Source: Limnohabitans sp. T6-5
GTDB taxonomy: Bacteria; Pseudomonadota; Gammaproteobacteria; Burkholderiales; Burkholderiaceae_C
Assembly (NCBI RefSeq): GCF_003063315.1
Contig: NZ_NERV01000002.1
Location: 620,001 to 684,000, forward strand
DNA length: 64,000 nt
Direction: 5' to 3'
Positions 1 through 64,000 of the stretch are shown piece by piece. The translations under genes were made by a program, and so were the position numbers. The stretch's first letter is position 1, and every line of letters begins with the position of its first letter. The notes under the pieces are model-generated. The model was not told the origin of the DNA. It ran no database searches and was given only the letters and a program-made list of their open reading frames with translations.

Positions 1-630
1 TCCATTGACCCCAGCCTCAAGTTCGCCAGCAGCGACAAGCAGTTCAAAGACCTGCTGGAGCGTTCTCAAGTTCAGCTGAATGCCCAACCCGCCAAGGCGG
101 TAGGCACACACGCCGCCCCTCAAGCGCCAGCATCGTCCGGCAGCGGCTTTTCCTTGACCTATGTCTGGATCGGTATCGCTGTCCTGGGCGTGATCGCCCT
201 GCTGATCCGCATGAACCGCCCTGCGGTACAGACCCCGACACCGGCCTATGCCCCGCCAGCACCACCTGCAGGTGGTCCGCTGTCCACCGCATTCGGGCGT
301 CAGCCAGGCTACGCGCCAGCACCTGCTGGCTATCCCACGGGCTACCCCAGCGGCTACCCGGCCGCAGCGCCCTCTGGTGGTTCCACCGTTGCAGGTGCGG
401 TGGTCGGCGGTCTGGCGGGTGTGGCGGCGGGTTACGCCTTGTCCAAAGCCCTCGAAGGCGAGCACCACAACCCATCGGCTCCTGTGCCCAGCGGCAACAG
501 CTGGGCCGACAACCAGGGCCTTGTGTCTGCCGATTCACCCAATGCCGCGCCTTTGGGGGCATTTGACGCCGGAACGGGTGACGATTGGGACGGCGACAGC
601 GGCGCCAATTCGGACGATGACAGCTGGTAA
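1..630 (+). CDS. Proline/glycine-rich single-pass membrane protein, 5' end cut by the window
   Basis: The frame is open from base 1, so the gene begins outside the window; 209 residues are visible. One membrane segment lies at about residues 54-69 (VWIGIAVLGVIALLI). It is followed by a Pro/Tyr/Gly-rich linker, a glycine-zipper-like stretch (AGAVVGGLAGVAAGYALSKA) and an acidic tail ending DDDSW. The architecture suggests an envelope protein with a flexible cytoplasmic or periplasmic tail. I do not recognise the family. A strong terminator follows the stop codon. Confidence 0.6.
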   Translation, partial: SIDPSLKFASSDKQFKDLLERSQVQLNAQPAKAVGTHAAPQAPASSGSGFSLTYVWIGIAVLGVIALLIRMNRPAVQTPTPAYAPPAPPAGGPLSTAFGRQPGYAPAPAGYPTGYPSGYPAAAPSGGSTVAGAVVGGLAGVAAGYALSKALEGEHHNPSAPVPSGNSWADNQGLVSADSPNAAPLGAFDAGTGDDWDGDSGANSDDDSW

Positions 631-658
631 GCTGTTCTCAAGGTCACGACCCACCATC

Positions 659-689
659 AAAAAAGCCCGCACAAGTTGCGGGCTTTTTT
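659..689 (+). terminator. Intrinsic terminator after the first gene
   Basis: An 11-bp stem (AAAAGCCCGCA / TGCGGGCTTTT) with a five-base loop is followed by a T run. It lies 30 bases after the stop at 630 and would also work for leftward transcription because both flanks are A/T tracts. Confidence 0.85.
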
Positions 690-802
690 GATGAATAGGC
701 ATCGGCTTTTAGGTGGACCAACGCTGTAGCTTCCGCCCCGACATGGGCCTGCGCCAAGCCCACCCAGATCGGAATCTTGTAGTACCGACCCACCAAGCAT
801 CC

Positions 803-1210
803 TCACAAACCGATAGCGGCGATACCGGCTTTGGCAATCTGGGCGTCTTCGTTGGACTTGACACCGCTGACGCCCACAGCGCCCAGACAGGCACCGTCCT
901 TCATGATCGGCACGCCACCTTCAAGCATGCCTTCCACGGCGGGCGCTGAGAGGAAGGAATAGCGGCCGCCGTTGATGACGTCTTCATAGACCTTGCTCTC
1001 GCGCTGCCCCAAAGCGGCCGTGTGGGCCTTGGCGGGTGCAATGTGGGAAGAAATGGGGGGCGCACCATTGAGGCGCTGGAAGTGCAGCAAATGACCGCCC
1101 GCGTCCACGATGGCGATGCTGACGTTCCAGTTGTTTTTCTGGGCTTCGGCTTGAGCAGCTGCGGCAATGGCTTGCGCGTCGGACAGTTCGAGGACGGATT
1201 GGGTTTTCAT
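803..1210 (-). CDS. GlcG/HbpS family (heme-binding-like) protein
   Basis: This 135-residue protein has the hallmark blocks of the GlcG/HbpS family: IAIVDAGGHLLHFQRLNGAP near the N-terminus, then AKAHTAAL, and a glycine-rich end with GGVPIMKDGACLGAVGVSG. Members are small alpha/beta proteins; some bind heme or cobalamin, and others sit in glycolate or dehydratase operons, so the exact substrate is not predictable. I place the start at MKTQSVLE (1210) because the 23 residues upstream are Arg/Cys-rich and unlike the family. It is divergent from the next gene and no functional partner is adjacent. Confidence 0.8.
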   Translation of the reverse strand: MKTQSVLELSDAQAIAAAAQAEAQKNNWNVSIAIVDAGGHLLHFQRLNGAPPISSHIAPAKAHTAALGQRESKVYEDVINGGRYSFLSAPAVEGMLEGGVPIMKDGACLGAVGVSGVKSNEDAQIAKAGIAAIGL

Positions 1211-1392
1211 GGTTTTACAGGTCGAAAAAATAAAACCGCAAGCATACACGCGCACACGAGCGCGGATTTCACACTTCAACGCAAAACTGATTCACCCGGA
1301 TAACCCCATGCCTATGCGGTCATTGCCCTGCTCCATCGAGGCGACCCTACAATGCATCAGCCCTGAATACAGGGTATGAACAGGAGAAACAC

Positions 1393-2085
1393 ATGAGCGA
1401 CCTTCGCACTCTGAACACCACCGACTGGGGCCATGACAACGCCGTCAGCCGCAACCGCGTGATGCGCAACACCTACTGGCTGCTGGCGCTGAGCCTGCTG
1501 CCCACCATCTTGGGTGCCTGGCTGGGCGTGACCACCGGGATCACCCGATCACTGACAGGCGGTCTGGGCCTGATCGTCTTCATGGCTGGCGCTTTCGGCT
1601 TCATGTTTGCCATTGAAAAAACCAAGAACTCTGCTGCGGGCGTGCCCGTTTTGCTGGGCTTTACCTTCTTCATGGGTCTGATGCTCTCGCGCATGATCGG
1701 CATGGTGCTGGGCTTCAAGAACGGCTCGGAACTCATCATGACGGCCTTTGCAGGCACAGCGGGTGTCTTCTTCGTCATGGCCAGTCTGGCCAGCACCATC
1801 AAGCGCGACCTGACCGGCATGGGCAAGTGGCTGTTTGTGGGCGCCCTGGTGCTGATGGTCGGCGGCATCGTCAATGTATTTGTCGGCTCATCGGTGGGCA
1901 TGATGGTCCTGTCCACCCTGGCCATCGCCATCTTCAGCGCCTACATGTTGTATGACCTGAAACAGATCATCGACGGCGGCGAAACCAACTACATCAGCGC
2001 CACACTGGCCCTGTATCTGGACATCTTCAACGTGTTCCAGAGCCTGCTGGCCTTGCTGGGCATCATGGGTGGCGAACGGGACTGA
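1393..2085 (+). CDS. Bax inhibitor-1/YccA family membrane protein
   Basis: The 230-residue protein is almost entirely hydrophobic, with about seven membrane segments and the family C-terminal signature SAYMLYDLKQIIDGGETNYI followed by ALYLDIFNVFQSLLALLG. Known relatives (YbhL, YccA, BsYetJ) are inner-membrane proteins that act as pH-sensitive calcium leak channels or modulate FtsH. The length is normal for the family. An AGGAG ribosome-binding site lies just ahead of the ATG. It appears monocistronic, between a divergent gene and a terminator. Confidence 0.92.
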   Translation: MSDLRTLNTTDWGHDNAVSRNRVMRNTYWLLALSLLPTILGAWLGVTTGITRSLTGGLGLIVFMAGAFGFMFAIEKTKNSAAGVPVLLGFTFFMGLMLSRMIGMVLGFKNGSELIMTAFAGTAGVFFVMASLASTIKRDLTGMGKWLFVGALVLMVGGIVNVFVGSSVGMMVLSTLAIAIFSAYMLYDLKQIIDGGETNYISATLALYLDIFNVFQSLLALLGIMGGERD

Positions 2086-2113
2086 CCTGTGCCAAGTGGC
2101 TCATGCCACCCAC

Positions 2114-2142
2114 AAAAAAGGCTCCTGAGGGAGCCTTTTTTT
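2114..2142. terminator. Bidirectional intrinsic terminator between convergent genes
   Basis: AAAAAAGGCTCC and GGAGCCTTTTTTT form a stem with a TGAG loop. It lies between the rightward BI-1 gene and the leftward rlmD gene, with an A tract on one side and a T tract on the other, so it can serve both. Confidence 0.88.
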
Positions 2143-2159
2143 CATGGTGCAGGTCGCAC

Positions 2160-3587
2160 TCAGGCCAGCTCAAACACCGCCATGCTTTCCACATGCGCCG
2201 TGTGGGCGAACATGTTGATCACGCCTGCGGCCACGCATCGGTAACCGGCGCGGTGCACCAGCAGGCCTGCATCTCGGGCCAGGGTTGCGGGGTTGCAGCT
2301 CACGTAAACAATGCGTTGGGGCGGCGTCCAACCCTGGCGCAGTTCGTGGTTTTCGTGCAGCTCGGCCAGGGCTTTGGCCAGGGCAAAAGCGCCTTCTCGC
2401 GGTGGATCGACCAGCCATTTGTCAGCCACCCCATCGGCCACCAACATGGCGGGCGTCATCTCGAACAGGTTGCGGGCCACAAAAGTGGTGGGGGCCAGCG
2501 GGCCTTGCCCTGCGCGCAGGGCCTGGTTGTGCGACAGATTCTGGCGCGAGCGGGCCACCAGGGCTTCAGCGCCTTCGATGCCTAGCACCTCGCCCGCCTG
2601 CGTGGCAATCGGCAGCGTGAAGTTGCCCAGGCCACAGAACCAGTCGATCACGCGGTCGGTCTTTTGAGCGCCCAGCAGGCGCAGGGCACGCGAGACCAGC
2701 ACGCGGTTGATGTAAGGATTGACCTGGGTGAAGTCGGTCGGCTTGAAGGGCATGTGCACGCCAAAATCGGGCAGGCTGTAGGCCAGCTGCGCACCGCCCT
2801 CGTCGAGCAAATGCACCGTGTCTGGCCCTTTGGGCTGCAGCCACCACTGCACGCCATGCTCGGCGGCAAAGGCGCGCAGCAGCTGTTTGTCGCCGTCTGA
2901 CAGCGGCTCCAGGTGGCGCAGCACCAGGGCGGTGACAGAGTCGCCGCAGGCCAGTTCGATCTGGGGCAGTGTTTCGCGGGCCTCCATTTGGGCAATCAAG
3001 GCGCGCAAGGGCATGAGCATGCGGCTGACATGCGGCGGCAGGATCGGGCAGATTTTCATGTCGGCGATGTAGCGGCTCTTTCGCTCGTGAAAGCCAATGA
3101 GTACTTCGCCTTTTTTGAGCACATAGCGCACCGACATGCGGGCGCGAAAGCGATAACCCCAGGTCGGCCCCTCAATGGGACGGAGCATGGTTTCGGGTTT
3201 GACTTTGCCCAGGTGCCAGAGGTTGTCTTCGAGCACGCGCTGCTTGATGGCCACTTGGGCCGAAGCCTCCAGATGCTGCATCTTGCAGCCGCCGCAGGCG
3301 CCTTTGTGCAGGCCGAAGTTGGGGCAGCCAGGGCGCACGCGCTGGGACGATTCGTGGTGGATGTCGGTGACGACGCCCTGTTCCCAGTTGTTTTTCTTGC
3401 GGTGCACATTGACCGAGACGATTTCAAAGGGCAAGGCGCCTTCGATGAACACCACTTTGCCGTCTGGGCGGCGGGCGATGCCCTGGGCATCCATGTCCAG
3501 GGCGCCCACGCGCAACCAGCCTTCGGGCAAATCGTCGCTGCTGGGGCTTTCGCTGGGGGGAATAGAAAGATCTTGTTGTTCGCTCAT
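2160..3587 (-). CDS. rlmD: 23S rRNA (uracil-1939-C5)-methyltransferase RlmD
   Basis: The 475-residue protein begins with a TRAM-like RNA-binding domain. An iron-sulfur cluster motif follows ([14 protein letters not shown] and a fourth Cys in KICPILP), then a class I SAM methyltransferase core ([21 protein letters not shown]) and the catalytic cysteine loop [12 protein letters not shown]. RlmD uses SAM to methylate C5 of U1939 in 23S rRNA. The first two cluster cysteines are nine residues apart, wider than the five in E. coli. It is the last gene of the leftward cluster starting with surE and is followed by a terminator. Confidence 0.93.
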
Positions 3588-3628
3588 GCCCCGATTGTCT
3601 CAGGACACAAGGCCGATCTTTCGGGGCT

Positions 3629-4417
3629 TCAGACCCAGGCTTGCAGATATTCCTGCCAGTGGGGCTCTTGTGGGCTGCCCAAAGCGGCCACGCTGTCTTT
3701 GACCAAGCCGATCTCCTGCGCGTATTCGGCCTCGGTGAAACCGCCGCGCATTTGCTGAAAGCGGCAATACAACAGGTAGGTGTTCATGACATCAGTTTCG
3801 CAATAGCGGCGGATGTCTTCGGTCTGCCCGGCCAGGTACTGCGCATACACCTGCGAGCCGTCCATGCCCAGCTTGCCCGGAAAGCCGCACAGCTTGGCCA
3901 GTGCATCCATGGGTGCGTTGTTTTTGGGCGTGTATTTGGCCAGCAAGTCCATCAGGTCCAGGTGGCGCATGTGGTAGCGCGAGATGTAGTTGTTCCACTT
4001 GTACTCGCGGTCATCATCGCCCATATCCCAGTATTTATCGGCCACCACGCCATGCTGCAAGCCCCGGTAGTGCAGCACGGGCAGGTCAAAACCACTGCCA
4101 TTCCAGCTCACCAGCTGGGGTGAATGCTTGTCGATGGCATTGAAAAACGTCTGGATGATGCGGCCTTCGCTGTGGCCGTCACGGTCCACAAACGAGTGCA
4201 CACGCAAGCCGTCGGCGTTGCGAAACACACAGCTGATCACGAGGATGCGTTGCAGATAAAGCGGCATGAAGTCGCTTTGCCCCTTGGCGGCACGTTCCGC
4301 CTGCCATTGGGCATGAAGTTGGGCGTCGGTCAGTTCTGGCTCGGCACCGTTCAAACGCCGCCAACCGGCCATGTCGGGCACGGTCTCGATGTCAAAAACC
4401 AGGACGGGCCAGGGCAT
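3629..4417 (-). CDS. Predicted 3'-5' exonuclease (DNA polymerase B-type exonuclease fold)
   Basis: The 262-residue protein opens with VLVFDIETVPD, the ExoI DxE metal-binding motif of DEDD exonucleases. It continues with VSWNGSGFDLPVLHYR (ExoII) and TDVMNTYLLYCRFQ near the C-terminus (ExoIII). This pattern and length fit the stand-alone PolB-like exonuclease family (DNA_pol_B_exo2). It probably trims DNA or RNA 3' ends in the cytoplasm. It lies 14 bases after nlpD and 41 bases before rlmD on the same strand, so co-transcription is likely. Confidence 0.85.
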   Translation of the reverse strand: MPWPVLVFDIETVPDMAGWRRLNGAEPELTDAQLHAQWQAERAAKGQSDFMPLYLQRILVISCVFRNADGLRVHSFVDRDGHSEGRIIQTFFNAIDKHSPQLVSWNGSGFDLPVLHYRGLQHGVVADKYWDMGDDDREYKWNNYISRYHMRHLDLMDLLAKYTPKNNAPMDALAKLCGFPGKLGMDGSQVYAQYLAGQTEDIRRYCETDVMNTYLLYCRFQQMRGGFTEAEYAQEIGLVKDSVAALGSPQEPHWQEYLQAWV

Positions 4418-4431
4418 GCGCGCCTTGCGCC

Positions 4432-5277
4432 TCAGCGGGCGGGCAAGAGTTTGGCGGGATCGACGGGTTTGCCTTGGCGGCGCACCTCAAAGTGCAGCTT
4501 CACACGGTCAGCATCGGACTTGCCCATTTCAGCAATTTTCTGGCCTTTGCGCACCTTCTGGTCTTCCTTGACCAGCAGTTCCTGGTTATGGGCGTAGGCC
4601 GTCAAAAAGGTGTTGTTGTGCTTGAGGATGATGAGGTTGCCATAACCGCGCAAACCCGCTCCGGCATAAACCACCTGACCATCGGCTGAGGCCAGCACCG
4701 GCTCACCCGCCTTGCCTGCAATGTCCAGGCCTTTGTTCTTGGCTTCATCAAAGCCCGCAAGCAGCGTGCCGTTGGCAGGCCAAATGAAGCCCAGGCCTTC
4801 GTCGTTGATCGCGCTGGCCGGGGTGGCTGGCGCAGGGGATGCAGGGGCCGCAGCGGCAGGCTTGGCCGCCGTGGTGGCCGCCGTGGATTCCCCCGATGGC
4901 GCAACTGGACGCACCACCACGCCGGATGCTTCAACAGCTGCCCCAGGCGGCGCCACGCGCAGCACCTGGCCGACTTCGATCACATCGGGATTACTCAGGC
5001 CATTCCAGCGGGCCAGATCACGCCAGGATTGACCGCTGTCCAGGCCAATGCGCATGAGGGTGTCGCCGCGTTGGACGGTGTAATAGCCGGGCTTGCCTGC
5101 GTTTTCTGCCCCTGGCAGCGGCTTGACGGCATTGGGCGTGGCGCCCGCTGCGGGTCGCCCCGTGCCCAGGCGGTCTTCTACTGGCGCCGGAATCCGGGAG
5201 GAAGACGAGCAAGCCGCAAGCACGGCGACAGCACAGGCTGTCAAAACCACGGATCGGGCGCGATGGAAGGTCATCAT
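4432..5277 (-). CDS. nlpD: NlpD-type LysM/LytM lipoprotein, catalytically degenerate
   Basis: A 281-residue lipoprotein with signal peptide and lipobox (VLAACSSS), a LysM domain (YYTVQRGDTLMRIGLDSGQSW) near residues 65-110, an Ala/Pro-rich linker, and a C-terminal LytM domain. The first metal-binding histidine is replaced (NKGLDIAG) and the last HxH is KLH, as in NlpD/EnvC proteins that activate amidases rather than cut peptidoglycan. It therefore probably activates a cell-division amidase at the septum. Its position directly after pcm matches the classic surE-pcm-nlpD order. Confidence 0.9.
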   Translation of the reverse strand: MMTFHRARSVVLTACAVAVLAACSSSSRIPAPVEDRLGTGRPAAGATPNAVKPLPGAENAGKPGYYTVQRGDTLMRIGLDSGQSWRDLARWNGLSNPDVIEVGQVLRVAPPGAAVEASGVVVRPVAPSGESTAATTAAKPAAAAPASPAPATPASAINDEGLGFIWPANGTLLAGFDEAKNKGLDIAGKAGEPVLASADGQVVYAGAGLRGYGNLIILKHNNTFLTAYAHNQELLVKEDQKVRKGQKIAEMGKSDADRVKLHFEVRRQGKPVDPAKLLPAR

Positions 5278-5291
5278 GGAGGGTCAATCGT

Positions 5292-6083
5292 TCAGGCAAC
5301 GCCCGATTTTAGAGGGACAAAATGCACGGCTTCGAGCACTTGCCGCTCAAAACCTCGGGGTGTTTTCTGGATCACCACCAGCGCCTGGTGGCCCGCCTGC
5401 GTGACGGTGGGGGCCACCAGGCGCCCCCCCATGCCCAACTGATCCAGCCAGGCTTGGGGAATGGCATCCCCCCCTGCAGCGGAAATGATGCCTGAATAAG
5501 GCGCCCCCTTGGGATAGGCCAGCATGCCATCCCCAAAAATCAGATGCACATTGTGCAAACGCAAAGGGCGCAGGTTGTCACGGGCTTTTTCATGCAATCC
5601 GCGCAGGCGCTCGATGCTGTAGACCTCGGTCGCCACCTGGCTGAGCACGGCTGCCTGGTAGCCGCAACCGGTGCCAATCTCCAGCACTCGGCCCAATTTG
5701 CCCGTTGCGCCTTGGCACAACAGCTCGATCATTCTGGCCACCACGTTGGGTTTGGAGATGGTCTGACCCAAGCCAATGGGCAAACTGGTGTCTTCATAGG
5801 CTTGGTTAGCCAACGCACTTTCCACAAAACGATGACGCTCCACACGGCCCATGGCGTCGAGCACGCGCAAATCCTTAACGCCCTGCGCAGCCAATTGACG
5901 CACCATGCGAGCACGCACAGCCCCCGAATCCAGCCCCAAGCCGGAAGGCGCCAATGCCACGCGCGGCATGGCAGAAGCAGCCAGTGTGCCTGCAGGATTG
6001 ACAGCCACGGGCCCCGGCTTGCGCTGCAAAGGCCCTGCGCCCGTTTGCGAGAGTTTGACTGGAAAGCCCGGGCGCTGACTCAT
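5292..6083 (-). CDS. pcm: Protein-L-isoaspartate O-methyltransferase
   Basis: The 263-residue protein carries the PIMT SAM-binding motif VLEIGTGCGYQAAVLSQ, the upstream block LPIGLGQTISKPNVVARM and the post-motif GDGMLAYPKGAPYSGIISAA. It methylates isoaspartyl residues in damaged proteins to start their repair. An N-terminal extension of about 45 residues, rich in Pro and Ala, precedes the catalytic fold, so a later start is possible. Its ATG overlaps the surE stop (ATGA), showing translational coupling. Confidence 0.93.
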   Translation of the reverse strand: MSQRPGFPVKLSQTGAGPLQRKPGPVAVNPAGTLAASAMPRVALAPSGLGLDSGAVRARMVRQLAAQGVKDLRVLDAMGRVERHRFVESALANQAYEDTSLPIGLGQTISKPNVVARMIELLCQGATGKLGRVLEIGTGCGYQAAVLSQVATEVYSIERLRGLHEKARDNLRPLRLHNVHLIFGDGMLAYPKGAPYSGIISAAGGDAIPQAWLDQLGMGGRLVAPTVTQAGHQALVVIQKTPRGFERQVLEAVHFVPLKSGVA

Positions 6084-6850
6084 GCGATGGCCGGTGCGTT
6101 CAATCGCACAAAAACGTCAGACCAGTGGCCCAACTGATCGTGATCAGACAAGTCCACCTTGAGCGGGGTGACCACCACATGGCCGTGGCTGGCAGCATGA
6201 AAATCGGTCCCTTCGCTGTCATCCATGGCAGCACCCGCGTTACCGATCCAGTACATGGTTTGTCCTCGGGGATCAAGCTGCGTGATGACCGGTTCGGCCG
6301 AATGGCGCCGCCCCAAGCGGCACAACTTGGCAGGTTTGATTTGAGCCAGCGGCAAATTGGGAATGTTCACATTGAGCAGCCAGGGCTTGGTCTCCAGCAT
6401 GGAAACCGCCTGCATCTGCAGGACCATGGTCTTGACCGTTTGTGCCGCCGCATCCAGATGGCCCCAGCCTTTTTCCATCTGAGACACCGCGATGGAAGGA
6501 ATGCCAAACAAAAAGCCTTCCATGGCAGCGCCCACGGTGCCCGAATACAGGGTGTCATCCCCCATGTTGGCGCCGTTGTTGATACCTGAGATCACCAAGT
6601 CAGGCCGGTAGCCCAACAAGCCTGTCAGCGCAATGTGAACACAGTCGGCAGGGGTGCCATTCACATAGCGAAAGCCATTGTCAGCATGGTGCACATACAA
6701 GGGGGTGTGCAAGGTCAAAGCATTGGACTTGGCACTGTTGTTGTGCTCTGGGGCCACCACTTCAACATCGGCGACGGTTTTGAGCGCGTTGAACAGCGCC
6801 ACAATGCCTTCGGCTCGGAATCCATCGTCGTTGGAGATGAGAATTTTCAT
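6080..6850 (-). CDS. surE: 5'-nucleotidase SurE
   Basis: The 256-residue protein begins MKILISNDDGFRAEGI, with the metal-binding Asp-Asp pair, and has SGINNGANMGDDTLYSGTVGAA, the second metal/phosphate loop. SurE dephosphorylates nucleoside 5'- and 3'-monophosphates in the cytoplasm. I place the start at 6850 because the motif normally begins at residue 1; the upstream 19 codons are not family sequence. It is the first gene of the leftward surE-pcm-nlpD cluster. Confidence 0.94.
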   Translation of the reverse strand: MKILISNDDGFRAEGIVALFNALKTVADVEVVAPEHNNSAKSNALTLHTPLYVHHADNGFRYVNGTPADCVHIALTGLLGYRPDLVISGINNGANMGDDTLYSGTVGAAMEGFLFGIPSIAVSQMEKGWGHLDAAAQTVKTMVLQMQAVSMLETKPWLLNVNIPNLPLAQIKPAKLCRLGRRHSAEPVITQLDPRGQTMYWIGNAGAAMDDSEGTDFHAASHGHVVVTPLKVDLSDHDQLGHWSDVFVRLNAPAIA

Positions 6851-7006
6851 GCAGTGTCCCAGTGAGGGTACTGATTGTAGAGGGCCGAATGTCCCCGGGC
6901 GGGCCAAGAATGCAAGGGCTACGGGCTGGTCGCTCGGGGGACATGGCCCGCGCCACCGCTTTGCCTAAGATGCCCACCACTGAACACATTCAACAAGGAG
7001 TAATGC

Positions 7007-7984
7007 ATGCACGCTTGGCTTTGCGAAAACCCCATTGGGGTCGACTCGCTCACCTGGAAAGAACTGCCCACACCCACCCCCGGCGCCGGACAAGTTCTGC
7101 TCGAAATTCAGGCAGCCAGCCTGAACTTTCCCGATTTGCTGATCGTTCAGAACAAATACCAGATGAAGCCCGAGCTGCCCTTTGTGCCCGGCTCGGAATA
7201 CGCAGGTGTTGTCAAAGCCGTGGGCGAAGGCGTGACCCACCTCCAAGTCGGTCAAAGCGTGGCCTGTTTGTCGGGCACGGGCGGCTTTGGCACCCATACC
7301 CTGGCCCCCGCCAAGTTGTGCATGCCGCTGCCAGCAGGCTTTCCCGCAGTCGATGCCGCCGCCTTCATCATGACCTACGCCACATCGCACCACGCCCTGG
7401 TGGACCGCGCTGCACTCAAAGCTGGCGAAACGGTTTTGGTTCTGGGCGCCGCAGGCGGCGTGGGCACTGCCGCCATCCAGATCGCCAAAGCCATGGGCGC
7501 CAAAGTGATTGCTGCCGCATCGACCGACGATAAGTGTGCGCTGTGCAAATCACTCGGCGCGGATGCCACCATCAACTACAGCACCGAAAACCTGCGCGAA
7601 GCCCTCAAAACCCTGACCGAAGGCAAAGGCCCCGATGTGATCTATGACCCCGTGGGGGGCGAGTTTGCCGAGCCCGCCTTCCGCTCCATCGCCTGGCGCG
7701 GCCGCTATTTGATCGTGGGCTTTGCAGGTGGCCCCATCCCATCCCTGCCCCTGAATCTGCCGCTGCTCAAAGGCGCGTCTTTGGTCGGCGTGTTCTGGGG
7801 AGACTTTGCCAAACGGGAACCCCAAGCCAACGCCGCCATGATGGGCGAATTGGCCCAGTGGTACGGCCAAGGCAAGATCAAACCCGTGATCGACCGAACC
7901 ATGCCCATGAGCGAACTCAAAGCCGCCTACGCCCACATGGGCTCACGCGGCGTCAAAGGCAAACTGGTGATGGTGAACACCTAA
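7007..7984 (+). CDS. NADPH:quinone oxidoreductase-like MDR family protein
   Basis: The 325-residue protein has the GroES-like N-terminal half (FPDLLIVQNKYQ, FVPGSEYAGVVKAVGEGV) and a Rossmann half with VLVLGAAGGVGTAAIQIAKAMGAKVIAA. It lacks the structural zinc cysteines of alcohol dehydrogenases, which fits the QOR subgroup that passes electrons from NADPH to quinones or enoyl substrates. AAGGAG at 6995-7000 is spaced six bases before the ATG at 7007; another out-of-frame ATG at 7003 is ignored. A strong terminator follows at 8041-8078. Confidence 0.9.
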   Translation: MHAWLCENPIGVDSLTWKELPTPTPGAGQVLLEIQAASLNFPDLLIVQNKYQMKPELPFVPGSEYAGVVKAVGEGVTHLQVGQSVACLSGTGGFGTHTLAPAKLCMPLPAGFPAVDAAAFIMTYATSHHALVDRAALKAGETVLVLGAAGGVGTAAIQIAKAMGAKVIAAASTDDKCALCKSLGADATINYSTENLREALKTLTEGKGPDVIYDPVGGEFAEPAFRSIAWRGRYLIVGFAGGPIPSLPLNLPLLKGASLVGVFWGDFAKREPQANAAMMGELAQWYGQGKIKPVIDRTMPMSELKAAYAHMGSRGVKGKLVMVNT

Positions 7985-8040
7985 AGCACAGGCACCGCCT
8001 TTGTGCGGTGCTGCTGATGAATTGAAACAAGCCAGGAATA

Positions 8041-8078
8041 AAAAAAAGCCCTTGCACAACTGCAAGGGCTTTTTAAAT
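8041..8078 (+). terminator. Intrinsic terminator next to the left attachment repeat
   Basis: AAAAAGCCCTTGCA and TGCAAGGGCTTTTT form a stem of about 14 bp with a four-base loop and a T run. It ends the oxidoreductase transcript two bases before the 18-bp repeat that starts the mobile element. Confidence 0.88.
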
Positions 8079-8079
8079 T

Positions 8080-8097
8080 TTGGGGTGGCTGATGGGG
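8080..8097 (-). repeat. Left attachment repeat of the integrative element (tRNA-His 3' end sequence)
   Basis: TTGGGGTGGCTGATGGGG here is identical to 13542-13559. Its reverse complement ends ATCAGCCACCCCA, which fits the acceptor strand, discriminator C and CCA of a betaproteobacterial tRNA-His. The rest of the tRNA is absent on this side, so this is the distal copy left by site-specific integration. Confidence 0.85.
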
Positions 8098-8184
8098 AAA
8101 TATTCCACACGGTCAGCAACCCATTGAAATCAAAAGGAATTTTCGACGAAAAGGGCCAAAAACGGGCAAATTGTAGGGACACTT

Positions 8185-8205
8185 ACTCGGGAACGGGTCC
8201 CGAGT
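8185..8205. promoter_or_regulatory. Palindrome near the left end, candidate integrase arm site
   Basis: ACTCGGGA and TCCCGAGT form an inverted repeat about 90 bases inside the left repeat. ACTCGGGAAC recurs at 13466-13475 and TCGGGAACCC at 13481-13490 near the right end, as expected for binding sites shared by both ends of an integrating element. The role is inferred. Confidence 0.45.
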
Positions 8206-8271
8206 GGCTGAATGATACCTGACACGCTGGGGGCCTTGATTGCCTAGGCGTTTTTTTATATTGCTACGCTG

Positions 8272-9312
8272 TCAGGGTCCGCCCATCTTTCGGGTCGCAG
8301 TTGTTGGCCTCGCCGCAGGGCCAAAATTGAAATTGATTCCGCCCATGGTTTGCTCGATCCGCTCACGCTCGCGGCGAAGTTTGTCCATTTCTGTTTGATG
8401 CCAAATTTTCATGAGTTGGGCGAATTGTTGGGACAACTCGTCCGCGATCTCTTTCCATGTCTTCAAGCTGCCATCCTTGCGCAATGGTGAGGAAACACGG
8501 GTGTGAACCTGCCGCATGGCTTTCATGGGCAGTTTTGCGCGGCTGTGTGGGGCTGGCAAATAGTCTTTTTGAAACTTGGCCCCCTTGTTGAACATTTCAA
8601 TGTTAGGGCCGCGCTGGCAGTGTGCCCCGCGCTTCATCATGCCTACGCACTTCGCCCCCATGTGTTTTTGGGGGATGTTTTCGATCCCTCGGGCCTCATT
8701 GCTCCTGTGGTCAATGGTTGCTTTTTGATCAGCGTTTTTCAAGGCTTCATTGGCCATGGTTGCCCATGTCTCGCGGGTCGGGTTCAGCCATTGTTTGCCG
8801 TTCAATTCCTGAGATTTGACCGCGCCGCCTTTTTTGGGTTCTTTGCTGTTGGCGCGCTTGAACCATGTCGAAGCGTTGCGGTTCAGTCCGTCATTGATGC
8901 GCTCGGAAATCATCAGGTGGCAGTGTGGGTTGTGGTTGTCCTTGTCCGTGTGAATCGAAAAGGTGAACGGCAATTTCCCCCCCTCGCCTTTCAGGTTTGT
9001 GATTTTTTCGGCGAAGGCATGGCAAAGCGCCTTTTGTTGATCAAGGTTCAACTCTCGGGGCAAAGCGATCTCAATCTCACGATAAAGCCGCCCATTGTCT
9101 CGCTCGTAAATGTCCGCCGCTTTCCAGTAATGCGCGGGGTCTTCCTGTGGGTTGGTCTTGGGCCATTTCGGCATGTTGCCGCTGGCCGTGTAGGCGCACT
9201 CGTCGGCCTTTTTTGCATAGGCTTCTGTGCGGGTGATATAGGCACATTTAGCGCCTGCGCTGTGCCCTTCTGGCTTGCTTCCGATATTACATTGAAGATG
9301 GTAAATCGCCAT
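8272..9312 (-). CDS. MobA/MobL-type (MobQ) relaxase
   Basis: The 346-residue protein shows the MobQ relaxase pattern. The N-terminus is AIYHLQCNIGSKPEGHSAGAKCAYITR, which supplies a Tyr region for nicking. Next comes the acidic block REIEIALPREL, and then the three-histidine metal site in DNHNPHCHLMISER at about residues 126-140. The family nicks oriT and carries the strand into the recipient. The C-terminal third has a basic coiled region and no primase domain. It is divergent from the small gene at 9575, with a hairpin-rich spacer between them. Confidence 0.87.
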   Translation of the reverse strand: MAIYHLQCNIGSKPEGHSAGAKCAYITRTEAYAKKADECAYTASGNMPKWPKTNPQEDPAHYWKAADIYERDNGRLYREIEIALPRELNLDQQKALCHAFAEKITNLKGEGGKLPFTFSIHTDKDNHNPHCHLMISERINDGLNRNASTWFKRANSKEPKKGGAVKSQELNGKQWLNPTRETWATMANEALKNADQKATIDHRSNEARGIENIPQKHMGAKCVGMMKRGAHCQRGPNIEMFNKGAKFQKDYLPAPHSRAKLPMKAMRQVHTRVSSPLRKDGSLKTWKEIADELSQQFAQLMKIWHQTEMDKLRRERERIEQTMGGINFNFGPAARPTTATRKMGGP

Positions 9313-9375
9313 ATTATCCCGCCGCGCGTCTGATTATTTCCATGGGGTGTCGGGGCCTTGCCCTGACCGCGACGA

Positions 9376-9441
9376 AAAACCACGAAGTGGTTTTGAAGTT
9401 TCTAGTGGAGCGAAGCGAAACGGCCCGAAGGGAGAAACTTC
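9376..9441. other. Candidate origin of transfer (oriT)
   Basis: In the 262-base gap between the relaxase start and a small divergent gene lie a perfect hairpin AAAACCAC-GAA-GTGGTTTT (9376-9394) and an inverted repeat GAAGTTTCT (9395-9403) / AGAAACTTC (9433-9441). Origins of transfer usually lie beside the relaxase gene and contain such repeats with the nic site just outside one arm. No nic consensus was matched. Confidence 0.5.
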
Positions 9442-9574
9442 TAGGTGCGCTCTTCCTTTTGTCAGAGATAGTGAGGATATTTTTGATTAGCATGATTTTT
9501 ATGGGGCTTGACTTATTGAGAGGCTTTAACTAAGTTAAATAGATATTGATAAATAAGTCAAGCGGGGGATATTC

Positions 9575-9826
9575 ATGAACTACGATGAAAAGTTAAAAGC
9601 AGCCGAGGAAAAATTGAAAAAAGCCGAAACGACTTTTAAAAGATTAAAAGCGTTAAATGATAAAAAGACACGCACCGAAGAGACACGAAAAAAGGTTTTG
9701 GCAGGTGCGGCGTTATTGAACTTCATGAGTAAAACAACGGATGAAAAAACAAAAAATTATCTCATTGAATTGCTCAAACGCAATTTGGAACCAAAAGATT
9801 TTGAGTATTTGAATTCGAGAATTTAA
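9575..9826 (+). CDS. Small TraD-like/MobC-like mobilization accessory protein
   Basis: The 83-residue protein is a charged coiled coil (residues 3-45) followed by TRKKVLAGAALLNFMSK and a C-terminal helix. This resembles the small TraD proteins encoded beside MobQ relaxases, which have the pattern RK-T-R-KI-LGAL. Such proteins assist the relaxosome at oriT. A GGGGGA ribosome-binding site precedes the ATG. The position, divergent from the relaxase across the candidate oriT, supports this role; the family assignment is by eye. Confidence 0.5.
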   Translation: MNYDEKLKAAEEKLKKAETTFKRLKALNDKKTRTEETRKKVLAGAALLNFMSKTTDEKTKNYLIELLKRNLEPKDFEYLNSRI

Positions 9827-9904
9827 ATTTTTCTTTTACCCCATGCCCGCCCCTTTTTCACACGGGGCGAGTTTGACAATGCACGCGCAGAGGCTGGGCT
9901 TGGG

Positions 9905-10138
9905 GTGGCTTCTGGCGCAGATTACAACCGCTGGGAACGTAGCCGTGTAAAACATGGGGCAAATCACTATGGCGCCAAACTATATGTCAGTGATATTGTT
10001 AACTATGGAGCTTCTAAAGGCGGTAATTCAGGAAACCCAGCTTCTCGCGCTGGTAACCCCAACGATCCGTCCTTTGTTGGACCAAAGCCGCAGGGCGGTG
10101 CTGGGAATACCAGTGGAGATGAAACAGCCAAAGGCTAA
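9905..10138 (+). CDS. Glycine/asparagine-rich protein of unknown function, start uncertain
   Basis: A 77-residue reading frame can start at GTG 9905, but the frame is open back to 9827 without any ATG and the upstream codons read like protein (FFTRGEFDNARAEAGLG). It contains GADYNRWERSRVKHGANHYGAK and a Gly/Asn/Pro-rich tail. It may be the 3' remnant of a larger gene, or a small gene with an unusual start. A strong terminator follows seven bases after the stop. I do not recognise it. Confidence 0.35.
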   Translation: MASGADYNRWERSRVKHGANHYGAKLYVSDIVNYGASKGGNSGNPASRAGNPNDPSFVGPKPQGGAGNTSGDETAKG

Positions 10139-10144
10139 AAAACT

Positions 10145-10166
10145 AATCCCGCCATTTGGCGGGATT
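10145..10166. terminator. Bidirectional terminator in the mobile element
   Basis: AATCCCGCC-ATTT-GGCGGGATT is followed by TTTTT on one side and preceded by an A run on the other. It sits between the convergent reading frames ending at 10138 and 10169. Confidence 0.85.
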
Positions 10167-10168
10167 TT

Positions 10169-10567
10169 TTATTTGGAATGTTTCGGTTTGAGGTTTCGTT
10201 TGGCTCGCGCTTCATCTTCTTTTTTATGCAATAATTTTGTTCTAGCCTCGTCATCTTTCCCGAATTGATGGGCTTCGTGGTTGGGGCAGGCTTTGATTTC
10301 TTCGCGGAGGGTGATGGCGAGGTCTTTCCAGGCTTCCATGGCAGATTGCCAGTCTGCGACGACGGCATTGGCTTCGGCGAGGGCGGCTTCGGCTTGTTCA
10401 AGACGTTCGGCCATTTGATTCATGCGGATTCTGGCGATGGCGGGGTCCACTCCTCCACCTCCACTCCTTCGCGCTGGCGTTGAATTCGCAATGTTTAAGC
10501 CTTCTTGTTTGGCGGTCAAGGTTTCATATAAGGCCGCATTGATCAATCGTTGGTTGAGTTCGCTCAC
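10169..10567 (-). CDS. Coiled-coil protein of unknown function
   Basis: The 132-residue hydrophilic protein has an N-terminal helical part, a Gly-rich bend (RRSGGGGVDPAIARI), a coiled coil (about residues 48-92, MAERLEQAEAALAEANAVVADW) and a very basic tail. It has a good ATG and ends at a terminator. In this element it lies between the relaxase side and the RepL-like gene, so a role in maintenance or transfer is possible. I do not recognise the family. Confidence 0.6.
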   Translation of the reverse strand: MSELNQRLINAALYETLTAKQEGLNIANSTPARRSGGGGVDPAIARIRMNQMAERLEQAEAALAEANAVVADWQSAMEAWKDLAITLREEIKACPNHEAHQFGKDDEARTKLLHKKEDEARAKRNLKPKHSK

Positions 10568-10725
10568 GGTGGTGACTCCTGTAGGTAGGTGAACTTAACT
10601 TTAGCATCAATGGATTCTTCGCCCCGTTAGATAAATCACTTTTTAACGTGTTTTACAGGGCTTGGCAGTCTTGCAGTGGCTTACCCCTTGGCGGGCGTAG
10701 AAGTCGGCTAATGGGTCGGGGGAAA

Positions 10726-10867
10726 AGGGCTCGCGCCCTCTTGGTCTCTTCGAGCCCAATTCACCCCGAAGGCTTCGCCTTCTTTGGTTTTGAATTTCTT
10801 CTTCTCCACAAAAAAGACAGGCGTAGCCTGTCGGGGTGAGGAGCATAGCGACGAGGGCGCGAGCCCT
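10726..10867. repeat. 142-nt multi-branched inverted-repeat structure in a gene-free stretch
   Basis: The outer arms AGGGCTCGCGCCCTC (10726-10740) and GAGGGCGCGAGCCCT (10853-10867) are perfect 15-bp inverted repeats. Inside are TCACCCCGA (10761-10769) with TCGGGGTGA (10831-10839), and the hairpins GAAGGC-TTC-GCCTTC (10768-10782) and GACAGGC-GTA-GCCTGTC (10816-10832). It occupies the roughly 300-base gap 10568-10867, where I see no convincing gene. It could be a single-strand origin, a structured RNA or a recombination substrate. Confidence 0.6.
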
Positions 10868-11158
10868 TTATAGTGCTTTATGTGATCGCTTTTTAAGTTT
10901 GATGCCAGCCTTTTTCATCAATAATTCCTTTTCTATTTTTGCCAAATTGAAATATCTTATGATTGAATGCGTGCCGTACATTGAAGAATAGTTAACAATA
11001 ACTTTATCCTCTTGATTTCCAGACTCATTAAGCCATTGCGAAAAACTTCCACGATTTCCCTGATTTCCAAAACTTAAAATTTTCTCATTCCCTTTTATTT
11101 GAATTCTGTTATTTAATTCGGATGGTGTTTTAATATCGCTAAATTTTACTTTTTTCAT
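10868..11158 (-). CDS. Small basic protein of unknown function downstream of the RepL-like gene
   Basis: The 96-residue protein starts MKKVKFSDIKTPSELNNRI at 11158; an upstream in-frame ATG inside the neighbouring gene is less likely. It is rich in Lys, Asn and Ser, AT-rich in codon use, and ends KKRSHKAL. It lies ten bases after the RepL-like gene on the same strand, so the two are probably co-transcribed. No family is recognised. Confidence 0.6.
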   Translation of the reverse strand: MKKVKFSDIKTPSELNNRIQIKGNEKILSFGNQGNRGSFSQWLNESGNQEDKVIVNYSSMYGTHSIIRYFNLAKIEKELLMKKAGIKLKKRSHKAL

Positions 11159-11168
11159 ATTGACACCC

Positions 11169-11744
11169 TCAAAATTTTCTGTCTGTTTGAATATCTGTTT
11201 TTTTAGCCACCTTGCGCGCAATGCGTTTTGCTACGGGTGCTTTTTCTGGGGCTTTTGCTCTGAATGGGCGCTTTGTTTTTATGTCCTGTTTGGCTAGAAC
11301 ATCATGGCTGAGCGCCGCTTGTTCTTCAAATTTTTCACCAACGGTTTTGCCTTTGCCCTTCAAAAAAAGATCAAAGTTCACGAACTCATTTCCGTGTTCG
11401 TCCTTCACAAAAATGCCAGCTTTTAATAATTTATTCCATGACTTTGAGACATTTGAAGAGTCCATGCCCAACTCTGCGCCGATGGATTTTTGTTTGATAC
11501 TTAATTGATTGCCATAGGTCATTTTATGTAAAACGGCAAACAAAACGCGCATATCATTCATGAAGAATTTATGCTTTTTCAAAACAGCGTCAAAGTTTGC
11601 GCCGAATAACATAACGAATTCGACTTGACTTTTTACCCTCGTTTCACCGATGAAAATAGTGGCATCGCCTTTAATAGCATCAACGACACTTTGAACTCTA
11701 TCTTTATCGGTCGAAACCTTAACGCAACTTGATTTTTTTACCAT
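11169..11744 (-). CDS. RepL-like winged-helix plasmid replication protein
   Basis: The 191-residue protein has a central winged-helix region (about residues 60-120): MNDMRVLFAVLHKMTYGNQ, then IGAELGMDSSNVSKSWNKLL, then GIFVKDEHGNEFVNFDLFLKG. This pattern matches replication initiators of the RepL/MarR-like type found on small plasmids. The C-terminus is Lys/Ala-rich and probably binds DNA non-specifically. Two palindromes lie 75-115 bases upstream of the start. It may allow the excised element to replicate, which is unusual cargo for so small an integrating element. It could instead be a transcriptional regulator. Confidence 0.6.
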   Translation of the reverse strand: MVKKSSCVKVSTDKDRVQSVVDAIKGDATIFIGETRVKSQVEFVMLFGANFDAVLKKHKFFMNDMRVLFAVLHKMTYGNQLSIKQKSIGAELGMDSSNVSKSWNKLLKAGIFVKDEHGNEFVNFDLFLKGKGKTVGEKFEEQAALSHDVLAKQDIKTKRPFRAKAPEKAPVAKRIARKVAKKTDIQTDRKF

Positions 11745-11818
11745 GTATATCCCCCTTTAAATGGTTATAGATAACCTAAAATAGGGCATGGGTACCAATT
11801 TGTCAAATTTTTGAAAAA

Positions 11819-11857
11819 TTGGTGCGGGCACCAACTGAAATTGGCGTGCGCACCAAT
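11819..11857. repeat. Paired palindromes upstream of the RepL-like gene, candidate origin or operator
   Basis: TTGGTGCGGGCACCAA (11819-11834) and ATTGGCGTGCGCACCAAT (11840-11857) are adjacent palindromes with centres about 22 bases apart, preceded by a related half site GGTACCAATTT at 11791. The surrounding 11745-12039 stretch is AT-rich and gene-free. The spacing and position suit a replication origin or an autoregulatory operator bound by the RepL-like protein. Confidence 0.55.
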
Positions 11858-12039
11858 TTTTCTTAATCTTCGAAAAAACAAGAAAACCCAATAACCATGC
11901 GGGTTACGGGACGATTTTCATGATAAAACGGGACCTTTGTCTTATGTCTCTTGTATTTCTTTTGGCTCTTTTCTTTTTGAGTTGTGTTATTTTCAGAAAA
12001 ATAACCTCGTTAATTTTTTGGAAAAAAATAAATGAGGCA

Positions 12040-13467
12040 TCATGACTTGTTGAGTCGTTTTTTGCGCTCATTCTGGATATTCCAGCGCCTCAAAAATGCC
12101 TGATATTTGGGGTCTTCCAGTCTCAGGGCTTCAAGATCAAATGAATAACGCACACGGTTCAGGGTGTCGCGCAATTGAGCCAATCCCATGCCGTGGGTGT
12201 AGGTCTGGAAATGCATGTTCTGGACCTGAACGCCTTCGTGTCCAGTGATCTGCATGGCGTGGGCGGGGTTTGCGTCTGCGTTGTGGAGTCGCGTGATAAT
12301 TGTGGAACGGGTGCTGTGGAAGACTTTTAGGCGGTCTGTAATCCCCAAATCATCCAGCCATAGGGCGAACTGTCGGGCGGCGTTCTTTCCGTAGCCGTTA
12401 TTACCGTCTACAAGGTGGGGAAACAGTCGTTCAGCACCTGCCCCCCTCACCTGCTCCGCATAGGCCAAAAATCCCAGATCAATCAAGGTTTGATGGATGG
12501 GAACAATGCGGCCCTCTGTGCTGGTCTTTGTTTCTTTGAACTCCATGACCTGATCCCCGTCAATCATGCGGACTTGTTCAATGGGCAGGCCTGCGATTTC
12601 GTTCAATCGTGCCCCTGAATACAGGGCCACCAGTGGAATCCAATAGTGATCAGGCTTTGGCATGGCTTTGGGGTAGCCTGCGCCAAAAATGGCTTTCAGG
12701 TCGTCATCGCTGAACGATTTCCAATGCTCTTGTTTTTTCTTTAATTTGCCCTTGGTGCTGATCAGCAAGCCTTCCACGGGGCTGGCTTGGTGCTGGCTGT
12801 GGCCGTTGCCAATGCACCAATTGAAAAAATCGTTCAGGAAGCCTAGGCGTTTATTGATACGGCTAGCCCCTGCCCCTTTGTTCATTTCGTGGTTTTTCCA
12901 CTGGACAAGGGTGGGCTTGTCGAACAGGTTTACTTCCAAGTCCCCTAATAGGCCCTTGAACTCGTCGAACAAAAGCCCCTTTTCGTAGAGTGTGCGCTTG
13001 GCGTTGTCGTGCTGTTTCTCGGCCAAATAGCCCTTAATGGCTTCGCTGAACACCATGGAGCGGGCCACGGGGCGTTTGAGGAGTTCGGGCAGGGGTTGGG
13101 CTGGCCTGCCCATGTTCATGGCTTCTTGTAGCGGCGGAAGTCGGCCATTTATCGCTTTATAAGCTTCGATGGCCTCGATCATGCGGGCGTGATCCTCTGC
13201 GCCGTCCGCTTTCATGATGCCCCTGGACAAGTCCAACTCGAATTTGTTGGCGATGCCGTCGAGGTTGGGGATTTTTGTGGGCTGGTTCATGGCGCGTTGT
13301 CGTTCAAAGGCTTCGTTGAACTTTAACGCAAGGATACGGGCGAGACTGGGGGATTTTGTGCCTAGGCTGTGGAGGGTCTCGCACAGTCTGCCTTCTGCGC
13401 TACGGTAGTAGACGCGAAGGCAATAAACACCATGACGGTTAATTTTGAGTCTTGGAACCTTGATCAC
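12040..13467 (-). CDS. int: Tyrosine recombinase/integrase of the mobile element
   Basis: The 475-residue protein has an arm-binding N-terminus, a SAM-like core-binding domain (about residues 150-230) and a catalytic domain. The catalytic motifs are YSGARLNEIAGL (Arg), HSTRSTIITRL (His-x-x-Arg), ITGHEG and the nucleophile Tyr in FQTYTHGMG near residue 435. It starts with GTG at 13467 (MIKVPRLK), 75 bases from the right repeat, and reads away from it, the usual arrangement for integrases of tRNA-targeting islands. It should catalyse integration at the tRNA-His 3' end. Confidence 0.92.
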   Translation of the reverse strand: MIKVPRLKINRHGVYCLRVYYRSAEGRLCETLHSLGTKSPSLARILALKFNEAFERQRAMNQPTKIPNLDGIANKFELDLSRGIMKADGAEDHARMIEAIEAYKAINGRLPPLQEAMNMGRPAQPLPELLKRPVARSMVFSEAIKGYLAEKQHDNAKRTLYEKGLLFDEFKGLLGDLEVNLFDKPTLVQWKNHEMNKGAGASRINKRLGFLNDFFNWCIGNGHSQHQASPVEGLLISTKGKLKKKQEHWKSFSDDDLKAIFGAGYPKAMPKPDHYWIPLVALYSGARLNEIAGLPIEQVRMIDGDQVMEFKETKTSTEGRIVPIHQTLIDLGFLAYAEQVRGAGAERLFPHLVDGNNGYGKNAARQFALWLDDLGITDRLKVFHSTRSTIITRLHNADANPAHAMQITGHEGVQVQNMHFQTYTHGMGLAQLRDTLNRVRYSFDLEALRLEDPKYQAFLRRWNIQNERKKRLNKS

Positions 13468-13490
13468 TCGGGAACCTTAGTCGGGAACCC
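13466..13490. promoter_or_regulatory. Right-end copies of the candidate integrase arm sites
   Basis: ACTCGGGAAC and TCGGGAACCC occur in tandem 15 bases apart at the integrase start, matching the left-end palindrome at 8185-8205. They could bind the integrase and also block its own promoter. Confidence 0.4.
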
Positions 13491-13541
13491 GTCGAGACCA
13501 TTTAGGCCAAAAACACTCTCAAAATCAACAAGTTAGAAAAC

Positions 13542-13559
13542 TTGGGGTGGCTGATGGGG
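13542..13559 (-). repeat. Right attachment repeat, junction between the integrative element and the prophage
   Basis: This 18-bp copy is identical to 8080-8097. Identity to the inferred tRNA-His 3' end continues a few bases further here (GAGCCCCATC on the minus strand), but the T-loop and the rest of the tRNA are missing, so this too is not the functional gene. It probably also serves as the left attachment site of the prophage. Confidence 0.8.
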
Positions 13560-13674
13560 CTCATATCGCCAGTATTTAAGCGCCTTTCAAGGCATCAATG
13601 CACCGGATACCAACAAAAATACCAACAAATTTTGATTCCTTTGATGAATCAGCTTGCAATTTCAAAAACCTGCA

Positions 13675-13965
13675 TCAAGCGTGCATTGCCGTCAGTACCA
13701 ACGGCGTCACCACCGGGCGCGGCTGCTGGTTGGCCTGCCACAAATCGTAGGCGCTTTGCAGGCCCAACCACAGCTCGGCACTGGTGCCCAACAAAGCGGA
13801 CAGCCGCAACGCCATATCAGCCGACACGCTGGCATGGCCGTGCAAGATGCGCGACAGATAGGCCCGCGTCACATTCAGCTGCGCTGCGGCCTGCGTCACA
13901 CTGACATCGGCCAACCACTCTTGCAGCACTGCACCGGGATGGGGGGGGTTGTACATACGGCTCAT
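13675..13965 (-). CDS. higA: HigA-family antitoxin (XRE-type)
   Basis: The 96-residue protein begins with the family signature PPHPGAVLQEWL. It contains a helix-turn-helix (VTQAAAQLNVTRAYLSRILHG) and the conserved MALRLSALLGTSAELWLGLQSAYDLW. HigA binds and neutralises the HigB mRNA interferase and represses the pair. It lies 14 bases downstream of the toxin gene, in the usual toxin-first order of higBA. Confidence 0.92.
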   Translation of the reverse strand: MSRMYNPPHPGAVLQEWLADVSVTQAAAQLNVTRAYLSRILHGHASVSADMALRLSALLGTSAELWLGLQSAYDLWQANQQPRPVVTPLVLTAMHA

Positions 13966-13979
13966 GATGTGGTCCTTTT

Positions 13980-14258
13980 TCAGTGGTAATCCTGGTAGTC
14001 AACAATTTCGGCGCCCGCGCTGTCAAACCGGAAAGTCAGGCGCCAATTGCCATTCACAGTCACCGCCCAATGCCCGGCCAAAACGCCCTTGAGTGGGTGC
14101 AACTTCCAGCCAGGAACAGCCATGTCTTGGGCGCTGCTGGCCCGGTCCAGTGCACCGAGCTGAATTTGCAGTTTGTTGGCATGGTCGGGCCGTATGCCCG
14201 CCTTGCTGCCCGTCTTGAAAAAGGCTTCAAGGCCCTTGTGCTGGAAACTCAGAATCAT
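13980..14258 (-). CDS. higB: HigB-family toxin (RelE-like mRNA interferase)
   Basis: The 92-residue protein starts MILSFQHKGLEAFFKTGSKAGI and ends with WRLTFRFDSAGAEIVDYQDYH, the HigB/RelE core with its conserved basic residues. LHPLKGVLAGHWAVTVNGNWRL is the typical central block. It cleaves mRNA in the ribosome when HigA is lost. The ATG at 14258 is chosen because the upstream extension is not toxin-like. Two TTGTATACG repeats lie just upstream, so it is probably autoregulated. It sits at the left end of the prophage, where a stabilising module is common. Confidence 0.92.
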   Translation of the reverse strand: MILSFQHKGLEAFFKTGSKAGIRPDHANKLQIQLGALDRASSAQDMAVPGWKLHPLKGVLAGHWAVTVNGNWRLTFRFDSAGAEIVDYQDYH

Positions 14259-14265
14259 GCCCAAA

Positions 14266-14287
14266 TTGTATACGGGTTGTATACGAA
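14266..14287 (-). promoter_or_regulatory. higBA operator/promoter with tandem TTGTATACG
   Basis: TTGTATACGGG and TTGTATACGAA are direct repeats 11 bases apart, one helical turn, immediately upstream of higB. On the gene strand TACAAT overlaps one repeat as a likely -10. The core GTATAC is shared with the prophage-wide operators described separately, but the outer bases differ. Confidence 0.55.
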
Positions 14288-14449
14288 GCACCAAACAGCA
14301 TTCAACCACCACAATTTTCAGGCCTTCACCTGAACTTTCAGGAAACGGCAGAAACCCGTTAAATCCGCCAGCGGCGGGGCGCCGATCCCAGTCGAGTCTC
14401 AATACAAGCATGACACCATAACCCCGTCGCTCGTTGCGGAAGACGCCTC

Positions 14450-14529
14450 AAAGCCCTTGATTCTTGATCCTCTACCCCCGAAAGGGGGAGCACGCCGCAA
14501 CGTGGAGGGTCAAGACTCAAGGGCTTTTT
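14450..14529 (+). terminator. Long hairpin with T run ahead of the first Rha gene
   Basis: AAAGCCCTTGATTCTTGATC... at 14450-14472 pairs with 14505-14527 over about 23 positions with two imperfect pairs, enclosing a CCCCC-GAAA-GGGGG hairpin, and is followed by TTTTT. It can act as a terminator or as an attenuator in the leader of the gene starting at 14571. Confidence 0.7.
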
Positions 14530-14570
14530 GTTTGGCAACTGTGGGCGACTCCAACTCACTGGGGACCACC

Positions 14571-15062
14571 ATGCTTGACCTTTCCGAATTCGTCACTCTC
14601 AACAACGAAACCCTCGTCACTGACAGCCGCCGTGTGGCAAAGCACTTCAAGCGAGCACACAAAAACGTGCTGCGTGCCTTTGATGCCATGGAATGCACCA
14701 CTGAATTCAACCGGCTCAATTTTGAGCCGCGAGATTTCACAGACTCACGCGGCAAACAACAACGCGAAATATGGATGACCAAAGACGGCTTCATCTTCCT
14801 GGTTATGGGTTTCACAGGCTCCGAGGCTGCCAAGATCAAAGAAGCCTACATCACCGCCTTCAACACCATGGCCGACCAGCTCACTCGCATTCAGAACACC
14901 CTTTGGCGTCAGATGCTTGACCTGGAACGCCGAGATGCAAACAGCCAGTCATGGGCCAGCTTTGGCAGCAAGTGCATGCTGGAGCGAAAACGTGACAAGC
15001 CGCTGCTTGAAAACGAGCGCAGTTTGCTGCAAGACCGCATCCAACCCAGTCTTTTAAATTGA
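14571..15062 (+). CDS. Rha-family phage regulatory protein (short form)
   Basis: The 163-residue protein shows the pRha pattern: residues about 18-28 (RRVAKHFKRAH), VLRAFDAMECTTEFNRLNF, then WMTKDGFIFLVMGFTGSEAAKIKEAYITAFNTM. Rha proteins of lambdoid phages and related antirepressors influence lysogenic control. I start at ATG 14571, where the family homology begins. The C-terminal part is short and charged and lacks an ORF6C-like domain. It lies beside a second Rha gene on the same strand. Confidence 0.85.
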   Translation: MLDLSEFVTLNNETLVTDSRRVAKHFKRAHKNVLRAFDAMECTTEFNRLNFEPRDFTDSRGKQQREIWMTKDGFIFLVMGFTGSEAAKIKEAYITAFNTMADQLTRIQNTLWRQMLDLERRDANSQSWASFGSKCMLERKRDKPLLENERSLLQDRIQPSLLN

Positions 15063-15068
15063 CCCAAA

Positions 15069-15098
15069 TTAACCGTATACGAATAGTTTACTGATACA
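15069..15098 (+). promoter_or_regulatory. Promoter with embedded CGTATACG operator ahead of the second antirepressor
   Basis: TTAACC (15069-15074) and GATACA (15093-15098) are an 18-base-spaced promoter candidate. Between them lies CGTATACGAAT, half of the palindrome found at the immunity region and right arm. The position implies repression of the leader RNA and Rha gene by the prophage repressor in the lysogen. Promoter elements are by eye. Confidence 0.5.
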
Positions 15099-15135
15099 CT
15101 TCACAACCCATCACGGGTTGCGCTATGATCCATTC

Positions 15136-15220
15136 GCACCGTAAATAACGGTGCACGGGTTTGGAAGCCCGACGATAGGCGCACAGCAAGCCGCGCCACC
15201 ACCAGTGATGCGGCTTTTTT
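15136..15220 (+). ncRNA. Structured leader with internal terminator, upstream of the C4-like RNA
   Basis: GCACCGT-AAATA-ACGGTGC (15136-15154) is followed by CGGG-TTTGGAAG-CCCG (15156-15171). An intrinsic terminator then follows, AAGCCGC (15188-15194) with GCGGCTT and a T run ending at 15220. A transcript from the promoter at 15069 could end here as an RNA of roughly 100 bases. The loop TTTGGAAG is complementary to TTCCAA in the downstream C4-like element. Confidence 0.5.
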
Positions 15221-15245
15221 GTTTTGCGCAGCACGCTCCGTTTTT

Positions 15246-15315
15246 GGCGGGCCGTGTGGGGAGGGCGAAAGCCCTGCCGGTCCTATCCCGGTCTTCCAAC
15301 CCTGCACGGTCTGCC
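15246..15315 (+). ncRNA. C4 antisense RNA-like element
   Basis: GGCGGGCCGTG (15246-15256) pairs with CACGGTCTGCC (15305-15315) over 11 bp. It encloses AGGGC-GAAA-GCCCT (15262-15275), a CCGG/CCGG hairpin (15277-15291) and the unpaired TCTTCCAACCCTG. This architecture, and its place before an antirepressor gene, match the C4 RNA of phages P1/P7 and its relatives. The segment GTTTGGAAG at 15322-15330, about 40 bases before the Rha start, is nearly complementary to CTTCCAACC, as expected for an antisense target. A covariance-model search would confirm it. Confidence 0.6.
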
Positions 15316-15370
15316 ACCCTCGTTTGGAAGCGCGGGTGACAGGTTTTCAATCTGTTGATAGGAGCCAATC

Positions 15371-16336
15371 ATGGCTGACGCAATCCAAGGCGCATCTGTC
15401 GCCAACATCACCCCTACCCTGACCGTCATCGACGGCAACATCACGACCACCAGCCTGCAAGTCTCAGAGCATTTTGGGAAACGACACGATCTTGTCTTGC
15501 GGGCCATTCGCAACCTGGAATGCAGTGCCGAATTCCGTCTCCGCAATTTTGCGGAGACGGTCGAGACCCGCGAAAACCCCAGTGGCGGTGCGCGCATTCC
15601 ATCACCCGCTTTCAGCATCACCCGTGATGGTTTCGTTTTTCTCGCCATGGGCTTCACCGGAAAAGAAGCTGCACAGTGGAAAGAAGCCTACATCACTGCC
15701 TTCAACCGCATGGAGCGCGAACTGATCGCACGCACCACCCGCCCGGTAGGCCCGACCATCGACTACCGGCGCATCGATGCCAACATGGCCCAAACCCTCA
15801 AAGAAGAAGTGGCCCGCATCGTGGCCACTGGCCGCCAAGGCTACGGCGAGACCTGGGCACGCCTGCACCGCAAGTTTCGGGTCAACAGCTATTTAGAGCT
15901 TCCGGCCAGCCAATACCAAGCAGCCTTGGCCTACCTTTCCGCCAAATCAGGCACAGCCGTCAGCATGCCCCAGCCAAGCGCCATCGACCCCGCAGAACTG
16001 CTTTTATCGGGACAGTCTGATCCCGTGGCGCTCACCGCAGCGCAACAAGCCATGGTCGACCACCGCGCCTGGGAGCTGGCAGGCCATGCCCGCGAACTCA
16101 TTCATGCCCACATCCAGCGGCGCATCGCCTACAAAACCATTCCAGACAACCGCACAGACGAAACAGTGCTCATGCTGGTTGAGAGCACCACCCTGGGCAA
16201 CGCGCTCACGCACTTCTATGGCACCCAACTGGGCAATATGGCCAGCATCCTCAGCTACATGCAGGCCACCGCCCAACAAACCATGGACCGCTACAAGACG
16301 GACATGGGCAGATTGGGAGCAGCTGGCGCGATGTGA
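15371..16336 (+). CDS. Rha-family antirepressor with C-terminal ORF6C-like region
   Basis: The 321-residue protein has an N-terminal pRha domain (about 15-120: VSEHFGKRHDLVLRAIRNLEC, then ITRDGFVFLAMGFTGKEA, then WKEAYITAFNRMEREL). A second domain at about 140-200 (EEVARIVATGRQGYGETWARLHRKFRVNSY) resembles the KilA/ORF6C segment joined to phage antirepressors. It probably antagonises the prophage repressor. A GGAG ribosome-binding site precedes the ATG. Its leader is the C4-like RNA, so expression would be limited both by repressor and by antisense RNA. Confidence 0.85.
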   Translation: MADAIQGASVANITPTLTVIDGNITTTSLQVSEHFGKRHDLVLRAIRNLECSAEFRLRNFAETVETRENPSGGARIPSPAFSITRDGFVFLAMGFTGKEAAQWKEAYITAFNRMERELIARTTRPVGPTIDYRRIDANMAQTLKEEVARIVATGRQGYGETWARLHRKFRVNSYLELPASQYQAALAYLSAKSGTAVSMPQPSAIDPAELLLSGQSDPVALTAAQQAMVDHRAWELAGHARELIHAHIQRRIAYKTIPDNRTDETVLMLVESTTLGNALTHFYGTQLGNMASILSYMQATAQQTMDRYKTDMGRLGAAGAM

Positions 16337-16367
16337 TTGAGGGCACCACCCTTAGGGGTGGCTTCAC

Positions 16368-16742
16368 TCACTTGGCAGTGGTTGTGGGGGCCGGTGCAAT
16401 CGTAATCCGGTCCCCAAACTTGGTGTAGAGGGCAAAAATTCCAGACAGCAAAACCCCAAGCACCACAGCGCCGCCCAAAATCAAGGTTTTCCAGCGTACC
16501 AGGTCATCTACCTTTTTACGAGTTGAGTCGCTGGACTCTTTAAGCGAGTCCACCTTACCTTCCAGCCTTGCCATGGACACCTTGCTGTCGGTGTCCATTT
16601 GGTGCATGGCCGTGCGCAACTCCATCACCGCCTGCACAAAGTGGTATTCAGGATGTCCAAGGCCCGGTGCGATCCGGCTTGGCTCTGTCTCCGCGTTGAC
16701 GCGGGGTGTGCTTTCAGCACTTGATCTGTTGGCTTCAGTCAT
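16368..16742 (-). CDS. Membrane-anchored coiled-coil protein
   Basis: The 124-residue protein starts at 16742 (MTEANRSSAES) and has a coiled coil at about 45-85 (MHQMDTDSKVSMARLEGKVD). One membrane helix follows at about 92-113 (TLILGGAVVLGVLLSGIFAL) and then a short tail. The start overlaps the stop of the upstream gene (ATGA), so the pair forms a small leftward operon. Small phage membrane proteins of this shape include spanin-like and exclusion proteins, but no family is recognised. Confidence 0.65.
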   Translation of the reverse strand: MTEANRSSAESTPRVNAETEPSRIAPGLGHPEYHFVQAVMELRTAMHQMDTDSKVSMARLEGKVDSLKESSDSTRKKVDDLVRWKTLILGGAVVLGVLLSGIFALYTKFGDRITIAPAPTTTAK

Positions 16743-17026
16743 TGCGAAAACTTCACAGACAGCCACTCCCACATATCGTTTGGGCCGCGACCATAGTACG
16801 CACTGATTGGCGTCACCAGTGCAGCGCCGACACGCGATTTCTCACCCTCTGATTGACCCGTGATTTCAAGATGTCCAGACAGTCCAGTACTCGTGCCGTC
16901 AAACCGCACCAACCAACCACGGTCGTTCACCAATTGATGCCTGTCGGCTTCAGGAATAGCGGACACCACCGCCGCGTTCAGTGGGCCAGTGTCTTTGGCA
17001 AGAGAAATAACAACAAAAATTGGCAT
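16739..17026 (-). CDS. Small phage-cargo protein of unknown function
   Basis: The 95-residue soluble protein starts MPIFVVISLAKDTGPLNAAV and contains a conserved-looking core (WLVRFDGTSTGLSGHLEITG) and GAALVTPISAYYGRGPNDMWEWL. The alternation of beta strands and the length recall small phage-encoded accessory proteins. It is translationally coupled to the membrane protein downstream. No family is recognised. Confidence 0.6.
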   Translation of the reverse strand: MPIFVVISLAKDTGPLNAAVVSAIPEADRHQLVNDRGWLVRFDGTSTGLSGHLEITGQSEGEKSRVGAALVTPISAYYGRGPNDMWEWLSVKFSQ

Positions 17027-17127
17027 AGCGTAAGTCTAGCACTTGGCTAATTTCTGGTCTGTGCGGTGCCCCATCTATGATGCGCAAACTTTCCGTTTTC
17101 GGATACCATAAGAACTCGGAGGAAGTC

Positions 17128-17334
17128 ATGAAATCAACATTGGTATTGCTTTTGGCCTGCATTTGCGCAAGCTCTTTTGCAGCAGGAAGCCACAGCCGCA
17201 AAAGCCACATCCGCAAGAACGGCACCTACGTCGCCCCCAGCCGGGCCACCAACCCAGATCACACACGCGCCAACAATTACAGCCACCAGGGTAATGTGAA
17301 CCCCTACAACGGAAAACAGGGCACCAAGCCATGA
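17128..17334 (+). CDS. Small secreted protein with Asn/Tyr-rich repeat-like tail
   Basis: The 68-residue protein has a signal peptide (MKSTLVLLLACICASSFAAG) and a mature part of about 48 residues: basic (SHSRKSHIRKNGTYVAPSR), then NPDHTRANNYSHQGNVNPYN. The end pattern NYSxxGNVNPYxGKxGT is widespread in small secreted bacterial and phage-borne proteins of unknown function. GGAGG lies eight bases before the ATG at 17128. It is coupled by an ATGA overlap to a membrane-protein gene. Confidence 0.7.
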   Translation: MKSTLVLLLACICASSFAAGSHSRKSHIRKNGTYVAPSRATNPDHTRANNYSHQGNVNPYNGKQGTKP

Positions 17335-17699
17335 GCAACGCCAACAAAGCCGTTATTGCAGCATTTTTTCTCTCTGTCATATTTCCGCCGTTTGCCCATG
17401 TCGGTCAGCATCGAGCCACGCATGACGGATTCAAATTTATCGCCAGCCATGACGGCTACGCAGCGGTTCACATCGCACTTTTAATGGCCATCTGGTTTGC
17501 TATCGCCGTCGCCGCCTGCATCATCAACCGAAAGCAGATTTTTACTTTTCTTACAAACTGGCATAAAGACAAAATCATTTTTGAGCAAGCCAAAATCCGC
17601 AAAGAAATCGATGCAAGGTCTGAGGTAGCCCGCATCATGGCTGATGCCATCCTGCGTCATGCTGAAATCACGTCTGCGCAACAGAAAAAATTATTCTGA
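17331..17699 (+). CDS. Two-helix membrane protein, possible lysogenic cargo
   Basis: The 122-residue protein has membrane helices at about residues 5-20 and 45-65 (HIALLMAIWFAIAVAACII) and a basic cytoplasmic helix rich in Lys/Glu. It overlaps the secreted protein gene by four bases and runs against the late operon. That orientation and the leader peptide of its partner suggest genes expressed in the lysogen, for example superinfection exclusion. The role is inferred. Confidence 0.6.
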   Translation: MSNANKAVIAAFFLSVIFPPFAHVGQHRATHDGFKFIASHDGYAAVHIALLMAIWFAIAVAACIINRKQIFTFLTNWHKDKIIFEQAKIRKEIDARSEVARIMADAILRHAEITSAQQKKLF

Positions 17700-17723
17700 T
17701 CTGCTTGCAACCCAGCGCCGCCC

Positions 17724-20700
17724 TCACCGCATCTTCTCCCCCAACTCCTCCCACAACTTGGTCTTCTTGGCCCGTTGGTACTCCACGCCTTCGTCAAACT
17801 CTTCGCGGCTGATGCCGTTTACTTGGTACTGGCGGCGCAGCTTGGCGATGTTGTGGTCAATTTCACTTGACTCGGCCTCGGTCTTTTTCACCAAATTCCG
17901 ACGCAAGCCATCCGTGGGGTAGCTGCCCAGCTTCAGGCCAAATGCCGATGAAATGGCCTGGGCCATGGACTGCGCACGCCCAAAACCATCCTCCTTGCCA
18001 CGGTAGGCGTTTTGCACACCCGTGTACGCATAAGACCCCGGAAGGATCAGCACGTTGGGCATCATCCACTTGTACATATAGTCCAGCACCTTGCCCGACT
18101 GTTCGGCCATGGTGTCAGTCTCCAGCGCAATGGCTTTGCCGGTGAAGGCCGATTTGTTCAGCATCAGCTCGCTCAACATGCCGATGATGCCCCCGATCTG
18201 CAAAGCGGGCGGCAACGGAATTGCTGAATGCCCCTGGCCCACGTCGAACACATCGCCCACGGGCACAAAACGGCGCACATCCAAAAACACTGGCGATCCA
18301 TGCGCATCGTTCCAGGGCATGCGGATCAGCTTGGGCACCCCGCCCCAAATTTTCCCGGCTTTTTCTTCGGGCAGCAGCTTGCGCAGCTCGTCCTCGTCAT
18401 CATCGCCACCCGCCAACATGGCCCCCATGGCATTCAGGGCCCCAGCCACCGCCATGAGCTTGAGCAGCTTGTGCGGCTTCTTGCCCGCCGTCTCCAAAAA
18501 CATGGGGATCGCCCGGTAGCTGAACGCCATGAACGGCCATGCCGAATTCTTCATGGCCACGATCCAAGGCGCATTGACCGAGTAATCCAGGAACGACTTG
18601 CGAGAGACTTTGCCCGCCGCCATGTCGTCCACACCCGATTCTTTGGCCTTGAGCCACGCCGCCAGGCGAAACACTTCATCTTCAGACTGGTACAGGTCGA
18701 TCAGCGTTTTGCCCTCTTGCACCACCGCGCCAACCACTTTGCCCGCCGCCTTGCTCCCTATGCGCCCAGGCGTTGACCCCATGAGCCCACCCGCGGCGTT
18801 GTACACAGCCGGGAACTTGGCATGCATGAACTGCTGCACCGCATTGAACGCCCCCACCTGGCTGCCCAGCTCGTCCTCAATGCCCAGCTCTTTTTGCAGA
18901 TCCTTCAAAATGGGTTCAAGCTGGTCGTTTTGCATCTCCACCGTGGCCCAGCTGCCCAGCTCTCCGCCCGAGTCCTTGTAGCGGTTCACAATCAACTGCG
19001 CCGCCTCGCGGTCGGCAATGCCCATCTTGGCGGCCTGGTTCATGGCCTTGCCCAAAATGCCCTTGTTGTCCCGGTTGCTGGCGGCCATCAAAATCCGCAA
19101 GGCCTTGCGCACATGCGCCTGACTCACGTCGTGCCAGTCGGCCATGACGAAGTTGGACATGATGTTGTTCATGTGCACACCCGGGCTCAGCGCCGTCTTG
19201 CTGGTCTTCCACCAGCCTTGCAGAGTGTTGAAGGCCTCAATAGGCACCTTGCCAAACGACGGGTTGCTCACCTGGCGCACATCGTTCCACACCGGCCCCG
19301 GAATGAAGCGGCCCGCCAGCTTGCCGTACTTGGCCACCGCCGTGCCTGCAATCTTGGTGTCGGGCACCTGCACCCACTCGCCGGGCTTGAACACATGCCC
19401 CCAGCCTTCTTCGGCTGTCACCAACTTGCCGGGCACATCGGCCGCCACCAGCTTGGCCTGGGTCTTGGCCAACCAGGCCAGATACCGCCCCACCTCCACG
19501 TCATGGATCATGCCGTGCAGCGTTTTGGCAATGGCAAAGCGCGCCTCATCCACCTCGCCCATCTTGGTGCGCTCGTCTGCGGTGTAGTCACGCCACATGA
19601 CCACCTTGTCGCCCTGGGTGTCACGCGCCTCAAACGTGCCCGCCTGCGTCCAGTCCTGATACTTGGCCGGCATGGGCTCGGCCGCTGGCCAGTAATTCAC
19701 CTCCAGCACCTTGCCCGGCTGTTTGCCGTCCATGCCTTCAAGCGGCGTCACACCTTCGCCAGATGCTGCCCGGCGCTCCAGGCGAATGAACTTTTCTCCC
19801 TTGAGCGCGGTGTCAGCCTGGCCCTCTTGCGTCTTGCGCTTCCACCAGCCCGGTGCCGCCGCCTGAATCTGGCGCATGCTGGCACCCTCTTCAAAACCCC
19901 GGCCCTTGTACTGGTCACCCAACACAGAAATCGTGCGGCTGCGCTTGGCGTTTTCTTTGTCCGACAGCTCCACCACATGCTTGGCGTAGCTGCGGCGCAG
20001 GTAGGCAAACCGGTGCGCCTTGTACGCCTTTTCGCTCAGCTGGCCCAGCGTCACCGCCTCGCGGCTCAGGTGGTCGATCATCTTTTGCACCTCTTGCAGC
20101 ACCTTGACCGACTCGGCGGGCAAATCCTGCATCAAGCGATCCGCTGCAGATGCATCCGCCTCGTTCATCCAGGCGTAGGCCACCCGGCTCTCTGAGCGGG
20201 TCAAGGTGTTGAGCTTGTCCAGCAAGCGGCCCACCTTGCGCAAATGCTGCATCTTGCGCCCCTGCATGATGGCCCGCTGGTCAATCACCGACTCGGGCAC
20301 GCCATAGTCAGACACCACCCCCGCCTTGACCGCATCGGACGTGAAGCGGTCCAGCTGCTGCGCCGCAAAGTCATAGGCCCACGACGTTAGCTTTTCCAGC
20401 CGGGTCATGCGCGTCAAGGCATGCGCGGCTGCATCAAGCACCGATCCGCCTGCCTTGGCCTTTTCATGAATGATCTCGTCAGCCCGATCCTGTGCCGATA
20501 GGCCTTCTGTCTTGGCCGGGGCACGGGACAGGCGCGTCGGCTCGGATTGACTGTCTGGGTCGTTTGCGGAGACAATGCGCGCATCCCCCCCATCGTTTTG
20601 CACGTTGAGAAGGACGGTCTGAATTGCTTCGGTGGCATTCTTCGTGGAGGGTACTTTCTGGCCCGTCACATTGGCTTCACCTTGCTGGCGCGCCTTGATG

Positions 20701-23700
20701 AAACCCGCCAGATTCTTTTCCGTTAAAATCTTTTTTGTTCCCGGCTTGTTTTGGTATGCCGTATCGGGCAATTGGAGCCCGACCCGCCTCAAAACAGCTG
20801 GGAATACTTTTTTGTCGATGTACCTTGCATTGCCTTGGGCAAACCACTGAGAAAACGGCGGTGGGCTACCGTCCTTGTCATAAGCATTTGTCAATAGGCG
20901 TATTTCGCTGGCTCGGCGCTGACCTTGTGCTCTTGGGTCAAGCGTGATCATCACAACCGCGCCTCCCACCAAATCTGGCGCAATGATCACCAGTGCCCCG
21001 TTAACCGTGGCCGAATCAAACACAGCCGCTGGATTGTCCAACCACTGCGGCACCATCTTCCACTCTGCTGACGTCATGTTCGGGTGGCGGGCGTCCCCGC
21101 CCCGTGGCGCGCCCCTCATGGGTTTGCCTACCGCCGCCTCATCCAGAATGACGGGTCCATTTCCTTCATCCAACAGATCAAGAATGTCAGAGCGGTCCAA
21201 AACAACTGCGGCAACTTGGCCTCGTGACGGACTTTGTGGCACCGAACCGCCAAACAACGCATCAATGCGGGCCTCGTAATTGGCCTTTGTGTCAGAGCGG
21301 CGCGACAGCATCACCCCCTCACTGGCCGGGTTCTTCTTGCGCCACAGCTCGGCCAGCCTCTCAAACACCGGGTAGTCCTTGGCCAGCATGTCTTCGATGT
21401 CAGCAAAGCCCCGCGCGCGGGCCTCGCGCTGCAGCCAGGCCTCTTGCCGCTTGATGTCCTCTTGCAGCGTGGTAGACAGTCGGGTGTCTCCGATGTAGCC
21501 CACCCGGCGCGATGGCAGTTTGCCCGCCACGTAATCGCGGGCACCGTGCACCAGCTCGGCCACAAAAAGGTCGGCGCGCTGCTGCTGGCTCAGTGATCCG
21601 TCCAGCATGTCGGTGATCTTCTGGGCAATCTTGTCGTAGCCGTGGGCCTGCATCCAGTCGCGCACCATCACCACCACCTTGCGCCAGCCCTTGATCTTGG
21701 CCAGCTCAGCGGTCGGAATGTCCACGATCACCTCTTCGGTGGCTTCGGCAGTGGACAGCTTGCCGCGCTTTTGCAGCTCAGTCACTGCCCGGCGCACGCT
21801 GGCGTTCTGGGCATAAACCAGGTGCATCGCCGTCTTGAGCGAAGACCCCAGCACAGCGCGCAAGCCGTAGTGGGCCGCTTCGTGCTCGGCCAGCACATGC
21901 TCGGCGCGCAACTCGTCGGACAGACCAGACGCGAACATGTACAGCTCGCCCTTGTGCATCGCGCCCTCAACGTCATCCCATGCGTCCTGTCGAATGATGT
22001 ACTCGCGCAGCGCTGGCGGGGCCTTGCCGGGGTCGGCCAGCACATGCACCGTGGGCATGTTCGGCATTTTGGCTTTGATGCGTTCGACCAACGTATCCAG
22101 GGCCTCCTTCGACATACCCTGGCCACTGAACTCTGCGCGACTCATCGCCGCGCCCTGCTCCTTTTGATAGCCAGCGAGGTTTTTCTCGGTTAAAATTTTT
22201 CTTGTTCCCGGCTTGTTTGCCGTCGCTTCCCTGGGCAATTGGAGCCCAGCACGCGCGGCAACGGTCGGGAATTCTTTTTGATTCACATAGCGCGCCAAAC
22301 CATCGCGTAACCAGAGGCCAAATGGCGGTGGCCCTGCATCTTTGTCATAGGCGTTTGTCACCTCATGCGCCACCAAAGAAGCGCTCACAGTCGAGTCAGG
22401 TTCTACCGTCACCAGCACCACAGCTCCATTGACCAACTCGGGGGCCACGAACACAAGTGCCCCTTCAACCGTATGGCTGTCAAACACAGCAGCTGGTTTT
22501 TCAATCCAGCCAGGCACCTTTTTCCAAAGATCAGCCGTCATCGCTGGGTGTTTAGATAGACCCTTGATAACCTTGCTTTCACGCAGCACAAGAGGCAGAG
22601 CCTCAAAACCCAGCAGCGACAAGACATCCGAGCTGTCCAACACCTTGACCCCCACACGATTAGCGCCACCCCCTGCAAACAGCGCATCAATGCGTGCTTC
22701 GTAGGCTTGCTGGGTTGCCTGACTTCGGCTGAGCATCGCAGCGCCAATGTCATTTTCAGTCTTGCGGGCACCTTCCAGCTCCTCGCCGCTGTCTTCGATC
22801 TTGGCTGGCTTTCCGCTGTCGGCAGCTTGCTCAATATTTGAGGCTTGAGGTAAACTATTGACGCCGCTTTTGCCCCTGGGAGAAGGGGGGTTGCTCTCAG
22901 CAACTGGCGCACTGGTCCCGGTGCGTTCCCAAAGCGGCTTCCACCCTTCATTTTTCTGTTCATGTCCGATTTGGCCACTGGGAGACGTGGGGTTGCCTCC
23001 GGCAACTAACGTATCAGCCGACTCTCGCTTGCCATCGTCTGAATGCGGCTGTACACTTTTGGTTGGGCTCTGGCTTGACACCATCGCGGTCTTGGAATCG
23101 GCTTCATTTCCAAGATTGGCAGACAAGGCTGATGCGCCGACATCAGCAGCAGGAACGGGTAACCTGCCCCAGAGTTTTTTACCACCGGGTGCCTTGACAA
23201 ACTCGTCGCCGCTTACTTTTTCTTCGTTGGCAGTGGGTCCGGTAGGCCCATTGCCTTGATCGCTGCGGCCACCGCCCGCCGCATTTGCGGGCTCGCCTCC
23301 AGCTTTTTCACCAGGTTTAGTGTCTTCTCCAGCGTTTCCCCGCTGGGTGTCTTTGGCAGTGGCATCGGGTGTCCCTTCAACAGTGGTTTTTGCAGCCTTG
23401 ATCAAATCCTTGCGCTCTGGCGCCTGGGTGTCGCCAAACATCGAGCCCTGAGCGGGATCGCCCGCACTGTCCAGCGCGTCCATGTAAGCCAGGATGAAAT
23501 CCGCCATGCGGCGCGGACGGCGAATGTTGTCAGCCAGGAACTGCAGCAAGTCCCGTGTTTCGGGCGAATACTTGTCGCCGAACATCCCGGCCTGGGCCAG
23601 CGCGTCAGAAATCGAGGTACCCGCATCCTTGAGCCGCGACATTTCCTCCACCGCCGCCATCAGGCCGGGCGTGATGTCCGAATCGAACCGGGCACCCTTG

Positions 23701-26252
23701 GCAATGGCATCCCGCATCTGGGCCACCTTGGGCGCTGCGCTGATCAGCGCCTTGGTGATGTTGCGCAGGTTGTCGTCCAGCGACTCCACCATGCGCATGA
23801 GCACGGGCGAATCGCCGTAAGCCTTGGCCAAAATGGCATTGCGCACCCGGGTGTAACCGGTGGTGCTCAGATTGCCATCGGCGTCGATCATCCCGGCCTG
23901 CTCGGTGCCAGGCAAACGGGCCATGAAACGGCGAATGAACGGGCGCGAAGCTGGCCCCGTGAAGTCCCCGGCATCGTCAGGCGTCAGGTCATCCATGGCG
24001 TCAATGCGGGCCGCATCCGATTTGGCCTGCTCGCTGGGCGACATCGCAGCCACCGTTGACGCATTGGCCTGGCGGGCAAACTCGGCACGATTGACCGGTG
24101 TGGTGCGAACCCGCACCAGCACGGGCTTGGCCATGGCATCGACCGCCTCAGGCGTCAAGCCAAACTGACTGGCGTTGTCCTCCAAGAACTTGCGGTACCG
24201 CCGTACTGGGCTGCTTTTCCCATTGTCATGCTCAGGCACATCCTGTTGCGAATGCGGCCAACGCCCATCATGGACCAAATACATGCGCTTCATCGCGATG
24301 GTCCGGGCATTGCCCGACTCCACAAGGCCGTCTTCACCCACAATCGGCGCGCCCGTGGCGGCATCGGCTGACAGCCCCAAGCGGGCCGGGTCCAGCTTCT
24401 GCACGATCCCCGAAACCTGCATACCACTGGCCGAACGGCTGCGGTCACGGGGCTGCATTTCCTGCGGGTACAGCGGATTGGCGCGCAGGTTCTCGTCGTG
24501 CGAAGTCACCAGCTCATCGGCATCCATCAAGGCATAAGCGCCCTCGATGCGTGCCCCAGCCTCCGTCGAGAAACTGGTTTTTGCGCCGTACTCGGTCTTT
24601 GGCCATGTTTTGGTGATGCCGTCCAGCTCAGACTGCAGGGCCTGTGCGCGGTCGGCCAGCTCCTGGCGCTCCTGGTCAAAAGGCGGGCCATAGCCGTTCT
24701 CAGGCGTCAGGTCGGCCAGGCGCTCACGGGCTGCGGTCAGCTCGGGCGTGATTTCATGGGCACGGTCCAGCGCCGTCATGGACGTGGGCGTGCGCAGGGC
24801 TTTTTCCGCCTCAGTCTCCACGGGCTGCGTGGGCGTCACTGGTGCCGCGGGGGCCGTGGGTGGTGCTGTCGGCTGGCCTGGGGCGGGTGGCTGACCCGGT
24901 GTGTTGGTGCTGGACTCGGGCCCGGCATCCGGGCCCTTGCCCATCGAGGCCAAACGCTCTTTCGTGTAGGCCAGGCCGTGGCCACCAGCGCCCATGGCAA
25001 AACCCGCCACCATGTTCTGGGCCAGCGATCCAGCTGGGTCATATTTCTTGCTGGGGTCGGCCTGCACAGTTGCGCCGTGCTGCGCGGCATCCTCGGGCAC
25101 GCCTTGCAAGCCCTCTTCCACCGTGTCTTGACCAATGCGCTTGCCCAACTCCTTGGCCGACATGCGCCCACCCACAATGGACTTGGCCGTGGCATCGCCG
25201 CCAAACAGCTTGTTGGTCAAAGCAGACCCGGCCATGGTGCCCGCGCCCGAGAGCATAGTGGCCTGGTCGGCCAGTTCGTTGGCCAGGGCTTCACGCGCCT
25301 TGACGGCATCGCCGCCGTTTGCCGCCATGATCTGCTGGAACCGTGGCGACTTGGCCAGCGTTTCCAGCGGCATGCCCGCCACCTCTTGATAAGTGCCCTC
25401 CCGCGCCTGCATGGCCGAAGACCCCGCCTCAGACAGCGTGCCCGCCGTGCTGGCCGAAGCCACGGCCTTCGACTCCACGGCCTCAATGGCGGCTTTGGCG
25501 GCTGCGGCCTGCGTCGCCTCATTGGCCCCGGCCTTGGCCGCATTTGCGGCTGCAGCCTCGCCTGCCGCTGCGGCCCCCGCCATGCGGGCACGGGCCACAA
25601 CTGACCCCACGCCCACGCCCATGGCCATGTCTGGCGCAGACCTGACCAGCGTGTGTGTCAGGGCAAGGGGGTTCTGGAATGCGGCCTTGATGTTGCCTGT
25701 AAAGCCCTCGGCCTCACCCATGGCCTGCTGCTGGCGCATCAACTCCGGGTTTGTTGCCCGGTCGTTGGCCTGGTTCTCTTGCACCACACGGCGGCTGTCC
25801 TGCTCCAGGTATCGGCCTGCACGGGCTGGCAGGTTCCATGGCGTGTTGGCGTTTTCTGCTCGGGACTCTGCCGCAAATTGGGATGCCCGCTGCGCATCGT
25901 CTTGCGTTTCAGTATGGGGGGCAGCTGATCCGGGTTCGGCCTGATTGATCAGCCAGGTCAGGCCGCGATCCGCTGCAGCCTTTGCGCCCAAAATCCCGGA
26001 AAGGGTGTTGGCCGCTGGGGCCTGAATGAACGTGCCAGCGGCCCCAATACTATTGGCCACGCCTTGGCCAAGCGCTGAATTGAAGGAACTGGCATAGTCG
26101 GAAAACGAGCCTCCCGACTCCTTTTTCTTCTTCGGATCAGGCTCTTCAGTGACGCCCGACTCGGCGTCCCAGGTTCTCTCCCATGGCTTTTTGCCAGAAC
26201 TGGCAGATTTTGTGTTTGTTGAGGACCAATCCCGTTCCCAAGGTTTTGACAT
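17724..26252 (-). CDS. Giant polyvalent virion protein, 2842 residues
   Basis: The N-terminus repeats PWER-x-W and an Ala-rich helical stretch. A ddrB-ParB-like region spans about 520-850 (NPLYPQEMQPRDRSRS near 591, VESGNARTIAM near 643). A low-complexity linker follows. A MuF C-terminal-type domain lies at about 1176-1366, a zincin-like segment with HEAAH at 1457-1461, and a second MuF-C-type copy at about 1651-1858. The long helical end resembles large polyvalent protein-associated domains. The two MuF-C copies share NKPGTxKILTEKNLAG. Proteins like this are injected with the genome and act early in the host. It is the last gene of the late operon. Domain names are by pattern recognition. 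Confidence 0.8.
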   Translation of the reverse strand: MSKPWERDWSSTNTKSASSGKKPWERTWDAESGVTEEPDPKKKKESGGSFSDYASSFNSALGQGVANSIGAAGTFIQAPAANTLSGILGAKAAADRGLTWLINQAEPGSAAPHTETQDDAQRASQFAAESRAENANTPWNLPARAGRYLEQDSRRVVQENQANDRATNPELMRQQQAMGEAEGFTGNIKAAFQNPLALTHTLVRSAPDMAMGVGVGSVVARARMAGAAAAGEAAAANAAKAGANEATQAAAAKAAIEAVESKAVASASTAGTLSEAGSSAMQAREGTYQEVAGMPLETLAKSPRFQQIMAANGGDAVKAREALANELADQATMLSGAGTMAGSALTNKLFGGDATAKSIVGGRMSAKELGKRIGQDTVEEGLQGVPEDAAQHGATVQADPSKKYDPAGSLAQNMVAGFAMGAGGHGLAYTKERLASMGKGPDAGPESSTNTPGQPPAPGQPTAPPTAPAAPVTPTQPVETEAEKALRTPTSMTALDRAHEITPELTAARERLADLTPENGYGPPFDQERQELADRAQALQSELDGITKTWPKTEYGAKTSFSTEAGARIEGAYALMDADELVTSHDENLRANPLYPQEMQPRDRSRSASGMQVSGIVQKLDPARLGLSADAATGAPIVGEDGLVESGNARTIAMKRMYLVHDGRWPHSQQDVPEHDNGKSSPVRRYRKFLEDNASQFGLTPEAVDAMAKPVLVRVRTTPVNRAEFARQANASTVAAMSPSEQAKSDAARIDAMDDLTPDDAGDFTGPASRPFIRRFMARLPGTEQAGMIDADGNLSTTGYTRVRNAILAKAYGDSPVLMRMVESLDDNLRNITKALISAAPKVAQMRDAIAKGARFDSDITPGLMAAVEEMSRLKDAGTSISDALAQAGMFGDKYSPETRDLLQFLADNIRRPRRMADFILAYMDALDSAGDPAQGSMFGDTQAPERKDLIKAAKTTVEGTPDATAKDTQRGNAGEDTKPGEKAGGEPANAAGGGRSDQGNGPTGPTANEEKVSGDEFVKAPGGKKLWGRLPVPAADVGASALSANLGNEADSKTAMVSSQSPTKSVQPHSDDGKRESADTLVAGGNPTSPSGQIGHEQKNEGWKPLWERTGTSAPVAESNPPSPRGKSGVNSLPQASNIEQAADSGKPAKIEDSGEELEGARKTENDIGAAMLSRSQATQQAYEARIDALFAGGGANRVGVKVLDSSDVLSLLGFEALPLVLRESKVIKGLSKHPAMTADLWKKVPGWIEKPAAVFDSHTVEGALVFVAPELVNGAVVLVTVEPDSTVSASLVAHEVTNAYDKDAGPPPFGLWLRDGLARYVNQKEFPTVAARAGLQLPREATANKPGTRKILTEKNLAGYQKEQGAAMSRAEFSGQGMSKEALDTLVERIKAKMPNMPTVHVLADPGKAPPALREYIIRQDAWDDVEGAMHKGELYMFASGLSDELRAEHVLAEHEAAHYGLRAVLGSSLKTAMHLVYAQNASVRRAVTELQKRGKLSTAEATEEVIVDIPTAELAKIKGWRKVVVMVRDWMQAHGYDKIAQKITDMLDGSLSQQQRADLFVAELVHGARDYVAGKLPSRRVGYIGDTRLSTTLQEDIKRQEAWLQREARARGFADIEDMLAKDYPVFERLAELWRKKNPASEGVMLSRRSDTKANYEARIDALFGGSVPQSPSRGQVAAVVLDRSDILDLLDEGNGPVILDEAAVGKPMRGAPRGGDARHPNMTSAEWKMVPQWLDNPAAVFDSATVNGALVIIAPDLVGGAVVMITLDPRAQGQRRASEIRLLTNAYDKDGSPPPFSQWFAQGNARYIDKKVFPAVLRRVGLQLPDTAYQNKPGTKKILTEKNLAGFIKARQQGEANVTGQKVPSTKNATEAIQTVLLNVQNDGGDARIVSANDPDSQSEPTRLSRAPAKTEGLSAQDRADEIIHEKAKAGGSVLDAAAHALTRMTRLEKLTSWAYDFAAQQLDRFTSDAVKAGVVSDYGVPESVIDQRAIMQGRKMQHLRKVGRLLDKLNTLTRSESRVAYAWMNEADASAADRLMQDLPAESVKVLQEVQKMIDHLSREAVTLGQLSEKAYKAHRFAYLRRSYAKHVVELSDKENAKRSRTISVLGDQYKGRGFEEGASMRQIQAAAPGWWKRKTQEGQADTALKGEKFIRLERRAASGEGVTPLEGMDGKQPGKVLEVNYWPAAEPMPAKYQDWTQAGTFEARDTQGDKVVMWRDYTADERTKMGEVDEARFAIAKTLHGMIHDVEVGRYLAWLAKTQAKLVAADVPGKLVTAEEGWGHVFKPGEWVQVPDTKIAGTAVAKYGKLAGRFIPGPVWNDVRQVSNPSFGKVPIEAFNTLQGWWKTSKTALSPGVHMNNIMSNFVMADWHDVSQAHVRKALRILMAASNRDNKGILGKAMNQAAKMGIADREAAQLIVNRYKDSGGELGSWATVEMQNDQLEPILKDLQKELGIEDELGSQVGAFNAVQQFMHAKFPAVYNAAGGLMGSTPGRIGSKAAGKVVGAVVQEGKTLIDLYQSEDEVFRLAAWLKAKESGVDDMAAGKVSRKSFLDYSVNAPWIVAMKNSAWPFMAFSYRAIPMFLETAGKKPHKLLKLMAVAGALNAMGAMLAGGDDDEDELRKLLPEEKAGKIWGGVPKLIRMPWNDAHGSPVFLDVRRFVPVGDVFDVGQGHSAIPLPPALQIGGIIGMLSELMLNKSAFTGKAIALETDTMAEQSGKVLDYMYKWMMPNVLILPGSYAYTGVQNAYRGKEDGFGRAQSMAQAISSAFGLKLGSYPTDGLRRNLVKKTEAESSEIDHNIAKLRRQYQVNGISREEFDEGVEYQRAKKTKLWEELGEKMR

Positions 26253-26286
26253 GCTCTAGCCCCATCATTTCGGTAGGGCTAGAACT

Positions 26287-26302
26287 TGCCATGCTTGCCA
26301 CG
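26287..26302. repeat. Copy 1 of the 3'-end motif of the late operon
   Basis: TGCCATGCTTGCCACG lies 18 bases beyond the stop codon at 26321, in the 68-base gap before the giant gene. It is one of six related copies in this operon. Confidence 0.6.
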
Positions 26303-26320
26303 CCTGGCCTCTAAAACGGC

Positions 26321-27928
26321 TTATTTCTTCTCTCGCCAGCTCTTTTGGTCTTTCGGGTCGCCGCCCAAATATTCAAAGCCGTCAACCACTTTGCCCTTGC
26401 TCAACCCAGCGGCCTTGCCCTTATTGCCCAGCTGGTCAAGCCAGTTTTCTCCATGCATGGATATCATGATCTTCGCCACATCCTCATGCTTTAGAGCCAT
26501 GCCGTTGCTGTTGGGCTTCATCAGCGCCATGTAATCGTCCTTGGGCGACGACTGCTTTTTCTCATGTGCCATGCGGGCGGCTTCGGCTTCGTCCTTGGCC
26601 GCGCCCGTTGCCATGAAATACAACCCCAATCGCTCTTCTGGCGAAGTGTTCGTGGTGCCCTTGATCCCAGTACCGTAGACCATGAGCTGCTTGCGCAAGC
26701 TGTCTTCCGCCGTTTTGTCCTTGTTCGCAATCGCTTCTTGCAAGTTTGTGCGAATCCCTTGCAAGGTTGCACGGTCCTTGCTGTCTTCCTTGAGCTTGTC
26801 CAGCTGAGCGCCATGCAGCGCATTGGACACCGCCGCCGACGCCACCTGCGAATCCGTCTTCTTCTCATCCAATTTCAGATGCTTGTCTTCACGCTGGTCC
26901 TTTTTGCCCTGGTAAAAGTGGTCAAAGATTTCCTTGGCCTTGCCATGCGCATCCAGCTCGGCCATCACGTTGACCGACGTTTCTTGCCCCTTATCGTCCT
27001 TGTAGTTGAGCGTCACCTGATCTGGCCCGTTGGCCTGCTGGGTCCGGCTGATCGTGATGTTCTTGGGGTCAACCTGTATGCCAGCCGAATTGAACGACTT
27101 GGCGATCTGTTCTGGCGTGCCACCGCCATGCGCGACTTTCAGCGCCTTGACGTAGTTCTCGTCTTCCGCCTTCTGCATGTTGTTCTGAAAATTGATCAGG
27201 CCCTCGGTGTTCAGCTTGCCATATTGGTAGTCATGCGCAATCAATGCCGCATGCGAGGCCATGATCTGCATCGGTCCCGGGCGTTGAATGTTCGGCTTTT
27301 GTGGTGGCGGGCCAAGCTCTTCAGGCGACTTGCCCGCCTTGATCCCCGCGTCGTATGCAGCCTGTTCTTGCGCAGACTTGGCCATGGCCACTTGGTACTG
27401 GCCCATGGGCGAGTTCTTCAGCAAGTCATCTCGCTTGGTGCGGTGCTCATCTTCTCGCTTTCGCTCATCGTCCTGCCGCTGCCACTGCTTTTGCTCCTGG
27501 CCAAAGCGCTGCTCTTCGCGCTGGCTGCTCAGTGCCTGCTGCTCCAGCTGCATGCCCTTCAGGGGGTCATACTTTTTCATGGTACCGGCCATGGCCAGCG
27601 TGCGCGCCGTGTTCTGCTGCGAATCGGTCGGGGCCTGGTCGTAGGTCTGCCCCAAAAACTTCACGCCCGCCTTGCGAACAACCGGGGCATCGGACTGGTC
27701 ATACTGGCTGATGGCGCCGCTCTCGTCTGGCCCTGCACCCTTGAAGCCCTCCATCGTGGGGGTCACCACCATGGTGTCCTCGGGCTTGGCATTGGCGATG
27801 TCGCCCATCTCGGCCTTCATCTTCTCCTGCTCGTCCATTTCCTTGCCCTTGTAATAGGCGGAAAGGCCTGCATTGGCACCCTGAATGCCCATCAAAAACC
27901 CAGAAGCAAAACCACGTCCCAAACCCAT
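26321..27928 (-). CDS. Coiled-coil virion protein of unknown function
   Basis: The 535-residue protein starts MGLGRGFASGFLMGIQGAN, a short glycine-rich helix, and is then dominated by Gln/Lys/Glu-rich helices (about 140-200 and 340-420). The gene lies between the giant protein and the methyltransferase fusion, where podoviruses encode internal (ejection) proteins. I chose ATG 27928 because GAGG stands seven bases upstream; a GTG at 27940 is also in frame. No enzyme motif is seen. Confidence 0.7.
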   Translation of the reverse strand: MGLGRGFASGFLMGIQGANAGLSAYYKGKEMDEQEKMKAEMGDIANAKPEDTMVVTPTMEGFKGAGPDESGAISQYDQSDAPVVRKAGVKFLGQTYDQAPTDSQQNTARTLAMAGTMKKYDPLKGMQLEQQALSSQREEQRFGQEQKQWQRQDDERKREDEHRTKRDDLLKNSPMGQYQVAMAKSAQEQAAYDAGIKAGKSPEELGPPPQKPNIQRPGPMQIMASHAALIAHDYQYGKLNTEGLINFQNNMQKAEDENYVKALKVAHGGGTPEQIAKSFNSAGIQVDPKNITISRTQQANGPDQVTLNYKDDKGQETSVNVMAELDAHGKAKEIFDHFYQGKKDQREDKHLKLDEKKTDSQVASAAVSNALHGAQLDKLKEDSKDRATLQGIRTNLQEAIANKDKTAEDSLRKQLMVYGTGIKGTTNTSPEERLGLYFMATGAAKDEAEAARMAHEKKQSSPKDDYMALMKPNSNGMALKHEDVAKIMISMHGENWLDQLGNKGKAAGLSKGKVVDGFEYLGGDPKDQKSWREKK

Positions 27929-27929
27929 A

Positions 27930-29276
27930 TCAAACCTCACATTTCGACAATTGCTCGGCCACCGCCGACTTGATCAAACCCACGCGCCGCTGGTACTCCA
28001 CAAACTGCACCGGGTGCTCATGCTTCAGGTACCGAGACAGCCCCTCACCCCACCAAGCCGTGCAATCCATGCAGTCCAGGCTGTGCCCGGCATGCTCATA
28101 GAACTTCGGCAGGGGCACGCCCACGGCATGCAGGTAATTCACCACGTCCTGCGCCGTCCAGCGCATGAGCGGAAACACCAGCTCGATGCCATCGGCCACA
28201 TACCCCGACTCAATTCCGGTCTTGTCGGCCTCGTCCTCACGCTTGCCGCGCAAGATGCAATCCACGCCATCGGCGCGCATCGCCTCGTAGGCGGGCCACA
28301 TCAAGGCGCGAAAGCAGCAACTCAGCCGCGACTGCACCTTGAATGGCGTAGCGCCAAACACGGTGTTGCCATCGCTGGTGTGGCCCTGGGGCACCACATC
28401 GGACGGCCAGCCATCGGCAGCAATCACCTCGCGCTGACGGCCTGCAATTTCCTTGAAGCGGGGCACCATGGCGCGCACCCGCTCCATAAGCTCTACCGTC
28501 TCCGGGAAAGGGTTGCCCGGGTTCAGCCAGTACACCGTCAGGCGGTCCCAATAGGGTTGCATCAGGCACAGCAAGGCCAGCGAATCCTTACCGCCGCTGA
28601 ATGACAGCGCCACGTTCTTGCAGCGCTTAAAAACCTCGTCCACGGCGCTCTCGCCCGCCTCAAACACCAGCAAGGCCGGGGCCACTTTGGCAAAAGTCGC
28701 ATCGAAAATATGCGCCTCACCCAGAGCGCCAAGCGTGGCCTTGCACAAGTCGGTGTTGAACTTGGGCAAAACCCACTTGGCCAAACGAAAGCCGAACATG
28801 TCGGCAGCATTTAGCACGTCATCATGGTTGTGCAGCACCGAGCCGGGCAACAACTCAGACCAACCGGGCACATCGCCAAATGGCTCGTACAGAGCCAGCT
28901 TGCCGCCGGGCCGAAGCACGCGCTTGGCCTCGGCCATGGCTGCATGGCGGTCGGCATGCACAAACGACCAGTGAAACAACACAATGTCGCAGCTCCCGGC
29001 CTCGATGGTCGTGTCGTGAAACGACTCCACCAGCACATCGCGTGCACAGTCAGCAGCCTGGGCTGCGTTGTTGTTCACCAGGATGAACTTGAGGTCTGGG
29101 CGGCGTTCCAGCACATGGCCTGCCAGTGTCCCAATGCCGCACCCCATGTAAGCGATCACGGCCCCATCGGCAGGGTTGAGCTGATCAAGCAACCAGGTGC
29201 AATGCGCATCGTTCGACCCGCCCACCAGGTGCGAGCAAAGCAAGGCCATGCCGCGAGATGTCAATGACTTGTACAT
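27930..29276 (-). CDS. Methyltransferase / PAPS-reductase-type PP-loop fusion protein
   Basis: The 448-residue protein joins two enzymes. Residues about 1-205 are a class I SAM methyltransferase (AYMGCGIGTLAGHV at 42-55, then LRPGGKLALYEPFG). Residues about 207-448 are a PP-loop ATPase of the PAPS reductase family (SGGKDS at 227-232, GTPFKVQSRLSCCFRA-type region, and LDCMDC near 397). PAPS-reductase-like phage proteins occur often and may modify nucleic acid with sulfur, but the fusion to a methyltransferase is uncommon. The gene lies among structural genes, so the product may modify DNA, RNA or a virion component. Confidence 0.8.
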   Translation of the reverse strand: MYKSLTSRGMALLCSHLVGGSNDAHCTWLLDQLNPADGAVIAYMGCGIGTLAGHVLERRPDLKFILVNNNAAQAADCARDVLVESFHDTTIEAGSCDIVLFHWSFVHADRHAAMAEAKRVLRPGGKLALYEPFGDVPGWSELLPGSVLHNHDDVLNAADMFGFRLAKWVLPKFNTDLCKATLGALGEAHIFDATFAKVAPALLVFEAGESAVDEVFKRCKNVALSFSGGKDSLALLCLMQPYWDRLTVYWLNPGNPFPETVELMERVRAMVPRFKEIAGRQREVIAADGWPSDVVPQGHTSDGNTVFGATPFKVQSRLSCCFRALMWPAYEAMRADGVDCILRGKREDEADKTGIESGYVADGIELVFPLMRWTAQDVVNYLHAVGVPLPKFYEHAGHSLDCMDCTAWWGEGLSRYLKHEHPVQFVEYQRRVGLIKSAVAEQLSKCEV

Positions 29277-29278
29277 CA

Positions 29279-30142
29279 GATAGCAACTGCAATCATTGCG
29301 CCACCGCCAATCAATGCGCCTGTCGCCTGACCATCAGCAGCAGTATTGGCGTTGTACATGCTGGTCTGAGAATTCAAAATCCCGCCCAAGCCCTGAATGG
29401 CTTGCTGGCGTCCCTGCATCATGGTGCCCGCGCCACTGGCCATGCCGCTGGTCAGAGTCGAGCCAATGGCGTTGCTGTTGCCCACCGCACTGTTGCCAGC
29501 GTTGGTGCCTGCGCTGTAAAAGGCTGGGGCCTGAGAGGCCATGCCCGAATAGGTGTTCAGCACATCGCCGCTGCGGGCATACACCTTGTCCAGCGCGTTG
29601 GTGCGGCCCACGTTGGCCGCGCTGGCCTTGGCCGTGGCGGAGTTGGTATCCATTTCGCCCGACAGCGCCGCAAACTTGCCGCTGCCCGGATTGATGCCCA
29701 TCCGCATCATGTTGCGGTTTGTCTGCTGACGCTGGTTGTCCAGCTGGGCCGACACGTCCGCCACGTTCTCGGTCGCGGCCTTGTCCATTTGGCGCTGCAC
29801 ATCGGGGTTGATGTTCCCCATGGCAATGTCGCGCATCTGCTGCTGCAGCGGACGGCCTTCGTTCTGGAAGTTGTCAAAATTGGTCTTGCCCTGCTGATAG
29901 GCCAAGTCCATCGTCTTCTTTTGCGCATCCAAAATGGGCGCAGACAGCTCCATCGTGCGGTCGTACTGGCGGCGCGACTCGTCAATCTGCTGCTGGCCAA
30001 GCCGCTCGCCCGCTGCTGTCGCCTCTCGCGTGGCCTCGGCCATGGGTGTGTAATCGGGTGGTGGCGAAGACCCGCCGCCCCCAAAGTGCAGCACCCGCAC
30101 ACCATCACGGGTGTACCCGTCAAACTTGGACTTGATCAGCAT
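29279..30142 (-). CDS. Internal virion or tail-associated protein
   Basis: The 287-residue protein starts MLIKSKFDGYTRDGV and has a Gly/Pro bend (FGGGGSSPPPDYTPM). Long helices rich in Gln, Met and Ala follow, and it ends with a hydrophobic Gly/Ala stretch (GALIGGGAMIAVAI). This composition fits the small internal core protein class of T7-like podoviruses (gp14-like), which form the genome-ejection channel. Its start overlaps the end of the upstream gene. Confidence 0.65.
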
Positions 30143-30587
30143 TCAAATGCTCCTTCATGTAGTCGGCCAGGCGCTCGGGCACCATGGCGGGCAAAGCCTC
30201 CACCAGGATTTCGGCCCCGCGCTCCAGGCCGTTGGTCACGGTGATCATGTAGGCCCCGGCATTCACGATGGCGTAGCGCAGGAAATGCGCCAGCTCCACC
30301 TTGTGCGCGTCCCCCGACTTCTCCATGATGTTCGCGGCCATGTAAGAGGCCATAGCCCCCAAGAAAATGCCGCGCAAGTCGGGCTCGTACCTTCGGTAGA
30401 ACGGATTGCCCGGCAGGTAAATCAGCAGGTTCGCCATGAGCGAATTCACGTCCACTGCCTTGTCCTTGTCGATCAGGTCATCCCAAGCATGCGCAATGAA
30501 GCTCAGGCGGCGGTACACGTCCAAGGCATCCTTGTTGCCCGCGAACCAGTCCAGCTCAGACAATGGCGGTTTGGTGGAAATTTGCAT
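30120..30587 (-). CDS. Phage protein of unknown function, conserved helical type
   Basis: The 155-residue all-helical protein has an acidic cluster (HAWDDLIDKDK, about residues 32-42) and PGNPFYRRYEPDLRG. The family is seen between tail fibre and internal virion genes of podoviruses, but its function is unknown to me. The stop overlaps the next gene by 23 bases, so the two are coupled. Confidence 0.6.
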   Translation of the reverse strand: MQISTKPPLSELDWFAGNKDALDVYRRLSFIAHAWDDLIDKDKAVDVNSLMANLLIYLPGNPFYRRYEPDLRGIFLGAMASYMAANIMEKSGDAHKVELAHFLRYAIVNAGAYMITVTNGLERGAEILVEALPAMVPERLADYMKEHLNADQVQV

Positions 30588-30597
30588 TCGCCAAGAC

Positions 30598-30613
30598 TGC
30601 CATGCTTGCCACG
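30598..30613. repeat. Copy 2 of the 3'-end motif of the late operon
   Basis: TGCCATGCTTGCCACG is identical to copy 1. It lies about 20 bases downstream of the stop codon of the tail assembly gene at 30633. Confidence 0.6.
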
Positions 30614-30632
30614 GGTGCTTCGATATTGATCG

Positions 30633-31037
30633 TCAGGAAGGCGCGACCGGCCACACCACATCGGTCGGGAAGCCTGGCTGGTCAGTGACGTCTCTCAAGG
30701 CTTGGCGGTATGTCTGCCATGCCGCATACAGTTCAGGGCCTAGCCTTTCTGGTGCTGATGCCGTGTCTGTCCATTCTGACGCCTTGAGTCGCATCAAACG
30801 CTCAAACCTAATCTTATCTTTCTGCTCTTCAATAGGCAGGGGTTGAGGCTCTGTCTGGACAAGTACACCGCCTACTTTTCTTGCAAGTTTTGCGTCAATA
30901 TCCATATTGGACTGCGCCCAATCCGCAGCGCCCTGATGCAAAACAAGCTCATTTATGAAATTTTCTGACCTGTTTTGCAAGGCCATTTTGCAAATACATC
31001 TTCCAGAATCATCAAAGAAATAGATATATTGATTCAT
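30633..31037 (-). CDS. Phage tail assembly chaperone-type protein
   Basis: The 134-residue protein ends with the phage tail-assembly pattern AAWQTYRQALRDVTDQPGFP and VVWPVAPS. It also has LKASEWTDTASAPERL, the residues around which such proteins pack. Relatives help fold the neighbouring tail fibre. The start overlaps the fibre gene stop (ATGA), a tight coupling typical of chaperone and fibre. Confidence 0.82.
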   Translation of the reverse strand: MNQYIYFFDDSGRCICKMALQNRSENFINELVLHQGAADWAQSNMDIDAKLARKVGGVLVQTEPQPLPIEEQKDKIRFERLMRLKASEWTDTASAPERLGPELYAAWQTYRQALRDVTDQPGFPTDVVWPVAPS

Positions 31038-33559
31038 CTATAACTCCTTAAAATCAAAAATTTTGTCTCATGATACGATCCTGCACCCGAGTGATGCGCC
31101 GATACATATATAGTATGAAGCCCTTGAGATAAATAAGTGCTATACAAACCAAATGAGTTTGTTGGACCACCTGAATCCCAATAACTACCAGATTCAAAAG
31201 TAATTAATGGATCTAGGTCTAAAGAAAATTTGAAATAATAATCACCGCCACTTGAATTATAATAATAATGACACAACCCAACTAACGTCACAACCCCAGC
31301 ATGATCCATGTAGAAACGCATATAATCAATGTGACCATCCATTGGATATGCAGATACTTGCTCGAAAGATGTTGCAGATTTTGAAATGATGTTATCAGCA
31401 CTTATAATGTTTGCAGACAAATTTCCTGAAAAATAAGCTGACCCTCCAACAATTCTAAATGATGGAGCATATACATCACCGCTGGATGTTATTTGGAAAT
31501 ACCTATTTCTAACTTTATCACCAATAAGAAAACCTTCAGGCCCCAAATAAAAACCTTGTACATACGAATTTAGAGGCCACGAATATGATTTAAAATCGCC
31601 ACTGGAAATTGAACCACGTACCGATGCATTATTAAAAATCACATCACCATTTTTTTTAAGAGCCCAACCAATTAAACCTCCTTCGTAATATTGTGGACTT
31701 GAAATGTAATCATTACCTATTACGTTCCCACCAATTTCACCATAACTAGAGTATATTGACCCACGCATAGTCACATTACTAAACTCAGCATCACCATTGC
31801 CGCGTATCACCCATCCACTAGTACCAGGCACATTATTTGATGATCTAATATTAGTCCCTACACTTATAGAACCAGCAGTCAATTTACTGACACTCAGGCT
31901 TGCAATCTTTGCGTCATCCACTGCCAAATTAGCAATCTTGGCATTGGTGATGGTGCCGTTACGAATGAACGCATCGGACATGTAAACGCCAACCGGAACA
32001 TCCACACCATTGATCTTGACCGGCGTTGTTTGAACGATAAAAGGGGTAACGGGCGTTATGCCTGGCCCTGTCGGGCTGGCGATGTAAAAGCGATCAGCAC
32101 GAATTGCAAACTCGCTTTTAGGGATGCCATTTGCCAGCGTGCTGGCCAAGCCATACCCAGTGACATACCCGTTGTTGTCAATTTTGACGGTGTACTGTGC
32201 AAACAGCTTGCCATCTGCTGTAGCTCGTACCTCTGACTCCTGCTGCAATGCAACAGACTTTTCATTCACAGTCGCCTGGAGCCTGGTCACCGATTGGACA
32301 ATCGCCTCATCTTTGCTGGCTCGGGCGCTCCTTTCTTCTTGAAGTGCCCCCGTCAATTGCGTGATGGATGATGTGTTGCTCCCGATATCACGCTCATTGG
32401 TGGTGACCCGCGCTGCAAGCATGTTTCTGGCCGTCGCTTCAGCCAAGTCAGCCGTTGCCCGCGCATAGGCTTCCTCCTGAATCTGCGCTGCAATATTGGT
32501 GTTGGTGTCGCCTTTGTTGGTCTCTACGATGGCCTGCAAATTAGAAATCGACTGCGCCAAAGCTGCGTCCTTTTGTGCGCGCACAGTCTGCTCATCGGTA
32601 ATAGCTGCACTCGCCGTGGTGATGGCAGCAGCATTGCTGGCAACACCTTGCTCAGTGGTGGTGACCCGCGCTGCAAGCGTGTCTCTTGCCGTCGCTTCAG
32701 CCACGTCAGCCGTTGCCCGCGCTTGCGCCTCTTGCTGGATCGCTGCCGCAGTGCTTGTCTGGTTGTTATTGACCGTGGCCGTCAGGGTGGTGATGTCCAA
32801 TGCCAATGCCGTGTCTGCAGTGGTCCTGGCTGTGCGTTCATTCGTGATTGCGGTCCCCCGCGCCGTGGCTTCTGCCAACAGTCGCGCCGCCACACTCCCG
32901 ATCAGCGATGCAGGGCCATCGATCAGGTCAATGCGCTCAGACAGCGCAGACCAAAGCTGACCTTCCTTGATCTTGCCTTCCAGGGCATCCAGCAGCAGCT
33001 GCACATCCTGCCCCGTCGTCGCGGCCAGGCCATTGGTGCCACCGGCAGGCGCTGCGCTCAGCACGCCGTCAACGCTCTCCCATTTGATCCACAGGCGCCA
33101 CGTTGTGGCCGGGTTGCTGGGCATGGCCCACACCTGGCCACCAAACTGGCCCAGCTCAATCGCATTTGAGAATGTCGGCAAGGCAGTGCCCGCCGTGTGC
33201 GTCACCCCGTACACCCGTGTCCTCAGGTGCCCGTGCCCTTGCGTGTAAACGGGGGAGCTGCACTCAATGAACACATGGCTGATGGCCGCGCTCAACGTGA
33301 AGCCTTCCGGTGTCGGCGGCGGCGTCAAATCGACCTCTGAACTCACCACGGCGCTGCCCGGCTTGAGCGATGGCACACCGCTGCCACCTGGGCGCCAGCC
33401 TGCGCTCAACGTGGCAAAGCCGTTTTCGATCAGGTCGCGCAGCGTAATCCCACGGTTGAGCGGATCACCCTGCACACCCAAATAGGTCATCAGGGTTTCG
33501 CGCACCCGCTGCGCATAATTCGGCGCGTTGGGGCTGGGGAGTTCGGGTCTATCGGTCAT
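31034..33559 (-). CDS. Tail fibre/tip protein with coiled coils and gpJ-like segment
   Basis: The 841-residue protein starts with a short head, then has repeated Ala/Thr/Gln coiled-coil blocks (about 230-440, with ATARDTLAARVTTTEQ and ATARNMLAARVTTNER). A gpJ-like segment follows (YTVKIDNNGYVTGYG, SEFAIRADRFYIASP) and then a C-terminal beta-rich tip (about 520-841). The DNA for the tip (31034-32000) is visibly AT-rich compared with the rest. This suggests a recently exchanged receptor-binding end. It probably binds the host surface. Confidence 0.8.
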   Translation of the reverse strand: MTDRPELPSPNAPNYAQRVRETLMTYLGVQGDPLNRGITLRDLIENGFATLSAGWRPGGSGVPSLKPGSAVVSSEVDLTPPPTPEGFTLSAAISHVFIECSSPVYTQGHGHLRTRVYGVTHTAGTALPTFSNAIELGQFGGQVWAMPSNPATTWRLWIKWESVDGVLSAAPAGGTNGLAATTGQDVQLLLDALEGKIKEGQLWSALSERIDLIDGPASLIGSVAARLLAEATARGTAITNERTARTTADTALALDITTLTATVNNNQTSTAAAIQQEAQARATADVAEATARDTLAARVTTTEQGVASNAAAITTASAAITDEQTVRAQKDAALAQSISNLQAIVETNKGDTNTNIAAQIQEEAYARATADLAEATARNMLAARVTTNERDIGSNTSSITQLTGALQEERSARASKDEAIVQSVTRLQATVNEKSVALQQESEVRATADGKLFAQYTVKIDNNGYVTGYGLASTLANGIPKSEFAIRADRFYIASPTGPGITPVTPFIVQTTPVKINGVDVPVGVYMSDAFIRNGTITNAKIANLAVDDAKIASLSVSKLTAGSISVGTNIRSSNNVPGTSGWVIRGNGDAEFSNVTMRGSIYSSYGEIGGNVIGNDYISSPQYYEGGLIGWALKKNGDVIFNNASVRGSISSGDFKSYSWPLNSYVQGFYLGPEGFLIGDKVRNRYFQITSSGDVYAPSFRIVGGSAYFSGNLSANIISADNIISKSATSFEQVSAYPMDGHIDYMRFYMDHAGVVTLVGLCHYYYNSSGGDYYFKFSLDLDPLITFESGSYWDSGGPTNSFGLYSTYLSQGLHTIYVSAHHSGAGSYHETKFLILRSYR

Positions 33560-35244
33560 ACAGAGGCCAACTCGACCATACTTGTTGCGATATTGGCCAG
33601 CTGCACGTTGTTGGCCGTCTCCAATTCAAACTGCCAATCCAGTGCAGAAATGGTAGGCAAGCGAAAGGCATCACGGCTGGTCACCACCTTGGTGTAACGC
33701 ACCGACGTGGGGGTCGGGCAACTCACGCCGGGCACGGCCGACAAGCTGGCCAGTATTTTTGCAGCCTCGTCCTCATTCAGCCCCACCGCATCGGCCCTGA
33801 ACGTGGCCGGGTAAACATCGCACACCAGCTCGGCTGCCGCAAAGCTCGTCACCCGTGGCTGCTGAAAAACCTTCGATCTGAACTTCGTGGTCATGAAGGC
33901 GGTACCGGCATCCCAACGCTGCACATTGCCACTGCTGTCCAGCACGTAGAGCTGATCCTTCAGCTCGTCAAAGTGCATGGCCGCATACCCGGTGTCCATA
34001 AAGTAAATCCCGGTCGGGTTCATCGGGTCAATCAAAAAGGCCTTGAGCCCGGCCCCAGCGTCAAAGGTGCCAAAGTACAGGCCCTCATACATCTTGCCCA
34101 CGATGGTCGACGGCTTGAGCTTTTGCCAGTCCTCGCGCAGCATCAGCCCGGCCGTCAAAATCCGGGGCCCGCCAGCGCCATACCAGCACAAGCCGTCCTC
34201 ACTGGCCCAAGCCACCCCAATGCCCATGCCCACCACCGACTCAGGCGCAATGCAGCCCTGATACATCTCCAGCGGCATCTGGTCCATGCTGTCCGGGCTT
34301 GAGCCCGACACTACCAAGGGCCGTGCCGTGGTCAACACCAGCAGCGTCTGGCCAAACACCCCCAGCGCCACAGGCTTGCTGTCAGGGGGCAAAACCTCAT
34401 AGGCAATCGGCCACGCATATGGCGTGTAGGGCTCACAAATGCGCACCCCGTTGCCGCTGATCCCGGCCAGCATGCCGTTCCACATCGGGGTCAGCATCGA
34501 CAAGTCATCAGGCGTCATCACCCATGTCGTCGTCGGCAACACCTCGCCCAGATCTCGCCCATCGTCAGTGGTGGTGCTCACCCCAACAGCCACCTCGCGC
34601 AAGAAAAAGAACTCTGTCGCGCCAGACGTGCCCGTCTGCGTCCGGTAAATCCGAATGCGGTTGATCTGGTAGTTGCCGCTGGGCAGCGAGCCAAATCCGG
34701 ACAGCGCCACCGTGGCATCCGTAGGCCTGACCGACTCCGCACTGACCGGGCTGGGCGCGCTCTCCCACCCCCAATCGTTCACGTACGTGTAGACGTAGTA
34801 ATAGGACTTGCTCAGTCCCGTCCACGTCCCCGAATTCGTTGCGGCGATCAGCGCAGTGGTCGGGGCAGGAATGCCCAGCGGCCTCGATGCCATCGGGTAC
34901 GGCGCGCTCGACAGCGCAATGATGTTGTTCGTCACCTTCGGCGCCCCGTCACCGGTGTAATAGGTCTGCTCGGTCGTGTCGTCCGCATTGAACCCGCGCA
35001 CCGCATGCACCCGATTGGCCCAAGACAGCCAGTAATTGGCATCGCTGTCCACATCCCGCCCCATGCGGTAGATGGTCTTGCGCCCCACGGGCACCGTGGC
35101 CACCGTCAGGGGCACGCGCCATGGCCGCAAATCGCCGCGCCCCGGCTTTTGGTTCAAGCTGGTCACGCCCACCATCGGCCCCAGCGTTTTGGGGTGCGCG
35201 GCCCGGTTCTCTCCGGTGAAACCCTCAATCGTGATCACGGTCAT
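33556..35244 (-). CDS. Beta-rich tail protein, possible nozzle or tubular protein
   Basis: The 562-residue protein is beta-rich with short repeated Trp/Gly motifs (SGTWTGLSKSYYYVYTYVN; WNGMLAGISGNGVRICEPYTPYAWP; GTFDAGAGLKAFLIDP). It resembles podovirus tail-tube/nozzle propeller proteins of about the same size. It is followed directly by the fibre gene, with a four-base overlap. No catalytic motif is seen. Confidence 0.6.
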   Translation of the reverse strand: MTVITIEGFTGENRAAHPKTLGPMVGVTSLNQKPGRGDLRPWRVPLTVATVPVGRKTIYRMGRDVDSDANYWLSWANRVHAVRGFNADDTTEQTYYTGDGAPKVTNNIIALSSAPYPMASRPLGIPAPTTALIAATNSGTWTGLSKSYYYVYTYVNDWGWESAPSPVSAESVRPTDATVALSGFGSLPSGNYQINRIRIYRTQTGTSGATEFFFLREVAVGVSTTTDDGRDLGEVLPTTTWVMTPDDLSMLTPMWNGMLAGISGNGVRICEPYTPYAWPIAYEVLPPDSKPVALGVFGQTLLVLTTARPLVVSGSSPDSMDQMPLEMYQGCIAPESVVGMGIGVAWASEDGLCWYGAGGPRILTAGLMLREDWQKLKPSTIVGKMYEGLYFGTFDAGAGLKAFLIDPMNPTGIYFMDTGYAAMHFDELKDQLYVLDSSGNVQRWDAGTAFMTTKFRSKVFQQPRVTSFAAAELVCDVYPATFRADAVGLNEDEAAKILASLSAVPGVSCPTPTSVRYTKVVTSRDAFRLPTISALDWQFELETANNVQLANIATSMVELASV

Positions 35245-35247
35245 GAC

Positions 35248-35784
35248 TCAGCCCTCAGAAACGGTCGGCCACACCACCGCAGGCAACTCGGCCTCGATGT
35301 CATCCCAAGACGGCACAGCCCGTGCCCCTGACGCCACCGCGGCATAAATCTGCACCAGCGCAGCCCAAGTCTGGTCCCGCAAATCCACACCGTACTGACC
35401 CTCGGCCGCAAAGCGCGGTACCGTGCTGGTGGCGTAGCTGCACAGGCTCAGCATCGAGTCATAGCCCCGCTCTTGCGCCACCTGATCAAGCCTGCTTTGC
35501 ACCTGGCCCATGATCCGGTTTTTCATCGACTCATTCACCTGGCTGGCTTCTGACTCACTCATTTGCACCAGCGCATACCTAGCCCGCCAAATACCGTCCA
35601 CCAGCTCAGCGCCATCGCGCACCAGCTTCTGGTGCAAGCCGGGCACAGGCGGCTCTGACGGGTAAACAGGATCAGCGCCAAAATCCACACAGGTCTCAGG
35701 CCGAATGCCCGACACATTGGGATGCATCGCGTGCAGCTCATGCGACTGCACCACTGCGCCAGTTTCTCGAATTCGGTATTCCAT
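35248..35784 (-). CDS. Phage tail-associated protein of the tail-fibre-assembly type
   Basis: The 178-residue protein has a C-terminal helical block (RLDQVAQERGYDSMLSLCSY, then VDLRDQTWAALVQIYAAVAS), which is common in phage fibre-assembly proteins of the DUF4376-like class. The N-terminus carries MEYRIRETGAVVQSHEL. It lies between two tail-fibre-like genes and is probably a chaperone for one of them. Confidence 0.62.
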   Translation of the reverse strand: MEYRIRETGAVVQSHELHAMHPNVSGIRPETCVDFGADPVYPSEPPVPGLHQKLVRDGAELVDGIWRARYALVQMSESEASQVNESMKNRIMGQVQSRLDQVAQERGYDSMLSLCSYATSTVPRFAAEGQYGVDLRDQTWAALVQIYAAVASGARAVPSWDDIEAELPAVVWPTVSEG

Positions 35785-35793
35785 GGGGGCCTT

Positions 35794-36765
35794 TTAGGGG
35801 GATGTGTAGATGAAGGTGCCAGACCCAGCAGCGAGTTTCATGCCATCACTGGAACCAGCGATTGATAGCCACTCTCGGCTTCCCGCTGAAGTCTGCTGAG
35901 TCCACGTTGCACCACCATCAGTCGAGGTGTAGGTGTAGCCGTTGTGGGCACAAGCGGCCAGCTTGCTACCGTCGCTTGAGCTGGTGATAGCAGTCCAAAA
36001 ACGAGAGCCTGCCGAAGTTCGCTCAGTCCACGTTGCACCACCATCAGTCGAGGTGTAGGTGTAGCCGTTGTGGGCACAAGCGGCCAGCTTGCTACCGTCG
36101 CTTGAGCTTGTGATAGCCATCCAACTACGAGAGCCTGCCGAAGTTCGCTCAGTCCACGTTGCACCACCATCAGTCGAGGTGTAGATGTAGCCGCCGTAAA
36201 CACAAGCAGCCAACTTGGTGCCATCGCTTGAGCTGGCAATTGATCGCCAACTACGACTTCCCGCTGCAGTCCTCTCATTCCAAGTCACGCCGCCGTCCAG
36301 CGACGTATAGATGTAGCCGGTATAACCTGAAAGAGAGTAGCCGTTGTCGGCACAAGCGGCCAGCTTGCTACCGTCGCTTGAGCTGGTGATAGCAATCCAA
36401 GTACGAGAGCCTACCGAAGTTCGCTCAGTCCACGTTGCTCCACCATTAGTCGAGGTGTAGATGTAGCCGGTCAAACCTGTGTAAAGGCCTCCGTTGTTGA
36501 CACAAGCGGCCAGCTTGCTACCGTCGCTTGAGCTTGTGATAGCCTTCCAAGTACGAGAGCCTGCCGAAGTTCGCTCAGTCCACGTTGCACCACCATCAGT
36601 CGAGGTGTAGATGTAGCCGCTGGAAACACAAGCAGCCAACTTGGTGCCATCGCTTGAGCTTGTGATAGCCATCCAACTACTAGAGCCTGCCGAAGTTCGC
36701 TCAGTCCAAGTCGAGCCTGAACCAGATGGCCCACTCGCAAACATCAAAAAATTCAGCAAATTCAT
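35794..36765 (-). CDS. Asp-box beta-propeller protein with seven near-identical repeats
   Basis: The 323-residue protein is made of seven blades of about 40 residues. Each has the block WMAITSSSDGTKLAAC and ends in the sialidase/BNR Asp-box (SxDxGxTW, STDGGATW). The repeats differ by few residues, and two contain an extra six to nine residues. The start at ATG 36765 begins MNLLNFLMFASGPSG. No catalytic sialidase arginines are apparent, so it is probably a receptor- or glycan-binding tail protein. The DNA repeats make it prone to recombination and length change. Confidence 0.75.
   Translation of the reverse strand: MNLLNFLMFASGPSGSGSTWTERTSAGSSSWMAITSSSDGTKLAACVSSGYIYTSTDGGATWTERTSAGSRTWKAITSSSDGSKLAACVNNGGLYTGLTGYIYTSTNGGATWTERTSVGSRTWIAITSSSDGSKLAACADNGYSLSGYTGYIYTSLDGGVTWNERTAAGSRSWRSIASSSDGTKLAACVYGGYIYTSTDGGATWTERTSAGSRSWMAITSSSDGSKLAACAHNGYTYTSTDGGATWTERTSAGSRFWTAITSSSDGSKLAACAHNGYTYTSTDGGATWTQQTSAGSREWLSIAGSSDGMKLAAGSGTFIYTSP
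35862..36720 (-). repeat. Tandem DNA repeats encoding propeller blades
   Basis: Units of about 123 bases, for example with GCACCACCATCAGTCGAGGT, recur with near-identity (copies near 35908, 36031, 36154 and 36589). The intervening unit lengths are close to 41 codons. These repeats explain the protein above and could recombine. Confidence 0.8.
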
Positions 36766-37457
36766 CGCACGACCTTTCCATAAATGGTCGTCCCGCCATC
36801 GCGTGACCAAAGCAGTACCCAATCCGTGCCGGCCGTTTGCAGCGTCACGCCGCTTGATGCAAATGTGGTGGTGGTGATCCCGTCTGACTTCACCCAATTG
36901 ATCGTTGGCCAAGTAATGGTTGCCGCCCCCAAATTCACCCCCTCAATCAGCAGCTGTCCCAAGTTGCCAGATGCGGGCCAATTCGACACCGACAAACTCA
37001 CTGATCCAGACGGAAACCAGCGTTGACACGAACCGTTGATGTAATCCAATGCATTGGTTGTGCCACTATTGAAAAAGCTCAGGCCGCAATCCTTGAACAT
37101 GGCCATGGTCAGCACCCCATCATTGAGGCTCCCGCCCGTGTTCTGCAAAAACCCTGCCAAGGTTTCAGCCGTCAGCCGGTGCTCAAGGGTCGATCCAGCG
37201 GGCCAAGCTGCGGCCGTGGTGCCCTCTTGTGCGCGAACCACCGTCAGCGAGTCACCAGACCGCGCCGTGACCTTCACAATCTCCCAGCTCGTTTCAGTGA
37301 CGCCTGATACCGTGGCCAAAGTCGCTATGAAGTAATCACTGCCCGATGGCGTCGGAAACTTGGCTCCCTGCCCGGTGGCCAATGCAATGGTGGTGCTGGC
37401 TGATGTGATGGCCGAACTGGTGGTCGCGACGGCATTGTTTGAAAAAATGCGCGGCAT
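36762..37457 (-). CDS. Phage tail-fibre-type protein
   Basis: The 231-residue protein starts MPRIFSNNAVATTSSAITSA. It contains a conserved phage pattern (ATLATVSGVTETSWEIVKVTAR, then LTVVRAQEGTTAAAWPAGSTLEHRLTAE), found in base-plate or fibre-associated proteins that bear a conserved N-terminal domain. I chose ATG 37457 because the upstream codons are an Arg/Ser-rich artefact. Its stop overlaps the next gene by four bases. Confidence 0.72.
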   Translation of the reverse strand: MPRIFSNNAVATTSSAITSASTTIALATGQGAKFPTPSGSDYFIATLATVSGVTETSWEIVKVTARSGDSLTVVRAQEGTTAAAWPAGSTLEHRLTAETLAGFLQNTGGSLNDGVLTMAMFKDCGLSFFNSGTTNALDYINGSCQRWFPSGSVSLSVSNWPASGNLGQLLIEGVNLGAATITWPTINWVKSDGITTTTFASSGVTLQTAGTDWVLLWSRDGGTTIYGKVVR

Positions 37458-37458
37458 C

Positions 37459-37758
37459 TCAATACTCCTTGACCTTGACCTTGATTTCGGCCTGCTTGGT
37501 GCGCCCACCCACGGTGGTCACCGTCACCGTCACCTTGTAAGACTGCCCATCGGTGCCGCCACTCAGCCACACCGTGGCCACGCCCTGCACCAGGGTGTAG
37601 CGGTCCACCGTGATGCCTGCCTCAGCCACCACACGCATGTTTGTCGGCGTGGCGGGGCCGGGCGCCGTGTCCTCCAGGCCTGCCAGCCATTCGTTGTAGT
37701 CAATGTTGTAGTCCTGCACGTCGGCGGGTTGCTTTTCAAACTTGGCCAAGATGGTCAT
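37459..37758 (-). CDS. Small phage structural protein with Ig-like fold character
   Basis: The 99-residue protein starts MTILAKFEKQPADVQDYNIDY, a conserved phage N-terminus. It ends with strands such as YKVTVTVTTVGGRTKQAEIKV, consistent with an Ig-like beta sandwich. It probably decorates or links tail parts. The start at 37758 is supported by the family N-terminus. Confidence 0.65.
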   Translation of the reverse strand: MTILAKFEKQPADVQDYNIDYNEWLAGLEDTAPGPATPTNMRVVAEAGITVDRYTLVQGVATVWLSGGTDGQSYKVTVTVTTVGGRTKQAEIKVKVKEY

Positions 37759-37768
37759 ATTGCTTACC

Positions 37769-38992
37769 TCATGCGGGCACGGCCGCGCTGTTGTCGATTT
37801 CTGTGATGACGGCATCGGCCAGGTTCTCGGGCACGATGGCGTCTATGGTTTCTTCTGGCTCCACCGGGTCGGGCAGCTCGGGCGGCACAATCACGCCATT
37901 GGCATAGGTGCCCACCCATGCCGTGTAAACCTCAGCAGGCACATAGCACGTCGTGACCTCGGGTGTGGGCATGTAGGGCACCGCCGTGCTCAGCCCGGTC
38001 TGCGCTTGCGATGACCGCATCGCCGCCGATATGGCCAACACGGTTTGCACAAGCGCTGTCTGCGCCTGGGCCGTCCACACCGCATAAGACAGGTGCACTT
38101 GCACTGCGGCAGACTGGCACTGCTCAGAGGCCACCTTGACCAGCGGAATCACCGCAAGGCCTGACTGTGATGTGCTGCCGCTGGCGTCCAGGCTGATTGA
38201 TCCCTGCAAATGGGTGGTGTTGCCCTGGGCCTGGCCCGATGCCATCCACAAACTGAGGCCAATCACCACATCAATGCTTGCAGATTGCGCCTGCTGACCA
38301 ATTGCAGCAGCCAGCATTTTGGTCGCCAGCTCAGCTTTGCAGTGCTGCGCCTGCTCTGAGGTGGCGGCCAGGGCCATCAGCTGTTCAGTCAGTATGGTGG
38401 TGCTTTGAGATTGGGCACCGCTGCAATGCAGAGACCATGTAAATTCGCTATCAAGACTTGCCGACTGAGCCTGCTGTCCGGTGGCATCCAACGCAATCCA
38501 CGGCGTCATGACCACATCGGTTTCTTGCTCTTGTGCCGACTTGATCGAAAAAAAGAGATCATCGGTGGTCATCATGGCAGACGACTGCACCTGTTCACTC
38601 ACGGCATCCAGGGGCCAAACAATTTCAAGATGGACTTCTGCTGTTTGGACTTGCGCGCTGGATAAATCTATACCCTGCTCAACCGATATCACCGCCTCTG
38701 AGCTTTGCACCGTGCTGCTCACCGCTGCGTAAAACGGCACGGTGCTCAGTTCTGCCGCCGAAGATTGCGCCTGTGAAGACGCATTCGTCAAAAATACAGG
38801 TTCACCCGGGATGCTTTGGCTCAGGTTTGCAACTGCGCCCTGCACCTGGCTGCTGGCGCCAGACAAGGGCAGATCAGCACGCTGCAGCAGAATCACAGCC
38901 GACCCATTGACCTGGGACGACGTGATGACACAGCCCCGCTTGGCGGAGCCGTTGATGGCGGCGCGGTTAAGCGCTGACCCGTTGATCAGCAT
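37769..38992 (-). CDS. Repetitive Gln/Ser-rich virion-associated protein
   Basis: The 407-residue protein contains about ten imperfect repeats of 25-30 residues with the core S-x-Q-x-Q-x-x (ASSQAQSSAAELS, SEQVQSSAMM, GQQAQSASLDSE, SEQAQHCKAEL, SGQAQGNTTHL). It ends with an acidic Pro-rich tail (PPELPDPVEPEETIDAIVPE). The repeat spacing suggests a stack of short beta strands or a solenoid. It is not recognisable as an enzyme. It lies in the tail gene block. Confidence 0.6.
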   Translation of the reverse strand: MLINGSALNRAAINGSAKRGCVITSSQVNGSAVILLQRADLPLSGASSQVQGAVANLSQSIPGEPVFLTNASSQAQSSAAELSTVPFYAAVSSTVQSSEAVISVEQGIDLSSAQVQTAEVHLEIVWPLDAVSEQVQSSAMMTTDDLFFSIKSAQEQETDVVMTPWIALDATGQQAQSASLDSEFTWSLHCSGAQSQSTTILTEQLMALAATSEQAQHCKAELATKMLAAAIGQQAQSASIDVVIGLSLWMASGQAQGNTTHLQGSISLDASGSTSQSGLAVIPLVKVASEQCQSAAVQVHLSYAVWTAQAQTALVQTVLAISAAMRSSQAQTGLSTAVPYMPTPEVTTCYVPAEVYTAWVGTYANGVIVPPELPDPVEPEETIDAIVPENLADAVITEIDNSAAVPA

Positions 38993-39011
38993 TCAGCGTG
39001 CCGCCCGGGGA

Positions 39012-39422
39012 TCAGAAGCCAGTGGTCGCGTTGCGCACGTCGTGCGTGAAGCTTGCCACGCTGATGCTGGTGCCCGCCGTGAAGGCGCCAATCGTGATGT
39101 TGGCGCCAGACGATCCGCACGACAAATCCATCACCACGGTGATGCCGTCACTGCGGAAAACTCGGGCAAACGTGGGCGTGATGCTGGCCACAGCCGTGCC
39201 CGGCGTGACGGCATTGGCCACCAGGGTGCCCGAAACGGCATTTTGGAATGCCGTTGCACCAAATGTCAGGGTCGCGCCCAGCGTGTTGCCAGACAAAGCC
39301 GTGTCAGCGCTGGCGGGCATGGTGCCGTCGTACAGCTTGATGAAGCCGCTGTTGCACAGCGCGGCCAGGGCATTGGCCTGGGCATTCACGGTAGCGTCAG
39401 CAATTTGGGTATTCAGTGCCAT
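39012..39422 (-). CDS. Small phage structural protein, widespread type
   Basis: The 136-residue protein has the conserved N-terminus MALNTQIADATVNAQANALA and a Gly/Ala/Thr-rich beta body (YDGTMPASADTALSGNT). Proteins of this type are common in tail or decoration gene blocks. Its function is unknown. Confidence 0.65.
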   Translation of the reverse strand: MALNTQIADATVNAQANALAALCNSGFIKLYDGTMPASADTALSGNTLGATLTFGATAFQNAVSGTLVANAVTPGTAVASITPTFARVFRSDGITVVMDLSCGSSGANITIGAFTAGTSISVASFTHDVRNATTGF

Positions 39423-39434
39423 GGGGTTCTCCTA

Positions 39435-40130
39435 TCAGCGTTTTCCAGAGGTGGTAACAGTTGAGTTTTGGGCGCCACGGTCAGTGGGCGAGTTCTGCAA
39501 GCCAGACGACAGCTCAATGCCCAAAGCGTTGGCCATCTCGGCTTTGTGGCCAGCGGCCAGCGTGGGGTTGTTGGCGTACTCGGCATCCTTGGAAAAGGCC
39601 CGCGCCATCATGTAGTGCTGCAAAGCGTTTGTGGCCATGTCTGGCACCCACAAATCACCCGCTACATCAGCCAGCAAGTTGCTGCCGGGCACGGCAATGT
39701 CCATGGGCTTGGCTTCAAACTCCCCCACCACATTCACGCCCAGTTTTACGGGCGGAAAGACCTCAAACACATCGTTGTTCGTGGTGTCGTAGCTGTAATG
39801 GATGACTTCGCCCACGGGTGTGCGATTGCGCCAGGTCGGCTCAAAAGAGTCCATCAACTCCATGTTGATGGTGCGGATGGCCCGCTTGGCGCCATCGGCG
39901 TTGTGAATCAGGCGCATCAAGCGCACCGTGTCAGCAGGTATCGGCTGCAGTGGGCCTTGCACCAGAGCCACGGTCTTGACCTTTGCCGACATGTCCGGGC
40001 GCACGGCCACAATCTCGCGCTGCCCGGCATTGAGGTAGTCCACCAGATCAACCAAGGTCCAGCGCACCAAGTCAGCATCCTTGAGGTCACGGGCCACCGA
40101 TGAAATGACCGTTTTTGCTTTGATGGCCAT
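39435..40130 (-). CDS. Phage adaptor-type protein (head-tail connection)
   Basis: The 231-residue protein has the helical adaptor pattern WTLVDLVDYLNAGQREIVAVRPD and a conserved Pro/Phe-rich middle (NDVFEVFPPV). It fits the DUF6682-like adaptor class that connects the portal to the tail in podoviruses. It is adjacent to a second connector-like gene. Confidence 0.7.
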   Translation of the reverse strand: MAIKAKTVISSVARDLKDADLVRWTLVDLVDYLNAGQREIVAVRPDMSAKVKTVALVQGPLQPIPADTVRLMRLIHNADGAKRAIRTINMELMDSFEPTWRNRTPVGEVIHYSYDTTNNDVFEVFPPVKLGVNVVGEFEAKPMDIAVPGSNLLADVAGDLWVPDMATNALQHYMMARAFSKDAEYANNPTLAAGHKAEMANALGIELSSGLQNSPTDRGAQNSTVTTSGKR

Positions 40131-40131
40131 G

Positions 40132-40752
40132 TCAGCACCAATTCACTTTGTTGCGGGGCACGTTCTTGGTCATGCCACGAAACGTGTCCAGCGATGCCTT
40201 ATTGATCCCCTGCTCGAAATCGGCTTTTTCAATCGCCGCATCGTTGGGCTTGTGGAAAGTCGTGTCGGGCAGCCTCATCAAAGAGGCCTTGGCCCCGGCT
40301 GCAATGCACTCCAGGTAGCGCTGGTAAATCAGGTCTGGAATGCTGGTGGCCGTCACGCTGGGCATGAGCACGGCCTGAATCTGCACCTTACTGCCGCCAG
40401 CCGTGCCCGGGGGCATGATGAAGCTCAGCATGTCGGACGACACCAGGCCCTTGCGGCCATCGTCGTTCAGGCTCGGGTCGTTCTTCTTGACCCGGTGCGA
40501 GACGGTCGGGTAATCGCGCCCGTCCAGCGTCGTCTTGTAGAGCTGAAACAACTCACTGCCCGTGGGCAGCTCGATGTCGTACTCAGCGTAATCCACCCCG
40601 GTCGTGGTCACGGGGTCCAGCCACACCAGCCAGACCTGGGCACGCCTGCACAGCGTGCGTGCAGCGCGCACCAGGTGCGCCGTCACCATGGGCTCAGGGG
40701 CACCCGGAACGCTCACCAGGACATCCGTGAAAAATGCGCTCCAGGCGGTCAT
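40132..40752 (-). CDS. Connector/adaptor-like phage protein
   Basis: The 206-residue protein is helical at both ends, with a beta-rich centre (YDIELPTGSELFQLYKT). The C-terminal helices contain a block (LIYQRYLECIAAGAKASLMRL) typical of adaptor proteins that bind the portal. It follows the adaptor-like gene by one base. The function is inferred. Confidence 0.55.
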   Translation of the reverse strand: MTAWSAFFTDVLVSVPGAPEPMVTAHLVRAARTLCRRAQVWLVWLDPVTTTGVDYAEYDIELPTGSELFQLYKTTLDGRDYPTVSHRVKKNDPSLNDDGRKGLVSSDMLSFIMPPGTAGGSKVQIQAVLMPSVTATSIPDLIYQRYLECIAAGAKASLMRLPDTTFHKPNDAAIEKADFEQGINKASLDTFRGMTKNVPRNKVNWC

Positions 40753-40755
40753 GGC

Positions 40756-41118
40756 TTACTTGGCCTTTTTGGGCTTGCCGTTGGCCGCTGCGGATGGCAG
40801 GGGCTTCAATGGGGAATCGGCTTCAACGGGCATACCGCCGTTGACGATTTCGTCATCATCGCCATCGCCGTCACCTTCGGACTGCTGATCGCCGCCTTGG
40901 CTATCCTGGCGCGTCAGGCTCAGTGCTGCGTCATAGTCACCAGCATCAGCCGGGTAGAAGTTGCCGCCAGTCAGCAAGGCACTGGCAGTGCCTTCATGGT
41001 CCACATCACAAACCAGCTCGCCATCGGCGTCACGCTCAAACACGTAATCCTTGCCATCGTCGCCGTGGACGATCACGGTACCGTCAACGCGGGGCTGAAT
41101 CAAAGTTGCGAGTTTCAT
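40756..41118 (-). CDS. Small acidic phage protein
   Basis: The 120-residue protein starts MKLATLIQPRVDGTVIVHGD and has a small beta domain (VFERDADGELVCDVDHEGTA). A long Asp/Gly/Gln-rich linker and a Lys-rich end (GKPKKAK) follow. It lies immediately downstream of the putative decoration protein, close to the capsid gene. It may be a head accessory protein. Confidence 0.6.
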   Translation of the reverse strand: MKLATLIQPRVDGTVIVHGDDGKDYVFERDADGELVCDVDHEGTASALLTGGNFYPADAGDYDAALSLTRQDSQGGDQQSEGDGDGDDDEIVNGGMPVEADSPLKPLPSAAANGKPKKAK

Positions 41119-41201
41119 CAAAAGCTCCAAAAAATAAGGGGGGATGGTCAATCCCCCCAAAAAAGGCCAGATCACACCCGGCCCAATGCAGGGGAGTCCC
41201 C

Positions 41202-41666
41202 TTAGACCTGGCGATAAAGCAAGGTCAAACCCACGGTCTGAGACACGGCAGAGCTGGGGGGTGTCGTCACTTTCATGCCGATGAATCGGTCATTACTCGA
41301 GGGCGCCACGTCGTTCAACATGGCGCGGCTCAGCAGATGCTGGGCGGTCAAGCTGGTAGTGGCTGCGACAGACGCCGCCCACGGTGCGCCGCCGTCAGCG
41401 GGCAGTGCAGAAAATGCGCTGTCAGTTGCTTTGGTCAACACGCCAAACTGCGCCACCAAGCCCGCGCCATTGGCAGCGTCCGTGTCCAGAATCAGGCCAA
41501 TGGGCACAGCCGTGGCAGGCAGCACGCCAATCGCACCAATCGAGCCAGCGGCCAAGTCAGCAGCCTTCATGTCCAAGGTGAAACGCATCACCTGAACACC
41601 CGGCTCGTTGGTGGTGACCGCGTTTTTGCGGCCCACCACGTAATCATTTGTCGCAATGAAAGTCAT
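41202..41666 (-). CDS. Probable capsid decoration/stabilisation protein
   Basis: The 154-residue protein is beta-rich (VGRKNAVTTNEPGVQVMRFT, then LTAQHLLSRAMLNDVAPSS). It lies directly downstream of the major capsid gene, where podoviruses often encode decoration proteins. There is no motif for a named family, so the role comes from position and composition. Confidence 0.5.
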   Translation of the reverse strand: MTFIATNDYVVGRKNAVTTNEPGVQVMRFTLDMKAADLAAGSIGAIGVLPATAVPIGLILDTDAANGAGLVAQFGVLTKATDSAFSALPADGGAPWAASVAATTSLTAQHLLSRAMLNDVAPSSNDRFIGMKVTTPPSSAVSQTVGLTLLYRQV

Positions 41667-41701
41667 GCTTCATGCTCCTAAGTAGTTGTTGCTGGGGCAG
41701 A

Positions 41702-42820
41702 TCAGCGCGAAGCTGCTGCGGTGTCCATGGAGAACAGGCCGAAGTCCTGAGCGCCCTGGGTGTCGGTGCTGAACGTGACCTTCTTGATGCCAAAAATGGC
41801 AGAAGTGCTGATCACCACCTTGTCGCCGTTGTCACGGGTTTCTTCGTGCCAGTCGTAGCGCAAGTTCGTGCCGGGTGAGCCGAACGCCATCACGCCAGCT
41901 TGCGAGCCCAAGAACAATGCGCGAGCGCTTTCCACGTTGCCGCCAGCACCAGCGGTGTTGTCGCGGATCACGTTGCGGTGGCTGTGCATGATCACGCCGC
42001 GATACATGCCCAGCGAACCCTTGAACAGCGGCGAGTTGCGGCCTTCGGCAGCGGCTGCTGCTTTCTGGATGTCCACCCACTGGCCAGCGGTCGTGTTCGA
42101 GCGCAAGTCGTCTTCCTGGAACGTGTGCATCACACACACGAAAGTCTCGTTGCCGTCGATCTTGCAAGGCTGCAAAACGGGGATGCCGGTCGCGCCACCA
42201 CCCTGAGAGTCAGCCTTAGTCTTGGCACGGTCAATCATGCGCAAGTCGAACTTGTCAGCCGTGGTCAGGTTGTTGAAAGCAGTCGCGGTGTTGCCGTACA
42301 GCGTGTGGTTGCTGTCAGGGGCCACCAGTGCGTTGCCCGCACGGCCTTGGTAGCCCAGCGGCAGCAAGAAGTTGGCATTGATGCCGCGCTTGCCCGACAG
42401 GTAGATGAACGTCAGCTCGTCCATCAAGCGAGCCCACCAGCCCGATTGCTGGCGCTTGGCCTTTTCGCGCAAGTCGTGCAGCGTGCGCTTGCGCGTCATG
42501 CGGCCACCCGTGTTCACACCAGCGCGAGCCTGATCAATGTAGATCTGGTCGGTGTAGAACTTCTGGCCTTCTTCCTTGCCTTCCAGGATGTCCTCGCCCT
42601 CGACAGGGGCCATCTTCAACTCAGCGAGCAAGTCGTAGCTGATCTGTTCACCGGCGTCCGATTCCAGGTCCGTGAGAATCTGAATCGGCACTTCGGCCTC
42701 GGCACCACGCGCCATGAAGCGCTGGTTCCAGTAGGATTTTTGGGATGTGTCATAGGCGAGCAGGCCTGCCCACTTCTTGACTGCCTTAGGGTCGTTAACC
42801 CCCACAATAGTACGCGCCAT
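41702..42820 (-). CDS. N4-gp56 family major capsid protein
   Basis: The 372-residue protein starts MARTIVGVNDPKAVKKWAGL. It shows the N4-gp56 capsid family blocks YWNQRFMARGAEAEVPIQIL, then SYDLLAELKMAPVEGEDILEG, then FYTDQIYIDQARAGVNTGG. The capsid family is used by N4-like and several temperate podoviruses. The gene is preceded by a CsrA-like gene and a scaffold-like gene. Confidence 0.92.
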   Translation of the reverse strand: MARTIVGVNDPKAVKKWAGLLAYDTSQKSYWNQRFMARGAEAEVPIQILTDLESDAGEQISYDLLAELKMAPVEGEDILEGKEEGQKFYTDQIYIDQARAGVNTGGRMTRKRTLHDLREKAKRQQSGWWARLMDELTFIYLSGKRGINANFLLPLGYQGRAGNALVAPDSNHTLYGNTATAFNNLTTADKFDLRMIDRAKTKADSQGGGATGIPVLQPCKIDGNETFVCVMHTFQEDDLRSNTTAGQWVDIQKAAAAAEGRNSPLFKGSLGMYRGVIMHSHRNVIRDNTAGAGGNVESARALFLGSQAGVMAFGSPGTNLRYDWHEETRDNGDKVVISTSAIFGIKKVTFSTDTQGAQDFGLFSMDTAAASR

Positions 42821-42884
42821 TTAAGGAACTCCTTGAGTTAAAAATCAAAGAGGGCACTTCCTGCGCACTCGTCATAGCTGGGAA

Positions 42885-43091
42885 TCAGCTAGGTTGCAAA
42901 TCTGCCATGCTAGGCACGGCATCCTCATGCTTTGCGCTCACTTTTTTAATCTGCACCTCGCGGGGCGCTGTCACGCGCAAACGCGCCAGCTGCCCCGACT
43001 TGTGCACCAGCTCTACGGTCACGATACCGCCGTGAATCTCCAGGCTATCGCCCGGGCGCACTTCAATGATCAAGCTGGAATTTTTTAACAT
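42885..43091 (-). CDS. CsrA-like translational regulator in the head gene block
   Basis: The 68-residue protein aligns with CsrA along its beta barrel: LIIEVRPGDSLEIHGGIVTV, then ARLRVTAPREVQIKKVSA, which includes the RxxAPxEVxI signature of the RNA-binding face. Host CsrA binds GGA motifs near ribosome-binding sites. The phage copy is coupled to the scaffold-like gene by TAATG and precedes the capsid gene. It could control late translation or host physiology. The last ten codons contain a copy of the 3'-end motif. Confidence 0.78.
   Translation of the reverse strand: MLKNSSLIIEVRPGDSLEIHGGIVTVELVHKSGQLARLRVTAPREVQIKKVSAKHEDAVPSMADLQPS
42903..42918. repeat. Copy 3 of the 3'-end motif of the late operon
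   Basis: TGCCATGCTAGGCACG overlaps the last codons of the CsrA-like gene. It differs from the other copies at two positions. Confidence 0.55.
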
Positions 43092-44047
43092 TACGACTTC
43101 AAAAAGCGTTCACGCTGGGCAGGCGTCATGGCCGCAATCGCGGCCTCATACGCTTCGCCTGACAGGTTCTCGATGCTGGCAAACTCGCCGCCTATGTCGC
43201 CCGGCCCGTCACCGCCGGGCACATGGGCCAGCGTGGCCGGTGCCGTGGCCGTGTTCTGTGTGCGCTTGGCCGTGGCATCCGCCACCGTGGTCTGGGTTGC
43301 ACTGGCTGGCGCTGGCCGGGCAATGCCGTGCAGCGCCATCACGCGCTTATGGGCCTCCTGAATGAACCAGTCCATGGACTTGTCGTTGTTCGTTGGGTTT
43401 TGGGCCAGCAACTTCACGAAGTTGTCCAGGTCGCCACTTTTGGCATCATCGGTGCGGTAGTCAATGCCGTCAGTTTTGGCAAAGGCGTCGATGTTGCGGT
43501 TCACCGTGCTCACCCATGCGGCCTGGGCCTGCTGGGCGGTCATTTCCTGGCTGATTTCGGCCTTGATCTTGAGCGAATTCAAGGCCTCCCGATCATGGCT
43601 CAGGGCGGCAATGTCATTGGTGAACTGCTCCAGCTCAATCTCGCCAGCGGAAAACTGGCGTTTAAGCTCAACCTCGCGCTCAGACAGGGCCGTGACTTGC
43701 GCAGTGAAGTCGGCAGGCAAGTCGGCCTTGTACACCGTAGTGTCCTGGGCCGGTGCCTGGGCAGGGGCTGGCTCTGCTGCTGGGGGTGTGGCCGGGGCGG
43801 GTGCTGCGGCTGCGGGCTCTGCGGCTGGCACGGCCGCCGGTGCTGCCGGTGCTGCAGGAGCCTGGGCGGGTGCCGGTGCTGGATCAGCGTCATCGTCATC
43901 ATCTGTGACGACCACGCCATTTGCCGCATCGGCCAAGCGTTGCAGCTCGGCCAGTTGGGCGGGGGTCATGTCGTCCGCTTCGGTGATCGCGGCTTGCTCT
44001 TCGGGGGTCAGGGTTGCCAATTCCTCGGCGGTCAGTGTTGCACTCAT
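43091..44047 (-). CDS. Probable capsid scaffolding protein
   Basis: The 318-residue protein starts with acidic helices (LTAEELATLTPEEQAAI), has a long Ala/Pro-rich linker (about 55-110) and a coiled-coil core (about 120-180, TAQVTALSEREVELKRQFSA). It ends with a short C-terminal helix (FASIENLSGEAYEAAIAAM). This composition and its place just before the capsid gene fit scaffold proteins, which direct head assembly and leave before packaging. No protease is fused. Confidence 0.7.
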   Translation of the reverse strand: MSATLTAEELATLTPEEQAAITEADDMTPAQLAELQRLADAANGVVVTDDDDDADPAPAPAQAPAAPAAPAAVPAAEPAAAAPAPATPPAAEPAPAQAPAQDTTVYKADLPADFTAQVTALSEREVELKRQFSAGEIELEQFTNDIAALSHDREALNSLKIKAEISQEMTAQQAQAAWVSTVNRNIDAFAKTDGIDYRTDDAKSGDLDNFVKLLAQNPTNNDKSMDWFIQEAHKRVMALHGIARPAPASATQTTVADATAKRTQNTATAPATLAHVPGGDGPGDIGGEFASIENLSGEAYEAAIAAMTPAQRERFLKS

Positions 44048-44072
44048 GCGCAGTCCTCAGGTGATGGAGTGA

Positions 44073-44273
44073 TTAATCGTCCGCGCCCTCAGTGGCAATA
44101 CCGGCCATGGTCATCATCTTTTCCTTGGCCAGCTTCTGCACGGCGGCAAGACGCTTGGGGTCTTTCTCGATTTCCTCGGCGTCCAGCATCGTGCGCAAAT
44201 CACTCTCCACGCGCCAACGGTCCTCTTCCGCCTTGGGCGATGAAAGAACATTGGCGCGGCTGGATTTACTCAT
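44073..44273 (-). CDS. Small helical head-region protein
   Basis: The 66-residue protein starts MSKSSRANVLSSPKAEEDRW. It is charged and helical, ending in KDPKRLAAVQKLAKEKMMTM. Small proteins of this kind often lie before scaffold genes in related phages. Its function is unknown. Confidence 0.65.
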   Translation of the reverse strand: MSKSSRANVLSSPKAEEDRWRVESDLRTMLDAEEIEKDPKRLAAVQKLAKEKMMTMAGIATEGADD

Positions 44274-44314
44274 GATGTGGGCTCCGGAAGGCTCTCAAAA
44301 AAGAACCCTTAGCG

Positions 44315-44330
44315 TGCCATGCTTGGCACG
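44315..44330. repeat. Copy 4 of the 3'-end motif of the late operon
   Basis: TGCCATGCTTGGCACG is part of the perfect inverted repeat CGTGCCA-TGCT-TGGCACG (44313-44330) and directly follows the stop codon at 44331. Confidence 0.65.
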
Positions 44331-44588
44331 TCAAACCAGCTCAAGGCCCAAGCGACTGCAGACGATTTTGTAGGCCCCATTGGCTGATGCATCCCATGTG
44401 CCATAGTTGCTGGCGTCCAGACTGACCTCGCCTTCACCCACCGTTTCATCGGATTCAGTGAACAGCACATATTTGAATGTCACGCTGTCCACCAGGTTGT
44501 CGCTCACGCTGCGCAAGCTGATCTTGGTGATGTGCGTCAAACCACCATTGGAAAACACGGCCAGCGGCTGGGTTGCTTTGATATTCAT
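44331..44588 (-). CDS. Small beta-rich phage protein
   Basis: The 85-residue protein starts MNIKATQPLAVFSNGG at 44588. It contains LVDSVTFKYVLFTESDETVG and ends in GAYKIVCSRLGLELV. It looks like a small beta domain of a decoration or fibre-attached protein. The larger reading frame running into 45227 is in the wrong frame for the neighbouring gene, so the ATG at 44588 is used. Confidence 0.65.
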   Translation of the reverse strand: MNIKATQPLAVFSNGGLTHITKISLRSVSDNLVDSVTFKYVLFTESDETVGEGEVSLDASNYGTWDASANGAYKIVCSRLGLELV

Positions 44589-44632
44589 GGCGTAATCCTT
44601 TTGAGTGAGTTGAGATGAAGACAATGGGGATA

Positions 44633-46438
44633 TCACGTCAAAGTGACCGCCAGATTCCACGCGCCAGCCGATCCGGTCACGGCGTATGTGGCACCCGTGC
44701 GGCCGATGTTGGAAAGGCCACTGCTGGTGATGGCGCCCAGCGTGGGCGCTGCAGTGCTGGTGATCTTGAGCAAGTTGTAAACGCCTGCAGCGACCGTGAA
44801 TCCGCTTGCATAAGCCACGGTGAATCCGCTGGCGTTGACGAGTGACGTGGCCGTGATCAGCGACACAGATGTGGTGCTCAGTGGGCGAACCCGCAAGATG
44901 CTGCCCGCCGCACTGAACGTCAGCGCCTTGACGCTGCCGGTGATCGCCGCGCCGCCGCCAACTGCCGCGCCAGCGGCGACGGTGAGCGCCGTACTGGTGC
45001 CGGTGATGGCGATATCGCCAGCCGTTGCATTGATTGTGGTGACGGCCGAAGAATTGCCAGTCAGGTTGAATGTGCCGCCGGTTGCCGGTGTCAGCGTGAG
45101 CGTGAACGCGCCTGTGATGGCCCCGGAAATGGTCACGCTCGATGCCGCCTGCTGTCCGAGGGTCGTATCGCCAGCAAGCGCGATTGCGCCGGACAGATTG
45201 CCGGTGTCCAGACGTATCGCCCCCCAAGGATCACCACCTGAACCACTGAGGGTCAACGGGTTTGCAAATGTGCCGCCATACAAATAGATGTTTGAGCCTG
45301 AATTGACCGTTACCGAGTTCGCGCCGTTGCCAAACGACGCATTCAGGGACAGCCGAGCGCCATTGAGCACAAGCGGGCCGCTGAAGCCGCCAGCGCCAGA
45401 CAAGGCCGCAAATGACCCGTTGTCGCTACCCGGACCGTTTAAAGTGAGTGTGCCTGCGCCTGTGATGGTGCTGGTGACAGTCAGTCCTGTCTGAGCCGTG
45501 TTGTATTGCCACAGAGCCAGCGTTGCGCCAGCGGCTATCGTGATTGCGCCTGAGCCCAAAGTGGCTGGTGTTGTAGCGTTGCCAAATTGCAGCATCCCCG
45601 CATTGATGGCCGTAGTGCCTTTGTAGCTGTTCGCGCCCAAGAGTATCTGGGTCCCAGTGCCGACTTTGGTCAGTGATGACCCCGTGGTCACGCCGGGCAA
45701 GGGACTGATTGACCCTGTAAAAGTTGCCGTACCTGCACTGTTGTATGCGCCTGCTGCGGTGTTATTGACCCCAATGGTTGCGCCGCCTGTATTTGTGTAG
45801 CCAAGCTGAAAAGCGCCTGCGCCTGTCAAGGCATCGACGGTGACATTGGCCTCATACCCTGCCGCCACAGCACCAGACAAAATGTTGAGGCTGGATTTAT
45901 TGTTGGTGAAGTTTGCAAGGTACGAGGTTGACGCTACCCAAGTGCCCGCCTGAATGTCTAGCAAGCCGCCCGACATTCCGTAGGTAAAACCAAAACCGTT
46001 TGCAGGGCTCCAAATGTTTGATCCTGTTTTTACAACAGTCCCTGCGCCAAAAACTCCGCTTGCGGCCCCGCTGCCCATTGTTGCACCCAATGGCGCGATC
46101 GTAAGTCGTGCACCTGCGGGGACGGTAAAACCAGACGATGAGGCGTTGTAGTTGAGCGTCAGGTTGAACCCGGCGTTGATGGTCGTGGCCCCCGTGTAGG
46201 TTGCAGAGGCTGTAAGCATGACGTTAGCGTTTACCGCCAGCTGGCCAGCGCCTGAAACCACACCGGACAGGGTGTACACAGTTGTAGACCCCAAAGGCTT
46301 GACGCTCAGCGTGTTCGCCCCAGCAGAAAGAACCACGGCAGGCGTGAATGTGGCAGCCCTGCTCAGCAACCAGCCATTCAAGAATAACCCCGTCAACGAT
46401 GGAAACAGGCAGCGGCGAGCACCCAGCAAGCGGCCCAT
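44633..46438 (-). CDS. PATR/autotransporter-associated-repeat protein in the phage operon
   Basis: The 601-residue protein is Gly/Ala/Thr/Ser-rich. It carries several autotransporter-associated beta-strand repeats, best seen in LTKVGTGTQILLGANSYKG followed by TTAINAGMLQFG, as well as ATYTGATTINAGFNLTLNYN. Such repeats normally build the passenger beta-helix of bacterial autotransporters. Here there is no beta-barrel or signal peptide, and a phage-type N-terminus (MGRLLGARRCLFPSLTG) precedes them. It is probably a beta-helical virion adhesin or spike. Confidence 0.7.
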   Translation of the reverse strand: MGRLLGARRCLFPSLTGLFLNGWLLSRAATFTPAVVLSAGANTLSVKPLGSTTVYTLSGVVSGAGQLAVNANVMLTASATYTGATTINAGFNLTLNYNASSSGFTVPAGARLTIAPLGATMGSGAASGVFGAGTVVKTGSNIWSPANGFGFTYGMSGGLLDIQAGTWVASTSYLANFTNNKSSLNILSGAVAAGYEANVTVDALTGAGAFQLGYTNTGGATIGVNNTAAGAYNSAGTATFTGSISPLPGVTTGSSLTKVGTGTQILLGANSYKGTTAINAGMLQFGNATTPATLGSGAITIAAGATLALWQYNTAQTGLTVTSTITGAGTLTLNGPGSDNGSFAALSGAGGFSGPLVLNGARLSLNASFGNGANSVTVNSGSNIYLYGGTFANPLTLSGSGGDPWGAIRLDTGNLSGAIALAGDTTLGQQAASSVTISGAITGAFTLTLTPATGGTFNLTGNSSAVTTINATAGDIAITGTSTALTVAAGAAVGGGAAITGSVKALTFSAAGSILRVRPLSTTSVSLITATSLVNASGFTVAYASGFTVAAGVYNLLKITSTAAPTLGAITSSGLSNIGRTGATYAVTGSAGAWNLAVTLT

Positions 46439-46441
46439 GGC

Positions 46442-48019
46442 TCAGTCCTTCAGAACGGAAACTGTCACGATCACATCAGAGGTTGTCGTGAATGTGGGCG
46501 TGCCGGTCGTAACCAGGACGCCAAACAAGCTGGTGCCCGCAAGCACAAGCGACTTGCCGATGTTATCGGCCACATACAGGGTGGTGTTTGCGCCCAAACC
46601 ACTGTCAGCGCCCGACAGCGTAACCACATCCAGCAGCTTAGCTGCATCGAGAGTGCCAATGGCTGGGGCTGTTTTGTCGGTGAATGTGGTGGCTGGCGCA
46701 GCGCTTAAAAGGTACAGCTTGAACGATGCGGTCTGCGTGGACTTGATCGCCAGCGTGACGCTCTCCAGAACGCCGCTCAGGACGGTTCCCTGAACAGCAT
46801 TTGCAAAGGTCAGCAGACCGCCCACAATGTTGCCCGCTGCATATGCGCTAGCAGATGTGACCGTGGGCACGACCTGAACCTGACTTGTTCCGCCCACATG
46901 CACAGCGTTACTTGCGCCATGGACCTGGTTGCCAATCGACACCGGCTGATTGCCGAACGTATCTACCGGAGCCATGGTGCCGAATGTAGTGTCCAGTTGC
47001 AGCGTGGTAGTTGTGGCCGAGCCGTTGTTCTTCAACGTCACGTTGAAATAGTTGCCCGCCACCGGCAAGCACATGTCAAATCCCGCACCCGCCGCAATGA
47101 TCCATGAGGACGTTCCCGACTTCTTGAGGCCAGCGGCATCAATGTACTGATTGACAGTCAGGGTCATAAGCTGATCCGCCACCAGATTGACCTGGATGGC
47201 GGGCTGGCTGAAACAAGTTTCAATCACACCCGTGAACGTGGCCGCTGCCGCCAGTTGTGTCGCCGTGCTGTTGTTTGCACTGCTCAAAAAGACGGCCGGG
47301 CCGCTCGACACCACCAGGCCAATGGCGCCCGCGCCGCCATCCAGCAAACTGGCATTGTTGGAGCCGTCCGTGATCTTGGTGCGCTGGGTGCCGTCCGTCG
47401 CTGCCGCCATAGTGATGGCAGATGCGGTCTGGCTCAGCGGTGTTAGGTTGCCGGTTGCCGGGGCGCTGGACAGCGTGGTCTTTTGCGTCACGTTGCGCCA
47501 GGTAGTGGCAATCCAGGCAGGGGCTGCAGAGCTGGACGTGCTGAATGCGTCAATCTGCTGGAGCAAGTCGTTCACGGCATAGCCGGTTGCCGCCGCCGTT
47601 GCCTTATAAGTCGTAACCAAAAACTCGACATCTGGCGTGGCGTTGCTGATCAACACCGGCACAGGGCTGGCGCGAAGCTGCGCATTGGTCAGTGGGTTGC
47701 TGGCCTGCTGGGAGATGTTCGCGCCAAGCGGCACGGATGCAAGCGGGGTGTCCTTGGTGACGTTGGTCCAAATGGTGGATTGGATTTCACCCGAAGAAAT
47801 GTTCAGGATCGTGGTTTCAGACAGCGTATCGTTGACATCTGCACCGGGAAATGCAGTCGTCACGCTGTAGAGCGTCACCACACTTGTCGTTGTCGCTGCG
47901 GTCGTGCCGCCCCCGCTTCCGCCGCCGTACACCACAGCCACGGCCTTGGCATAGGTCTTGTCGCCCATGTCGATGTAGCGTTGCATCAAGCCGTCTTCAA
48001 CTCGTTTCACGTCTGTCAT
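46442..48019 (-). CDS. Beta-rich phage virion protein
   Basis: The 525-residue protein starts MTDVKRVEDGLMQRYIDMGD, a conserved phage-like N-terminus with a short helix. Beta repeats of Ala/Thr/Ser-rich type follow (TTATTTSVVTLYSV and SGEIQSTIWTNVTKD). It is probably a spike or fibre component. It is adjacent to the PATR protein. No enzyme motif is visible. Confidence 0.6.
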   Translation of the reverse strand: MTDVKRVEDGLMQRYIDMGDKTYAKAVAVVYGGGSGGGTTAATTTSVVTLYSVTTAFPGADVNDTLSETTILNISSGEIQSTIWTNVTKDTPLASVPLGANISQQASNPLTNAQLRASPVPVLISNATPDVEFLVTTYKATAAATGYAVNDLLQQIDAFSTSSSAAPAWIATTWRNVTQKTTLSSAPATGNLTPLSQTASAITMAAATDGTQRTKITDGSNNASLLDGGAGAIGLVVSSGPAVFLSSANNSTATQLAAAATFTGVIETCFSQPAIQVNLVADQLMTLTVNQYIDAAGLKKSGTSSWIIAAGAGFDMCLPVAGNYFNVTLKNNGSATTTTLQLDTTFGTMAPVDTFGNQPVSIGNQVHGASNAVHVGGTSQVQVVPTVTSASAYAAGNIVGGLLTFANAVQGTVLSGVLESVTLAIKSTQTASFKLYLLSAAPATTFTDKTAPAIGTLDAAKLLDVVTLSGADSGLGANTTLYVADNIGKSLVLAGTSLFGVLVTTGTPTFTTTSDVIVTVSVLKD

Positions 48020-48022
48020 AAA

Positions 48023-48346
48023 TCAATCCTTGGTCAGTTGGGCTTGCAGAGCGTTGCGTGGGATCGGCGCGGGTGAAGTTCTTCGAATATCTAGCCATGG
48101 TCGACCCGTAAACCGACTGGCCACCAATGCATAAATCAACATCACACTGAGCGCCACCCCGATATCAGTTTCATATGCAACATAGGCATCCTGGGCAATA
48201 GCGGCCAGCGTGGCCAGCGCCATCAATGCGGGGCTCAGCACGATCAAGCGCACCCAAAGCGGGTGTTCATCCGACAACTTGGCGGAGCAAAAAAAGCCAA
48301 TCCCCGCAAGGATCAGCATGCAAAACATGTGGATGGTCTGGATCAT
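48023..48346 (-). CDS. Three-helix membrane protein, candidate lysis accessory
   Basis: The 107-residue protein has hydrophobic helices at about 5-22, 34-53 and 62-80 and a basic C-terminus (RRTSPAPIPRNALQAQLTKD). It stands beside a holin candidate and an endolysin gene, so it may be a second holin or antiholin. No family is recognised. Confidence 0.55.
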   Translation of the reverse strand: MIQTIHMFCMLILAGIGFFCSAKLSDEHPLWVRLIVLSPALMALATLAAIAQDAYVAYETDIGVALSVMLIYALVASRFTGRPWLDIRRTSPAPIPRNALQAQLTKD

Positions 48347-48362
48347 TTTTGAAGTCCTTGAT

Positions 48363-48746
48363 TCACTTATCAGAAATACCAGCTTTGCTCACAGCCTTAT
48401 CGACCAGGGCATTGAATATTTTGGGCAAGCGGTTCGAGCTGAAGCCAATCAACATGGCAATGACACTGGGGGTGTACGGTCCGTCCATGCCGGGCATCCA
48501 CGACACCAAAATGCTGCTCAGCGCCCACGACAGCACCAGCGACACAATCACGCCCAGCACAATGAAGCCGATGCTTTGAGGAATGGTCTTGCCTTTGATC
48601 GCGCTCAAAGCAATGAAGCACCCGGCCAGCGCAGAAATGACCACCATCATCACGTCGGCCGCGATGGGTCCAAAAGCACCAATGAGTAAGGCCATAAGGC
48701 CCACAGATGCGGCAGCGCCGCCGGTGGTAGAAATAGGTTCAGCCAT
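48363..48746 (-). CDS. Putative holin
   Basis: The 127-residue protein has three hydrophobic segments (about 14-33, 37-53 and 62-83: SIGFIVLGVIVSLVLSWALS) and a charged C-terminus. It lies 15 bases before the lysozyme gene, the standard place for a holin. It would form inner-membrane holes to release endolysin. Confidence 0.65.
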   Translation of the reverse strand: MAEPISTTGGAAASVGLMALLIGAFGPIAADVMMVVISALAGCFIALSAIKGKTIPQSIGFIVLGVIVSLVLSWALSSILVSWMPGMDGPYTPSVIAMLIGFSSNRLPKIFNALVDKAVSKAGISDK

Positions 48747-48761
48747 GTCTTGTGTCCTTTT

Positions 48762-49286
48762 TTAGGCCATCATCGAAGTGGCCGTGCTATGCACAGCGGC
48801 CACGCGAGACAGCCAGCCGTTGATAAATTTGGATTGCGTTTCGTCTCGCGCGACGATGCCGTTGTAAAAGGCTTGTTTCTGTGCCGAAAAGCTGTCAATC
48901 AGTACGCGGGGTGTAAGGCCTTTGATCATCCCCAAAGTGACAGGGCCAATTGCCCCATCTGCCACTGCGCCAATTGCGCGTTGAACGAACTTTGACGCCT
49001 GCTTGACCCCTGCATTCACAGCAAAATCGAACACCACATAGTCAAAGCCTGCGGGCAAATCATCGCCTCGCACCCGGTCCCAATACATGGCTTTGTAGAA
49101 GGGCTTGACCAACTCGGGCGTGAGCGCCAACATTTCGCCATCTTGAACAGGACGCCCCAAATACGTAGCCCAAGCCGCTTTGGTCACCCCCAGATTTGTC
49201 TCACCGCCATGGTCGTCATGGTCATTCACATAGCCGCCTTCGTGTTTGAGGACCTTGGCAAACGCTTCGTCAAAGGTGTTTTTCAT
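48762..49286 (-). CDS. Glycoside hydrolase family 108-type endolysin
   Basis: The 174-residue protein has the GH108 signature HEGGYVNDHDDHGGETNLGVT, with the catalytic Glu in HEGG and the family block FDYVVFDFAVNAG. It also has the peptidoglycan-binding-like C-terminal half (AVADGAIGPVTLGMI). It cleaves peptidoglycan glycan strands at lysis. It has no signal peptide, so release needs a holin. Its ATG overlaps the upstream holin-like gene by four bases. Confidence 0.92.
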   Translation of the reverse strand: MKNTFDEAFAKVLKHEGGYVNDHDDHGGETNLGVTKAAWATYLGRPVQDGEMLALTPELVKPFYKAMYWDRVRGDDLPAGFDYVVFDFAVNAGVKQASKFVQRAIGAVADGAIGPVTLGMIKGLTPRVLIDSFSAQKQAFYNGIVARDETQSKFINGWLSRVAAVHSTATSMMA

Positions 49287-49792
49287 TTCGCCCCCAATGC
49301 ACTGTGCAGCGCATCCGTTTTTTCTTTGGACCCAGAACTCGACCCGTAGTGATAAGCCAGCACCATGGTGGCAATGGCGTCCAGCAGGCCCAAAATGCGG
49401 CCCGCCACGATCTCAGGCACCGTTTTGGGGTAACCATGAAACAGCACCCACAGCTCGGCGCCAATGGCAATCACCAACAGCGCGCAAGACAGCGCAAAAA
49501 CACGCCCTGCCGTTCCCCCTGCCACAGAGGCATCACGCGCACCCTGGCGGTCGGCCACTTCCAGCTTGGCAAAGTCAAGGCCCAGCTGGTCAGCCTGGGC
49601 CTGCAACTCAGCCTCGGCCTGCTTGACGGCGGCCAGCTGTTCAGCGCTCAGGGTGTTCCCGGCAATGGCCTGCTTGATATCTTTGGCGTCCATGCCCGTG
49701 GCTTTGCACAAACTGTCAATGGCCATGCCTGCCAATGGGCCACCCAGCGCGCAAGCAATGGTGGGTGCAAGTTGTTTCAACCAATCCATCAC
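49283..49792 (-). CDS. GTA-type three-TM holin family protein
   Basis: The 169-residue protein begins MMDWLKQLAPTIACALGGPL, a Gly-rich first segment. An amphipathic coiled coil follows (about 48-85), then two membrane helices (about 93-115 and 124-147). This fits the GTA_holin_3TM class, which releases gene transfer agents and phages. It lies directly after the portal gene with a four-base overlap and before the endolysin. Confidence 0.7.
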   Translation of the reverse strand: MMDWLKQLAPTIACALGGPLAGMAIDSLCKATGMDAKDIKQAIAGNTLSAEQLAAVKQAEAELQAQADQLGLDFAKLEVADRQGARDASVAGGTAGRVFALSCALLVIAIGAELWVLFHGYPKTVPEIVAGRILGLLDAIATMVLAYHYGSSSGSKEKTDALHSALGAK

Positions 49793-52164
49793 GATCCCCG
49801 TGGTTTAGATGCCCGCATTTCGCCATGCTTGCCACGGGCGTCCAACTCGTCGATGCGCGTCATCAGCTCTTCCAGGCGCTTGTCGCTGGCCGTTTGAATC
49901 TCGGCCACCCGGGCAGCGCTGTCGGCATTGATGCGGGCCACCTCCACGGCAGTGTCGGCCTCGCGGTTGATCTTGATCGTCTCGTTGGCCAACTTGGCCT
50001 GCAGCTGCTGAAGCTGGGCACTCAGGCGGTCAATCTCGTCAGCGGCTTGCTGGCGCACATTGGCCAGCGCCGAATCCATCTCAGCACCCTGCCCGCCCTG
50101 CATGCGGGCGCTGTCCGCCTCGGCTTGCAGTTTCGCGGCCCTGGCCTGGATTTCTTCGATCTTGGCCAGCTGCTCGTCCAGCGTGGCCTTGGCCGTGGCG
50201 CGCTGCAACTGCATCGCCTCGGACTGCATCGCGGCCTGCTCTTCGGCCTGGGCCTCCTCTTCGGGCGTCATGGGCTTGTTCTCGTCCCGCTCGCCCGTCA
50301 TCTTGCGGATGGCGTTCGCGATTTCGTCCTTATTGGGCATGTCGCTGAATTCCATGGCAATGGTCATCAGGCGCAATGAAACCTCGGGCGGCAGGCGGGA
50401 GGCCAGCTGGTTCAGGCTGTCAAACATCACCTGGCGCAGCGTGCCCGCATAGTCCTGCTCAGACACAGAAAAGTCGCTGCAACTGGCGGTGATGTCGTTC
50501 AAGAACCGCACCGACCCATCGGGCTGCATCTCGGGCTGGTTGATCTTCACCCACTCCAGCGCGCCCTTGGCGCCGGTCAGGCGGATCACCTTTTCAGTCG
50601 TGTACCACTGCTCCACGAGGCTCAGGCGCTTCTCGCCCTGAATCTGCGTGGCATACCGTTTGTTGTCGAAGAACTCCGTGGTGACCACGCTGCCCTGCAT
50701 CTGGCGGGCCTTGATCGCTTCTCCAGACACGGCATTGGTCTGGCGCCCCATGTTCTCCTGACTGACCCCAGCAGACTTCTGAATCGCCTGGCCGTCCATC
50801 GTCATCATCTGCAGCTGGCCGGTGGCGGCGTCCGTGTCGCGCCGAATCTCCACCGACTTGCCCGGCTTCTTGACGATCATGCCGTCTGGTCGGCTGGCCT
50901 CGTCGCGCAGCTCGTCCAGATCGTCAACCGCCCCTTCGTCGGCGATGATCTGATTGGTGTTCAGCAAGAACAGGGCCTTGCTGGCCCGCTTGTTCAAGTC
51001 CTGCTGAATGTCGCGCACCCGGCGAATCGCGCCATACGGCAGCCGGTCGCGGCCCCGGCGATAACCCCATGTGGGCGTCAGGCTGAATTTGTTGTGGCGG
51101 TAAATGCTCACGCCCAAAGACAGCATCTTGGACTCGGTGAACACCGCCACATGCGTGCGCATCATCACCCGGTCAATGAGCTGGGAGCCGTGCTGGGCCA
51201 GCACCTCGGCCATGGCCTTGTCGCCCTCGTTGTAGAAAGCGCCCTTGAGCGGGCCGTCTGCAACCACCTTGGCCTTGGCGGGCATCTTGAACTGGCACTC
51301 GATCAGCTTGATGCGGCGGCGGCGCGCCTGGGCCGTGGCCCCCGTGCCGTTGGCATAAATCGTGCCCTGGCGTCCGTTCATCATGTCGGTGGACATGTAC
51401 CAGCTGTACTCGTCCTGGGTGTCCGTCATGTGGCGTGTCGACTCTTCGACACCCTCGGCCACGGCATCCAGCCGGGTCGGAAACATCATGCGGGCAATGT
51501 CTTCATCCACCCAGCGCCAGCGGAAAATGTAGCGGCCATCCTCGGTGTCCAGGTCGTAGCTCATGGAATCCCAGAGCACGTTGCGCCAGTCCTCGTACTT
51601 CGAGTAAATCGGGTCCTTGGTCGGGTCGTCACACACCCCATCGTCCACCCAACCAACGCCCACCTTCACGGCGTCGGCAAAAGCGCGTGAGCGTGAAAAC
51701 TCGCTGTGCGTGATGTCGCTGGTGTACTTCAGCACCTTGGTCTTCACGTCCGCGATTTTTACCTCGTCCTCCCGGCGCGGCAGCACCTTCCAGTCCACAC
51801 GGGCGCGGCGCTCAGTGCCGATCAGCCAATCACACATTGGGGCCACCTCGTTGTAAACCAGAGGCATTTGGCCGCGCTCGCGCAGGATGGCGGCATCCTC
51901 GGGGTCCCATTGCAGCGAGTCGTAAAAGTCGTTGTCGATGGCCATTTCCAGCCGGTTCGCGGCCTGGCGCTGCTTCTCCAGGTAGTACCACTCCAGCAAC
52001 TGGCGGTGCACCTGGCGCGGCCCCTCGCCATCGAGCCAGTTGCCAGCGGCTGCGGCCTTGGGGTCCACCAGCGTGCGAATCTGCTCCGTCTGGCGCTGGA
52101 AATAGTCGTCGCCCGGGGCCTTGTGGTTGGACGTGAACTCGATGGGGTTGTTCATGTCAGCCAT
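49789..52164 (-). CDS. P22-type portal protein
   Basis: The 791-residue protein has the portal pattern IDNDFYDSLQWDPEDAAILR, QMPLVYNEVAPMCDWLIGTER and the helical block GYRRGRDRLPYGAIRRVRDI. It ends with a long coiled coil (about 650-780) rich in Gln/Glu/Ala. It forms the dodecameric ring at one vertex through which DNA passes. The size matches P22-like portals with their barrel. It follows the 52157 gene with an overlap. Confidence 0.88.
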   Translation of the reverse strand: MADMNNPIEFTSNHKAPGDDYFQRQTEQIRTLVDPKAAAAGNWLDGEGPRQVHRQLLEWYYLEKQRQAANRLEMAIDNDFYDSLQWDPEDAAILRERGQMPLVYNEVAPMCDWLIGTERRARVDWKVLPRREDEVKIADVKTKVLKYTSDITHSEFSRSRAFADAVKVGVGWVDDGVCDDPTKDPIYSKYEDWRNVLWDSMSYDLDTEDGRYIFRWRWVDEDIARMMFPTRLDAVAEGVEESTRHMTDTQDEYSWYMSTDMMNGRQGTIYANGTGATAQARRRRIKLIECQFKMPAKAKVVADGPLKGAFYNEGDKAMAEVLAQHGSQLIDRVMMRTHVAVFTESKMLSLGVSIYRHNKFSLTPTWGYRRGRDRLPYGAIRRVRDIQQDLNKRASKALFLLNTNQIIADEGAVDDLDELRDEASRPDGMIVKKPGKSVEIRRDTDAATGQLQMMTMDGQAIQKSAGVSQENMGRQTNAVSGEAIKARQMQGSVVTTEFFDNKRYATQIQGEKRLSLVEQWYTTEKVIRLTGAKGALEWVKINQPEMQPDGSVRFLNDITASCSDFSVSEQDYAGTLRQVMFDSLNQLASRLPPEVSLRLMTIAMEFSDMPNKDEIANAIRKMTGERDENKPMTPEEEAQAEEQAAMQSEAMQLQRATAKATLDEQLAKIEEIQARAAKLQAEADSARMQGGQGAEMDSALANVRQQAADEIDRLSAQLQQLQAKLANETIKINREADTAVEVARINADSAARVAEIQTASDKRLEELMTRIDELDARGKHGEMRASKPRGS
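49821..49836. repeat. Copy 5 of the 3'-end motif of the late operon
   Basis: CGCCATGCTTGCCACG lies within the last codons of the portal gene (encoding RGKHG), differing at the first base from copies 1 and 2. Confidence 0.55.
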
Positions 52165-52573
52165 AAGACGCGCCCTCGTCTTCCAGGCGAATGTCCTGGG
52201 CCGCGATCAGCTGGCCATCGCCGCGCAGCTGCATGCTCCCAAAGCTGCCCTTGTGCAACTCAGGCGGCTGACTCGATGGCATGCGCATCAGCGTTTCCAG
52301 GCCGTCATGAATGATCGTGGCGATCTTGAACCAGGTGTCCGTGCTCTCGGTCATGCCCAGCACATCGCAGGCCTTGCGCGCTTGAGCGGCCAAGTAGTGC
52401 GGATCGTCGTATTTGTAGAGCGCTGATTCACACACGATGTACCAGGCCGCGCCCTTGCGGTGCGTGGGCAAAAGCACCATCGCCCGCTCGTCATTCACCC
52501 AAGTGTAGATTTGGGTGATTTCCCCGAAAACATGCGATTCGTGCGCTCGGCGCAGGTCAATTGAAACGGCCAT
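52157..52573 (-). CDS. Phage protein of unknown function before the portal gene
   Basis: The 138-residue protein is mixed alpha/beta (WVNDERAMVLLPTHRKGAAW, then YIVCESALYKYDD). It occurs between the terminase large subunit and the portal gene in related phages, where genes of unknown function are common. Its stop overlaps the portal start by eight bases. Confidence 0.65.
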   Translation of the reverse strand: MAVSIDLRRAHESHVFGEITQIYTWVNDERAMVLLPTHRKGAAWYIVCESALYKYDDPHYLAAQARKACDVLGMTESTDTWFKIATIIHDGLETLMRMPSSQPPELHKGSFGSMQLRGDGQLIAAQDIRLEDEGASYG

Positions 52574-52578
52574 TGGAA

Positions 52579-52603
52579 CCCTCAGAATTACTCAACTGAG
52601 GGT
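52579..52603. terminator. Hairpin after the terminase gene
   Basis: CCCTCAG (52579-52585) and CTGAGGG (52596-52602) form a seven-bp stem with a ten-base loop. It is immediately followed, in the other direction, by the 3'-end motif at 52603. It has no long T run, so it is more likely an RNA processing or stability hairpin than a full terminator. Confidence 0.4.
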
Positions 52604-52618
52604 GCCATGCTTGGCACG
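52603..52618. repeat. Copy 6 of the 3'-end motif of the late operon
   Basis: TGCCATGCTTGGCACG directly abuts the stop codon of the terminase large subunit gene. It is inside the perfect inverted repeat GTGCCA-TGCT-TGGCAC. Confidence 0.65.
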
Positions 52619-54223
52619 TCAAACAGCCATGCCGCTGCCGCGCCGCCTGAACCGCTGGCCCGATGGCCCGCCCATGGATGGCGTCGTGAACCCGTTGTGG
52701 AACTGGTTGCCGCCGTCCGCCTCCTGGCCAAACTGCCTGAAAGCGTCAGAGCCGTGGCTGGCATCGTCGTGCACAGGCGTGGTCTTGAAGCAGCCGTTGC
52801 GCTTGTCCCACTCCTTTTTGTAGGTGGCCAAGCGCTTGAGGCCCTGCCTGCAGGCCGTCTCGTCAAAGTAGCACGACCCGAACACGTTGCGCACCGACTG
52901 AATGCCCGCCGTGATGGACGGCGTGACAGGCACCACATGAAAGCGCTGGCCCGGCATCAAGCCTTCCATCATGTCCTGAATCGACCGGCTCGCCGCCTTG
53001 TTCTCGGCAATGCGCTTGTGTGCAGCTTCGTGCGGCAGGTAGTGGGTACCAAACACAAAGCCCAAGCCCTGCAGGTAGTTTGAAAAGTGGTCCAGGTCTT
53101 CGCCGCTCTCTTCGTAGTACCCAATGAACCGGTTTTCCATCCCGACCCGCTGGTGCAACCAGATGGATGTCATATCGCCCTTGCCGATGTCCCAGAACGT
53201 GTTGACGGGCGCCATGACCCTGGGGATTGTCGTGAGCACGCGCCCGCTCTTGCGCGCCAGAGAAAGCTGGTTCGTGTAATAGCAGCCCTGGGTGGACAGC
53301 TGGAAAGCCTCTTCGCGGTAGCTGGGGTACTCCTGCCACATCAGCGACTGATCACCTGAAAAGTCAGCCTCCATCGTGGCGCAGTACCAGGCCCGCTTTT
53401 CGGGCGCAATTTCCCGGCCGATGCGCGCCTCCACATCGTTGAAATACCGGTGCATCGTGTCCGTCACGATCACAGCGTCTGCGTCCAACTCGTACTCTGG
53501 CATTTCCCACCAGGCGAAGAAGTGGAACCGGTAATCCTTGGGCGTGAGCGCTGTGCCCTGCTCTTGCTGGGCAGCGGCGCGCTCCGTCATTTCGTAGAAC
53601 GGCCCCTCCTGCCCCTCGGCCGTCGACTCAATCACCAAAATGCCCGACTTGGGCACGGACGGGATAGACCCGGTGATCACCTCCTTGGCCTTGTCCGGTG
53701 TCTTGGCACAAATCTTGCCGAACTCAGACACATGCAGGCGGTGCGTTGTGCCCCCGCGCATGGATGTGGCCACCCGGATCGTGGCGTTGTTGTGTGAAAA
53801 CTCCAGCTCGCTCGCGTTCTCCGTCTTGAGCGGGAACATCTGGCGCAACACCTCGGGCAGGTTGTCGTAGGCGTAGCGAATCTTGCCCTTGAAAATCGAC
53901 TCGGCTGTCTCGCGGTCCTGGGCAATGATGCCGCACCGAATAGGCGACTTGCTGAACAGCGCAGTGTCCAGCCACAGCAAGGCAATCAAGGTCGTGAAAC
54001 CCATCTGCCTGGCCTTCAGGATGATGTTGCGATGGTGCAGCCGGGCAATCAGGCGGCGCTGCGCCCTGTTGGGCCTGAACGTCACCACCATGCCCTCGTC
54101 GTCGTCGCTGTCCTCGTCCTTGGTGATGATCTTGTACAGGTTCGACATGCGCCAAACCGGGTCTTTGATCTTCTCCAGCAGCTCAGCCGGGATCAGCTCA
54201 GCGGGGCTTTGCTCACTCGTCAT
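52619..54223 (-). CDS. terL: Terminase large subunit
   Basis: The 534-residue protein has the ATPase P-loop variant ILKARQMGFTT with Walker-B region SGILVIESTAEG. It also has a nuclease domain with the aspartate in NTFWDIGKGDMTSIWLHQRV and the acidic segment HASHGSDAFRQF-like near the end. It cuts and packages DNA into the head. The start at 54223 is used since the longer start is inside the upstream gene. It overlaps terS by 11 bases. Confidence 0.92.
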   Translation of the reverse strand: MTSEQSPAELIPAELLEKIKDPVWRMSNLYKIITKDEDSDDDEGMVVTFRPNRAQRRLIARLHHRNIILKARQMGFTTLIALLWLDTALFSKSPIRCGIIAQDRETAESIFKGKIRYAYDNLPEVLRQMFPLKTENASELEFSHNNATIRVATSMRGGTTHRLHVSEFGKICAKTPDKAKEVITGSIPSVPKSGILVIESTAEGQEGPFYEMTERAAAQQEQGTALTPKDYRFHFFAWWEMPEYELDADAVIVTDTMHRYFNDVEARIGREIAPEKRAWYCATMEADFSGDQSLMWQEYPSYREEAFQLSTQGCYYTNQLSLARKSGRVLTTIPRVMAPVNTFWDIGKGDMTSIWLHQRVGMENRFIGYYEESGEDLDHFSNYLQGLGFVFGTHYLPHEAAHKRIAENKAASRSIQDMMEGLMPGQRFHVVPVTPSITAGIQSVRNVFGSCYFDETACRQGLKRLATYKKEWDKRNGCFKTTPVHDDASHGSDAFRQFGQEADGGNQFHNGFTTPSMGGPSGQRFRRRGSGMAV

Positions 54224-54764
54224 CGTCACCGCCCTTGGCCACACCCTGCACATTGCCCGTCACCGCATCGGCCAGCGCCTTGAACGGGTCGGTCTTTTGC
54301 TTGTTGTCCAGCTCATACAGGCCCAGCACCTTCGCGGCCTTCTCCAGCGCAGAGTTTTTGTCCCAAAACTTGTACTCGATGCGCCCGAACTCGTCGATCT
54401 TGAAGCTGGCCACCGCCGCCCGTGTGGCAGGGTCCAGCTCATGGGGCAGCTTCACCTTGCCGTCATCGGTCATGATCCCGGCAATGTCGGACAGGGCCAC
54501 GCGCTTGATTTCCTTGAGCACATCGCTGGCGATCAGCTCGGCCTTGTCAGCGGCCCCGGCCTGCAGCTCAGCGATGCGCTCCTTCACGGCGGGCATGGAA
54601 GCGGTGTGACTTCCCCGCTCGTTCACGCTTGATTGCTTGGTCCCCGTGGCCACCTTGTAGGCAGCGCGGTAAGCGTCCGAATAGCTCATGCCCGACACCA
54701 CCGCCTGAGCAAATGCGTCTTGCTGGGGCGTCAGCTTGCCCTTTTTCCTGCCGTTGCTCTTCAT
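54213..54764 (-). CDS. terS: Terminase small subunit
   Basis: The 183-residue protein starts with a Lys/Gly-rich tail (MKSNGRKKGKLTPQQDAFAQ). It shows the Terminase_2-type DNA-binding pattern QDAFAQAVVSGMSYSDAYRAAY. A central helix (KERIAELQAGAADKAELI) follows, and an acidic C-terminus (GGDDDE) that usually binds the large subunit. It recognises the packaging start site. Its ATG overlaps the DUF1064 gene stop. Confidence 0.88.
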   Translation of the reverse strand: MKSNGRKKGKLTPQQDAFAQAVVSGMSYSDAYRAAYKVATGTKQSSVNERGSHTASMPAVKERIAELQAGAADKAELIASDVLKEIKRVALSDIAGIMTDDGKVKLPHELDPATRAAVASFKIDEFGRIEYKFWDKNSALEKAAKVLGLYELDNKQKTDPFKALADAVTGNVQGVAKGGDDDE

Positions 54765-55213
54765 GAACGAACCTCTTGCACTTCGATGCCGTGCACATGC
54801 AACATGAGTTTTCTCTTGAGGCGAAATTCAGGCGTCACCGCCCCCTTCACATCCTCCACGATCGTCTTGCCCGTGCGGGCGTCGATGTAGGTGAAGTCGG
54901 CCAGGTAGACCGTGGGCCGCTCCTTCTTGCCGCTTGGGCTCACCTGGGCAGGGATCAACTCAAACGGCACCTGAAGGCGCAGGTTGCGGATTTCCTTGGC
55001 CTTCTCCAGCATCACCAGATAGGCCCAACGCTTGTGCTCGGCCTTGGAGTCAAACGTGATGCCCTTGTCCACCACCTTCTGGTTTCCGTATTTCTGGGTT
55101 CGGCGCACCTTCTCGGCGGGCGCGTCCCGCATCGCGGCCAGTGATGGCCGGGCCGCTGACCTGGCGCGCAAGTCCAGCAAATCGGCTGTCGTCAGTCTCA
55201 AGGCCTTGCTCAT
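54761..55213 (-). CDS. DUF1064 family nuclease
   Basis: The 150-residue protein has the DUF1064 blocks KYGNQKVVDKGITFDSKAEH, then VYLADFTYIDARTGKTIVEDVKG. The second contains the D-x(n)-E-x-K pattern of PD-(D/E)XK nucleases. Family members resemble Holliday-junction resolvases and may process DNA before packaging. It sits immediately upstream of terS with a four-base overlap. Confidence 0.85.
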   Translation of the reverse strand: MSKALRLTTADLLDLRARSAARPSLAAMRDAPAEKVRRTQKYGNQKVVDKGITFDSKAEHKRWAYLVMLEKAKEIRNLRLQVPFELIPAQVSPSGKKERPTVYLADFTYIDARTGKTIVEDVKGAVTPEFRLKRKLMLHVHGIEVQEVRS

Positions 55214-55434
55214 GCCGCCCCCTCAAACAGGTCCAGCGTGGCCGAATCACGCACGGCCAACGACTTCACCGGGGCGCGGCCACCGGGCACGGGAAACACC
55301 TGGCCAGACTTGCGAAACGCCAGCGTCAGCAGGCCAGCACGGCGGGCACACGTCGGCCCCACCGGGTGAACCCCGATCATCACGGCGGGGCGCAGCGTCA
55401 GGCGCCCGCACAAAGCGCATCGGTTGTGCATCAA
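55210..55434 (-). CDS. Small zinc-ribbon-like phage protein
   Basis: The 74-residue protein starts MMHNRCALCGRLTLRPAVMI and has CxxC followed by GPTCARR, a likely zinc site with few remaining ligands. It overlaps the next gene (ATGA). Such small ribbons in phages are often DNA- or RNA-binding. Confidence 0.55.
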   Translation of the reverse strand: MMHNRCALCGRLTLRPAVMIGVHPVGPTCARRAGLLTLAFRKSGQVFPVPGGRAPVKSLAVRDSATLDLFEGAA

Positions 55435-55462
55435 GGCAACACCCCAGCGGCCAGGCCAAAAT

Positions 55463-55765
55463 CTACTTCGTCATCGCTGAGCGGCGTTTCTGCACGAGCA
55501 GGCGGGCGGACGCCTTCACGTCGTCCAGGCCAAATGCAGGGGCAAGGCGCTTGATGTTCCTGGCGATCAGGGACAGCATCGCCTCGGCCTGCGGGGATTG
55601 CGGCCGGGTTGTGGAAAGCAGCCTTGCGCAGCATTCTTGGCACGCCATCCGGTAAGTCCCAGACACGGGACGTTGTTGCGAGGATTCGCAGGCTGGGCAC
55701 GCCGCAATCGGCGCAGCCTCGGGCTTGGCAGACAGCAAGGTCATGGCAGGATTTGGGTTTTCCAT
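55463..55765 (-). CDS. Zinc-finger-like phage protein
   Basis: The 100-residue protein has CPACESSQQRPVSG and CQECCARLL, giving four or more Cys ligands at about residues 23-50, followed by a helical C-terminus (ARNIKRLAPAF). It lies downstream of the P-like replication gene. A second overlapping reading frame (55431-55778) is poorer in character and is not chosen. Confidence 0.55.
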   Translation of the reverse strand: MENPNPAMTLLSAKPEAAPIAACPACESSQQRPVSGTYRMACQECCARLLSTTRPQSPQAEAMLSLIARNIKRLAPAFGLDDVKASARLLVQKRRSAMTK

Positions 55766-55774
55766 GAAATTTCG

Positions 55775-56407
55775 TCACGGCTTGACGCTTTCTGGCACGA
55801 TTTCTGCCTTACCCGCCAGCTTCGCTTTCAGGTCGGCAATCAACTGGCGCACCTTCTGCGGGTCGGCAGAACCTTGACCAGGCGCAGGCAAAGCATCGCG
55901 GCGCGGCGGTGGTTCGGGCAGATTGGGCGTGGACATCTTCTCGGCCAAGATGCGGGACCATCGGGTCTTTGCGGCGCTCCAGGACGAATTGCGCAAGTCC
56001 CATGTCCCGAAGTCCACAGCAGCCCAATAAACGGCCTTGTGGCTCCACTTGTCGCGGCCATCGTCACGCAGGCGCATCTGCGTGCAAGCCTCGGTGAAAG
56101 CCGCCTCGGCATCGAGCTGGGGACTGCAAGCGCGGATGAACTCAGTGATGGACGGGGGCCAGTCGAACAGGCGTGCACAAGCGCGGATGCCAACGGCAAT
56201 GTGCTGGGGCGTCAGCTGGGCGTCAACAAACGCATCAGCCCAAGCCTCGCGCCAGTTCACGATGGACGCCTCGCTCGGAAACGACGCCCGCCAGCGGTTC
56301 GGGTACATCCCGTCCAGCCGGTTGAAAAGGTGATCCATCGGGGACATCAAGCGCCCCCGGATGTGTCTGGCATCAAGCCAGGTGTTGCGCTGGCACGTCA
56401 ATGACAT
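55775..56407 (-). CDS. Phage replication protein P-like (helicase loader)
   Basis: The 210-residue protein has the P-like pattern MDHLFNRLDGMYPNRWRASF, then FVDAQLTPQHIAVGIRACAR and LFDWPPSITEFIRACSP. Lambda P-type proteins recruit the host DnaB helicase to the phage origin. The start at 56407 is supported by AAGGAG seven bases upstream; ATG 56347 is an alternative. It overlaps the upstream replication gene by 35 bases. Confidence 0.82.
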   Translation of the reverse strand: MSLTCQRNTWLDARHIRGRLMSPMDHLFNRLDGMYPNRWRASFPSEASIVNWREAWADAFVDAQLTPQHIAVGIRACARLFDWPPSITEFIRACSPQLDAEAAFTEACTQMRLRDDGRDKWSHKAVYWAAVDFGTWDLRNSSWSAAKTRWSRILAEKMSTPNLPEPPPRRDALPAPGQGSADPQKVRQLIADLKAKLAGKAEIVPESVKP

Positions 56408-57290
56408 GGCCTTGCTCCTTGTGCGATTGGTTCACGAAAGCCACCGGGTCAAACCGGTTCGGTCGGTAGGTGCCTGCTGGGTTGTTTGGGGTCTTGGCGT
56501 GGGCCTGGGCGTCCTGCAACTGCCCCTTCACGATGCCGATGGCATAGGCAAAGGTCTTGCCCTTCTCCACCGCCTGGCGTGCGGCATGCTCGAACATCGA
56601 AATCTCGGCCCCGCGCTCCAGCAGGCTGGCCAGATCAGGGTGTGACGGATTGACCGAAGGCATGCCAGCCGAGCGCATGGCATAGCAAACCGCCGTGGTC
56701 TTCGACACGGGCCTGGGCGGGTCGGGCGGATCGGCCTGACTCGCACCAACAATGGTTGAACTGTGTGTGTCTTTAATGTCTGGTGTCTGGTTACTGGTGT
56801 CTGGTGTCTGGTTAGCCGTGTTGTCACGCGTGACAGGTTGCGTGACAGGTGTAGACGAAATGCGTGACACCATCGCCTGGAGCTGCTCAGTCGGGGCGTC
56901 CCATGAGGCCGTAAATCCGTTCTGGCGCAACGTCTCAAACAGAAGTTTTCGGCGCTCGCGGGAACGGCGCTGGCGCTCCTTGTCGTTCTCACGCTTGGCC
57001 TGGGCGCCGGGCTGCTTATCCTGGTACCGGCTTATCTCGGCATCACAGCGCTTATGGCGCCAACCATCCGGGCACTGGGAAAAAAACTCCTCCAGCACAA
57101 CCTTGACCGCATCGCGCTCGGGCTTGGTGATCGCCCGCGCCAAGCGGCAAACATCCTTGAGGTCGGCTGGCAAAGGCTTCTCGCGGGTGTAATAGGCGTC
57201 GATCAAGCGTCGGTATGCCCCGTCCTCGACCATGGACAAGTGTGCCGTGTCGCGCACGTAATCGCCCAGATGGTGCTCGTAGTAGTTCAT
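56373..57290 (-). CDS. O-like replication initiator with DUF1376 domain
   Basis: The 305-residue protein starts MNYYEHHLGDYVRDTAHLSM, the DUF1376 N-terminal domain (about 1-90), with LVMVEDGAYRRLIDAYYTRE-type helices. A Arg/Lys-rich linker follows (KRENDKERQRRSRERRKL), then a Thr/Gln-rich segment. A C-terminal helical part (about 200-270) may bind the P-like partner. It likely binds repeats within its own gene, as lambda O does. The two repeats at 56777-56814 lie inside it. Confidence 0.8.
   Translation of the reverse strand: MNYYEHHLGDYVRDTAHLSMVEDGAYRRLIDAYYTREKPLPADLKDVCRLARAITKPERDAVKVVLEEFFSQCPDGWRHKRCDAEISRYQDKQPGAQAKRENDKERQRRSRERRKLLFETLRQNGFTASWDAPTEQLQAMVSRISSTPVTQPVTRDNTANQTPDTSNQTPDIKDTHSSTIVGASQADPPDPPRPVSKTTAVCYAMRSAGMPSVNPSHPDLASLLERGAEISMFEHAARQAVEKGKTFAYAIGIVKGQLQDAQAHAKTPNNPAGTYRPNRFDPVAFVNQSHKEQGHVIDVPAQHLA
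56777..56850. other. Candidate replication origin repeats inside the O-like gene
   Basis: TGTCTGGTGTCTGGTTA occurs twice (56777-56793 and 56798-56814), 21 bases apart, two helical turns. GCGTGACAGGT follows twice (56828-56838 and 56840-56850), with a TGTCACGCGTGACA palindrome between. Repeats of this kind inside the initiator gene resemble the lambda ori layout. Confidence 0.55.
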
Positions 57291-57616
57291 GCAGGGGCCC
57301 TTTGCGGCGCTATCCGGTACCGCAAATAGCGCGGGTTGCGTGCATCGTCAGATGTGGACTCAACCAAGTGCAGCGAACGCAGATAGATGCAGGCCCAGGT
57401 CACGGCCTTGGACGAGCAGCCGGTGCGCTTGACGATTTCGCCGTGGGTGAACCAGTTCTTCGGGAACCCATCGAGAAACTGCAGCACCGTGTCAGCCGTG
57501 CAGCCTGGCCGGTACACGCCAGCAGGCCTGGGGTTGTAGCGCGGCACGGACAAATTCAGGCCCTGGCGCTGGCCAATGTGCACCAATTGGGTGGCGGTCC
57601 AAGTTGCACCGCTCAT
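57287..57616 (-). CDS. Winged-helix-like early phage protein
   Basis: The 109-residue protein has a helix-turn-helix pattern at about 60-85 (FTHGEIVKRTGCSSKAVTWA, then CIYLRSLHLVEST) and a beta wing, ending RYRIAPQRAPA. It lies upstream of the replication genes with a four-base overlap. It may regulate or help load the initiator. No family is recognised. Confidence 0.6.
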   Translation of the reverse strand: MSGATWTATQLVHIGQRQGLNLSVPRYNPRPAGVYRPGCTADTVLQFLDGFPKNWFTHGEIVKRTGCSSKAVTWACIYLRSLHLVESTSDDARNPRYLRYRIAPQRAPA

Positions 57617-57873
57617 CGCGTCCCACTTTCCTCGGATGGACTTGAAGGCCCCGTCCGTGCGATCCTTCGCATCATGTTGAGTTCACCGAAAATCACCCGC
57701 TCCAAAATGCCCCGGGCAAACTCTGCCTTGCTGACGCCCTGGATGACAGCCAAGCCAATCAAGGCCTCGTTGAGTACGTCCGACACCGGCACATCAAGCC
57801 GCGCCGTCAACTTACCGTCAGGGCTCGTCTTGCCCGACCGACTCAAGGCCGTGTCATCGTTGAAATCTGTCAT
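57613..57873 (-). CDS. Small early protein with possible ribbon-helix-helix
   Basis: The 86-residue protein has a beta-strand (GKLTARLDVPVSDV) followed by helices (LIGLAVIQGVSKAEFARGILERV), which fits a ribbon-helix-helix layout. It is the first clear gene after the Cro-like gene in the leftward operon. It overlaps the next gene's start (ATGA). The role is unknown. Confidence 0.55.
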   Translation of the reverse strand: MTDFNDDTALSRSGKTSPDGKLTARLDVPVSDVLNEALIGLAVIQGVSKAEFARGILERVIFGELNMMRRIARTGPSSPSEESGTR

Positions 57874-57888
57874 GGGAGTGACCTAAAA

Positions 57889-58116
57889 ATGAATGAAATG
57901 TTTTGGTGGCAGGCCGCCGCCGTGTTCTGGGGTGCCCTGTGCCTATTCCGACATGGGGCGCGCAGCAAAGCCATCGACATGAACGCCAAACGCTGGTTTG
58001 AAATCGCGCAAGCAGCGTTCATCGTCGTGGCCGTGTTCGCGCTAATCACGGAAGGTCGCGGTTGCAGGTCGTCCGACACGGCGGATCACCCCGCCTGCCT
58101 TGAGTCGTCGTGCTGA
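57889..58116 (+). CDS. Possible two-helix membrane protein antisense to the leftward operon
   Basis: A 75-residue frame with two hydrophobic helices (FWWQAAAVFWGALCLF and FEIAQAAFIVVAVFALI) starts at 57889, with GGAG about 11 bases upstream. It runs opposite the leftward operon and overlaps the Cro-like gene at its 3' end. Its composition is more protein-like than the opposing 57870-58079 frame, but expression is uncertain. Confidence 0.35.
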   Translation: MNEMFWWQAAAVFWGALCLFRHGARSKAIDMNAKRWFEIAQAAFIVVAVFALITEGRGCRSSDTADHPACLESSC

Positions 58117-58308
58117 TTTGTCGTAGCGCTCAAACCAGCCAAAGATGCGCTCGGCAGTGGCCAGCGTGGGCGAGCAACCGCCCGTATGAATGCGGCTGAT
58201 CGTGGCCTGGCTCACGCCAGTTTCACGCGCAATGGTGTTGTGTAGGCCGTCCACCTCAGAAAGGCGGCGGCGCAAAGTAGTGGTGAGGGATTCGGGTTTG
58301 TTCGTCAT
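58042..58308 (-). CDS. Cro-like helix-turn-helix regulator
   Basis: The 88-residue protein has an XRE-type helix-turn-helix (LHNTIARETGVSQATISRIH, about residues 22-41) and a short C-terminus without dimer or protease domains. It is divergent from the repressor gene 58384, across a region with CGTATAC-type operators. This is the expected place of a Cro-like protein that opens the lytic leftward operon. Confidence 0.8.
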   Translation of the reverse strand: MTNKPESLTTTLRRRLSEVDGLHNTIARETGVSQATISRIHTGGCSPTLATAERIFGWFERYDKSARRLKAGGVIRRVGRPATATFRD

Positions 58309-58322
58309 AGCACAGCAATATT

Positions 58323-58369
58323 ATTCGTATCCGGTTATTTTAGCAACTCACATACGGTTAACCGTTTAT
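58323..58369. promoter_or_regulatory. Immunity operators between the divergent regulator genes
   Basis: ATTCGTATCCGGTTAT (58323-58338) and ATACGGTTAACCGTTTAT (58352-58369) are related to the CGTATACG palindromes elsewhere. The second has the half-sites arranged outward around a perfect ACGGTTAACCGT. Two sites between divergent regulator genes match the plan of lambda-type operators. Confidence 0.7.
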
Positions 58370-58383
58370 GAAACGATCCGGTC

Positions 58384-58836
58384 ATGGAAAATTTAAGAGA
58401 AAAGCTTGCCCGTCGGGTGCGCGAACTCATGCACACGTCAATGATCGACACGCAGATCAAGGTGTCCCAAAAAAGCCACACCAGTCAGGCCACGGTGCAG
58501 CGCTTGCTGTCGCGTGAACAATCGTCGACCGTCGATGTTGTCGAAAAAATAGCACACGCCTTCGGCATCAAGAACGCCGCCTACATGCTGCTGGAAGACG
58601 ACGAAATGAAGCTGCTGTCGGTCTGGAACACGCTCTCAGAAACTGACAAATTGAACATCTTGGGATTCATAAATGTGCAAAAAAGCATAAAAGGTGATAC
58701 AAAAGAAGCAGATCAATTCAACATGGTCTCAATTGCCAGCCTGGGAACAGCAAAACAGGGGTTGGCTGAGGGGACCTTCAGCACTGATGAAACGCGACCT
58801 GCCGAATCAAAAAAAAACAGCCGCCGTAAAGCTTGA
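58384..58836 (+). CDS. Prophage repressor (CI-type, helix-turn-helix, no protease domain)
   Basis: The 150-residue protein has an XRE helix-turn-helix (TQIKVSQKSHTSQATVQRLL, about 23-42) and a conserved C-terminal helical part (STVDVVEKIAHAFGIKNAAYM). No S24/LexA-type Ser-Lys self-cleavage region is present, so RecA-driven cleavage is not expected. The ATG has no clear ribosome-binding site and may be leaderless, as for lambda cI. It is the best candidate to bind the dispersed CGTATACG sites. Confidence 0.75.
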   Translation: MENLREKLARRVRELMHTSMIDTQIKVSQKSHTSQATVQRLLSREQSSTVDVVEKIAHAFGIKNAAYMLLEDDEMKLLSVWNTLSETDKLNILGFINVQKSIKGDTKEADQFNMVSIASLGTAKQGLAEGTFSTDETRPAESKKNSRRKA

Positions 58837-59098
58837 TAAAAGCGCCGAAACGGATAAAAACAATAAGCAGATCGCAGACTGGCACCATTGCCGTGCCCAC
58901 GAAGTAGCCGACATCGCCATGGTCAACGTCTCCGTCACAGCAGACGGGCACATCAGGACCACCGCGCTGGCCATAGACCGCAGCCACGCCCCCGCCATCC
59001 TCCAAGAACTTGAAAGCCTGACCCTGCGCCTGCGAACATTCATCAGCAGTGGCGGCCGCCCCCCCTCCCAAGCCCTGCGCCTTGTGTCGTCTAAATGA
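58787..59098 (+). CDS. Small early-arm protein of unknown function
   Basis: The 103-residue protein starts MKRDLPNQKKTAAVKLDK at 58787, 50 bases inside the end of the repressor gene. It has a helical part (HAPAILQELESLTLRLRTFI) near the C-terminus. An earlier start would begin in the repressor gene and is less likely. The role is unknown. Confidence 0.55.
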   Translation: MKRDLPNQKKTAAVKLDKSAETDKNNKQIADWHHCRAHEVADIAMVNVSVTADGHIRTTALAIDRSHAPAILQELESLTLRLRTFISSGGRPPSQALRLVSSK

Positions 59099-59144
59099 CC
59101 TGGGCAAGTGACGTTTCTGGCGTCCTATTTTTTTCCTCCCAAAT

Positions 59145-59164
59145 TATTCGTATACGAATATAAT
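59145..59164 (+). promoter_or_regulatory. Palindromic operator overlapping a promoter -10
   Basis: TATTCGTATACGAATA is a perfect 16-bp palindrome (59145-59160). TATAAT at 59159-59164 forms a consensus -10 just after it, and the next gene starts at 59195 with AAGGA. A repressor bound here would block this promoter. Confidence 0.7.
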
Positions 59165-59194
59165 TGATCGTCAAATCAACAAAAGGAACTGAAC

Positions 59195-59560
59195 ATGGGA
59201 CGTCCGATCATCATCATTGCTGGCCAAGAAGTCACCGGCATACAAGCCGAAGTAGCCTTCATGCAATGGGCCTTGGCCCTCGAGCAAGAGCACAACCAAG
59301 CACTGATCACCGCCTGCAAAGGCAACCGGTGCGGGCTTGCCGTTTGCGAAGTCTTTCAAAAGGCCGTCTTCGGCAAAAACATCGCATTCATGGGCCTTCT
59401 GGGGCAGGCTGGCATCACCGTCATCGCCACAGATTACAGCCCCGGCCTTGGCTATGGCTACCTCACCAAGTTGGGGTTTTTTGGGGGCTACGACACCGAG
59501 GCCGAGGCCCTGAACATGGGCATGCTCGCACAACAACGCATCCAGGAAGCCGCCGCATGA
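59195..59560 (+). CDS. Early-arm protein of unknown function (alpha/beta)
   Basis: The 121-residue protein has alternating helices and strands (VTGIQAEVAFMQWALALEQE, ALITACKGNRCGLAV, GITVIATDYSP). It may be a small alpha/beta domain. It is the first gene of the right arm behind the promoter at 59145. Its stop overlaps the next small gene by four bases. Confidence 0.65.
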   Translation: MGRPIIIIAGQEVTGIQAEVAFMQWALALEQEHNQALITACKGNRCGLAVCEVFQKAVFGKNIAFMGLLGQAGITVIATDYSPGLGYGYLTKLGFFGGYDTEAEALNMGMLAQQRIQEAAA

Positions 59561-59673
59561 ACACCCTGAAATTTTTCACGTTCGTCAATAACCGTATACG
59601 GTTAATTGAAATTACAACCTACACCATCGGCCTGCTCATCGTGGCCATGGATGTCTTGATCTGGAGGCCCTGA
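59557..59673 (+). CDS. 38-residue membrane miniprotein, overlapping an operator
   Basis: This frame begins ATGA at the previous stop and encodes MNTLKFFTFVNNRIRLIEIT with a single membrane helix (YTIGLLIVAMDVLIW). It encodes NNRIRL exactly where the palindrome TAACCGTATACGGTTA lies, so the DNA serves both as codons and as a likely repressor site. Confidence 0.5.
   Translation: MNTLKFFTFVNNRIRLIEITTYTIGLLIVAMDVLIWRP
59589..59604. promoter_or_regulatory. Perfect 16-bp operator palindrome inside a small gene
   Basis: TAACCGTATACGGTTA is a perfect 16-bp palindrome. It lies in coding DNA of the miniprotein gene 59557-59673, so a repressor there could block transcription elongation as in phage L5 stoperators. 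Confidence 0.7.
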
Positions 59674-59792
59674 TGTACACCGACCAAAAAACTCATCTGC
59701 TCAAAACCCTGTGGGCGCTCTACCTGATCGCCTGGTTGACCGACCGCCACGACATCGCCGGTGCCGTCAAGCGCGACATGGAGGCCGCATGA
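59673..59792 (+). CDS. Short membrane-like miniprotein
   Basis: A 39-residue frame begins ATG at 59673, overlapping the previous stop (TGATG). It encodes MYTDQKTHLLKTLWALYLIA and ends GAVKRDMEAA. The amphipathic helix may associate with a membrane. Translation coupling to both neighbours supports it as a real gene. Confidence 0.45.
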   Translation: MYTDQKTHLLKTLWALYLIAWLTDRHDIAGAVKRDMEAA

Positions 59793-60130
59793 GCTGCATG
59801 AACACCCACATGATGAACGCCCACCAGCGGGCCTATGACATGGCCGATGCAAGAGCGGAAGCTGATGAAGAGCGCCAGTCAGAGCGCGCAGACAGCTACC
59901 GCCAAGCATTTGCAGAACTGGTGATGACCCGCAACGTGGACGCTGAGACGGGCATGAAATACATGCCCAAGCTGATCGACGTCGTGGCTGAAGCCGGTTG
60001 CGAAGACGAAAGCGTCTTGCGCGCCATGCTGCAAGGCCTGCTGCACTGCGTTGCCAAGGGGCAAGCTGAGGCCATCACAGCCATGGAAAAAGTCGGCGAC
60101 TTTTTTGTAACCAAACGCCTGGAGGACTGA
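59789..60130 (+). CDS. Early-arm helical protein of unknown function
   Basis: The 113-residue protein starts MSCMNTHMMNAHQRAYDMAD and consists of charged helices (ADEERQSERADSYRQAFAEL, then SVLRAMLQGLLHCVAKGQAE). It is coupled to the miniprotein gene by an ATGA overlap. No family is recognised. Confidence 0.6.
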   Translation: MSCMNTHMMNAHQRAYDMADARAEADEERQSERADSYRQAFAELVMTRNVDAETGMKYMPKLIDVVAEAGCEDESVLRAMLQGLLHCVAKGQAEAITAMEKVGDFFVTKRLED

Positions 60131-60133
60131 CCT

Positions 60134-60304
60134 ATGACCAAGATTGACTACGGCTGCGCCATCGAACGCCCAGCGCGTGGCGTGCACGTCACGCCCACCA
60201 TGAAGCGTCGTTTACGCATGACCTGCTACGTGCTTGCATATGCCGTCACCGTGCTGATGGTGTGCTCGCTTGTCATCGCAATCTTGAATGGATCGAAGCC
60301 ATGA
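60134..60304 (+). CDS. Small membrane protein of the early arm
   Basis: The 56-residue protein starts MTKIDYGCAIERPARG and has one membrane helix near the end (VLAYAVTVLMVCSLVIAIL). It overlaps the next gene by four bases. Its short form and basic N-terminus recall phage membrane-associated early proteins. Confidence 0.5.
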   Translation: MTKIDYGCAIERPARGVHVTPTMKRRLRMTCYVLAYAVTVLMVCSLVIAILNGSKP

Positions 60305-61434
60305 GCACACAAATTGAAGCCCTGAAGCTTGCGCTGGAGGCGTTGACGATTGCGCGTGGACAACTTAAATCATGGGGGCTTGGCGATGAAGCCATCACAG
60401 CCATCAAAGAAGCCTTGGCACAGCCAGAGCAGGAGCCTGTGGCGGAGTTGTTAAAACAAAGCCGCGCAAATTTTGAGCGCAACTTTGGAAAAGGCGGACA
60501 GGGTTGGGCTGACTGGATTTATGGTGATATTGCCGAACTACTCAGCGAACACACATTCCCGCAGCCAGCACAGGATGGTGCCCTCACAAGTGAGGGTACC
60601 AAAGCACCCGTGCAGCAGGAGTCCGTGTCATTTCTTGCAAATGGAACACGCTTCAAGATGTCGTTCTTTGATTGTGCGGCACCAGAAGGCGACGAACACG
60701 GGGAAACCGATGTGGGTACTTATGTGACCTGCTTTGAGGCTTTTGCAAAAGAGCTGGATGGCCGGTGGGTCGCCCTTGTTGCAGCCGAAGATGATTGCCA
60801 CTTGAAACTCACATCCCCGCAGCCAACACAGCAAGAGCCGGTGGCAGACCGTGCGTTTCTTGGCCGAGTATTGGCTGCAATGGAAGGCGTGGTCGATGTG
60901 GCAGATCGAAAGACAGTCGAGTTTGACGCGCTTCGCTCGTGCATCGTTGATTTGACTTTGATGTTGCACTCCCCGCAGCCAGCACCCGCGCCGGGTTACT
61001 GCCCGCACTGCAAGCAGTACAGCATTGCAGAACCATTGCCAAGCCTGCCATTTGGCGTTGGGGGTGGGCTCGTCGCAATCAAGACGCTGCTTGGCCGCGA
61101 CCCGTGCGCCCATGCACAAACGGCGATTGAAATGATTGATGCCATCCTTGCGGGTCTGCCAGAGCAGCCCACGCCGCTGACACCCGTGGATGGCGACTTA
61201 CTCCCGCCTGTCGGGGCAAAGGTGCTGATTCACCTCGCCAGTCTTGATAAATGGGTCACTCACACTGTTGTCGGCTACTACGTGTGGGGCGCATTTGACT
61301 CAGACCAACTGCATCGGGTTTTCGTCCGAGTGCGTGACTCAGACGGCTTTCTCAACGCCCGCAGGCTGGGCGATGTGCGGCTCTACGACGAAGCCGCCAA
61401 CGGCATCAAGGACCACCCAAACCACCAAAACTGA
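60301..61434 (+). CDS. Multi-linker early protein with zinc ribbon
   Basis: The 377-residue protein starts MSTQIEALKLALEALTIARG, a helical domain, then has Pro/Gln linkers (SPQPTQQEPVA and SPQPAPAPG), a zinc ribbon (YCPHCKQYS) at about residues 235-245, and a C-terminal beta part with LPPVGAKVLIHLASLDKWVT. Modular proteins with such linkers are common in betaproteobacterial phages, but their role is unknown. It is coupled by overlap to the upstream gene. Confidence 0.65.
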   Translation: MSTQIEALKLALEALTIARGQLKSWGLGDEAITAIKEALAQPEQEPVAELLKQSRANFERNFGKGGQGWADWIYGDIAELLSEHTFPQPAQDGALTSEGTKAPVQQESVSFLANGTRFKMSFFDCAAPEGDEHGETDVGTYVTCFEAFAKELDGRWVALVAAEDDCHLKLTSPQPTQQEPVADRAFLGRVLAAMEGVVDVADRKTVEFDALRSCIVDLTLMLHSPQPAPAPGYCPHCKQYSIAEPLPSLPFGVGGGLVAIKTLLGRDPCAHAQTAIEMIDAILAGLPEQPTPLTPVDGDLLPPVGAKVLIHLASLDKWVTHTVVGYYVWGAFDSDQLHRVFVRVRDSDGFLNARRLGDVRLYDEAANGIKDHPNHQN

Positions 61435-61476
61435 TGTATCAGTTGCACAACAACTGAAAAAAAATTTCCTTCAATT

Positions 61477-61517
61477 ATTCGTATATGGTTTACGCATTAT
61501 TCATATACGGTTATCAT
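61477..61517 (+). promoter_or_regulatory. Promoter with two operators two helical turns apart
   Basis: ATTCGTATATGGTT (61477-61490) and ATTCATATACGGTTAT (61499-61514) are spaced 22 bases. A promoter candidate is TTTACG (61489-61494), 17 bases, TATCAT (61512-61517), so the second operator lies between -35 and -10. Binding would shut off the gene at 61556. Confidence 0.65.
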
Positions 61518-61555
61518 TGAGGCGTAGTCAGGAAACATCAAAGGAGTCAGGAACC

Positions 61556-61750
61556 ATGGAAACAGTCATTCATGTGCAAGTTAAAAGCGTGTACGGCAAC
61601 ACGCTCATTTACCCCATCAACCAAGCCGCCCAGCTGATCGCCAACATCGCGGGAACAAAGACACTCAGCCGCGCCAACCTGGCAACGGCCCAACAACTGG
61701 GCTTCCAAATTCAGGAAGTCCCGGCTATTCAACTGGCGGGGGTTCTGTGA
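61556..61750 (+). CDS. Small beta-type early protein
   Basis: The 64-residue protein starts METVIHVQVKSVYGNTLIYP with AAGGAG upstream and has a helix (AAQLIANIAGTKTLSRANLA). It is the first gene after the operator-controlled promoter at 61477. A similar short protein is common in phages. Its function is unknown. Confidence 0.6.
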   Translation: METVIHVQVKSVYGNTLIYPINQAAQLIANIAGTKTLSRANLATAQQLGFQIQEVPAIQLAGVL

Positions 61751-62001
61751 TGTGGGGCGCACGCAGCAACAAGGGCGCAGCCCTCACCCGCAAAGCCAAC
61801 AAGGCCCTCAAGGGCCGGGTTGAATCAGCAACGGTCAAGTGCTCTGGCTACGGCGCAAGCGGCGAGGTGTACGCCAATGAGATTGAACCGCTCATGTCGG
61901 CTCGTCAAATACTGGTCGAGGCGGGCATCCCATGCAGCCCCATCCAGACATTCAAAATGCTTGAGCCATGCTTTTACATTGGCGAGGGGGTGGAGGTATG
62001 A
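61750..62001 (+). CDS. Small basic early protein
   Basis: The 83-residue protein starts MWGARSNKGAALTRKANKAL, with a basic N-terminus, and then a more acidic part (YANEIEPLMSARQILVEAGI). The ATG at 61750 overlaps the previous stop. A GTG at 61747 is an alternative. No family is recognised. Confidence 0.6.
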   Translation: MWGARSNKGAALTRKANKALKGRVESATVKCSGYGASGEVYANEIEPLMSARQILVEAGIPCSPIQTFKMLEPCFYIGEGVEV

Positions 62002-62228
62002 GCACACAACACACACCGGGGCCATGGGTGGCCAAACAGAGCGGTGAAGTTACCGACAGTGATGGACATGAAATAGCGCACGTCTTCATGTTCAAGAATC
62101 TTGCACTTGTTGCCGAAGCGCCTGAGCTGTTGAAGGCACTGCAAAACCTGCTGACCTTCCCTCTGGGAACATTCCAGGTACAAGCCGCCAAAGCGGTCAT
62201 CGCCAAAGTAACGGGAGAGCAAACATGA
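61998..62228 (+). CDS. Widespread small phage protein (TPGPW type)
   Basis: The 76-residue protein has the common phage N-terminus MSTQHTPGPWVAKQ and a helical end containing APELLKALQNLLTF. Proteins of this type are widespread in phages of Proteobacteria, yet have no assigned role. It overlaps its neighbours by ATGA. Confidence 0.7.
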   Translation: MSTQHTPGPWVAKQSGEVTDSDGHEIAHVFMFKNLALVAEAPELLKALQNLLTFPLGTFQVQAAKAVIAKVTGEQT

Positions 62229-62458
62229 CCCTCATTCAACGTCAAACCCGGATCGTGCGCGCACTGGAGAACGTGTACCGCCGCCGCTGGCAAAACCCTG
62301 GGCAACGGTCCAGGGCTGTGCGCCTGCTGGCGGAATTCAACGCCAAACGCATGACCTTCGCGGGCTACGCGGCCGACGAGGCCCGCGCCAGCTTCGTGCA
62401 GTGCGTGGACATGGCCGTGCTCAACATCAACTCAGGGCCTTTGTTCGCCCACAAATAA
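62225..62458 (+). CDS. Helical early protein, upstream of recT-like gene
   Basis: The 77-residue protein is helical (RIVRALENVYRRRWQNPGQR, then RAVRLLAEFNAKRMTFAGY). It lies just before the operator at 62456. Coupled by ATGA to the upstream gene. The function is unknown. Confidence 0.6.
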   Translation: MTLIQRQTRIVRALENVYRRRWQNPGQRSRAVRLLAEFNAKRMTFAGYAADEARASFVQCVDMAVLNINSGPLFAHK

Positions 62459-62470
62459 CCGTATACGAAT
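62456..62470. promoter_or_regulatory. Operator before the RecT-like gene
   Basis: TAACCGTATACGAAT lies between the small gene and the RecT-like gene, 20 bases before its start. It combines the two known half-site types (TAACCGTAT and ATTCGTAT reversed). Confidence 0.6.
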
Positions 62471-62490
62471 TTTTTCAACAGGAGCCAAAC

Positions 62491-63330
62491 GTGAACAACG
62501 AACCCTCTTCCCTCTCCGTGCGACCCGCAAGCCAGGTCGACCTGAGCCCTCAAACCTTTGAGCAGGCACTGACCTTCTCAAACTACCTGGCCGACTCGGA
62601 CCTGGTGCCCAAAGACTTCAAAGGCAAGCCCGGCAACTGCCTGATCGCCATGCAGTGGGGCGCAGAACTTGGCCTCAAACCCTTGCAGGCCTTGTCCAAC
62701 ATCGCGGTCATCAACGGGCGCGCTGCCTTGTGGGGCGATGCCGTCATCGCCTTGGTGCGCAGCAATCCCCTGTGCGAATTCGTGCAGGAATCCGACGATG
62801 GCCACACGGCAACCTGCAAGGTCAAGCGCCGGGGCGAAGCGCAACATGTCTCGACTTTCAGCATGGACGATGCCCAAACCGCTGGCCTCAAGGGCAAGCC
62901 TGGCCCATGGACGCAGTACCCCAAGCGCATGCGCCAAATGCGCGCCCGTGCCTTTGCCCTGCGCGACGTTTTCCCAGACATTCTGCGCGGCATGCCGGTG
63001 GCCGAAGAGGTGTTCGACACCCCGGAAAACGTCATCGACCCATCGACCGGCGAAATCAACCCGGCACAAACACCAGCGCGCCAAGAACTGCAGGCCTACC
63101 CCGAAGCCGACTTCAACGCCAACTTGGCCAGTTGGCGCAAGGTCGTGGAGTCCGGCCGCAAGACGCCCGCCGACCTGATCGCCATGGTCAGCACAAAGGG
63201 CGTGTTGTCCGATGCGCAGAAGACGGCCATCCAAAACCTCGCCCCCATCGAGGCGCAAACCACCACCGCCAACCCGGCCGCGAATGCCGAACAAGGTGAC
63301 GTTGACCAATTCGTGAAAGACATGGAGTAA
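62491..63330 (+). CDS. RecT-family annealing protein
   Basis: The 279-residue protein has the RecT family pattern LVPKDFKGKPGNCLIAMQWG, then ELGLKPLQALSNIAVINGRA and LWGDAVIALVRSNP. It promotes strand annealing in phage recombination together with an exonuclease. I use the GTG at 62491, with AGGAG upstream; a longer start would lie in the previous gene. It is followed directly by the YqaJ-type gene. Confidence 0.85.
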   Translation: MNNEPSSLSVRPASQVDLSPQTFEQALTFSNYLADSDLVPKDFKGKPGNCLIAMQWGAELGLKPLQALSNIAVINGRAALWGDAVIALVRSNPLCEFVQESDDGHTATCKVKRRGEAQHVSTFSMDDAQTAGLKGKPGPWTQYPKRMRQMRARAFALRDVFPDILRGMPVAEEVFDTPENVIDPSTGEINPAQTPARQELQAYPEADFNANLASWRKVVESGRKTPADLIAMVSTKGVLSDAQKTAIQNLAPIEAQTTTANPAANAEQGDVDQFVKDME

Positions 63331-63335
63331 CCCAC

Positions 63336-64000
63336 ATGAAAACCATTGACCTGATCCAGGGCACGCCCGAATGGCACGTCCACCGCGCCACCCACTTCAA
63401 CGCCAGCGATGCCCCCGCCATGATGGGGTGCGGCCTGAAATCGCGCACCGAACTCCTGGCCGAGTTGCACACCGCCATCAAGCCCGAAGTCAGCCAATAC
63501 GTGCAAGAGCGCGTGTTTGATCCCGGCCACCGCTTTGAGGCCCTGGCCCGCCCCCTGGCCGAAAAGATCATCGGCCAAGAGCTTTATGCCGTGACCGGCG
63601 TCAACGGCCAATACAGCGCCAGCTTCGACGGCCTGACGATGTTTGAGGACGTGGGCTTTGAGCACAAACGCCTCAACGACGACTTGCGCGCCGTCTTCAA
63701 CGACATGGAAACCCTGCCGCCCAAATACCGCGACACACAATCTGGCGCCTTGCTGGGCCTGATGTACCAGGTGCAAATGGAACACCAAGCCATGGTGTCG
63801 GGCTGCAACTGCATCCTGTTCATGGCCAGCGAGTGGGACGACAAAAACCAGCTGATCGAAGAACGCCACTGCTGGTACTACCCCAACCCAGAACTGCGCG
63901 CCAAGATCGTCGCGGGCTGGGCCCAGCTGGCCGAAGACCTCAAGGCCTACTCGCCCGCCCCCGTGGCCGAGCCAGCGCCCACCGGCAAGGCCCCCGAAAC
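63336..64000 (+). CDS. YqaJ-type exonuclease, 3' end cut by the window
   Basis: The 221 visible residues start MKTIDLIQGTPEWHVHRATH, then FNASDAPAMMGCG, a nuclease pattern of YqaJ/lambda-exonuclease-like proteins. It continues with FDPGHRFEALARPLAEKI, YSASFDGLTMFED and FEHKRLNDDL, followed by QVQMEHQAMVSG. The acidic residues in EALA, SFDG and EHK are the likely catalytic ones. It pairs with the RecT-like gene as a recombination module. The end is outside the window. Confidence 0.85.
   Translation, partial: MKTIDLIQGTPEWHVHRATHFNASDAPAMMGCGLKSRTELLAELHTAIKPEVSQYVQERVFDPGHRFEALARPLAEKIIGQELYAVTGVNGQYSASFDGLTMFEDVGFEHKRLNDDLRAVFNDMETLPPKYRDTQSGALLGLMYQVQMEHQAMVSGCNCILFMASEWDDKNQLIEERHCWYYPNPELRAKIVAGWAQLAEDLKAYSPAPVAEPAPTGKAPE

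What the first reader, a model, noticed from the sequence alone, without database searches (positions are those of the whole stretch)
14266..62470. A prophage-wide operator set with core CGTATACG, including the promoter of a distant antirepressor
Related palindromic sites occur at 58323-58369 (immunity region), 59145-59160, 59589-59604, 61477-61514 (two copies), 62456-62470 and, about 43 kb away, inside a promoter at 15069-15098. Two are perfect 16-bp palindromes. They sit on promoters or inside genes. This resembles the dispersed stoperators of phage L5, but the motif and the link to an antirepressor are different. The higBA sites at 14266-14287 share the GTATAC core.
Basis: partly seen in the sequence, partly recalled or inferred. 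Interest (0 to 1): 0.72.

Follow-up and report, generated by a model that had tools for sequence, protein, structure and literature searches.

The report
Prophage-wide repressor operators locking an antirepressor
A dormant virus in a bacterial chromosome carries about nine copies of one DNA switch site, most of which have counterparts in a related phage with altered letters, and one copy sits at the RNA-controlled operon for the protein expected to wake the virus, a wiring already known from phage P1.

Summary
The sites are real. Seven strong copies of a 16-bp palindrome (half-sites TAACCG or TATTCG) lie in one 57.4-kb prophage. A whole-assembly scan puts 9 of 16 loose matches, including all three perfect ones, in that prophage, 1.4% of the assembly. 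Two weak sites complete a three-operator immunity region. The distance from first operator to repressor start codon is 62 bp in the window and in relatives L145 and G077, although half-site letters differ. Sibling phage L145 has counterparts of eight of the nine sites. Its half-sites are mainly TATCCG, and its immunity proteins are 49% and 52% identical. The sites are best read as operators of the 58384 repressor and/or its partner 58042. The distal copy at 15070-15085 lies on a promoter-like site feeding an isrK-like RNA, a C4 antisense RNA and a Rha-family antirepressor. Phage P1 has the same wiring (dispersed C1 operators, C1-repressed c4-ant operon), so that link is not new in kind. The L5 stoperator comparison is weak; the higBA sites do not fit the motif. 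No binding was shown. The antirepressor link was seen in this prophage only: none of 29 other C4 loci showed it, and 15 sibling records gave no C4 match.

The parts
13542..13562 (+). attL, 21 bp, identical to C2:690880-690900 at the end of tRNA-His; bounds a 57.36-kb prophage that runs past the window
   Evidence: only these 2 places in the assembly at up to 2 mismatches
14571..15062 (+). first Rha-family gene, ends just before the distal operator
   Evidence: Pfam Phage_pRha 89.3 bits
15059..15087 (+). promoter-like TTGACC-17-AATAGT, overlapped by the operator
   Evidence: 9 of 12; 2 such sites in 14500-15500 against 0.4 in shuffles
15070..15085 (.). distal operator TAACCGTATACGAATA
15100..15129 (+). 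promoter-like TTCACA-18-TATGAT, not covered by the operator; expected start about 15136
   Evidence: 10 of 12
15136..15220 (+). isrK-like RNA; overlaps a weak c4-a1b1 match at 15123-15175
   Evidence: 38.9 bits, below the cut-off of 50, full length; c4-a1b1 22.3 bits, below 46.7
15240..15321 (+). C4 antisense RNA
   Evidence: 70.3 bits, cut-off 45
15371..16336 (+). antirepressor-like gene: Rha domain, stretch resembling ORF6C
   Evidence: Phage_pRha 89.5 bits; ORF6C 21.4 against 22; several PHROG anti-repressor families
58042..58308 (-). Cro-like HTH protein, 88 aa
   Evidence: Pfam HTH matches all below cut-off; PHROG transcriptional repressor family E 5.9e-6; 44 of 85 identical to the L145 counterpart
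58322..58337 (.). operator O1 TATTCGTATCCGGTTA
58345..58360 (.). operator O2, weak alone (score 9.8)
   Evidence: position matches O2 of G077 and L145
58359..58374 (.). operator O3, weak alone (score under 5), shares TA with O2
   Evidence: position matches O3 of G077 and L145
58384..58836 (+). presumed repressor, 150 aa, HTH, no S24 cleavage domain found
   Evidence: HTH_3 23.4 bits, cut-off 23; 74 of 150 identical to the L145 counterpart
59145..59160 (.). operator at the presumed early promoter; TATAAT at 59159-59164 seen by eye
   Evidence: the promoter scan listed no promoter here
59589..59604 (.). operator inside a small ORF (59557-59673)
61476..61491 (.). first of a tandem operator pair, 22 bp apart
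61498..61513 (.). second of the pair; overlaps promoter-like TTTACG-17-TATCAT 61489-61517
   Evidence: 1 promoter found in 58000-62700 against 2.0 in shuffles
62456..62471 (.). operator 35 bp before the recT start
62491..63330 (+). RecT-like gene
   Evidence: PHROG 561 E 3e-61; Pfam RecT 23.3 bits against 24

Best explanation
The seven strong sites, with O2 and O3, are operators of this prophage's own immunity regulators: the 150-aa repressor (58384) and its divergent Cro-like partner (58042). In the lysogen the repressor would hold down the immunity promoters, the early lytic promoter at 59145, the promoter under the pair at 61476/61498 and, 43 kb away, the promoter at 15059-15087 that feeds the isrK-like RNA, C4 RNA and antirepressor. 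A second promoter (15100-15129), not covered by an operator, would keep making isrK and C4 RNA, and C4 would block translation of the antirepressor. Loss of repression would release the antirepressor, which would inactivate more repressor: a mutual-inhibition switch locked at transcription and at RNA level. Shown: the sites, their concentration in the prophage, the C4 RNA match, the gene families, the conserved layout and the shifted half-sites in L145. Inferred: which protein binds, repression at each site, the use of the two promoters, C4 action, and antirepressor action on 58384.
For: Best matches concentrated in the prophage. Immunity region of G077: 39 of 66 bases agree without gaps; 20,000 mononucleotide shuffles reach at most 33 and no other place in that contig exceeds 32; its own motif has 4 places in its genome, 3 in this 16.7-kb contig, against 1 for the control. 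L145: at least 8 sites scoring 15 or more in 16 kb against 1 in 1.51 Mb of control DNA; its motif has 10 places in the 57-kb record against 2 for the control; counterparts of O1-O3 (steps 22 and 14; window and G077 23 and 14), pair spacing 22 and recT site. Half-sites moved (TATCCG 9 of 20 in L145, 0 of 14 in the window) with both immunity proteins diverged. C4, Rha and promoter-like sites at the distal operator.
Against: No binding data. 58384 and 58042 cannot be told apart as binder. The reversed control pattern is as frequent at 2 mismatches. An automated search for the three-operator geometry flagged only G077 and L145, not the window or L136-L144. The early-promoter and small-ORF correspondences with L145 rest on order; DNA does not align between window 58539 and 61471. 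G077's repressor-like gene was not a match of 58384. L173, whose RecT segment is 83% identical, has 0 places for TAACCG-N4-CGGTTA. No C4 in 15 sibling records, though no control genome rang either. Promoters near the immunity region are not enriched.
Confidence: 0.75

Rival explanations
1. The dispersed sites belong mainly to the Cro-like protein 58042, which turns down early genes later in lytic growth, while 58384 uses only the immunity region.
For: Both proteins are HTH proteins with similar predicted recognition stretches (SQAT, by eye), and both diverged together with the sites.
Against: An antirepressor unit switched off by a lytic protein makes little sense for lysogeny; in lambda both proteins share operators (PMC4488713, passages).
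Confidence: 0.12
2. Sites 59589 and 62456 are roadblocks inside operons, as in L5, instead of promoter operators.
For: One is inside a small ORF, the other between genes; no promoter was predicted at either; the recT site is conserved in L145.
Against: Palindromic and without a consistent direction, unlike L5 sites; the promoter scan also missed 59145, so its silence is weak.
Confidence: 0.3
3. The higBA repeats at 14266-14287 are part of the same operator set.
For: They share GTATACG, and higBA lies inside the prophage beside attL.
Against: Best score 6.6 against 26.8 or more. Of three relatives of this HigA elsewhere, two have GTATA direct repeats before higB by eye, though none has GTATAC, so HigA's own site or a -10 element fits at least as well.
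Confidence: 0.08
4. The distal site at 15070 is a chance or relic match and does not control the antirepressor unit.
For: The strongest promoter-like site (15100-15129) lies outside the operator; none of 29 other C4 loci shows such a shared operator.
Against: It is one of three perfect matches to the 16-mer in 4.17 Mb, all in this prophage; it overlaps a promoter-like site; P1 has the same link.
Confidence: 0.15

Closest known systems
Phage P1: dispersed C1 operators and C1-repressed c4-icd-ant (immI) operon
   Same: One repressor with sites scattered over the genome (22 in P1), one of its targets being the operon for C4 RNA and the antirepressor (PMC8546580 and PMC8198154, passages)
   Different: P1 sites are 17 bp and asymmetric; here they are palindromic, about nine, in an integrated prophage with a 150-aa HTH repressor, a Rha-domain antirepressor and an isrK-like RNA
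Gifsy-1 isrK-anrP unit
   Same: isrK RNA upstream of an antirepressor-like gene, read through from one promoter (PMC4825925, abstract and passages)
   Different: The words C4 RNA and operator do not occur in that paper's main text; the isrK match here is below Rfam's cut-off
Mycobacteriophage L5 operators and stoperators
   Same: Repressor sites dispersed over the genome, some between genes (PMC9283540, passages)
   Different: L5 sites are 13-bp, asymmetric, bound by a monomer and oriented with transcription
Lambda and N15 type CI/Cro immunity region
   Same: Divergent regulator genes with three operators between them (PMC4488713, passages)
   Different: Here the presumed repressor is transcribed towards the early genes, and operators continue far outside
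LexA-controlled antirepressors of Gifsy prophages
   Same: Antirepressor gene outside the immunity region, repressor not cleaved (PMC3121763, abstract and passages)
   Different: There LexA controls the antirepressor; here the phage operator is at its operon; LexA sites were not searched

Membership tests
P1-type C4/antirepressor unit | C4 RNA at the family cut-off upstream of an antirepressor-like gene | tested here: met
   70.3 bits, cut-off 45; Rha gene 50 bp downstream
P1-type C4/antirepressor unit | C4 segments complementary to targets around the antirepressor start | tested here: inconclusive
   Predicted duplexes -23.1 kcal/mol upstream and -17.9 downstream, no shuffled control; c4-a1b1 below cut-off
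P1-type C4/antirepressor unit | Operon repressed by the same repressor as the rest of the phage | tested here: inconclusive
   Shared operator sequence present; repression not testable
P1-type C4/antirepressor unit | Antirepressor binds the repressor | not testable with these tools
   needs protein work
isrK | Match to the Rfam family at its cut-off | tested here: not met
   38.9 bits against 50, though full length and E 6.5e-7; called isrK-like only
L5-type stoperators | Asymmetric site oriented with transcription | tested here: not met
   palindromic sites; half-sites of the five mixed sites point 2 one way, 3 the other
L5-type stoperators | Repressor halts elongation at intergenic sites | not testable with these tools
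   needs transcription assays
Lambda-type CI/Cro region | Divergent HTH genes with three operators between | tested here: met
   one strong and two weak sites whose places match G077 and L145
Lambda-type CI/Cro region | Repressor with S24 cleavage domain | tested here: not met
   no such Pfam match at E 0.05 in 58384

The most novel reading that the evidence does not exclude
A lineage of temperate phages from this bacterial family and related metagenomes keeps a fixed operator map while operator letters and immunity proteins change together, and plugs different distal genes into it. In this prophage the distal gene is its own antirepressor behind an isrK/C4 RNA lock; in L145 and L143 it is an unrelated divergent gene pair. 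Induction would be a self-reinforcing release that does not need repressor cleavage.
Probability: 0.42. Interest if true: 0.62.

Novelty: new variant of a known kind. Interest (0 to 1): 0.5.

Why it matters
It would be an example outside P1 of a phage whose repressor also holds down a C4-controlled antirepressor. Sites at matching positions with diverged letters in a sibling give a natural series for testing how a repressor and its whole operator set change specificity together, a step that must pass through intermediates in which several promoters are only half held.

Tried and rejected
Relatives of 58384: none by peptide patterns in viral contigs or genome contigs, none by tblastn in the phage records. 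Besides the window's own genome, 2 weak matches in 399 family genomes (G101, G288) and 1 in 369 class genomes (G670). The L145 counterpart was missed and came only through recT. G101 has an S24-type repressor gene (by eye) with TATCCGGTAACGGATA upstream, on a 4.4-kb contig: suggestive only. G288 and G670 showed nothing I could use. 58042: one match besides the window's own in 399 genomes, G077, 29% identical.

L016, the only viral contig listed with the exact TAACCGTATACGGTTA, looks unrelated by its genes and has one strong copy.

General rule that C4 promoters carry the phage operator: tested on 29 of the 82 other C4 matches, chosen by eye for long contigs. No recurrent palindrome like the window's was found. 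Those calls used even-centred 16-mers only; the iid p-values are unreliable (36 of 229 control windows under 1e-6), and one other locus (G022C7) reached 9.1e-9 with a sequence I take for coding DNA. One search failed its own positive control (the window) and is uninformative. Five loci carry 15-21-bp palindromes upstream of C4, picked by eye; four have no second copy beyond chance in the fetched DNA, one (G051) has a partial second copy about 0.9 kb away.

AlphaFold on 58384 alone failed (mean pLDDT 40.4) and no fold search was run. The nearest solved sequence, 'Repressor' 5d50/5d4z, is only E 0.04-0.06; that it is the SPC32H Rep protein is recalled.

L138-L140 have a related immunity region whose operators I could not assign. 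L141 and L143 fit the layout by eye, but their whole-record counts (5 against 3 control, 9 against 6) are not clean. A geometry script flagged G077 and L145 but not the window.

A search for phiC31 inverted-repeat operators, recalled as another palindromic dispersed set, listed nothing usable. The overlapping 2-mismatch pair at 17090/17096 was left out of the operator set; the gene pair that carries a distal operator in L145 and L143 has no match in the window.
Full report
OBSERVATION. Four CGTATACG sites lie in the window where shuffles give 0.10. The larger motif is a 16-bp palindrome of two half-sites, TAACCG or TATTCG, around four central bases. In the 4.17-Mb assembly the 16-mer has 16 places at up to two mismatches, 9 of them in this prophage, with all three perfect matches and three of four with one mismatch. 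The reversed control also has 16 places, so the signal is where the best matches lie, not how many loose ones there are. A matrix built from the seven strong sites scores them 26.8-33.3; the next best in 124 kb scores 9.8 and is the second site of the immunity region. The seven trained the matrix, so this shows separation, not independent proof. The five other CGTATACG places in the genome score below 7.

THE ELEMENT. A 21-bp repeat at window 13542 and at C2:690880, at the end of a tRNA-His gene, bounds a 57.36-kb prophage that runs past the right end of the window. An integrase-like ORF, named by eye, lies just inside the right end. higBA lies inside it, next to attL.

THE DISTAL SITE. The operator at 15070-15085 is followed by an isrK-like RNA (15136-15220; 38.9 bits, below its cut-off of 50, full length), a C4 antisense RNA (15240-15321; 70.3 bits, cut-off 45) and a gene with a Rha domain and a stretch resembling ORF6C just below its cut-off (15371-16336). 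C4 is predicted to pair with targets on both sides, without a shuffled control. Two promoter-like sites were found in 14500-15500 against 0.4 in shuffles. One (15059-15087) is overlapped by the operator. The other (15100-15129) is not, and its expected start coincides with the isrK 5' end.

THE IMMUNITY REGION. Gene 58384 (150 aa, HTH_3 just above its cut-off, no S24 domain found) and gene 58042 (88 aa, HTH matches below Pfam cut-offs) diverge from a region with one strong operator, O1. Genome G077 has a region with another motif (TAGCCA-N4-TGGCTA), found through its 29%-identical Cro-like gene. Its repressor-like gene was recognised by place and HTH; it was not a match of 58384. Laid side by side without gaps, 39 of 66 bases agree; mononucleotide shuffles reach at most 33, and no other place in that contig exceeds 32. 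In G077 the operators step by 23 and 14 bp, and the first lies 62 bp before the start codon I chose for the repressor-like gene. The same steps on the window give O2 and O3, each weak alone, and 58322 to 58384 is also 62 bp. The G077 motif at up to two mismatches has 4 places in its genome, 3 of them in this 16.7-kb contig, against 1 for the control; a local scan adds single-mismatch sites at 6737 and 8773.

THE SIBLING MAP. A scan for recT relatives kept the best 80 of 374 confirmed loci. With 9 loci of another gene, 89 loci were scanned with the window's matrix; 6 had a hit of 11 or more. L145 (RecT 83% identical) stands out: at least 8 sites of 15 or more in 16 kb, against one in 1.51 Mb of control DNA. 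It carries counterparts of both immunity proteins, 74 of 150 and 44 of 85 identical, and its half-sites are TATCCG in 9 of 20 against 0 of 14 in the window. The shifted motif has 10 places in the 57-kb record, up to 3 mismatches, against 2 for the control. Counterparts: O1-O3 with steps of 22 and 14 bp and 62 bp to the start codon; two sites at the early promoter where the window has one; one site by a small membrane-like ORF (just before it in L145, inside it in the window); a pair 22 bp apart; and the site before recT. At the pair and at recT the DNA aligns directly. At the early promoter and small ORF it does not, and the correspondence is by order. L145 also has sites at 14148 of the locus and at 9472 and 22016 of the record; 22016 is inside a structural gene and may be chance. 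The 9472 site and a site in sibling L143 both lie at a divergent promoter of what looks like one gene pair, judged by eye, which the window lacks. So two relatives (G077, L145) give the immunity layout clearly; L141 and L143 fit it by eye.

MECHANISM. The simplest account is one repressor holding these promoters, including that of its own antirepressor unit, with C4 as the second lock. The inferred steps are marked in the best explanation. The two sites without a predicted promoter (59589, 62456) could be weak promoters or roadblocks; the data do not decide.

HOW GENERAL IS THE ANTIREPRESSOR LINK? C4 was found in 48 of 399 family genomes, the window's own included, 83 matches in all; none of 14 control genomes rang. 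I examined 29 of the other 82 with up to 60 kb around them. None had an upstream palindrome recurring through its neighbourhood as the window's does, within the limits told under Tried and rejected. No C4 was found in 15 sibling virus records, which may be fragments, and no control rang in that search. The link is thus supported in this prophage only.

COMPARISON. P1 has 22 dispersed, asymmetric C1 operators (PMC8546580, passages), and its c4-icd-ant operon is repressed by C1 and by C4 RNA (PMC8198154, passages). This prophage would work like that with other parts: palindromic sites, a different repressor, a Rha-domain antirepressor and an isrK-like RNA as in Gifsy-1 (PMC4825925, abstract and passages). 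L5 stoperators differ in symmetry and polarity. In Gifsy phages the antirepressor answers to LexA (PMC3121763, abstract and passages). I did not find this arrangement described for a phage like this one in the listings, which cover only the open-licence library.

THE higBA SITES. They share GTATAC but score 6.6 at best. Of three relatives of HigA elsewhere, two show GTATA direct repeats before higB by eye and none has GTATAC. They most likely belong to HigA or to the promoter itself.

Noticed in passing
window 8078-8097: A third copy of most of the attachment sequence (20 bp exact) lies 5.5 kb left of attL, which suggests a second or older integrated element at 8.1-13.5 kb.
   Followed up: no
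window 17724-26252: A single minus-strand ORF of 2842 aa at the end of the structural region.
   Followed up: no
window 17090-17111: Two overlapping 2-mismatch matches to the operator inside or near a small ORF; a similar sequence (TATCCGTTTTCGGTTT) is a distal site in sibling L143.
   Followed up: partly
window 14571-15062 and 15371-16336: Two Rha-family genes in tandem, the operator and RNA unit lying between them.
   Followed up: partly
C4 matches: One genome (G038) has ten C4 matches on separate contigs, which suggests several related prophages or fragments in one strain.
   Followed up: no
G028, G283, G128, G177 and G051 C4 loci: Palindromes of 15-21 bp lie upstream of C4 without a clear second copy nearby, so other regulators may hold those units.
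   Followed up: partly
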